DNA of 31,354 bases from Rozella allomycis CSF55 (Eukaryota; Rozellomycota), in assembly GCA_000442015.1 (NCBI GenBank), contig KE561165.1:1-31354 (forward strand), in the 5' to 3' direction. Both the position numbers and the translations under genes were made by a program. Below, piece after piece: positions 1-31,354 of this stretch (the stretch's first letter is position 1; every line of letters starts with the position of its first letter). The notes beneath the pieces are model-generated. The model was not told the DNA's origin and did not search any database. It saw nothing but the letters and a program-made list of their open reading frames with translations.

Positions 1-1
1 C

Positions 2-472
2 AAAAACGAAAATAGTTCATCCGTGCAATCGCTAACAAAAGACTCAGATGTAAAAGCAAACGACAACAAGTCGTCTCAGAAGTCATTAAATAAAGTTAAA
101 GGCGAAAACTCCTCACAGAAATCATTAAATGCAACTGCCTCGAAGCAATCACTCAAGAAGGCTGCATCAGAAAAATCGATAGCGTCAAAAGACTCGACTT
201 TTGCTACAAAGAAAGAAGTGGGTAAATCATTATCATCTATCAAGAATTCTCGCAAGTCATTAAAGGATTCAAAGTCATCGCTACCAGAGAAGGAGCCTCG
301 CGCCTCATCAGCTTCCAATAAAAGTTCAAAAGGATCAAATGCATATGTTGCTGAAAAGTCTCAAACAGTTCCTAGAGCTAGCTCTGTTCCTTTAGATAGA
401 ATTTTGAATAATGACGTCCCAACAAATTCTGTGGAAAAATTGCCAGAGCAAGTAAACAAACTTACAAATTAA
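2..472 (+). CDS. Ser/Lys-rich repetitive protein, 3' end only
   Basis: The frame is open from the left edge of the window to a TAA at 470-472, so the 5' end lies outside. About 156 residues are visible. They are low-complexity and dominated by Ser, Lys and Asn, with a degenerate motif of the form S-x-K-S-L repeated roughly eight times (SQKSLN twice, SKQSLK, SRKSLK and others). There is no recognisable folded domain, membrane segment or signal peptide in this part; the last 35 residues are less repetitive. An AATAAA-type signal lies about 10 nt after the stop. The Ser-rich repeat suggests a disordered, possibly phosphorylated tail, but no function can be assigned. The antisense frame is also open here, which is a by-product of the repeat. 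Confidence 0.7.
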   Translation, partial: KNENSSSVQSLTKDSDVKANDNKSSQKSLNKVKGENSSQKSLNATASKQSLKKAASEKSIASKDSTFATKKEVGKSLSSIKNSRKSLKDSKSSLPEKEPRASSASNKSSKGSNAYVAEKSQTVPRASSVPLDRILNNDVPTNSVEKLPEQVNKLTN

Positions 473-595
473 TGCTTTGAAAAATAAAAACAATTCTTCT
501 AAATGACTAAATCTTACATCGTTATATTCCATAGTTACAGTATTGACATTGTGTCACTTGCGTTTTGTGGCTGAAGTCACGTTGCCTAAAATTTT

Positions 596-1867
596 ATGTG
601 GCTCTATTACATTCTACTATTGTTAGTCTTGCACAAGACTCATTGCCAGACGCTCGAAGATTTTAATTACTCCACTATTCCAAACTGTGTCAAACACGAA
701 TTTAGAGTCGAGAGATTCTTTTATGCTAGCTCGGAATCGCTAATGTGTACAGCAAAGAGATATAGAGATGGAAAAGATGTTATCATCAAATATTACGCAA
801 GAGAATCTAAAGTACAAGATGAAAATGAGATTCTTAACAAATTCATGCGAGAATTGAGGGGGTTGAAATTGTTAGAGAGCTCCCCTTTCTTTCCAAATGT
901 AGTTTGTAAATTGCCAACAGATATGGATGATGATTACTTTGTGCTCGTCGTCGATGCATTTCCAGTTACGAATCTCGCTTCATATCAAAAATTTAGTCTC
1001 AGTGAACTTGTCAATTTCACTTCCAAAGTCTCTCTTGCTTTAGAACATGCAGCCATTCAAGGATTAATAATTCAAAATTTAAGCCCAAAAAATATCTACT
1101 TGAACGAAGGACGAGTTTTTATTGTGGATTTGTCATATGCAGTTACTTCACACGATCAGCTTATTAAACCTAAAGCTTCACCATACAGTGCGCCAGAAAA
1201 TATATGGTCAAAGAGCACGGATTTGTTTAGCCTTGGAGTCATTTTATTTGAATTACATGCAAAAAGTGTTGGTATTTCTGGTGATACAAGGTATCCTTTT
1301 TGGATTGTTGAAGGTGAGTATTTTCCTCGCCCAAGAGAAGCTAACTTTAATCCTTATGTCTATGCCATGACAAGGCCAATGTTGTCATTGGACCTCGCTA
1401 AAAGACGACTCTTTCCTGCAAATCCAAATTTTTTCTTTGCTTGGTCAATTAGAGATTCTAGAAACAAACGGTCGACTATAAAAAATTTGACCTATCGGGA
1501 TATCATTAATAATGTAGATATCGTCAGAAATATTCCAAATTCTGATTTTGATTCGGTACTTGAATTTATCGATGAATATCTTTCATTGAAAGAATCTAGC
1601 GCGAATGAAAAAATCGTATTGGAACATCAGTTAAAAATTTTAAGATATATTAATCATCAGATGGACATGGAATTGAGAATTGTAAATTCACATTCTGCTT
1701 CGGAGCAAGCGAAAACTTCAGCAATAGAGACAATCAAGGTAATCAAAAAAATGGAAGACAGCGCGCGTAATGATATTAAGTCAATTAAGCAAAATTTACA
1801 AAGAAATGAGGTTGAAATGAATGAGCTAAAAGCCAAAATATTCAATTTGTGTCAAATAAATTATTAA
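596..1867 (+). CDS. Secreted protein-kinase-like pseudokinase with C-terminal coiled coil
   Basis: A 423-residue protein. Residues 1-18 form a signal peptide (short N region, hydrophobic YYILLLLVL core, likely cleavage after HCQ). A kinase fold follows: VIIKYY holds the beta-3 Lys (K65), E86 fits helix C, the HRD loop reads IQNLSPKN (159-166), the DFG position reads DLS (178-180), APE is kept at 199-201, and DLFSLGVILFEL matches subdomain IX. The glycine loop is missing, the catalytic Asp is Asn161 and the HRD-loop Lys is Ser163, so phosphotransfer is unlikely. Residues about 330-420 are charged and heptad-like, consistent with coiled coil. The ATG at 596 is chosen because it gives the signal peptide. 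AATAAA overlaps the final codons. Secretion by an intracellular parasite suggests a host-facing or endomembrane scaffold role; this is inference. Confidence 0.75.
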   Translation: MWLYYILLLLVLHKTHCQTLEDFNYSTIPNCVKHEFRVERFFYASSESLMCTAKRYRDGKDVIIKYYARESKVQDENEILNKFMRELRGLKLLESSPFFPNVVCKLPTDMDDDYFVLVVDAFPVTNLASYQKFSLSELVNFTSKVSLALEHAAIQGLIIQNLSPKNIYLNEGRVFIVDLSYAVTSHDQLIKPKASPYSAPENIWSKSTDLFSLGVILFELHAKSVGISGDTRYPFWIVEGEYFPRPREANFNPYVYAMTRPMLSLDLAKRRLFPANPNFFFAWSIRDSRNKRSTIKNLTYRDIINNVDIVRNIPNSDFDSVLEFIDEYLSLKESSANEKIVLEHQLKILRYINHQMDMELRIVNSHSASEQAKTSAIETIKVIKKMEDSARNDIKSIKQNLQRNEVEMNELKAKIFNLCQINY

Positions 1868-2449
1868 CTAGACTTTGCTTAATTTTCATATTAAAGACGT
1901 TATATCTGATTTTCAAAGGTCTAATTTCGATCAAAATATATCAAAAAAATGTACAAGATGTTCTTTAAATGTGCCTTGCTCAAAATTTTCGAATGTTCCG
2001 GAGTCAGTGCACCTTACTGGATCCAGTTAATGAATTACATAAATGAAAAGATTTATATTCAATTCCATTAATCCAGTCTGTTACATACATTATGTTCTTT
2101 GATAAGTTGAACCTTGGGATGTCTTCGAAGGATAAAATAGACACCATCATGGTTCAGAATGCCGACCTGAATCATCGAAAATTTGAAAATTTCCGAAAAA
2201 AAGTTCTGTCAAAATCAAGTATCAAAAAGTACCAATTTTTGATAGCAGATAGCAAAACTAATGTTTCCCTACTCAACATTAACCCTAATCTGCCCTAAAT
2301 AACTTCAACCTAACTCTTATCTAACCATAGTCTCNTACTCAACATAAACCCTAATCTGCCCTAAATAACTTCAACCTAACTCTTATCTAACCATAGTCTC
2401 GTTCATTTGTAGCACTATGTAACCCCTGTACTTCATACCAGGGTGTATC
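1868..2449. other. Intergenic region with an N-flanking duplication
   Basis: No convincing gene. A 68-codon open frame at 2092-2298 has no recognisable features. The right part holds the 65-bp duplication around N2335 listed separately. Confidence 0.5.
2270..2400. repeat. 65-bp direct duplication flanking N2335
   Basis: Copies at 2270-2334 and 2336-2400 differ at one base and are separated only by the N. This looks like two unmerged contig ends rather than a biological tandem repeat. The unit contains AACCCTAA-like words but no telomere array. Confidence 0.9.
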
Positions 2450-3650
2450 ATGGAAGATAAACCCGCATTCGAAACACGGTTATCTTATAACGGAATAATG
2501 TTTCTCTTGAATAGAACCGCTTTTTTAAAAAAGTCCAATCAATGGACTGCCTATTACAGGTGTCAGAGATCAAAAGATGGCTGCAGCGCGAAGTTGATAT
2601 TTTCGTCAGATTCTACAGTGCTAAAGGGTAATATACTACTTTGATTGGATATATATAGGAGACCACACATGCCAGATTAAAAATGACAAAATGAATATAA
2701 TTGACGCTATCCAACATCCGCCTTATTCTATTTGTCCTGAAGGGCGTCAAATATTTCGTCGCTACTGGAGCGGCGATGTGAAGGGTGAGCTCCACAAGAT
2801 TCTATTGTGGGCAAGCGATGAAATGCTTGGCCTTTTGCGTCTCAACTCGCATACATTCATTGACGGTACTTTTCGTAGTTCTCCATTGCCTTTTAAACAA
2901 TTAGTGGTTATTATGACGTTTGACCCATCTAGTGAAATGTTTGTTCCATGTTGCTATGCTTTAGTTACAGCTAAAAATGGTTGGCTATACTCAGAGATTT
3001 TTCATATGCTGGTAACTCTCTTAAATTACCGCTGGCTGCCAAAATTGATGACCGCAGATTATGAAAAGGCTTTGATTAAAGCCATAAAAGAATCCTTCCC
3101 GGGTATTAGTTTTGTTGGATGCCTATTTCATTTCCAACAGGCTCTGTATAGGCGTATGGGGAAACTGGGTATGGACCAGCAGGTAAAGGACTGGCTAATA
3201 AAATTAACGCCAATGCTCACAGTGGTCAACCCGGATCACATTAGCATCGCAATTGACTTCATTAAAGAAAGATGCAAGAATCAAGTTTCAGTTGAAGCCC
3301 TAACTCTAATAGGTAGGTTTTTTCTATATTTTGAAAATACTTGGATGAAGTCTTATGAAATTCAAGACTGGAACGTATATCACCTTCGCGGGAATCCAGA
3401 ATTGATGAATAGAACAAACAACTGTTGTGAATCCGACAATAGAAGAATAAATGAAAAGTTCCCTACGACACACCCTCCCTTGAGCACATTCATTGGCGTT
3501 ATACAATCTGAAATATTTTACTTCTCGAAGAGACTCGAGTGTATACGGAAAGGTATCGAGCAAGTTCCTTTTACTGAAAAATTTGTTGACATTCCGTTGA
3601 TACCAATTGAACTTGAAGAGTTCATAAATGAAAAACGAATTAACAAATAA
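2450..3650 (+). CDS. FLYWCH zinc finger - MULE-type transposase, possibly intact or domesticated
   Basis: Two exons, 2450-2627 and 2659-3650, joined by a 31-nt GT-AG intron (2628-2658), give a 389-residue protein. Splicing completes the FLYWCH-type zinc ligand set: C38, C45, H62 and C64 (the last two in GDHTC, made by the exon junction). A MULE transposase domain follows: first Asp in the FIDGTF motif (about 128), second Asp in TADYEKAL (about 193), the C-x2-H pair in GCLFHF (about 214-217), and a candidate catalytic Glu in NNCCESDN (about 317). This is the catalytic layout of Mutator-like transposases, and the frame is unbroken. I saw no terminal inverted repeats close by, so it may be an immobile or domesticated copy. 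The TAA stop sits inside an AATAAA hexamer. Start ATG 2450 is the first in frame. Confidence 0.85.
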
Positions 3651-3670
3651 ATTATTTAGATATCTATTTT

Positions 3671-3903
3671 TGTTCATTTATTCTTAAGACAAACTGTAGA
3701 ATTTATTGAACTTTTTTCGGAAATTTTCGGGAGTTTTGGCAAATACTTAAATGAAATATGTTTTACATTGAATAATTTTTTCTTCAAAAAATAGTAAAAG
3801 TTGATTCACNTGTTCATTTTTTCTTAAGACAAACTGTAGAATTTATTGAACTTTTTTTCGGAAATTTTCGGGAGTTTTGGCAAATACTTAAATAAAATAT
3901 GTT
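3671..3903. repeat. About 92-bp duplication flanking N3810, ending at N3904
   Basis: Copy 1 at about 3671-3762 and copy 2 at 3811-3903 are nearly identical (short indel and base differences). Copy 2 is bounded by N on both sides, which suggests a small unmerged contig or alternative allele. Confidence 0.85.
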
Positions 3904-4114
3904 NATAGGCATTATTAAGTATTTGTACCTAGTCGACTTAATATTTTCTAATAGTAGTCCTATTCCATTAACTTGTTCATTAAAAGTTTCATCATTTCAA
4001 GTCATCAATTTATAACTTCTTAAAATAAACTTTAATCAGATAAAAAATTTCGTTAAAGTCTATCTTTTTAGTAAATTTCAAAAAAGAATTTACTACTTTT
4101 ATTTAGAAAAAAAT

Positions 4115-4384
4115 TTAGATAAATTTTAATTAAAATAATAAGAATTATTATTTGTTTAATACAAATGATTTTTTAATTGAATATTTTTAATGAAGAAAAT
4201 CTTAACTTCGAAATATCAAAAATATTTTTGCTGATGACAATAGAAAATAAAAAATAACTTAGATAAATTTAATAAAAATTAAAACGATACGTAATATAAT
4301 AAGTTTAATACAAATGATTTCTTTTTCATGAAGAAAATCCTAATTTTGAAATTTCAAAAGTATTTTTGATGATGACAATAGAAA
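4115..4384. repeat. Diverged tandem repeat, two units of about 130 bp
   Basis: Units at about 4115-4246 and 4259-4384 share an ordered series of words (TTAGATAAATTT, GTTTAATACAAATGATTT, ATGAAGAAAATC, TGATGACAATAGAAA). No N lies between them and they have diverged by substitutions and indels, so this is a genuine old duplication in non-coding DNA. Confidence 0.7.
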
Positions 4385-4613
4385 CTTACAATGATTATTT
4401 TTAAGTAAGAATAAAAAATTATTTAATATTATGTTAATTAAAATTTTATTATTTAGTTCCTTTTAAAAACTGATCAACTTTCATCGTCATTTCAAAGTTC
4501 TTGTACTTTGCAACGATCAATTTTGTTAAGTTTTTCTATTTGAGGTCCGGCAGTGACACAACGAAACCATTTTTAATATTATTCTTCATGTCCTTGCTTT
4601 TGCGGTCAAAAAA

Positions 4614-4940
4614 TCAAATTGTGGCGCAGAGGGGGGCACTGGGGGTCGGCCCATATGAAATATAACTACCCAACAATTTGACACCATCATTCTGAACTCG
4701 TAAAACTTCAGGTGGGATTAAAGTGATGTCTGGAAGACGGCTAGGCCAAAATAATTCACATTTTGTTATATTTAGATGTAATCCTAAAGAAGTCCCTTCA
4801 ATTTTAATAAATTCAAAAGCCTTATTACCACATCCACTTTGCCCGCTATAAATCCATCGTCGAGGATATATAACTCCGGGCATCTTTCCCTTACATTTAA
4901 AATTAACTCTTGCAAAACCAGTGAGAAAAGAAGAGGACCT
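4614..4940 (-). pseudogene. LINE-like reverse transcriptase fragment, frameshifted
   Basis: On the minus strand the piece starts in the RT motif GPLLFSLVLQ next to N4941, runs through YILDDG (the catalytic YxDD-type box) in one frame, then continues in another frame with GLHLNITKCELFW and PPEVLRVQNDGVKLLG. These are in the order seen in non-LTR retrotransposon reverse transcriptases (catalytic box, then the conserved GLxLNxxKCE block, then VKLLG). The frame change between about 4860 and 4810 breaks it, and no endonuclease or 5' part is present. It is a truncated dead copy abutting an assembly join. The family is well supported; the exact clade cannot be told. Confidence 0.8.
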
Positions 4941-5008
4941 NATTACTTAATTTAGTAGTGTGCACAACTACAGATGGCAAAAGTGGCGAAAAGCAGTCTG
5001 CACCTTTG

Positions 5009-6677
5009 ATGAGTTGTTCGAATGAGCTGATTAGAGAAATATATTCATATCTTCCATTAGATGATTCCATCGCGTTACGATCATGTAACCGCATGCTTAA
5101 TGAAAATTTCCGTATTCAAACTACAGAACTTGCGTCCAAGTGTATGGATACGTATATGAAAAATGGCGAATATGATAAATTATCTGATCTTTTGAATTCC
5201 AGAGTATCAAGAACAAGGATACTTGAAAAGAATGATTTGGACACCACACTAAAGTTGTTTATTTATGCGTGTGAAAATACTTCATTGCTTGATCTCTTGG
5301 TGAAGGAAGTGTCGAGACATGAGATATCTTTGAATGAGGTGATCGAAAAGATGCTCGGAGAAAATTGTTTGATATATCATGCGCGTTTGATCATTGACAG
5401 ATATATCAAGCTTGATAAAGATACGATGATCTCGATCATTTCTGGCAACTTTAAACTTTTATTTCAAAAATTTCTACCTCAACTCGATAATAATTTTGGA
5501 TTGGAAGATTTGACTAGTTTTATACAAGCTGCTGTTGAATATGATTCCTTGGATGTTTTTAGGTTACTATTTAGTAAATATGAAGATTTGATTTTCAACA
5601 GCAAAATTTTAGTGTCTGGACCTGAAAATACTGCACAAGATTCTGACTATAGTTTTTATCACTATGTTATAATTAAAGAAGCGGTACAGATTTTTGATTT
5701 TCTGCAAAACTATTATGAATTGGAACATTTTGCACTTTTGGAGTATGTAGACTTCAGCATAAGGGAGAATTGTCCATTGATGGTTGAATACTTTATGAAA
5801 ATGATTGACATTAATTTTGAAACATTTCCACTGTTGCATATATATTTATTAAATCACGATGATTATGAAACAATTGATGTAATGTTTAAGCACTTTGATT
5901 TCTTGTCACAAATGAGAATAATTCTACTTTCTTTTGACGCTAGAACTTCTAGAACGGACATTAATGAACATTTATTTGATAAACACTTGATCACTCTTGA
6001 GCATTTAAAAACTATCGTAAGAATCAATCGTATTTCATTATTCCAAACTGCAGTTACAACATTTACTGGGTTTGACTTGAATTACCTTTTTGATTATGCA
6101 CTGAAAATAGGAAGTTTACAAATAGCTTTTTATTTATTAGAANAAATTGACTCAATCAGAAATATGTTTTATTGTGAAGCAACATACAATAGAGGACTAC
6201 AAGGTAGGTTTGTTAAGCAATGTGATTGATGTTGATGTAGCGATAGAATGTGCTATAGATAATGAACAATTGGGGCCTTTGGACCACCTTTTGTCTATAA
6301 GGCCTTTAATTGATGATCACAAATTAGACAAGATTATCAACAGCTGGCAGCCCTTCTTTTTCGTTATCTTGCTTAAAAATAATTTGGTACCGCGAGAGAG
6401 AATATTGGAAAGGTGTTATCATTTGAATAATTTCGAAATGTTTGATTATTTTTTAGAAACCCACAAAGTTCGTCCTTCCTCTGATTTGATAAAATCTGCG
6501 ATTGAGAATTCCAAGTTTAAATTTCTAAAGTCAATGTTGAAGCATTCTCCAGATATGGCATTCTTAAGAGAATACAAATGTGACTTTCGACAATACCTTT
6601 TGAGGCATTCCAATTTTTCACAAGACAAAATATTGGAACTTTTAAACGTTATGAAAACACATAAAACGAAACAATAA
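5009..6677 (+). CDS. F-box protein with ankyrin-like helical repeats
   Basis: ATG 5009 starts an F-box (SNELIREIYSYLPLDD then LRSCNRML), followed by about 500 residues of paired-helix, degenerate ankyrin-like repeats. Such proteins usually bring substrates to SCF (Skp1-cullin) ubiquitin ligases. Reading is continuous to N6143. Beyond it the family-like frame is shifted (ending ...NVMKTHKTKQ, TAA 6675-6677), because the N hides an unknown length or because of an intron. A possible 37-nt GTAGGT...TAG intron at 6204-6240 would rejoin the frames, but the shifted frame is also plausible without it. It matches the other two F-box/ankyrin genes here in plan, though its repeats are much more degenerate. 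A GTG-started extension to 4958 is possible but not needed. Confidence 0.7.
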
Positions 6678-6690
6678 AGAATATTTTATT
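6673..6690. terminator. Overlapping convergent poly(A) signals
   Basis: AATAAA at 6673-6678 (plus) contains the TAA stop of the F-box gene. AATAAA on the minus strand at 6690-6685 contains the TAA stop of the WDR70 homologue. Only 8 bp separate the two stop codons, so transcripts must overlap if cleavage occurs downstream of the hexamers. Confidence 0.75.
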
Positions 6691-8544
6691 CAGGTTTGTG
6701 TCTCTTGACTTCGAATTCTGTGTATTCTCCAGTTTCAAATAACGCAACTGGTTGTGTTCTCTTATAAGCATGAGCAACGAATTCAGGATTTTCTTCTGCC
6801 ATTTTAGCATATTTCATTAATGCAGCTCTTGGATCTGATTCATCGCCATACGCTTCTTTGCGCAACATCTGAACCAAATGTTGAGTGTATGCATCACCCA
6901 ACTTGCTGCCTTTAGTTTTTGCTTCATTGGGTAACTCTGGTCGCTTGCTTTTGGCATAATTGTATCTTTCTTGTGCTCTCTTTTCCTTCAAACTGTATGG
7001 CGTTTGCTCTTTAAATAGTGGAAGGGAATTTGGCGCGTAAACTTTTTTATCAGCAGAAACAAAACTCTCAATTTTAGAAGTAAAATGGCGTTTAACACAG
7101 CATAGTACTCCTTTATGACTTCGTTCTTTGTCATATAACGCAGCAACAGATCCTCCACTGCTGCCTGCAAAAATCTTTATTAAAACATTGTAAGTTTATT
7201 ACTTGATTTAACCGTTTGTGCCAATATAGTTTAACAACAGATCCATCCGCTAAATCAATGTTGTTAAGAACTTGTCCAGTGGTTGTTTCATAAGCAATAA
7301 CTCTTCCACTTTCACCAGACCCTTTCTTGGCTGAAGTACCAGTCATAAATAGTTTATTATCTGGACTAAACATCGCACAAGTTTTTTCAAAGACGTTTGG
7401 TAGATTTTCATACTTGAAAAGTGGATCATTAAAGTTTCTCATGTCCCAGACTTTCAATGTGTTGTCCCATGAACGAGATAAAAGTAGGTTTCCGTCCAAA
7501 GAAAAGGAGAGACTCGTTATGTATTTATCCGCTTCATGCGCCATTTTATTCTATAAAAATCAACGATATGAAATTACCTTGATAGGAACAACAAATGGGC
7601 CTTTGGCATTCCATAGCCTGATAGTTCCGTCGTCACTTCCACTTGCTATCACGGACGCATCGTTTTTGTAAGCCACGGCTGAAACTGCAGGTCTCTTGGC
7701 TGCTTTTCCTTTAATCACGATTATGCTCTTTTGGGATTTGTCATTTTCTACATCCCAGATACGAACAGTGCTATCCATTCCACTAGTAATAAATGTATTC
7801 CCATCAAATGGATGCCAATCAGCTGCCATAATTGCATGTGTATGTCCTTTGGTATTCTTCTTATCGCGAAGATATGGATCTCCTTTGCTATAATCACATC
7901 TATTAATTAATATATTTGGTAATATTTTACATTGTGTGTCCATCTCTATCACACATCTTAGCTGACTGGCAAGAAGACGCTACCAAAATTCTATCTCCAG
8001 TCAAACTAAACTTTGCGTCAACAATCTTTTGTTGCTTTAAAATAATAAAGTTACTCCATAGCCTTCAAAAGGTTTTATGGTTCGGAAACTTCTAAACGTA
8101 TCATCCATAGAATTAAAGTCCCAAAGTCTCATTTCATGATCCAAACCTCCTGTAACCATTCTGGAGCCAGCTGGATCAATATGTATGGTGTTCACCAATC
8201 GGCTATGCTGCTTGAGTGTTGCCTGATATGAGATTGGCATATCTCTATCATCATATCCAACCTCTTCGAATTCTTCCTCATCGTCTTCATTGGTTTCAGC
8301 AACCCCTTCTTGAATGGATATACCCTCAGTGCTTTTTTCTATATTTTCAATATTCTTTTCATCGTCATTCTCAATTTTTTCAACGACATCGGTTTCTTCT
8401 GTATTTTCTTCGTCTGTTTCTTCCTCTACTATTTGAGGTTCCTTGTTTTATAAATATATAGGTTTCTACTAAATTGTGCTTTCCAAATGCCATTGGAAAC
8501 ATGGAACGTTTAACGTCTTTAGATATAGGCATTTGGTTCGGCAT
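6686..8544 (-). CDS. WDR70: WD40-repeat protein, WDR70 / gastrulation-defective 1 homologue
   Basis: Six exons (8544-8470, 8441-8055, 8025-7931, 7899-7578, 7550-7203, 7174-6686), introns of 28, 29, 31, 27 and 28 nt, 571 residues. Residues about 25-85 are an acidic Glu/Asp-rich stretch. WD40 repeats follow, with motifs such as VTGGLDHEMRLWDF, TSGMDSTVRIWDVE, ASGSDDGTIRLWNA and SRSWDNTLKVWDM. The order of segments, SQSAKMCDRDG, KPLF-like NDPLFKYENLP, TGTSAKKGSG and the C-terminal SDPRAALMKYAKMAEENPEF are hallmarks of WDR70. Splice choices were set by this alignment: for example the 29-nt intron at 8054-8026 restores WD-repeat length. WDR70 is a nuclear protein linked to chromatin and the DNA-damage response in other organisms. 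Its 3' end converges on the F-box gene. ATG 8544 is the likely start; an internal Met at 8532 is an alternative. Confidence 0.9.
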
Positions 8545-8702
8545 TCCTAGTGGCTTGGCTTAAGTTTTGGGCAAATGAATGAGATTCAATGTAACATTGG
8601 TGGATCTAAATTTGTACTCTTAGTGAATGAGAAATTCATATGAAAACTCGTGCATTACGCACTGCATTATGAGAGAATTAATTAAGACTCTTTATTTAAA
8701 AA

Positions 8703-11248
8703 CTAAACGTAGTTTGCTGATACCCATTCATGCTGGAGAATAGCAGAGCAATTTGGTCGTTTCTCTGGTACCGGATGCAGTAACATTTTGATTAATGCAA
8801 AACTCTCAGAGGTACATGCGAAAGGCGGTTTAATATTTCCTTGAATAGTTTCATCTACGTCTGGAAAGGGATACTCTGAATATAGCAAAGCGTATAAAAT
8901 GATTCCCAGCGCCCATATATCGTTTTCGTAGCCTAGATATGGTTTTCCTGTACAATGAACCCATGAATTTTATACCTGTTAGTATTTCTGGACTTGCGTA
9001 CTCCATAGTTCCAAAAAATATGTTAAATTTATGGGCGGGTGGGCAAAAGGTTGCCGATCCAAAGTCAATCAATTTTATGTTTCCTTTAGCGTCTATTAGA
9101 ATATTCTCCTCTTTGAGGTCTCTATGCACTATTTGATTGTCATGGCAGTGTTTAACAGCTTCAACAATCTGTTTAAATATACTTGAAGCTACGTATTCCT
9201 CCATGTGCGGATGCTCATCAACATACTGGAATAAATCAGTAGCGTCAGGAAAGTATTCCGTTATGATATAAAATGCGTCAGGGGATTCAAAAGATTCAAT
9301 ATATTTTATGATGTGCTCATTGTTTAATTTTGCAAGGCAGACTATTTCGTTTGGCCTTTCCTCTTCGTTATTCCAGAATTCTTTGCATAGTTTCTTTTTC
9401 GGAATTGTCTTAATAGTCGCCTATAAGATTTAGTAAAGGGGTCATTACCATCTTGTGATCAGCATTTCTGATTCCTAGCATAACTTGACCGTATGTTCCA
9501 GATCCCAAAGTTTTTTGTACAGTATACAATGACTTGATATAGTCAGAAGAGCAAACTTTCGAGTTGTCTGAACCAGACTCGATAATTGGTTTTTGATCGG
9601 CCCTTTGATCATATAATTGCTGATTGTCAGCTAGAGAAAGCCAAAGAACGTAGCCAGGAATTTCATTGTCTAATAATAATGTGTTTATCCTCACATAAAC
9701 ATTAAATATACCTCCATCATAATGGCTAGCCTTCATTTTATACACTTCAACATTCTTTCCATTGTCAACTTCAATCTTTATCTGATTGTTTGGACAATCT
9801 AATACATCAAAGAAGTCAGTAAGTAATTCTCTAACATTTTTATATTTGATGTCATTCAATCTAAAACCAAACATGAAGTTAAGAAAAGTCTCGTTTGCTT
9901 TTATAATTTGCCCGTCTTCATCTATAGCTATCGCCCCTCCAAGATCAAAAAGAAATTCTACTTTCACTATAAATTTAGAAGGATTTGAATTCTCATCTAA
10001 ATGAGCTATAACAGGGTAACAATTTTCTGGTTTTTGTCCAGTTGTAGTGGCATACAACCAAGTGTCCATAAAAAGATCTGTATTTATAATATCATCTAGA
10101 AAGTCTGGCGTAATAGATGGCAAAAATTGTGCAATATTGGCCATAACATAAGACGATCGAAACCCACAAAACGTCATTATAATCGGATCGATGCTAGATA
10201 CACACCCCTCTGATGATCAAGATGACTGATTTACCTTATCATCGCATTCAATTTTACCCGTCAACTTTTTAACAGATTCCATCAGTGCAACTATAACTCT
10301 TCCTTGATCGGTTGTGTTCAGTTTCATGTATATTGATAGCGTCAATATTTCGCCTCCTGTGGTCTTACCTTCAATCATCTAAACAATAAAGATATGTTTT
10401 ACCATGGTTCCATCTAGTAGAGTGATTGAATTAGTAGAATCATCTATCTTTACANTAGTGGAATCATCTATCTTTACAGTCTTTGCTTTATTTATCGCGT
10501 CCTGGATAATTGATGCAGATCTTCTGTCGGGAAACAAGCTAATAAAGTTGATGCAAAGGAATTGGTCATCTTCGTATTCGAATAAACGTCCTGCAAGATA
10601 ATTAAACGAAATGATTTTCTCAGATTCTACATTTAACATAACAAGAGCCCTATCATTTTTCAAAGTAAATGCAATGGATTGTGATATATCTTCAGCAGAA
10701 TCATCAGTAGACTTGAACACCTTGTCCTCTGACAACAACGCAGTGGAGTCATCCAATATCTTTTTCGTCTCCAATTTTGTATATGATGACCTAAAGGAGT
10801 TAATGGAATCAGAATTAAAGTCTTTTAAGTGACGTGGATGATCACTAGAAAATGACCGCCGTGAATAACCATGACTAAGTAATTTGGGAATATTAGCGGA
10901 AGACCTGTTTGTTTGGGTGTTTGTTTTAAATTGGGGGCGTATGGGTATAATGCTATCTTCAAAATTCAAAATGGCCTCGGAGCTCGAAGAAGTGCTATTT
11001 GATGTAGGATCAACAGGATTCGCATTTACTGAGTTGGGTCTAGCTATCTCTACTTTGGTTGACCAGCCATTAAATGAATGTGATTTTTTGTCAGAGAATT
11101 TACCCGGTTCAATCCCAAGTACCATACTATTGTTGTCCTTAGAATCGGCAGATACATTGGATGGTGCATTTATAACTAAATCGGCCATATCATTTGTTGT
11201 CTTTTCTAGATTGCCTATTTCCAGTTTTTCGTCACGGATTGATGGCAT
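8703..11248 (-). CDS. PSK1: PAS-domain serine/threonine kinase (PAS kinase)
   Basis: Five exons (11248-10403, 10378-10235, 10207-9449, 9420-8976, 8947-8703), introns 24, 27, 28 and 28 nt, about 812 residues. A Ser-rich N-terminus is followed by a PAS domain (about 190-325, including ISFNYLAGRLFEYEDDQFL), a second PAS-like region in exon 3 (GGAIAIDEDGQIIKANETF) and a C-terminal kinase from about residue 556. The kinase has GSGTYGQV, ATIK (K587), HRDLKEEN (682-689), DFG (702-704), SPE and DIWALGIILY, so it should be active. PAS kinases sense metabolic state and control sugar partitioning and translation in yeast (Psk1/Psk2) and animals (PASK). N10455 lies in exon 1 beside a 23-bp duplication that adds eight spurious codons in frame. 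It lies 62 bp downstream of GRX3 on the same strand; AATAAA follows the stop within about 10 nt. Confidence 0.92.
10432..10478. repeat. 23-bp duplication flanking N10455 inside the PAS kinase gene
   Basis: Copies 10432-10454 and 10456-10478 differ at one base. Together with the N they add 24 nt, which keeps the frame and inserts eight residues, probably artificial. Confidence 0.85.
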
Positions 11249-11310
11249 GGAATCGGAGATTTTTGGCGTAAAATTCTATCATGCTCAAGTAAAATAATTT
11301 ATTTGATGAT

Positions 11311-12365
11311 TTAATTTTTGTTCAACAAAATATTCCATTCTCCATTAGCTAACATGTCACGAAAGATGTCAAGCCCGCCTACAAATTCTCCTTTCACATA
11401 AATTTGAGGATACGTTTGCCAGTCAGAATACGTTTTTAGACCCTGCCTGACGTTTTCATCAGATAATATATCGAAATATCCAAAGTCGTTAACATTGTTA
11501 TCTCTAAATAACTGAATCAATTGACGAGTGAATCCACACTTGGGAGCTGTAGGAGATCCCTTAATAAAGATCATTATTTCCTTTTGGTTTATTAATTTCT
11601 TTAGGCGTTCATTCAAGGATTCAACTCTGGGAAGAATATCGTCAAGCTCTCCAGAGGCATTCATTTCTTTGACAATGTCCAATCCACCAACCAAGTCGCC
11701 ATTCACGTATAATTGAGGATAGGTGGCCCAATCAGAATATAATTTAAGACCTTAACAAATATTCAAAGTATTATTACCTTCTCTAACTTCATTGTCATTA
11801 AGAATGTTAAAGTAACCGAATTGAACCTTCTTTCATTCAGAATAGCTAAAATTTGTCTAGTAAATCCACATTTGGGTTCATGTGGAGTCCCTTTAATAAA
11901 TACCATGACTGGTTCTTGGTTGATTAATTCTTTTAGTCGAGTGTTGATGTCATTTTTCTTTTCGATTTGTACAGGGCTGTTTGCTGCAGATTTAACTGCT
12001 TTAACAATTTTAGAGATATCGGCGCCTTCTATTTTATCCTTGAGTGTCCCATTCTGGAATGAAGAATGAGGATTATATTTACTTGAAAAATGATCACTGT
12101 TGGTACAGATTCAATGTCCAGCTCTGAAGAGACTTCTTCGTGTTTCTCAGCTTCAAGCTTTATTAAATATTTTAAAGAGACTTACGTTTACAAAAGTGAT
12201 CATTCTGTGCTCTTTGGCAAGTTCGCTTATGACATCGTTGACTTGCGAGCAAGGCTTTGCCCAATCAGCCCAAACGTTTACAACAACTGTTTGTTTGGAT
12301 TGGACGATGATTTTAAAGTCTTCAAAGGATCCAGAGAATTGTGAAAGATTTACTTCAGTAACCAT
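11311..12365 (-). CDS. GRX3: Monothiol glutaredoxin-3 type protein (Trx-Grx-Grx)
   Basis: Four exons (12365-12186, 12157-12083, 12053-11778, 11750-11311), introns 28, 29 and 27 nt, about 323 residues. An N-terminal thioredoxin-like domain with WADWAKPCSQ (no second Cys) is followed by two glutaredoxin domains, each with KCGFTRQ, the TYPQ(L/I)YV glutathione loop and GGLDI. This is the metazoan/plant GLRX3 (PICOT) layout; yeast Grx3/4 have one Grx domain. These proteins bind a glutathione-ligated 2Fe-2S cluster and serve iron sensing and Fe-S delivery in cytosol and nucleus. Both active sites read CGFT rather than CGFS. Exon 3 needs one extra base near 11826-11827 (in a GG run on the minus strand) to keep the domain in frame: a sequencing undercall or a real frameshift. 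The start is 62 bp below MPP10; AATAAA lies just after the stop. Confidence 0.9.
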
Positions 12366-12427
12366 AGGTGGCTTGGTCCAAAGAAATTCAAAATTAGAGA
12401 TAAGAAGGAATGAGTTTATTATGCTTA

Positions 12428-14143
12428 TTATAGTTTTAATGAATTAGCAGAATTGCTTCGCTCTTCTTTCTTTTGTTGTTTTACTTCTCTGGATTTCTTC
12501 AATGAATCCGCAATAGCTGAACTGTTAAGTTTCTTAGATTCACTCTTCTTTACAATTGTAACATTCTTATTTTAATTCAGCATAAAAAATTACTTGCATT
12601 TTTTCAAGTTCTTTCATTGCCAACTCTTTATCGGTTAATTCTCTCTTGGGCTTGGTTTGCGCTAACTTAGATTTGGCTTTTCTGCGAAGTTTAGTTTTTT
12701 CGTTTGAAGAAAGCTCTGTTTGTCCTTTCAATTCACCTTGTTTCTTGTAAATTTCTTGTGGAGCAAGTCTAGACACATTAGAAACGTTAATAGGAAGGGC
12801 TTCTTCAACTTGAATAGATGGGATATCAGAAACAATTTGAATCCCTTCTTTAGCCTAAATATAACGATATTGAAAACGAATTACCTGCCGTGGAGTAAAG
12901 TTAAAGTTTGAAAGCGCATCTAACTTCTGCGTCAATTCATTAAACAATGCTTTAATTTCAAATTTTTCTTTTTCAAGCTTTTTATCGGCCTCTGATTTAT
13001 ATTCGGAATTATTTTTCTTCTTAAAGTCCTCTTCATAAAGTTGGGCAAGTGATTCTTTGCTCTTTTCTTGTGACACTTCATCAAGCTCGGTAGATACAGG
13101 CTTTACATCTTCATAACGCCTCTGAACATCATCAAAAGCATTTTGAATAATTCTTTGCTTTATTATGTCTTCTAGAGACCTTGCAACTTCTTCTGAAATT
13201 TCTGGAACTGGCTTAGTTTGGTCGAATTCAACAACTTCTTCCAATAAAGAATTCTCTGGCCTAACTTTTGATGTAACCTTTTTATTTAAAGTGAAATTTA
13301 TTACTTCACCAATCATAGTCCAAGGCTTCTCTGAAACATTTTCTTTTTCAAGATCAGCAATCATTTTATTCATTCTTTCTTGGTGTTTTTCAAAAGAGCT
13401 TTTCATTTCGTCTTGTTTTTCATCTTCATCTTCATCAAATAATTTTATTTTGTTGTCTTCATAAAATTCTTTATAACCAATCTCATCAGCGTCTAAATCT
13501 TCTTCTTCCTCTAACTCGCTATCTAATTCGGAATCATCTTCATTTTCTAAATCGTTTTCATTCTGATCATAAAATTCTTCTTGTTCCTCTGCTAGCCTGT
13601 CTAAATCATCAAATGAATTGATAGATTTAAATGGTTTTCTATTTTCTTTATTTTTAATATTTTTATTTAAATCGAGTTCTTCTTCCGCTTGATCATCAAA
13701 ATCACGAATGTCGATATCATCTTCTTCCACTTCATCTACGTCTTGATCGTCATCCACCTCGCTATCTTTGTCCATATCATCAATCTCATTTCCTATATCA
13801 CTTTGAAGTTCTTCCTGGCTGTCATTCTCATCACTTTCACATTCACTTTCATCAGCCTCGGCAAGTTCTAAACTCTCGACTTTTTCATTTAAAAAACTCA
13901 AACACGGCTTATTCATCAATTCTATCATTTCCCATATTTGATTTTCATCCAGATTTTCTGTATAAAGCTCTTTCAAAGGTCCAAAAGCCATGTGTTCTTG
14001 CTCTAAAATTAAAATACCGCTAAGATTTTACTTTGATCATATAATTTCTTTGTATATGACACAAAAGTATTGGCGGCCTCTTCTGAAGATTGTAGAAAAT
14101 GATTTTCTGGCTCTTTTAAAATTTTGGCCAACAAATCTTCCAT
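12428..14143 (-). CDS. MPP10: U3 snoRNP protein MPP10
   Basis: Four exons (14143-14032, 14002-12885, 12854-12594, 12565-12428), introns 29, 30 and 28 nt, 542 residues. Mpp10 is a core of the U3 snoRNP / small-subunit processome and acts with Imp3 and Imp4 in 18S rRNA maturation in the nucleolus. Seen in the sequence: the N-terminal DENQIWEMIELMN motif, long Asp/Glu-rich acidic tracts (about residues 85-225), KPWTMIGEV, RPENSLLEEVVEFD, the AFDDVQRRYEDV block and the C-terminal SRLAPQEIYKKQGELKG motif with a Lys/Arg-rich end. Length and block order match the family. Exon 1 (37 codons) was found by joining at a GTAAAA...TTTTAG intron and starts at ATG 14143. It is divergently placed from the ankyrin gene at 14456. 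AATAAA follows the stop within about 10 nt. Confidence 0.93.
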
Positions 14144-14455
14144 TCTGAAAAATTAAGACAGGGGTCTTATAAAGTCTAAAACCCCCATAGAAATTGAGAA
14201 TCGACCTTTAATGATTTACTCACTAGTTCAAAATTAATGGGGATTGGATCTATCCAGACTTTTTTTCATCAATATTCATAAGTCATGACTCATATCAAAA
14301 TTTTCGACATTCAATTGTGCAATTTGTTCATGTGTCCACTGAGTCAAATTAAAGTAACAAAATTTTCTCTTGATGGCTATCATGTAGAAGACTTGTGTTA
14401 CTTTTTTCATCGCCTGGTAGGTTATCAAGGCTTGGCACAGCAGAAAACTTTTTCT
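14144..14455. promoter_or_regulatory. Divergent intergenic region between MPP10 and the F-box/ankyrin gene
   Basis: About 310 bp between two divergent starts, so it should hold both promoters. The plus-strand frame is already open from an ATG at 14285, so part of it may be coding or 5' UTR. No TATA box or other site could be assigned with confidence. Confidence 0.45.
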
Positions 14456-17351
14456 ATGCGTATAGAAACATACCCTCCAGAAATTACTCTTAACATACTG
14501 TCTCATTTAGATTCTTCTACTCTCAGAAATGTTGCTTTAGTTTCACGCTCGCTCAACTCCCTCTGTCGTGACAGAATAAGAAATTATAGCGCGAAAAGAA
14601 TAGTTTCGCTGAATTGTCCATACATTATTAAATGTTATGTAAAAGAAAAAAATGGATACGATTTAAAACTCGAGATCTATGAAAAAATTCTTGTCGATGG
14701 TGACAACATTGAAAACGTTATTCACTTTTTAACTTATTCTGGAAGTATATCCACTAATTCATGTGCCATTAATAATTCTCTTCTTCAATTTGCATGTCTT
14801 TATGGTATTACTGAATTTGTCATGCATGTTTTGAACTCAAACGAAAATTTAATCATTTCGAACCAGCTAAAACAAAGTCGTTCTGGCCTCAATCAAATAA
14901 GTGATTTACAAACATTGGGTGTTAATGACCAAATAGAGATAAAAGTGGATCCCAGTGCTGATGATAACTATGCAATAAGGAAGGCATCGAGGGCTGGGCA
15001 TGCAGACATCGTTAAATTGTTATTGTCTGATAAAAGAGTGGAGCCAGGTGCTCTAAATAATATTGCATTAATGCAAGCATGCGAGAGCGGACACGTAAAT
15101 GTTGTTGAACTTTTACTTTCGGACTCGAGGGTGGATCCTAGTGCCGATGAAGATTCAGCATTGAGGATGGCCACAGTTTGTGGACATACAAATATAGTCA
15201 AATTGCTATTATCTGATTCTAGAGTTGACCCAGGAGTGTACCAGAACCATGTCCTAAGATGTGCATCAGGTAGTGGATTTATTGACATAGTTAAAATACT
15301 TTTATTGGATACAAGAGTCAGTCCAGAGTCTTTAAATAATGGTTCAATTAGGTGTGCATCGCGTGAAGGTCATTCAGAAATCGTAAAGTTGTTACTGGCT
15401 GATCCAAGAGTTAATCCAAGTTCAGAAGATAATTATTCTCTCCGTTTGGCTTCAGAAAAGGGACATTTAGAAGTGGTCAAATTATTGCTGGATGATCTAA
15501 GAGTTGATCCAAGGGCCGGAGATAATTATTCCCTCCGAGTGGCTTCTGCAAACGGACATTCAGAAATCGTGAAAATACTATTAAAAGATCCGAGAGTCGA
15601 TCCAAGCGCCGAAGATAATTATGCTATACAATGGTCGTCATGCTATGGTCACACTGATGTTGTCAAATTACTGCTTCAGGATGAAAGAGTTGATCCGTCT
15701 GCAAACGATAACTCTGCCATTCAATTTGCTTATCAACATTACAACGTAGATATCGTTAGGTTATTATTGGCTCATCCAAAAGTCGATCCCAGCACTTGTG
15801 TTACTCCATGGCATTATACAGATCAACACTCGGAAGTGACTATCGAGTTATTGTCAGATGTAAGAGTTGAAATTGATGAATACATGATTTCCATGGCGTC
15901 CGATTATGGACATACAGATGTGGTTAAATTATTACTTTCTGATTCACGGGTTGATCCATCTGTTAACAGTAACGATGCCATCATTGCTGCAGCTCGTGGC
16001 GGGTATACAGATATCGTCAAAGTTTTAATGTGTGATTCAAGAGTAGATCCCAGTGACCAACAAAATGAGTGCATAAAGACCGTGTCTGCTTTTGGTCATA
16101 TGGAAACTGCCAAATTATTGTTGACGGATTCAAGGGTGAACCCTTCGACTGGGGATAATTGTTGTATCAAATCATCTTCTGCGAATGGACATGTAGAACT
16201 AGTGAAGTATTTATTGACAGATTCAAGAGTTGATCCATCCGCCAATAGAAACTANAGAAATTGCCAAATTATTGTTGACGGATTCAAGGGTGGATCCTTC
16301 GGCTGGGGATAATTGTTGTATCAAATCATCTTCTGCGAATGGACATGCAGAACTAGTCAAGTATTTATTGACAGATTCAAGAGTTGATCCATCCGCCAAT
16401 AGAAACTANCCGTAATTCGAAAAAAAGTTGAGACTGAAAACCCCTGCAGTCTCAACTTTTATTCGATTTTCGTTAAACAGCAGTACTTTCCCTTGGACTA
16501 AGAAATCAAAATTTTATATGAATAAATTTTTTTGCAGAGAAACAGTTATGGCGTTTTTCAGATTTTAAAAACGACAAAAATTGGCGCCAAAACCAAAAAT
16601 AGCAAAAACACCCTATGCAACAAATGCCCAACGCCTACAATACGTATCCATAGCTCGCGTACACGGTGTAGACCTTGCCATGCAAAGTCCTGGTGCATCA
16701 CAGGCCAGTATTGTCCGTTGGATGAAGTGCGAGGAGAAACTTAAACTCCGGCAAAAACTTGCCGAAAAAATCTCCTCGGAAGCGTACCGATCAATACCGT
16801 ATGTTAGAACAATTTATTTTGGGATACAGTCAATTGTGTTGGACTCATTCCTTGCGTAAACATCTTAAATTTTGTTCATTTAGAGGTACCGTNATAGAAA
16901 CTATTCTATACAATCAGCATCTGACAATGGTCACCTGGAAGTAGTCAAAATACTATTAGGCGATCCAAGAGTAGATCCAAGCGCTGAGAACAACTATGCT
17001 ATAAGATACGCTGCTATGAACGGTCATTATGAAGTCGTGAAGTTATTGATGTCTGATGACAGAGTTGATCCGAGTGCAGATGAAAATTTCGCCCTTAAAT
17101 ATGCATACCATAACGGACATACTGAATTAACTAAATTATTGGTGTCGGATCCGAGAGTCAGACAGTTGGGATTACCTTCTCAAAATGGGTTTGTGCAAGT
17201 CTTTCCACTAATGTTCTTAAATTGCCTTATTGATCTAACCAACGATGATCTGGAGTTAAGAAATCGATATTCTGATGTAATCCGTAAGATAAATCATGCC
17301 ATTGATATACCTTCCTGCTTGTTAGAAGAGATTATTAATAGTAATCAATAA
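14456..17351 (+). CDS. F-box protein with a long array of 31-residue ankyrin repeats (split by assembly joins)
   Basis: The likely start at 14456 gives an N-terminal F-box (YPPEITLNILSHLDSS, then VALVSRSLNSLCRD); an in-frame ATG at 14285 would add 57 residues. From about 14945 there are roughly 15 repeats of 31 residues of the form VDPSADDNYAIRKASRAGH-x3-VKLLLSDSR, ending at N16255. After two joins (N16409, N16893) at least two more repeats follow, then a unique C-terminus ending at TAA 17349-17351. The repeats are ankyrin helix pairs with a fixed VDPS start. One repeat near 15790-15860 is degenerate. F-box/ankyrin proteins typically recruit targets to SCF ubiquitin ligases and are favoured as effectors by intracellular microbes; a role here is inference. 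The region 16256-16892 does not belong to the continuous gene as shown. Confidence 0.8.
16102..16408. repeat. 153-bp duplication flanking N16255 in the ankyrin gene
   Basis: Copies 16102-16254 and 16256-16408 are near-identical and cover about one and a half ankyrin repeats, both ending in the same AGAAACTA. Either unmerged contig or allele ends, or a true repeat that defeated assembly. Confidence 0.85.
16410..16892 (+). pseudogene. Foreign 483-bp piece with transposase-like HTH remnant
   Basis: Bounded by N16409 and N16893 and unrelated to the ankyrin gene around it. A reading frame from about 16581 contains a helix-turn-helix-like stretch (residues reading YVSIARVHGVDLAMQSPGAS then IVRWMKCEEKL) that resembles the DNA-binding part of pogo/Tc1-type transposases; after about 90 residues it stops, and there is no catalytic domain. 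A strong hairpin lies at its left side. The ankyrin gene resumes directly after it with the same 10 bp that ends the left contig (16399-16408 and 16894-16903). It may be a small transposon insertion or a wrongly placed contig. The HTH call is tentative. Confidence 0.4.
16423..16460. repeat. Perfect 14-bp inverted repeat with 10-nt loop
   Basis: AAAAGTTGAGACTG at 16423-16436 pairs perfectly with CAGTCTCAACTTTT at 16447-16460 around a loop of AAAACCCCTG. It lies at the left edge of the inserted piece and could be a transposon end or a transcript hairpin. Confidence 0.85.
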
Positions 17352-17560
17352 TATGCAAATATTAAATAAATATATAAATCATCCTCTTTGACCCCAAATG
17401 GCCAAATTTGCTGACCCCTTCTCTTCCCTGATTTCCAAGAAACACGGAGGTAGTTCATTGTTCTTTTAATGTCAATTTTCTTTACCATATCACCAATGTG
17501 TTCCTCTATGTGACTTCAATTATCAAATCTTTGATATTTTTGTGACATGGTTACCCATGC
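17352..17560. other. Intergenic region
   Basis: About 210 bp with AATAAA shortly after the ankyrin stop and no coding signal. It contains AAATGGCCAAATTTGCTG at about 17395, which resembles a stretch at 21388-21405. Confidence 0.4.
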
Positions 17561-18318
17561 TTGAATTTGATGCGGTGTATTATCTATCCCAAAGACGTAG
17601 ATTTCTTCCCCAGCCAAATTTGTAGCAAGAAAGATAAAGAGATGGAATTAACATTGCATTTGAGATGTCATTTTAATGAAAATCTTCAAGAATTAGATGA
17701 CGAGACTTCATTTCTAAAAAGCGTCAATATATTAAACAACCTTAACAATGAGATGAAAGTATGGATAAAATCAAATGTAAAGAGCGGTATACCCAACCAA
17801 GCATTGGCCAATCTATATATTAATATGGAAATCAGATTCACTAGTATATATTTAAATAATTATGACCCTTCGTTTGCACGATATTTACTAGCTCGTTTTG
17901 GCGTCAAAGAAAGTGATCNTAGATTTCTTCCCTAGCCAAATCTGTAGCAAGAAAGATAAAGAGATGGAATTAGTATTGCATTTGAGACGTCACTTTAATG
18001 AAGATCTTCAAGAATTAGATAACGAGCCTTTATTTCAAGAGTGTGTCGATTTATCAGACAATCTTGATAAAAACATGAAAGTATGGATGAAATCAAATCT
18101 AAAAAGCGGTGTACCCAACCAAGCATTGGCCAATCTATATATCAATATGAAAATCAGATTCACTAGTATATATTTATTCGTTTGCACGATATTTACTAGC
18201 TCGTTTTGGCGTCAAAGAAAGTGATCNGTATTTACTATCCAATTTACGAGGATTAAGATACTATTGGAGCGACACATTTGTTAACTTACCTAACTTCTTG
18301 GAGGGGGTGATTTTCTAA
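17561..18318 (+). pseudogene. Unknown protein gene present as two partial copies across N17919 and N18227
   Basis: Copy 1 (about 17598-17918) and copy 2 (17920-18226) share most of about 105 residues, with landmarks FFPSQICSKKDKEMEL, PNQALANLYINM and ARYLLARFGVKESD. Copy 2 has lost 14 bp, which shifts its frame. After N18227 a 29-codon tail (YLLSNLRGLRYYWSDTF and on) ends at TAA 18316-18318 and probably is the true C-terminus. About one residue in five differs between the copies, more than expected for sequencing error, so they may be paralogues or diverged alleles joined by the assembler. The protein is hydrophilic and helical, with no signal peptide and no domain I recognise. The start is unclear; a Met at 17570 is possible. 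Confidence 0.5.
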
Positions 18319-18758
18319 AATGGCTATTCCGGTATCAAATGATAAAATATTTGTCAATAGCACCTTCAACTTTTCCTCATTGTCACGTTAATCTTTCAAG
18401 ACAGGGTTGATCTTTTTTAAAGAATCAATTTCATTTTGTTTTTCTTGCGATTTCTTTTCGNAGGCTGTTTATTAACAGCTCTCTATTGGAGTTGATGAGC
18501 TGAAGGGCGTGCATAGTAAAGTGCTTAAATGGATTGAAGTCCTTAGAAAAATACCGGTTAAGCATAAGTATAAAAAGGAGCTTGCTGTCTTAAATGCTGA
18601 TTTGCATAAGACATAAGACGGTGTCACTGGGCTGCTTTTCAATCAATCTTAATGCATTCGATTGTCAGAGATCGTTTCAATTTAAACATCATGAACGTGT
18701 TTGGAATATTTACTGAAGATTTTGACATTGAAAGTATACCAGAGGCAATAATGAATGG
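18319..18758. other. Broken coding fragments around N18461
   Basis: The minus strand at about 18384-18460 encodes a short Lys/Glu-rich coiled-coil-like piece. After N18461 the plus strand encodes about 45 helical residues (GVDELKGVHSKVLKWIEVL and on) to a TAA near 18616. At 18652 a new frame opens (FGIFTEDFDIESIPEAIMNG) and runs into the duplicated Crinkler-like segment. These look like remnants of the upstream part of the nuclease-kinase locus. Confidence 0.4.
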
Positions 18759-19652
18759 GCAACTGAATGTACAAATAAATCACATTACAGTTTACACGGA
18801 GTTTATTAAAAGACAGTCTCAGACCTTTTTTGGATCATGTAGATGAACAAAACAAGCCGATGTCTGAATTGGCTCAAATATGCCTTGAATTCTCAACAGT
18901 GATGAATGTACTCCAGAGGAACAAATAAGATGGTTCTGGAAGGATTTATTGTCCAGAATTTTAAAATTGCACAGAAGGATTTTGGCTTAAACCTGAATTT
19001 CGGACAGAAGGGATTCAAGATTATCCGTTTAAACAATTCATAGACATTGTCGTCAAGAACGAAAGATATAACATATGTCTCATTGAAGCTGCGGGCCATA
19101 ACGCCCGTTGATACTAGACAGTCCTTTTAAGGCTCACTATGATCACAAAGATATTAGAAANTCAACTGAATGTACAAATAAATCACATTACACGGAGTAT
19201 ATTAAAAGACAGTCTCAGACCTTTTTTGGATCATGTAGATGTAGATGAANGCAACTGAATGTACAAATAAATCACATTACAGTTTACACGGAGTTTATTA
19301 AAAGACAGTCTCAGACCTTTTTTGGATCATGTAGATGAACAAAACAAGCCGATGTCTGAATTGGCTCAAATATGCCTTGAATTCTCAACAGTGATGAATG
19401 TACTCCAGAGGAACAAATAAGATGGTTCTGGAAGGATTTATTGTCCAGAATTTTCAATTTCAGAGAAGGATTTTGGCTTAAACCTGAATTTAGGACAGAA
19501 GGGATTCAAGATTATCCGTTTGAACTATTCATAGACATTGTCGTCAAGAAGGAAGGATATAACATATGTCTCATTGAAGCTGCGGGGCCATCACGCCCGT
19601 TAATACTAGACAGTCCTTTTAAGGCTCACTATGATCACAAAGATATTAGAAA
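18759..19652. repeat. 402-bp duplication with a third, 88-bp partial copy, across N19161 and N19250
   Basis: Copy A (18759-19160) and copy C (19251-19652) are the same length and nearly identical. Copy B (19162-19249) repeats only the first part with a small deletion and a short internal repeat at its end. Copy A carries a base loss in a G run and other changes that break the nuclease-like frame, while copy C keeps it open. All three are delimited by N, so they are probably alleles or contig ends laid end to end. Confidence 0.85.
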
Positions 19653-21185
19653 GATTGTACAGTTACTTAAGTATAACCTTTTGGAGCAAGCAGCAGCTTA
19701 TGGTGAAAATATAACGGTTGAAAGCCTTGAAAGTCTGTGTGCGTATGGCATTATGATATCTGGAATGCAAGCACAATTTTGTCGCATGACATTTTCAAGG
19801 GTTAATGAAAGTAAGAAAATGTTTCTTGTCTTTCAAACTTGTGAAGAATGGTTGATAGATCTCCGTGGGAACATTTTAGATATTAGTGATTCCAATGGCG
19901 AGGCAAATACTGATGAGAAGTTGGATGTATTGGCTGAAGTGGAACTTGCTCAGGAGGCCATTGAAGAAATGTCACTTGAAACCACTAAAGTTAAAAATTC
20001 CCCTTCTTTATTTGCGGAAACATCTACAAAATTGGATGATCAAGTACTTCGTAGAAATGATCTCCAAGATACCTCTTGGCCTTGGCAAGTGCTTTGCCCC
20101 CAGCTGACGAAATTAATTCATGGGATAGGGAAGATTAAGATTGAGGCCAATCAATACCNACTTCTTTATTTGCGGAGACATCTCCAAAATTGGACGTTCA
20201 AGTACCTCGTAGAAATGATCTCCAAGATACCTCTTGGCAAGTGCTTTGCCCCCAGCTGATGAAATTAATTCATGGGATAGGGAAGATTAAGATTGAGGCC
20301 AATCAATACCTTGAAAATTTATCTTCATATAATCAAAATTCTGGAAGAAGAATAAAAATAACGAAAATCCCTAAAAGAGGGCAAGAATCAAATAAGTTGA
20401 ATGCGAAGAGTAGAAGTGGATCTAATTCAAATACGCCCGAAAATGGTAGAGGAATATCATCTAACTTGTATTCTGGGTTCGACGTTCATTTTCTCTTATT
20501 CTTTTCCATCGCATCTAAGTTTGCAGCAAAGAACAAAGTTGTAATCATTGAATACTATTGATTGAATGAAAAGAGATGTGTTTTTAAATGCCATCAAGAA
20601 AAAGTTCAAAATATAGCATTTTGTTTAATAGTCAAAAATGGATTTAATCAGAATGAGGCTTATTTTTATGAAATTCTAAAAGAAAGCCGGTTTATTCCGA
20701 ACTTGGTGGATATACAAATAACTGATTCTAAAACATTGCTTCTTATGCCCTGGTTGGATAATGCAAAGTCACAGAACAACTTTATCAGACTATTTGAGGA
20801 TTCATTGAATATATTATCTGAATTGGAATCTGCAAAAGTAATACACAGAGATATTAAGCCTGAAAATTTATTATTTGACAAAAACTCCGAAACTTTACAA
20901 CTCATTGACTTTGATCTAGCGGAAAACTCAACTGCAATCGTTGGAGATGCTGGCACAGATGGCTTCTTGGCCCCTGAAACTATACAAGAAAAGAAACAAT
21001 CCCATAAGAGCGACGTCTACAGTATGGGTAAAACCCTTGAGTCTCTCATGGACAATGATATCAAAGACCCTTCTATCAAAACTGTGATTGATCTTATGAC
21101 TCTCGAAGATGTCACCAAAAGACCTGGTGCCAAACAATTAATCCAAAAATATCAGTCGTTACGCGAAAACATTGAAAATCAATAA
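19387..21185 (+). CDS. Crinkler-type protein: restriction-nuclease-like domain plus protein kinase domain
   Basis: An upstream exon is unresolved; the coherent frame begins near 19387 (SDECTPEEQIRWFWKDLL). A PD-(D/E)xK-like region follows, with FIDIVVKKEGYNICLIEAAG (Asp...Glu-x-Ala: the usual Lys is not seen) and DIRKIVQLLKYNLL. Across N20159 (156-bp duplication) comes a Ser/Lys-rich linker, then a kinase domain: VFK, HRDIKPENLLF, DFD in place of DFG, GTDGFLAPE and SDVYSMG, ending at TAA 21183-21185 within AATAAA. An in-frame TGA at 20559 is removed by a candidate 33-nt GTAATC...AAAG intron (20541-20573). Nuclease-like plus kinase modules are a known architecture of CR/Crinkler effectors. Two frame breaks lie upstream of 19387 in both large copies. 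It may be functional with unrecognised introns or be decaying. Confidence 0.6.
20003..20310. repeat. About 150-bp duplication flanking N20159
   Basis: Copies 20003-20158 and 20161-20310 are near-identical; the second lacks six bases (CCTTGG or an equivalent) and carries several substitutions. The N changes the frame between the nuclease-like and kinase parts. Confidence 0.85.
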
Positions 21186-21585
21186 ATTCTATGAATTGAG
21201 CGCAAACGTTGGCACTTTACTTATTTAACTGGTCTTCTATATACTTTGATACTCAAGTAACTTGATACGTTTCACTCGGAATCTCCTTTGAGACATTTTA
21301 TCCAAATCATCAAATGGATTGATAGATTTTGATGGTTTTTTTGAAAATCCAAAATGTCGACTGAAACCCATCTAACTAAAGAGCTCAAATGGCCAATTTG
21401 CTGCTGATTTGAGACACGTGTTTAGGAAATGCGGCTTTATTTTTTTAACTCGATAAATTTTAATTATGACAAAAAGCAATCAGTGCAAAAGAAACATCCT
21501 TATACAAAAAGAATTATAAGTAGTAATGATTAAATTAAATGGCTAACTTATAATATTTGTTTGTTATCATTTATTAGAATTTAAT
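21186..21585. other. Intergenic region between two convergent Crinkler-type genes
   Basis: About 400 bp without an intact gene. At 21301-21405 it contains gene-derived fragments, listed separately. The remainder is AT-rich. Confidence 0.6.
21301..21405 (+). pseudogene. Mosaic of MPP10-like (antisense) and RSC8-like (sense) fragments
   Basis: 21301-21341 matches 13600-13640, inside MPP10 exon 2 (antisense here), at 36 of 41 bases by eye. Directly after it, about 21344-21390 matches the RSC8/SWI3 start region near 25141-25185 at about 39 of 45 bases, including the ATG; the protein reads MSTETHLTKELK against [12 protein letters not shown], then hits a TGA. Neither fragment is next to an N. It is a short chimeric relic made from pieces of two nearby genes or their paralogues. 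Confidence 0.6.
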
Positions 21586-24345
21586 TTAAAACTTGCAATA
21601 CCTAATAATTATTGACGCAATATCAGCAACATGGGAGGGACGAACAATTGGAGGCAATTTCTTCAAAAAGTTTTCATCTGAATGACCTACTAGTGCATTT
21701 CTTAATAATCTAACAAAATATAAGGGGAAATCATTTAAATCCGGGTGCCATTGATCATACCTGTATTTGCTATATTCATTTTCTGTGTCGAAGTCAGCTC
21801 TATCTTGAGGGGACAAAAAGCTATTGGCCACTTCTTTGCGCACTAATTCATTGTGTGGACTAAAGTACAGAAGTTGAAATAAAGGCCAATTCTTCCAGTT
21901 TTCAATTGATGATAAATTGACACTAAGCTTTAATTCAAGCAATGGAACAATATTGGACAGAATAACTTTCCGTTGATGGTTATTATATTTCTGTAAAGAC
22001 TGCCAGGCAACACCTAGTTTGACGGTACATAGATCTAAATATGAACAGGTTGTAAATGTGGGACGACCGGGACGTAATCCTTCTNTTGTAAATGTGGAAC
22101 GACCGGGACGTAATCCTTCTTCATCAAACAATTTTTCCAAGATTGCTTTATATGGATGCGGAATTCGAACTACTCCATTAACGTCTATTGAAACCAAATA
22201 TTCCAAAAACTGAGGAATGCTACCATAGTATCGTGGAGAATACACTAATTTTGAGATTATCGCATGAACAGAAATATCAAGTTTTTGAACTAAATTGCAC
22301 AAGTCTGTGGCGATTTCGTCGATTATTTTCGTTTCCAAGTATTTGAAAGTTGCATCATAGTTAAAATTGTTTTCCTCAAAGGAATAGAGAAAATACACAA
22401 ATAACGCTGGAGAAGGGGTTCCAAAAGGAGTAATCCAAGAAATAATGTTTTCTACAGTAAAATCCAAAGGGAATTCTCGATCAACTCTTTTTTTATAATC
22501 GCACAGAATTGTATGGCACATTTCAGATAAATCCGTTTCTGGAATTTCACGGTCTAGACGTATGCCGCAAAGTCCCTGTTGAAACAAAATACCATTTGTA
22601 CTGCCTTGATGCAAACCATGAAGGACGTACATCATTTGACTTCCAGAAAAGAACACACGAACTCCCATGTATTTGCAATGTTTCAATTGCGCGACACAAT
22701 CTTTCATTATTCCGGGATCTAAATAATGAAAGTAGTATTGAGCTTCATCTAGTAACAAGAATACCCGTCTACTATATGATTTAAGACATGAAAATATATG
22801 CTGAAAGATGACAAATGATTGAAGATGTTTGTTGATGTTTAAATTTATCCCAATGACATTTAATTCTTTAACAATCAGATCAACCAATCTTGCAAATACA
22901 GCATCCATAATTTCATATTCTGTACGATTGTCGTTTTGATGTTGATAGGGTAACATTTCGCAATTAACATATATAATTATTGGCTGAACATACTCGCGGC
23001 ACAAAATACTTGGAATAATTCTCGTTAGCAATGTAGTCTTTCCTGTTTTTGGAGCAAGAAGTGCACACATCGGTGGGTCTGTGCTAATTTTTAAATTGGC
23101 CTCTACTTGTTCTATAATATTGTGACTGTCAAACACATACGGCATAAATGAACAAAGGGCGGGCACATAATGCTCGTCATTACCAAAATATATCTTTTTT
23201 GTGTTTTTCTGTTTTATCACATGCATCCAAGGATGAGAGGAAATTACTAATCTATTGTACTCCATATCGCCTATCAATATTCTGGGGTAAGTTTCAGATA
23301 CTTGACGAATTCCATCAACTTCAAAATAAAAATCCACAATTTTATCTTCTTCACAATTAATATATGATGTAAAGCAATAATTTTCATCCAACGACATTTC
23401 ATACGACTCATTAAGTACTTTAAGAACCACTTTAGAGCTATTCACTGATCCACACCACTGAATTTTCGTTTGAGTGTTACTTGTGGGACATAAATTTAAA
23501 GACTCCACAATTTGGCCGTCTTGATTTATTAGTACGTCTATTGATGATTGGGGAGAGAAAGCTGTAGATGAGCAAAGAAATGTATCTTTTGTCCGAAGAG
23601 CATGCCTAAACATATCATCATCCTCAATTCGATATCTATTTCCATTTTCAATGAAATACAAGATTGGCATTTTTTCAGATCTGGTTAACTTTTTAAGACG
23701 CTTTCTAAAATCCTGTAAAGTTTCATACATTGACGCTTCTATTCTTACACGCTTATCCTCCGGGTAAAGTATATCGCTCTTGTTGTCAATTCTTTTGACA
23801 TTTTGTGATCCGTAATAACGAATTGAAATTTGACGAGGTGGAACACGTACTCTTATTGTAAAGTTGTCATTAAAAACAATATTATTGATTTTCGCACGGG
23901 GATCCAAAAGTGGAATTTCTACATCGTGTCCATCCTTCTTAATTATAGTAAGCATAAGAGATCTCGCTTCATACGATTCCAAGTCTTTGTTCATTTTATA
24001 GATACGTTCCTTTAATTCCTTTATATTTCCGACAAACGAGTCCACACACGTTTGCGTTTGAGAAAGGCGGCTTTCAGATTCACCGCCTAATTCTACATAG
24101 TACCAGCAGTCAATACCTTGAATATGAGTTGCGTTACCGTCAGTTATGTCTTGTGAGTTTTGCATGGGGCGTAGTTTCATATTTTTGGAAACTAATGCTT
24201 CTATAATAAGAAATAATGTAACGAAAAGAAATTTATTGTTTTTCCTGTGATTCTCATGACCTTTCAATATTATACAAAAAACATTCAAACGTATGTAAGA
24301 AGANAATCGATTTAGAAATGAAACATTATTGGCACATGAAGACAT
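21586..24345 (-). CDS. Crinkler-type P-loop NTPase (large, STAND/AAA-like)
   Basis: One long frame of up to 919 codons without visible introns. The core is a P-loop NTPase: Walker A APKTGKTT (about 23063-23040), Walker B RRVFLLLDEAQ (about 22770-22740) and a sensor-like VRVFFSGSQ (about 22665-22640). N-terminal of it is a coiled segment (NIKELKERIYKMNKDLE) and a stretch that may be a divergent header domain. The C-terminal 250 residues are helical, with VRIPHPYKAILEKLFDEEG just before N22085. A header, NTPase and effector module is typical of CR/Crinkler proteins. Met 24345 would place the hydrophobic FLFVTLFLIIEAL at about residues 40-52; Met 24180 would exclude it. N24304 falls between these starts, so the N-terminus, and whether there is a signal peptide, is uncertain. 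It converges with the nuclease-kinase gene. Confidence 0.7.
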   Translation of the reverse strand: MSSCANNVSFLNRXSSYIRLNVFCIILKGHENHRKNNKFLFVTLFLIIEALVSKNMKLRPMQNSQDITDGNATHIQGIDCWYYVELGGESESRLSQTQTCVDSFVGNIKELKERIYKMNKDLESYEARSLMLTIIKKDGHDVEIPLLDPRAKINNIVFNDNFTIRVRVPPRQISIRYYGSQNVKRIDNKSDILYPEDKRVRIEASMYETLQDFRKRLKKLTRSEKMPILYFIENGNRYRIEDDDMFRHALRTKDTFLCSSTAFSPQSSIDVLINQDGQIVESLNLCPTSNTQTKIQWCGSVNSSKVVLKVLNESYEMSLDENYCFTSYINCEEDKIVDFYFEVDGIRQVSETYPRILIGDMEYNRLVISSHPWMHVIKQKNTKKIYFGNDEHYVPALCSFMPYVFDSHNIIEQVEANLKISTDPPMCALLAPKTGKTTLLTRIIPSILCREYVQPIIIYVNCEMLPYQHQNDNRTEYEIMDAVFARLVDLIVKELNVIGINLNINKHLQSFVIFQHIFSCLKSYSRRVFLLLDEAQYYFHYLDPGIMKDCVAQLKHCKYMGVRVFFSGSQMMYVLHGLHQGSTNGILFQQGLCGIRLDREIPETDLSEMCHTILCDYKKRVDREFPLDFTVENIISWITPFGTPSPALFVYFLYSFEENNFNYDATFKYLETKIIDEIATDLCNLVQKLDISVHAIISKLVYSPRYYGSIPQFLEYLVSIDVNGVVRIPHPYKAILEKLFDEEGLRPGRSTFTXEGLRPGRPTFTTCSYLDLCTVKLGVAWQSLQKYNNHQRKVILSNIVPLLELKLSVNLSSIENWKNWPLFQLLYFSPHNELVRKEVANSFLSPQDRADFDTENEYSKYRYDQWHPDLNDFPLYFVRLLRNALVGHSDENFLKKLPPIVRPSHVADIASIIIRYCKF
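22050..22120. repeat. 35-bp duplication flanking N22085 in the NTPase gene
   Basis: Copies 22050-22084 and 22086-22120 differ at one base. With the N they add 36 nt, which keeps the frame and inserts twelve probably artificial residues (EGLRPGR appears twice). Confidence 0.88.
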
Positions 24346-25149
24346 TAGATAGGCTATGGAGAATACACACTGTCACACACTATGTTTCGATCTTCAATTC
24401 CCAAAACTTGTTTAATAATGTACACAATCTGAATTGAGAGGAATAATAGCTACAGCGACGCAAAATGTGTATAGAAAATTTCAAATAAGGTTCATTAAAA
24501 ACTTTGTCGAACTGAGTTTCAAATATCCAGCCTGTTAACATTCTCTGAACATTAAAGTTAGGATAAAAGCAACGGGAACTTGAAACTTATCAAGTGTGTC
24601 ATTCCTGACTCAGAGAGGGTTACAATGACCTGATTCTCCGACATATTTCGTTGGGGGCTTCATGAATGTAATATAGTCATAGAATTCGTTTTCCACGAAG
24701 TTTCATGAAATCTTCTATGTCAAGAACAAACAGGTAAAAGGTCTGTGGTGTATGAATTGCAGGGAAAAATAGAAAAATTTTTGGATTTATCGCTTTCTAT
24801 ATTTAGTACACTTGTTATTTAATAGGTTAATTATAAATCATAAAGTTAATTAACACACAACAACATTATATAGAACATGAATTAGTTGATATAATGATAT
24901 AATCCCAGAAAATGAATATCGTTCTCAAATATCAAGGTTTTCACCATCTAGTTATTGATACCAGATGCCATAGTTGATTCAAATGCAAATTTATCCCTTT
25001 CATGTGCGTATACTACGATATAACCTATAAATACTTGTGAACTTTAGCTTAACTGTAGTTTAAATTAATGGAAGTTTAGAAAAAATAAGTGAGTAAATAA
25101 ATCCATTTTTGCCCTGAAAGTCGAACTTTCGACATTTCCAAAATCAAAA
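24346..25149. other. Divergent intergenic region
   Basis: About 800 bp between the start of the NTPase gene (minus) and of the RSC8 homologue (plus). No coding frame, tRNA or repeat array was found. It should hold both promoters. Confidence 0.6.
25120..25133. promoter_or_regulatory. Inverted repeat GTCGAA-CT-TTCGAC just upstream of the RSC8 start
   Basis: A perfect 6-bp inverted repeat with a 2-nt spacer, 16 bp before the ATG. The word GTCGA recurs at the start codon. It could be a dimeric factor site; there is no further support. Confidence 0.3.
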
Positions 25150-26568
25150 ATGTCGAATGAAACTCATCTAATGAATGAGCTCAAACCAACATCCCACGTA
25201 GTATTTGCTGATCAAAAGTATGAAATAGTGATTCCAAGCTACAGCGCTTGGTTTCAACTAAACACAGTCCATGAAATTGAGAAAAATGCACTTCCAGAGT
25301 TTTTCGATGGTAAGAGCCAATCAAAAACGCCCTCAATATACAAGGATTATAGGTAAAGAAGTGTATAAACTATAACAGGGATTTTATGGTAAACACGTAC
25401 CGCTTGAATCCCACTGAATACCTAACATTTACTGCTTGCCGCAGAAATCTTACTGGTGATGTTTGTTCAGTTTTGAAAATCCATGCATTCTTGGAACAAT
25501 GGGGGCTAATTAACTATCAAGTATATAACCTCTTAACCTTTGATATAGGTAGGTAAAGAGAATCGCCCTGCACTTTTGGGAACAGCATTTACAGGTCATT
25601 TCCATGTCTCTGCCGAAACACCGAATGGTATTTTGCCGATCTTCCCGTCTCCAGAAAGCACCGCCAAGCAACAGGCAATTTCCGTGAAACAAGAATCGTT
25701 GAACCAACAAACATATAACATGGACACAAGGCCTCAACTGAAAGTCAATTTGATATGCTGTACTTGTGGTGTAACATGTCCCGATATATACTACCATTGT
25801 CTCAAAAAGCCCGAGCAAAGTATTTGTTCAACGTGCTACAAGGAAGGCAGGTTCCCAAGCACATTAAAATCAAGTGATTTTATGAAAATGAATCCTCAAG
25901 AAAAAATTTTAAAAGAAGATGTGTGGACAGACCAAGAAACTTTATTTTTGTTGGAGGCAATTGAGATGCATGGCGATGATTGGTTAAAGGTCGCTGAACA
26001 CGTGAAAACAAAAGACAAAGAGCAATGTATTTTAAAGTTTTTACAGTTGCCCATCCATGATGACTATTTGAAGGGTGTCAATTATGAAAAGGCACCCATT
26101 AGCCATGTTGATAATCCAGTGCTATCAGTGGTTGCCTATCTTGCATCAAATGTTCCTGCCGGATTAGCTGCTGCGGCTGCCAAAGCGTCTATTAAAGAGC
26201 TGGAAAATATAAAAGAGAACAAAGTCGAAGGAAATGAGATGGGTACATTGCAACAGGCCGCGATGACGGTGCTTTCAATGACCGCATTGAAAGCCAAACT
26301 ATTGGCAGAAGAAGAAGAGAAAAAACTTCAAAGGTTCGTGAGCATGGCCATCGAAGCAGAATTAAGAAAAGTTGAGATGAAGATGAAACATTTTGAGGAG
26401 TTGGAAGAACTTTTGATGAAAGAACGACGAGAAATTGAAAGAGAGAGGCAATTATTGTTTGCTGAAAGAATGAATTTGAAAAAGCAGTACATGGAAATGG
26501 AAATCAAGAATGTTGCTGTTGATTATGGAATGGATGAGTTACAAGGGCAAAATCTGATGGAAATTTAA
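25150..26568 (+). CDS. RSC8: SWI3/RSC8/SMARCC chromatin-remodelling subunit (SWIRM-ZZ-SANT)
   Basis: Three exons (25150-25352, 25379-25520, 25549-26568), introns 26 and 28 nt, 454 residues. Core subunit of SWI/SNF-RSC remodelling complexes in the nucleus. A SWIRM domain at about 20-115 ([67 protein letters not shown]) is completed only by splicing. A ZZ-type zinc finger follows (CCTCGVTC...YYHC...CSTCYKEG), then a SANT domain ([41 protein letters not shown]) and a long C-terminal coiled coil used for dimerisation. Length is nearer Rsc8 than Swi3; one gene may serve both complexes, so the symbol is approximate. The stop TAA runs directly into AATAAA. Confidence 0.93.
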
Positions 26569-26827
26569 ATAAAAATATTAAAAAAGATATAATAACGTTA
26601 ACATCATTAAATATTAAATTTGAATATGAAATAATGTCCTTTAAAAAGATGGCTCTTTAGACCTTCGCAATCTGTTATCCGTTTCATTGTTAACATAATT
26701 CGCATACCCTGTTCAGTTTTCTATTAATAATTAAGCCATATATCGGGAAGTTTTTTCTATAAATATCGGACATCCTTCAGAAGTTATAAATATACACCCT
26801 GGTCTAACACATTCGCGGCTGAGTTTA

Positions 26828-28408
26828 ATGTCGAATAATTTCTTTGAAAGCATTCCTTTTGATGTTCACCATAAAATCAAGAGACATCTTAAGTTGCGGG
26901 CTATCTTAAGAATACAACAAGTTTCAAGAACCTTGCAGCTCGCTTATGAGCTTGACGTTATTGATTTCCAACAACTCAAAAAAAGAAATATGAGCATCAT
27001 ATTTGAAAATGATAAGTACTGCTCACTGATTACCACCAAACTCGGAGATTTTTTAGGATGTCTCGGTGAAGGTCAACAAGTGGCTTTTTGTTCCCAAGCG
27101 ATCAATTCAGGAAATGCCAGCATAGCAATAAACATTGTTCAACACGGTCGTATACCTGAAAGACGTCTTAAAGAAGAGATTCTTCACCTTGTGATTATTC
27201 AAGGACAAATGGAAATCGCGAAATGCTTGATTGGGCATTTCCATACCATGTTTCATGCCGAAGAAATTACATGCATTTATACAGTAGCAGACATCGATGT
27301 ATGCATTGCTTTTACACTTTGGCTCATTAATAATTGCGGCAGAAAATATATCACGAAAATCATTTCTATTGTAATTTCATTGGGCCGCCATCATGAGGTC
27401 CTGCCTGTATTTTTAAAAGACAAGCGTATTTCTTTAGAGGAAAAATATATAAAACCATTTTTTCATGCAGCCAGACTGCAAAATTACAAGGCGGCAAAAG
27501 TANAAAAGGTTAGCTAATCACTCTAAGGAGTAATTTAGATTTCCTGATGATACAATGTTGACAATACCCAAAATGATGATGTGGCACAACTTGTTGCCGA
27601 AATTGCTACCTTTAGAAGCAATAGACGGCTCAAAGGAAAAAAGGGGTGTCATTTGGCATTCTTACTAATGGAGAGGAATGGCAATTCTACAAGCTAGATG
27701 AACAGAAGGAAATTTTTGAATCCAATTGTTTAACAGCCACTTTGGATCAAAGGTTCAACTTGATGAAAGTTCAAGTAGTTCTCAGTTGAGAGAGGCAATC
27801 AAGTTTAACATGTGATCCAATGTGGATGTTAAACAATTGGATTCAAAAATCTGCTTCTGTTCATCTAGCTTGTAGAAAATGACCAATNTGTTACTATGAT
27901 TCTAAAATGCGGGCATAATATGTTAATGTTTGATTGTCTGAACAGGCCTTTCTTTGATAAACACTTTGGATACAGCCGAGCATTAAGAATAGCATGCGAA
28001 TACGGAAGCACGAATGCTGTCAGTCTTTTGCTTCAACGATGTCGTTGCTCAAAATATTTGCTCCTTCGACTTCGATGCTGTGTTGTTAATCCCGCATATA
28101 ACGGTAACGAGGCCTTCCGAAACGCAGTGGAGAATGGACATCTTGAAATTTTCAAACTTCTTGCAAACAATGTTCACGTCAATCCATGGGCAAGAAGTCA
28201 AGAAGCGTTGAGGAATGCCAGCATGAATGGACATTTGGAGACAGTAAAATTTTTGGTGGAAGAATGTGGTTTGAATCAACGGGTCAAGTTTCAAGAACCA
28301 CTCCGTCTTGCTATTGCGAACGGGCATTCGAGAGTGGTGGATTACTTGACGAAGAAAAGCGAGTTCATTAATGTTCATAAAACATGGATAAACCGGTTTA
28401 AAGTCTAA
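26828..28408 (+). CDS. F-box/ankyrin protein, split by assembly joins
   Basis: ATG 26828 begins an F-box-like stretch (FFESIPFDVHHKIKRHLKLR, then LRIQQVSRTLQLAY), followed by degenerate ankyrin-like helices to N27503. After N27888 the reading resumes from about 27889 with clearer ankyrin repeats (ALRIACEYGSTNAVSLLLQR, NEAFRNAVENGHLEIFKLLA, EALRNASMNGHLETVKFLVE, PLRLAIANGHSRVVDYLT) and ends at TAA 28406-28408. The 384 bp between the two N (27504-27887) are unrelated to it. Same plan as the genes at 5009 and 14456, and again probably an SCF adaptor. A TATAAATA-like stretch lies about 40 bp upstream of the start. Confidence 0.7.
27504..27887 (+). pseudogene. Foreign piece with nuclease-like (Crinkler-type) remnant inside the ankyrin gene
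   Basis: Bounded by N27503 and N27888. The plus strand reads DDVAQLVAEIATFRSN in one frame and then FGILTNGEEWQFYKLDEQKE in another, the pattern of PD-(D/E)xK nuclease-like domains found in Crinkler-type and related proteins. The switch falls in a run of G near 27645 where one extra base would keep the frame. It then stops. The 3' half is folded back as an inverted repeat (separate entry). Confidence 0.5.
27685..27877. repeat. 65-bp inverted repeat (foldback) with 63-bp spacer
   Basis: Left arm 27685-27749 and right arm 27813-27877 are reverse complements at 61 of 65 positions by eye. The arms include the nuclease-like coding fragment. No N lies inside, so this is present within one contig. 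Confidence 0.85.
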
Positions 28409-28641
28409 ANTCAATCCATGGGCAAGAAGTCAAGAAGCGTTGAGGAATGCCAGCATGAATGGACATTTGGAGACAGTAAAATTTTTGGTGGAAGAATGTG
28501 GTTTGAATCAACGGGTCAAGTTTCAAGAACCACTCCGTCTTGCTATTGCGAATGGTCATTCGAGGGTGGTTGATTATTTAACGCAGAAAATCGAGTTCAG
28601 TACTGTTCATAAAACATGGAAAAACCGGTTTAAAGTCTAAA
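28179..28641. repeat. 231-bp duplication flanking N28410
   Basis: Copies 28179-28409 and 28411-28641 cover the last ankyrin repeats and the stop codon of the F-box/ankyrin gene and differ at a few positions, several of which change residues near the C-terminus (KKSEFINVHKTWI against QKIEFSTVHKTWK). Probably two alleles or paralogues joined end to end. Confidence 0.88.
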
Positions 28642-29222
28642 ACTCAATTAAAAAACTAAATGTATTACTATAACTTCAAAAACTTTAAACAAACTCTTGT
28701 TTTATCACATCCAAAGCATTTCAATTACAATTTTGAGCACTATGTTAGTAGACAATTTTAAGCGTATTAATAAAATCATCCTTTCTTACGTCAAATATTT
28801 TGCTGTTTCTAAAATAGACTCAATAAATACAAAAACAATACTATTTTTATGCCGAATTCCAGAATTAACTACGTTCTGGCTGTATATAGGTAACATGCCG
28901 CATTTGCCAGCTACTGCACAGATTTCAATTTTTCAAACGCGAATCCCACCAGGCTCTCCTCATGCCTTTTATCAATCCATTCCCGGGGTCAGAGCGAAGT
29001 GAGGAGGTTCATTCTGCGGGTCTTTGGCTACTGCAAATAGTTATCAAACCATAATGTGATACGAATTTGCTTGAATGGGGTATGTGCTGCCTACAGCCTA
29101 GAAAATTGTCTCTATTTCTACTATTGTCCTTTGTGAATTTGCTTATTTCTTGTGCCCACCCTGGCATGAACGTCAACAAAATCTCAGTTAAAGTAGCTCC
29201 CTGGAAAGGCAAAAAAATAACN
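28642..29222. other. Unexplained intergenic segment, GC-richer from about 28855
   Basis: 28642-28850 is AT-rich and empty. 28855-29220 has noticeably higher G+C than nearby non-coding DNA, with an unconvincing open frame on each strand. I could not match it to a tRNA, 5S rRNA or spliceosomal RNA. The minus strand next to N29222 (TTTTTTTGCCTTTCCAG) looks like a 3' splice site that could lead to a last exon of the SEC9 gene. Confidence 0.4.
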
Positions 29223-30137
29223 TACCATCATTCAGATTCCCGGTCCTATTAGCCATTCTATCGATTTGACCCGACGTCGACGCTATTTTCTGTGTCATAC
29301 GCAGTCCATCTCTTTTCATCTCTTCGAGTCCCAAGCTCAACAATCCCAAATCATTTTCAATTTCATCCTCCAGTCTATCAAACTCTGCATTCCGGCCTCT
29401 ATACCTATCCATCGACCGAANAACTCTGCATTCGTGCCTCTATACCTATCCATCGACCGAACCCTTCTTTCTTCGCTAGTATGTTCCTTTTTCCTGGGCT
29501 TCTCATTAGCCGATCTCATCAATTCTTCATACTCGAAATCCTCCCTGCGATCATCTCTCTGGAACGTTCTCTTTTCATACTCATACAGCTGGTTCTCCGA
29601 TTCGACCAACTCCCGCCTCTCCCTGCTCTTCTTAAATGACGGCATACTGAATGCGAACATTTTCCCATACTTTTTCACTTGACGGATTTCCTCGCGCGAT
29701 CGCTTGACATTGGCATCTGATTCGAGAATCTGCCGTTCGGATTTAGTGAGCTGCTCGCACTGGCGGTCAAGTTTTTGCATTGCAGAGTTTTTTACATCGA
29801 GGGTGCTGTTCATTACGGCTAGGATGCGCTTTGTGCTTTGGGCTGTGGCGCGCTGTTCTTGTATGATGCGGTCGTTTAGTTGGTCGGCGGTGTCGGTGGT
29901 GTGCCTTTGGCGGGATGGGTCGTTGAGCAGTTCTTGTCTTGTTCTGTGGTAATGTCTGTGGCGCTCGTCTCTGGAGTCTCTGGTGTGGTCACGATCACGA
30001 TGGTCTCTGTGCTCTCGGAGGTATCGATCTTCGCGTCTTTTACTTTCATCATCTCGTGATGATTTGTAATTTTCTCTTTCATCAGCGCGACGACGTTCGT
30101 ATCTGTCACTCATGACCTCCTTTGTTTCAAAGTCCAT
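29223..30137 (-). CDS. SEC9: SNAP-25/Sec9-like t-SNARE with Arg/Asp/His-rich N-terminus, 3' end in a gap
   Basis: Two SNARE helices. The Qb helix spans NDRIIQEQRATAQSTKRILA to the SREEIRQVKKYGKMF region, with zero-layer Gln in DRQCEQL. The Qc helix follows N29421 and includes ENDLGLLSLGLEEMKRDGL and the zero-layer Gln in STSGQIDRM, then runs into N29222. Two SNARE motifs in one protein without a membrane anchor define the SNAP-25/Sec9 class, which pairs with syntaxin and synaptobrevin at the plasma membrane during exocytosis. The first 70 residues are an unusual charged stretch rich in Arg, Asp, His and Glu. The 40-bp duplication around N29421 shifts the frame. The last turns of the Qc helix lie in the gap or in a further exon. 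Start ATG 30137; an in-frame Met at 30110 is an alternative. Confidence 0.82.
29381..29461. repeat. 40-bp duplication flanking N29421 in the SEC9 gene
   Basis: Copies 29381-29420 and 29422-29461 differ at two bases. With the N they add 41 nt, which breaks the frame, so the gene's apparent frameshift is an artefact of this join. Confidence 0.88.
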
Positions 30138-30274
30138 CAAAGATTAAATTTTGATTCCAAAAATAGAAACTAATCCCTCAAAAATAACACATAAAAAATA
30201 AAAGGCAATCAACATTCGCCAAAAATTAACAGTATAGCATCCCTATTTTCGCGCCAACTTAGCCACCCTGAACA
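30138..30274. promoter_or_regulatory. Short divergent promoter region between SEC9 and the gene at 30275
   Basis: Only 137 bp separate the two start codons, so the region must hold both promoters. It is A-rich on the SEC9 side and GC-richer near 30250. No specific element assigned. Confidence 0.5.
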
Positions 30275-31354
30275 ATGCCACCCAAACCAGTAGTTATCCA
30301 GCGGCTATTAGAGCATTTCAAGGACGGCGGCGGCGACATGACTTTGAGCAAGAAAATGCTGTCGGATATCCAGCAGGCGCTGTACAAGCCGAGCACATCG
30401 TCTTCGGTTGCGTATCACCTGTTGCTTGCTCTTATCAACAATGCGAGTAATTTCTGTGTGTACCAGCGTAAATATTTTTAAAATGTTAAAGATAGAATGT
30501 GTGATGAAGAGTGTAGTTGAGCTGGAAAAGAAGATGCGGGAGGATGATTTGAGCAAGCTGGTTAGTAATGTGATTACCAAGTGGGTTGAAGTGTGCGGGG
30601 AGGGGGATTATGAGGCGCTTGGGTGGATGTTTCGGAAGCTTTATTGTTTGGTTGGGAGGAAGGAGGATGAGGGGGTGTTTAAGTGTTGTAAGGAGATTAT
30701 GTTTTGATGAGTAGTGGATGTTGTGGGGGGAGAGGATGGAGAGTGTTTGGTTGTTGTTTGTGGACAGTTGAATCATGTAAAGTATTTGATCAAGGGGAAT
30801 AAATATGATGATGTAATGGATGGATTGTTTGTAGAGTAGATGTTTGAGTATTTTGAGAGGGGGATATTGTATGATAGTATTTGTAGGATAAGAAATGCAG
30901 AGTTTAGAGAGCAGCAATTTTCGATGGTATTTAAAATCATGTATGGGGAGTATGTAAAGCATAATGTGGATGAGGAGGATCGATGGATTAAGTGGACATG
31001 GATGTGTTTTAGATGGACTAGTAAATTTGATGCGAGAATATTTATTGAACAATTAATTAATGGAATGAAGAAAATAAAAGAAGAAAATTTGAAAAGATTT
31101 TTAGAATTTTTTATTGAAAAAGACCCATGCAATTTGGAATTGCTTTTGTTGCTTTATTTTAGAGACAAGGAAAGATCTAGAGAGGTGTTTAATGAGATTA
31201 AAGAATATAGAATGAAAAATTTATTAAAATTGTTTTCTTTTATTTTTTATGATGAAAAGATATTTGAAGATTTAGATCTACAGGGAGAAGAAGTAGGAAA
31301 GATTAAAGATTGGATTCATTATTTGAAGCATTTGAATAAAATTGAAATTTTAGT
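30275..31354 (+). CDS. Unknown helical protein, 5' part (runs off the window)
   Basis: Four exons proposed: 30275-30467, 30496-30687, 30715-30812 and 30840 to the window end, with introns of 28, 27 and 27 nt (GTAAAT...TAG, GTAAGG...TAG, GTAATG...TAG). This removes TGA TGA at 30705-30710 and TAG at 30837-30839 and gives about 330 open codons. The start MPPKPVVIQRLLEHFKDGGG is convincing. The rest is predicted helical and rich in Lys, Glu and aromatic residues (WIKWTWMCFRW, FIEKDPCNLELLLLLYF), with no signal peptide or recognised domain. Exons 2-3 and the start of exon 4 are strikingly G-rich and C-poor on the coding strand. The introns rest on frame and splice-site fit only, because no homologue is recognised. 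Divergent from SEC9 with a 137-bp shared promoter. Confidence 0.6.

Follow-up and report, generated by a model that had tools for sequence, protein, structure and literature searches.

Ultra-short introns with GTA donors in the genome of Rozella allomycis

Ultra-short introns form a standard class in ciliates, nucleomorphs and mikrocytids, and occur in small numbers in microsporidia. Rozella allomycis is a minute fungus living within other fungi. In Paramecium, introns occupy a narrow size range, with medians of 25 nt in P. tetraurelia and 24 nt in P. bursaria, and passages of the same source describe those of P. bursaria as having no consensus at +3 to +6 (PMC12862383). Pairs of GTA and TAG at 21-30 nt are the signal treated in the relevant part of PMC9612004, again for Paramecium. 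Short introns of narrow size range with GTA and TAG ends, as these sources report them, are found in Rozella too. A literature search, for which the 2013 genome paper was outside reach, returned no description of such introns for Rozella. Here, the window, i.e., the whole stretch of 31,354 nt of contig KE561165.1 (R. allomycis CSF55), was reanalysed together with samples of the rest of the assembly.

Introns of the window

All 21 introns of the preliminary description were located in the window; their lengths (24-31 nt) agree on recheck in every case, each starts with GTA and ends with AG as had been claimed, and the commonest length is indeed 28 nt (8/21). Fourteen are supported, either by a deposited protein or by a conserved one that aligns over the junction (WDR70 5/5, RSC8 2/2, GRX3 3/3, PAS kinase 2/4, MPP10 1/3, 3' gene 1/3). 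Five were placed on reading frame (two in PAS kinase, two in MPP10, one in the MULE gene), and two, both in the 3' gene, are at odds with ROZALSC1DRAFT_31808, a deposited partial protein. The proteins restored by their removal suggest that these candidate introns are spliced. The standard genetic code fits the genes examined. Chance bridges do matter under loose settings: when the open frame demanded on either flank is just 45 nt, the window yields 229 GTA..AG bridges with lengths of 18-35 nt.

The WDR70 gene (6686..8502, minus strand) has five introns, established from the spliced reading, alignment with human WDR70 and a deposited protein. O9G_004217 [Rozella allomycis CSF55] is reproduced over its full 554 aa, with zero differences, within the spliced product, which identifies the organism of the window; this deposited protein supports all five junctions, and the human alignment supports four. 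Intron 1 (8442..8469, 28 nt) follows from the frame and has an identical junction in O9G_004217. Intron 2 (8026..8054, 29 nt) lies at an ungapped position of the human alignment, which also supports intron 3 (7900..7930, 31 nt), intron 4 (7551..7577, 27 nt, with in-frame stops) and intron 5 (7175..7202, 28 nt), all on the minus strand.

Three further genes of the minus strand carry introns of the same kind. The PAS kinase gene (8703..11248; spliced reading, Pfam and human PASK alignment) has four, of which the first (10379..10402, 24 nt) and second (10208..10234, 27 nt) were placed from the in-frame stop that each would introduce if retained, while the third (9421..9448) and fourth (8948..8975), both of 28 nt and within the kinase domain, are ungapped at the junction against human PASK (3dls). 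A protein search with this gene at 1e-40 gave no match, perhaps because the search words are drawn from its first 500 residues, which are poorly conserved. GRX3 (11311..12365; spliced reading and structure-chain alignments) has three introns and carries a one-base frame break at about 11825-11835. Its intron 1 (12158..12185, 28 nt, in the thioredoxin domain) and intron 2 (12054..12082, 29 nt) are ungapped against human thioredoxin-like protein 2 (Grx3, 2diy). Intron 3 (11751..11777, 27 nt, in the first glutaredoxin domain) is spanned by a match to yeast Grx5 (3gx8), whose table row gives equal lengths over the junction (query 2-62, chain 50-110), and the second glutaredoxin repeat within the gene runs on in the same way. 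The three introns of MPP10 (12428..14143; spliced reading, Pfam and human MPP10 alignment) are 29 nt (14003..14031; frame, with a weak human MPP10 alignment of 21.1 bits and small gaps), 30 nt (12855..12884; ungapped at the junction against human MPP10, 7mq8) and 28 nt (12566..12593; frame) long.

On the plus strand, the RSC8/SWI3-type gene (25150..26568; spliced reading, Pfam and yeast RSC8 alignment) has two introns, one of 26 nt in the SWIRM domain (25353..25378; SWIRM Pfam 37-114) and one of 28 nt (25521..25548), both ungapped at the junction against yeast RSC8 (6tda for the former). The intron of the MULE/FLYWCH transposase gene (2628..2658, 31 nt, plus strand) was placed on frame; Pfam MULE follows it, and a FLYWCH match below cut-off precedes it. 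The 3' gene (30275..31354, plus strand), of unassigned function, runs off the window; it has no Pfam match, and a homologue search gave one protein, ROZALSC1DRAFT_31808. Of the three introns first proposed for it, the second (30688..30714, 27 nt) shares its junction with this deposited partial model, and the other two are uncertain: the first is either 30468..30495 (28 nt, preliminary description) or 30447-30495 (49 nt, deposited model), and the third (30813..30839, 27 nt), drawn from the frame, is read through by the deposited partial model.

Lengths and splice signals in the wider scan

A pooled frame-bridging scan covered 298,338 bases from 42 sources on 22 contigs, i.e., 3% of the assembly. 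The scan demands open frames of 150 nt to either side and depends on frame disruption, so that introns beside short exons and stop-free introns of 3n length are invisible to it. A single length peak appears at 26-29 nt, with 39.8 candidates per length versus 7-11 in the 32-150 nt bins, and it is seen again in C191 plus the window and in a set of 20 loci, of which 19 lie on other contigs. Only GTA donors are in clear excess in the pooled data; on other contigs GTT rises slightly at 28 nt (9 versus 4.5), which the pool does not show. When 7,270 donor/acceptor trinucleotide pairs were compared at 24-31 nt, at strict settings and on C191 plus the window, GTA..TAG was observed 109 times against 22.6 expected, the next pair being GTA..AAG (64 against 44.1). 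Very short spliceosomal-type introns with GTA donors, far below usual fungal sizes, had thus been correctly anticipated: the mode holds in every genome sample scanned, and over 298 kb (3%) it is 26-29 nt, not well above 40 nt.

Among 19 candidate junctions of 26-29 nt outside the window, 10 have a Pfam domain, which crosses the junction in 9, versus 2 with a domain and 1 crossing among 10 chance bridges (45-80 nt, three of them taken from a single place). Two of the nine crossed junctions are rival splices of one place, where the 29-nt splice scores higher. A coding-potential gene finder used 29 GT-AG introns, 7 of them at 26-31 nt; with five other signal pairs, it used 20-25 introns in all and 0-2 at these lengths. 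This finder is weak and points the same way on few cases; another chained distant ORFs.

Splice signals were drawn from a consensus set of 135 candidate introns, in which motifs are diluted because an estimated quarter are chance bridges. Donor information over background amounts to 0.38 bit at +4 (A, in 69% of candidates), -0.01 at +5 and 0.01 at +6; G at +5 (20/135) is at background, and the donor does not extend to GTAAGT. A T at -3, hence a TAG end, is present in 58% of the 135, and GC is 28% in 106 candidate introns (24-32 nt) versus 32.5% in the sampled DNA.

No branch motif is significantly enriched among the 135 candidates relative to a first-order intron model: YTRAY occurs 46 times versus 39.5 expected (z 1.4), CTAAY 8 versus 4.3 (z 1.7) and TACTAA 1 versus 0.9. 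The TTAAC/TAAT-like branch site of the preliminary description is unsupported, TTAAC occurring 3 times versus 4.3 expected, and a TTAAC, TAAT or YTRAY motif was rejected for these candidates. TCAA is enriched against simple shuffles in 86 introns (20 versus 8.0, z 4.6; TTCA and TTGA mildly so) and less against the first-order model in 135 (26 versus 17.7, z 2.0; TTGA 33 versus 27.1), at scattered positions. Some longer words reach z 4-6 in the 135 introns, each with 3 to 5 occurrences among thousands tested.

Position could replace motif, if the branch point were well defined at a nearly fixed distance of about 6 nt before the 3' end; Stentor offers a parallel, its branch A being base 10 of 15 in 90.9% of introns (PMC9505925). 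This is a serious possibility, although we lean against it. A is in excess at -6 (69/135, z 3.3) and -4 (68/135, z 3.2), as is T at -8 and -9 (50% and 49%), and T-N-A with its A at -6 occurs 39 times versus a mean of 22.3 per position; however, 15 positions were tested, chance bridges likewise bump at -6 (58/392), and the window's own 21 introns have no such excess (38%). The branch point is not placeable. That it lies hard by the donor, as first claimed, is unsupported, and the two would be about 20 nt apart if the branch lay near -6.

We give little credence to the idea that only some introns are short and coexist with ordinary ones of 50-400 nt. The scan, which samples 3% of the assembly, is indeed blind beside short exons, and a 49-nt intron stands in the deposited model of the 3' gene, but bridges starting with GTA, GTG, GTT or GTC show no peak in any 32-400 nt bin of the 298 kb, and the introns required in the five conserved window genes are all 31 nt or less. 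A separate class of longer introns was rejected on this absence of a peak in the pooled scan.

Splicing machinery and intron recognition

The preliminary description had called for a look at U1 and U2 snRNAs and branch-point factors, and these turn out to look conventional or to be present. U2 (139.2 bits, with GUAGUA), U6 (88.5 bits, with ACAGAGA) and U1 (69.0 bits, with ACUUACCUG; 0.5 bit below the Rfam cut-off) carry standard recognition sequences, and genes for SF1, U2AF-large, Slu7, Prp18, LUC7 and SNRNP27 are present; overall, 9/11 splicing RNA and protein families searched were found. U2AF-large is itself a case in point: its TIGR01642 score rises from 126.7 bits for the best unspliced piece to 282.9 after splicing five introns of 26-29 nt, and the product covers profile positions 46-509 of 510 and aligns with human U2AF65, while remaining below the curated cut-off (310.3). 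In yeast, splicing can do without Slu7 and Prp18 if the branch point lies near the 3' splice site; their expected loss here is not borne out, as both are present. RED_N gave no match in the assembly, nor in control genomes. For the METTL16 family (PF05971), the 9.97 Mb of a possibly incomplete assembly contain no candidate, with 4/14 control genomes (prokaryotes) above cut-off; Rozella may be an exception to the association of METTL16 with +4 A in the literature.

Taken together, these are very probably ultra-short U2-type introns of about 26-29 nt, GTA...AG with TAG as commonest end, handled by an ordinary-looking spliceosome. Since the donor is nearly uninformative past GTA and +4 A, and branch motifs show no enrichment, each intron would most likely be recognised whole, across its own length, as a short AU-rich unit (intron definition). 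U1 would read (A/G)|GTA, U6 the +4 A, and U2 would take an A a few bases ahead of a usable AG, the narrow length performing part of the job done elsewhere by sequence motifs.

A microsporidian type of intron, few in number and with strict donor and branch motifs, might be expected from the sister-group relationship but is very improbable. Encephalitozoon cuniculi belongs to a related lineage and its very short introns (22-76 nt) overlap in size, but it has only 37, with relatively strict 5' and branch motifs, and no U1 was found (PMC3629993). In Rozella all three points are inverted: introns are numerous (2.5 per kb coding, PMC8476143), motifs are weak, and a U1 snRNA is present; strict motifs were rejected because donor and branch motifs are weak in the 135 candidates. 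Least credible of all is that these are no introns, and that GTA..AG pairs happen to span lesions (frameshifts, stops, assembly errors) of genes in decay: the loose-setting bridges, the 22 single N in the window (several joining overlapping repeats) and the real lesion in GRX3 speak for it, but the excess is dominated by one trinucleotide pair and one length band, conserved proteins cross junctions ungapped and a deposited protein agrees with all of WDR70, and random frame lesions were rejected on the GTA..TAG excess and recurrent length peak.

Relation to known short introns

Introns of this kind mean that an ordinary-looking splicing machine can apparently handle nearly minimal introns in a fungus as well. 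With many such introns, most of the splicing families searched in place and a standard code, Rozella would be a cleaner system for probing the minimal needs of the spliceosome, and it provides an earlier state to set against the intron-poor Microsporidia. More tentatively, and rather against the odds, shrinkage to a near-minimal 26-29 nt may have preceded intron loss and spliceosome reduction in the Rozella/Microsporidia lineage: Rozella keeps thousands of introns (by extrapolation), U1 and the second-step factors Slu7 and Prp18, yet would already have lost +5 G and any clear branch motif, so that length would be the recognition signal.

These introns, first described as close to the shortest known, do not lie at that lower limit, since heterotrich ciliates have introns of 15-16 nt and mikrocytids of 16-17 nt (PMC9505925, PMC10245619). 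Mikrocytids, also intracellular parasites, share the very narrow length range (PMC10245619), but differ in their highly conserved intron sequence and reduced spliceosome. Cryptococcus neoformans likewise has many short fungal introns, termed relatively short at a mean of 63 nt (PMC8476143), more than twice the Rozella length. The commonest intron of Stentor coeruleus, GUAAUUUUUAUAUAG, has the GTAAT start and TAG end of Rozella introns, and Stentor also lacks a strong branch consensus and has conventional snRNAs (PMC9505925); its introns of 15-16 nt are, however, almost invariant in length with a nearly fixed branch A, whereas those of Rozella are at least 10 nt longer and their branch is unplaced. 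Candidate Rozella introns show the ciliate-type combination of a mode below 35 nt and a narrow range, as seen over the 298 kb, with GTA..TAG ends and an AT-rich body, and they belong in a class with those of Paramecium, as far as the medians of 24-25 nt reported in PMC12862383 define it, above the size floor. Rozella differs from Paramecium in being holomycotan, in its mode of 26-28 nt, in a preference for +4 A (69%) that has been kept, and in the standard code of the genes examined. A Paramecium- or Stentor-like solution would have been arrived at separately in the fungal lineage.

Introns of the window and support for their junctions

Splicing of the window recovered all 21 introns of the preliminary description, which lie in the genes for WDR70, PAS kinase, GRX3, MPP10 and RSC8, in a MULE gene and in a 3' gene of no assigned function; their lengths are as listed there (24-31 nt), and GTA at the 5' end and AG at the 3' end were found in 21 of 21. 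Once its five introns are taken out, WDR70 yields a product of 557 aa that is identical to the predicted protein O9G_004217 of Rozella allomycis CSF55 over 554/554 residues, our model beginning three codons upstream of the deposited start. This identity assigns the window to R. allomycis, and O9G_004217, itself a deposited prediction, independently backs the five WDR70 junctions. Alignment of RSC8 with yeast RSC8 is gap-free at both junctions, and alignments with human proteins cover four junctions of WDR70, two of the four of PAS kinase (with PASK) and two of GRX3 (with the Grx3 thioredoxin domain); the third GRX3 intron, as judged from match coordinates, falls within the match range to yeast Grx5. 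With human MPP10, one MPP10 junction is clean and another shows small gaps and a low score; this weakly aligned intron is among five window introns whose basis is the reading frame. GRX3 additionally contains a one-base frame break at ~11825-11835 (minus strand); it separates the thioredoxin part from the first glutaredoxin domain and could be either a sequencing indel or real.

The one homologue of the 3' gene (30275-31354) found at E<=0.001 is a partial protein from Rozella; the gene has no Pfam domain and is perhaps fast-evolving or lineage-specific. The deposited partial protein agrees with one of the junctions proposed for this gene and disagrees with two: its model has a 49-nt intron (30447-30495) where a 28-nt one had been described, and reads through 30813-30839, previously taken as an intron. 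The MULE-type transposase gene (2450-3650), with a FLYWCH-like finger, has a putative 31-nt intron, and this mobile element may therefore carry the host intron type. A long ankyrin-repeat gene (14285-17351) is open to 16254 without any intron; beyond this position, N joins surround a stretch (~16410-16892) that is unlike ankyrin repeat. The window includes 22 single N (e.g., 16255, 16409, 20159, 22085, 28410), several of which have near-identical sequence on both sides; this looks like an end-to-end joining of overlapping contigs, by which bits of the ankyrin and other genes would be duplicated. An Rfam scan of the window gave no match at gathering score, and a tRNA search of the window found none.

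Short GTA introns in the sampled parts of the assembly

Bridges, i.e., stretches whose removal joins two open frames, also arise by chance: loose criteria gave 229 bridges of the chance type in the window alone. Stricter scans were applied to parts of the R. allomycis assembly (9,970,177 bases in 213 contigs, the window being contig C172). The trinucleotide scan, on 231,354 bases (the window plus twenty 10-kb stretches of another contig, C191), demanded at least 120 nt of open frame on each side and loss of the frame whenever the stretch stays in; all 7,270 donor/acceptor pairs, some with N, were counted, and the expectation was taken from 50-120 nt. At 24-31 nt, GTA..TAG came first (109 observed versus 22.6 expected), followed by GTA..AAG (64 versus 44.1). 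A sample of 20 loci (63,819 bases; 19 on other contigs, and L031 within a C191 stretch already counted) gave 18, 18, 12, and 8 bridges at 26, 27, 28, and 29 nt, versus 4.6 per length.

Pooling brought the scan to 298,338 bases from 42 sources on 22 contigs, which amounts to ~3% of the assembly; the open frame required here was 150 nt. For each length from 26 to 29 nt there were on average 39.8 GTA bridges, compared with 7.0-10.7 per length in bins from 32 to 150 nt, a figure that climbed to 15.0 at 301-400 nt in parallel to GTG, GTT, and GTC. These three other donors show no peak at 26-29 nt in the pooled bases, the slight GTT excess that the 20 loci had at 28 nt (9 versus 4.5) having disappeared. 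With a single GTA peak and none for the other donors, the detectable introns are therefore ~24-32 nt long with GTA donors; the share of non-GTA donors is not measurable in these 298,338 bases. The excess, ~119 bridges in 298 kb, would extrapolate to ~4,000 for the whole assembly, a lower bound since the scan demands long open flanks. Both the short length and the GTA donor, as originally claimed, are seen in the spliced window and in the scans.

Removing the candidate introns also restores proteins. Of the 79 candidate junctions beyond the window, twenty were selected randomly, and 19 of these were scanned with Pfam: 10 had a domain, which crosses the junction in 9 and falls short in 1. The domains crossing junctions are GPI2, RPC5, carboxylesterase, Piezo, ANTH, mitochondrial carrier, WD40 propeller, and Pyr_redox_2, the last counted twice as rival splices at one place. 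In ten chance bridges used as controls (45-80 nt, three of them at a single place), a domain was seen twice and crossed the junction once. The U2AF large-subunit gene requires removal of five introns of 26-29 nt, which raises its TIGR01642 score from 126.7 bits for the best unspliced piece to 282.9, below the curated cut-off of 310.3 but over nearly the full profile. At one sampled locus (L014, C191:140001-150000), Piezo-channel and GPI2 genes have 28-nt and 26-nt introns within a conserved domain. The short introns are almost certainly real, and present in all parts of the genome sampled (~3% of the assembly).

Splice signals and spliceosome

The set used for signal analysis comprised 135 candidates, each 26-29 nt long and none from the window: 79 lie on C191 and 56 in the 20 loci. 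About a quarter of the set should be chance bridges, as estimated from scan backgrounds. Position +4 is A in 69% of the candidates, and in 86% of the 21 window introns. G at +5, favoured by most fungi, is found in 15% of the candidates, i.e., at background level (10% of the window introns), and this preference is therefore lost here, though U1 could still pair with a +5 G; +5 and +6 carry no information over background in the 135 candidates. The last exon base is A or G in 79%, and T directly precedes AG in 58%. The TTAAC/TAAT-like branch site proposed earlier is not supported, no branch motif standing clearly above expectation in this set. Positions -4 and -6 are enriched in A, and -8 and -9 in T, as would be expected of a branch A close to -6; the branch point is nevertheless left unplaced, because the 21 window introns lack the -6 excess and chance bridges also display a bump there.

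The snRNAs are conventional: U2 (139.2 bits) carries the canonical GUAGUA, U6 (88.5 bits) contains ACAGAGA, and U1 (69.0 bits, cut-off 69.5) starts with UAACUUACCUG. Nine of the 11 splicing families searched were found. Slu7, Prp18, SF1, and a U2AF-large homologue are present in the genome, as are LUC7 (one locus) and SNRNP27 (one piece, 24.5 bits versus a cut-off of 23.1). The METTL16 family (PF05971) had no match in the whole genome, nor did RED_N, in a search with no working control. In the mode proposed here, U1 would read the exon edge together with GTA, U6 would read the A at +4, and U2 would take a suitable A within the last dozen intron bases, with intron length probably narrowing the choice of splice sites; overall, this would amount to a strongly compressed form of intron definition.

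Comparison with known systems

Rozella intron length is undescribed among the literature matches listed, whose coverage stops short of the 2013 Rozella genome paper, and genome papers checked by term contained no intron passage except one reference title. The available part of a fungal intron survey reports 2.5 introns per kb for Rozella and terms the mean of 63 nt in Cryptococcus relatively short, without a figure for Rozella intron length (PMC8476143). An earlier mention in print is possible, and short introns are already implicit in the deposited annotation. For Saccharomycotina, Parker and colleagues report an association between METTL16 and A at +4 (PMC10581693). Rozella prefers A at this position yet gave no METTL16 match, and would thus depart from the association if the gene is truly missing.

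Mikrocytid introns are 16-17 nt long (PMC10245619), those of P. bursaria have a median length of 24 nt and lack a consensus from +3 to +6 (PMC12862383), and those of E. cuniculi, where no U1 was found, span 22-76 nt with relatively strict motifs (PMC3629993). Stentor has introns of 15-16 nt without a strong branch consensus and with standard snRNAs, the commonest starting with GUAAU and ending with UAG, as many Rozella introns do (PMC9505925). The kind of intron is known; the lineage is new.
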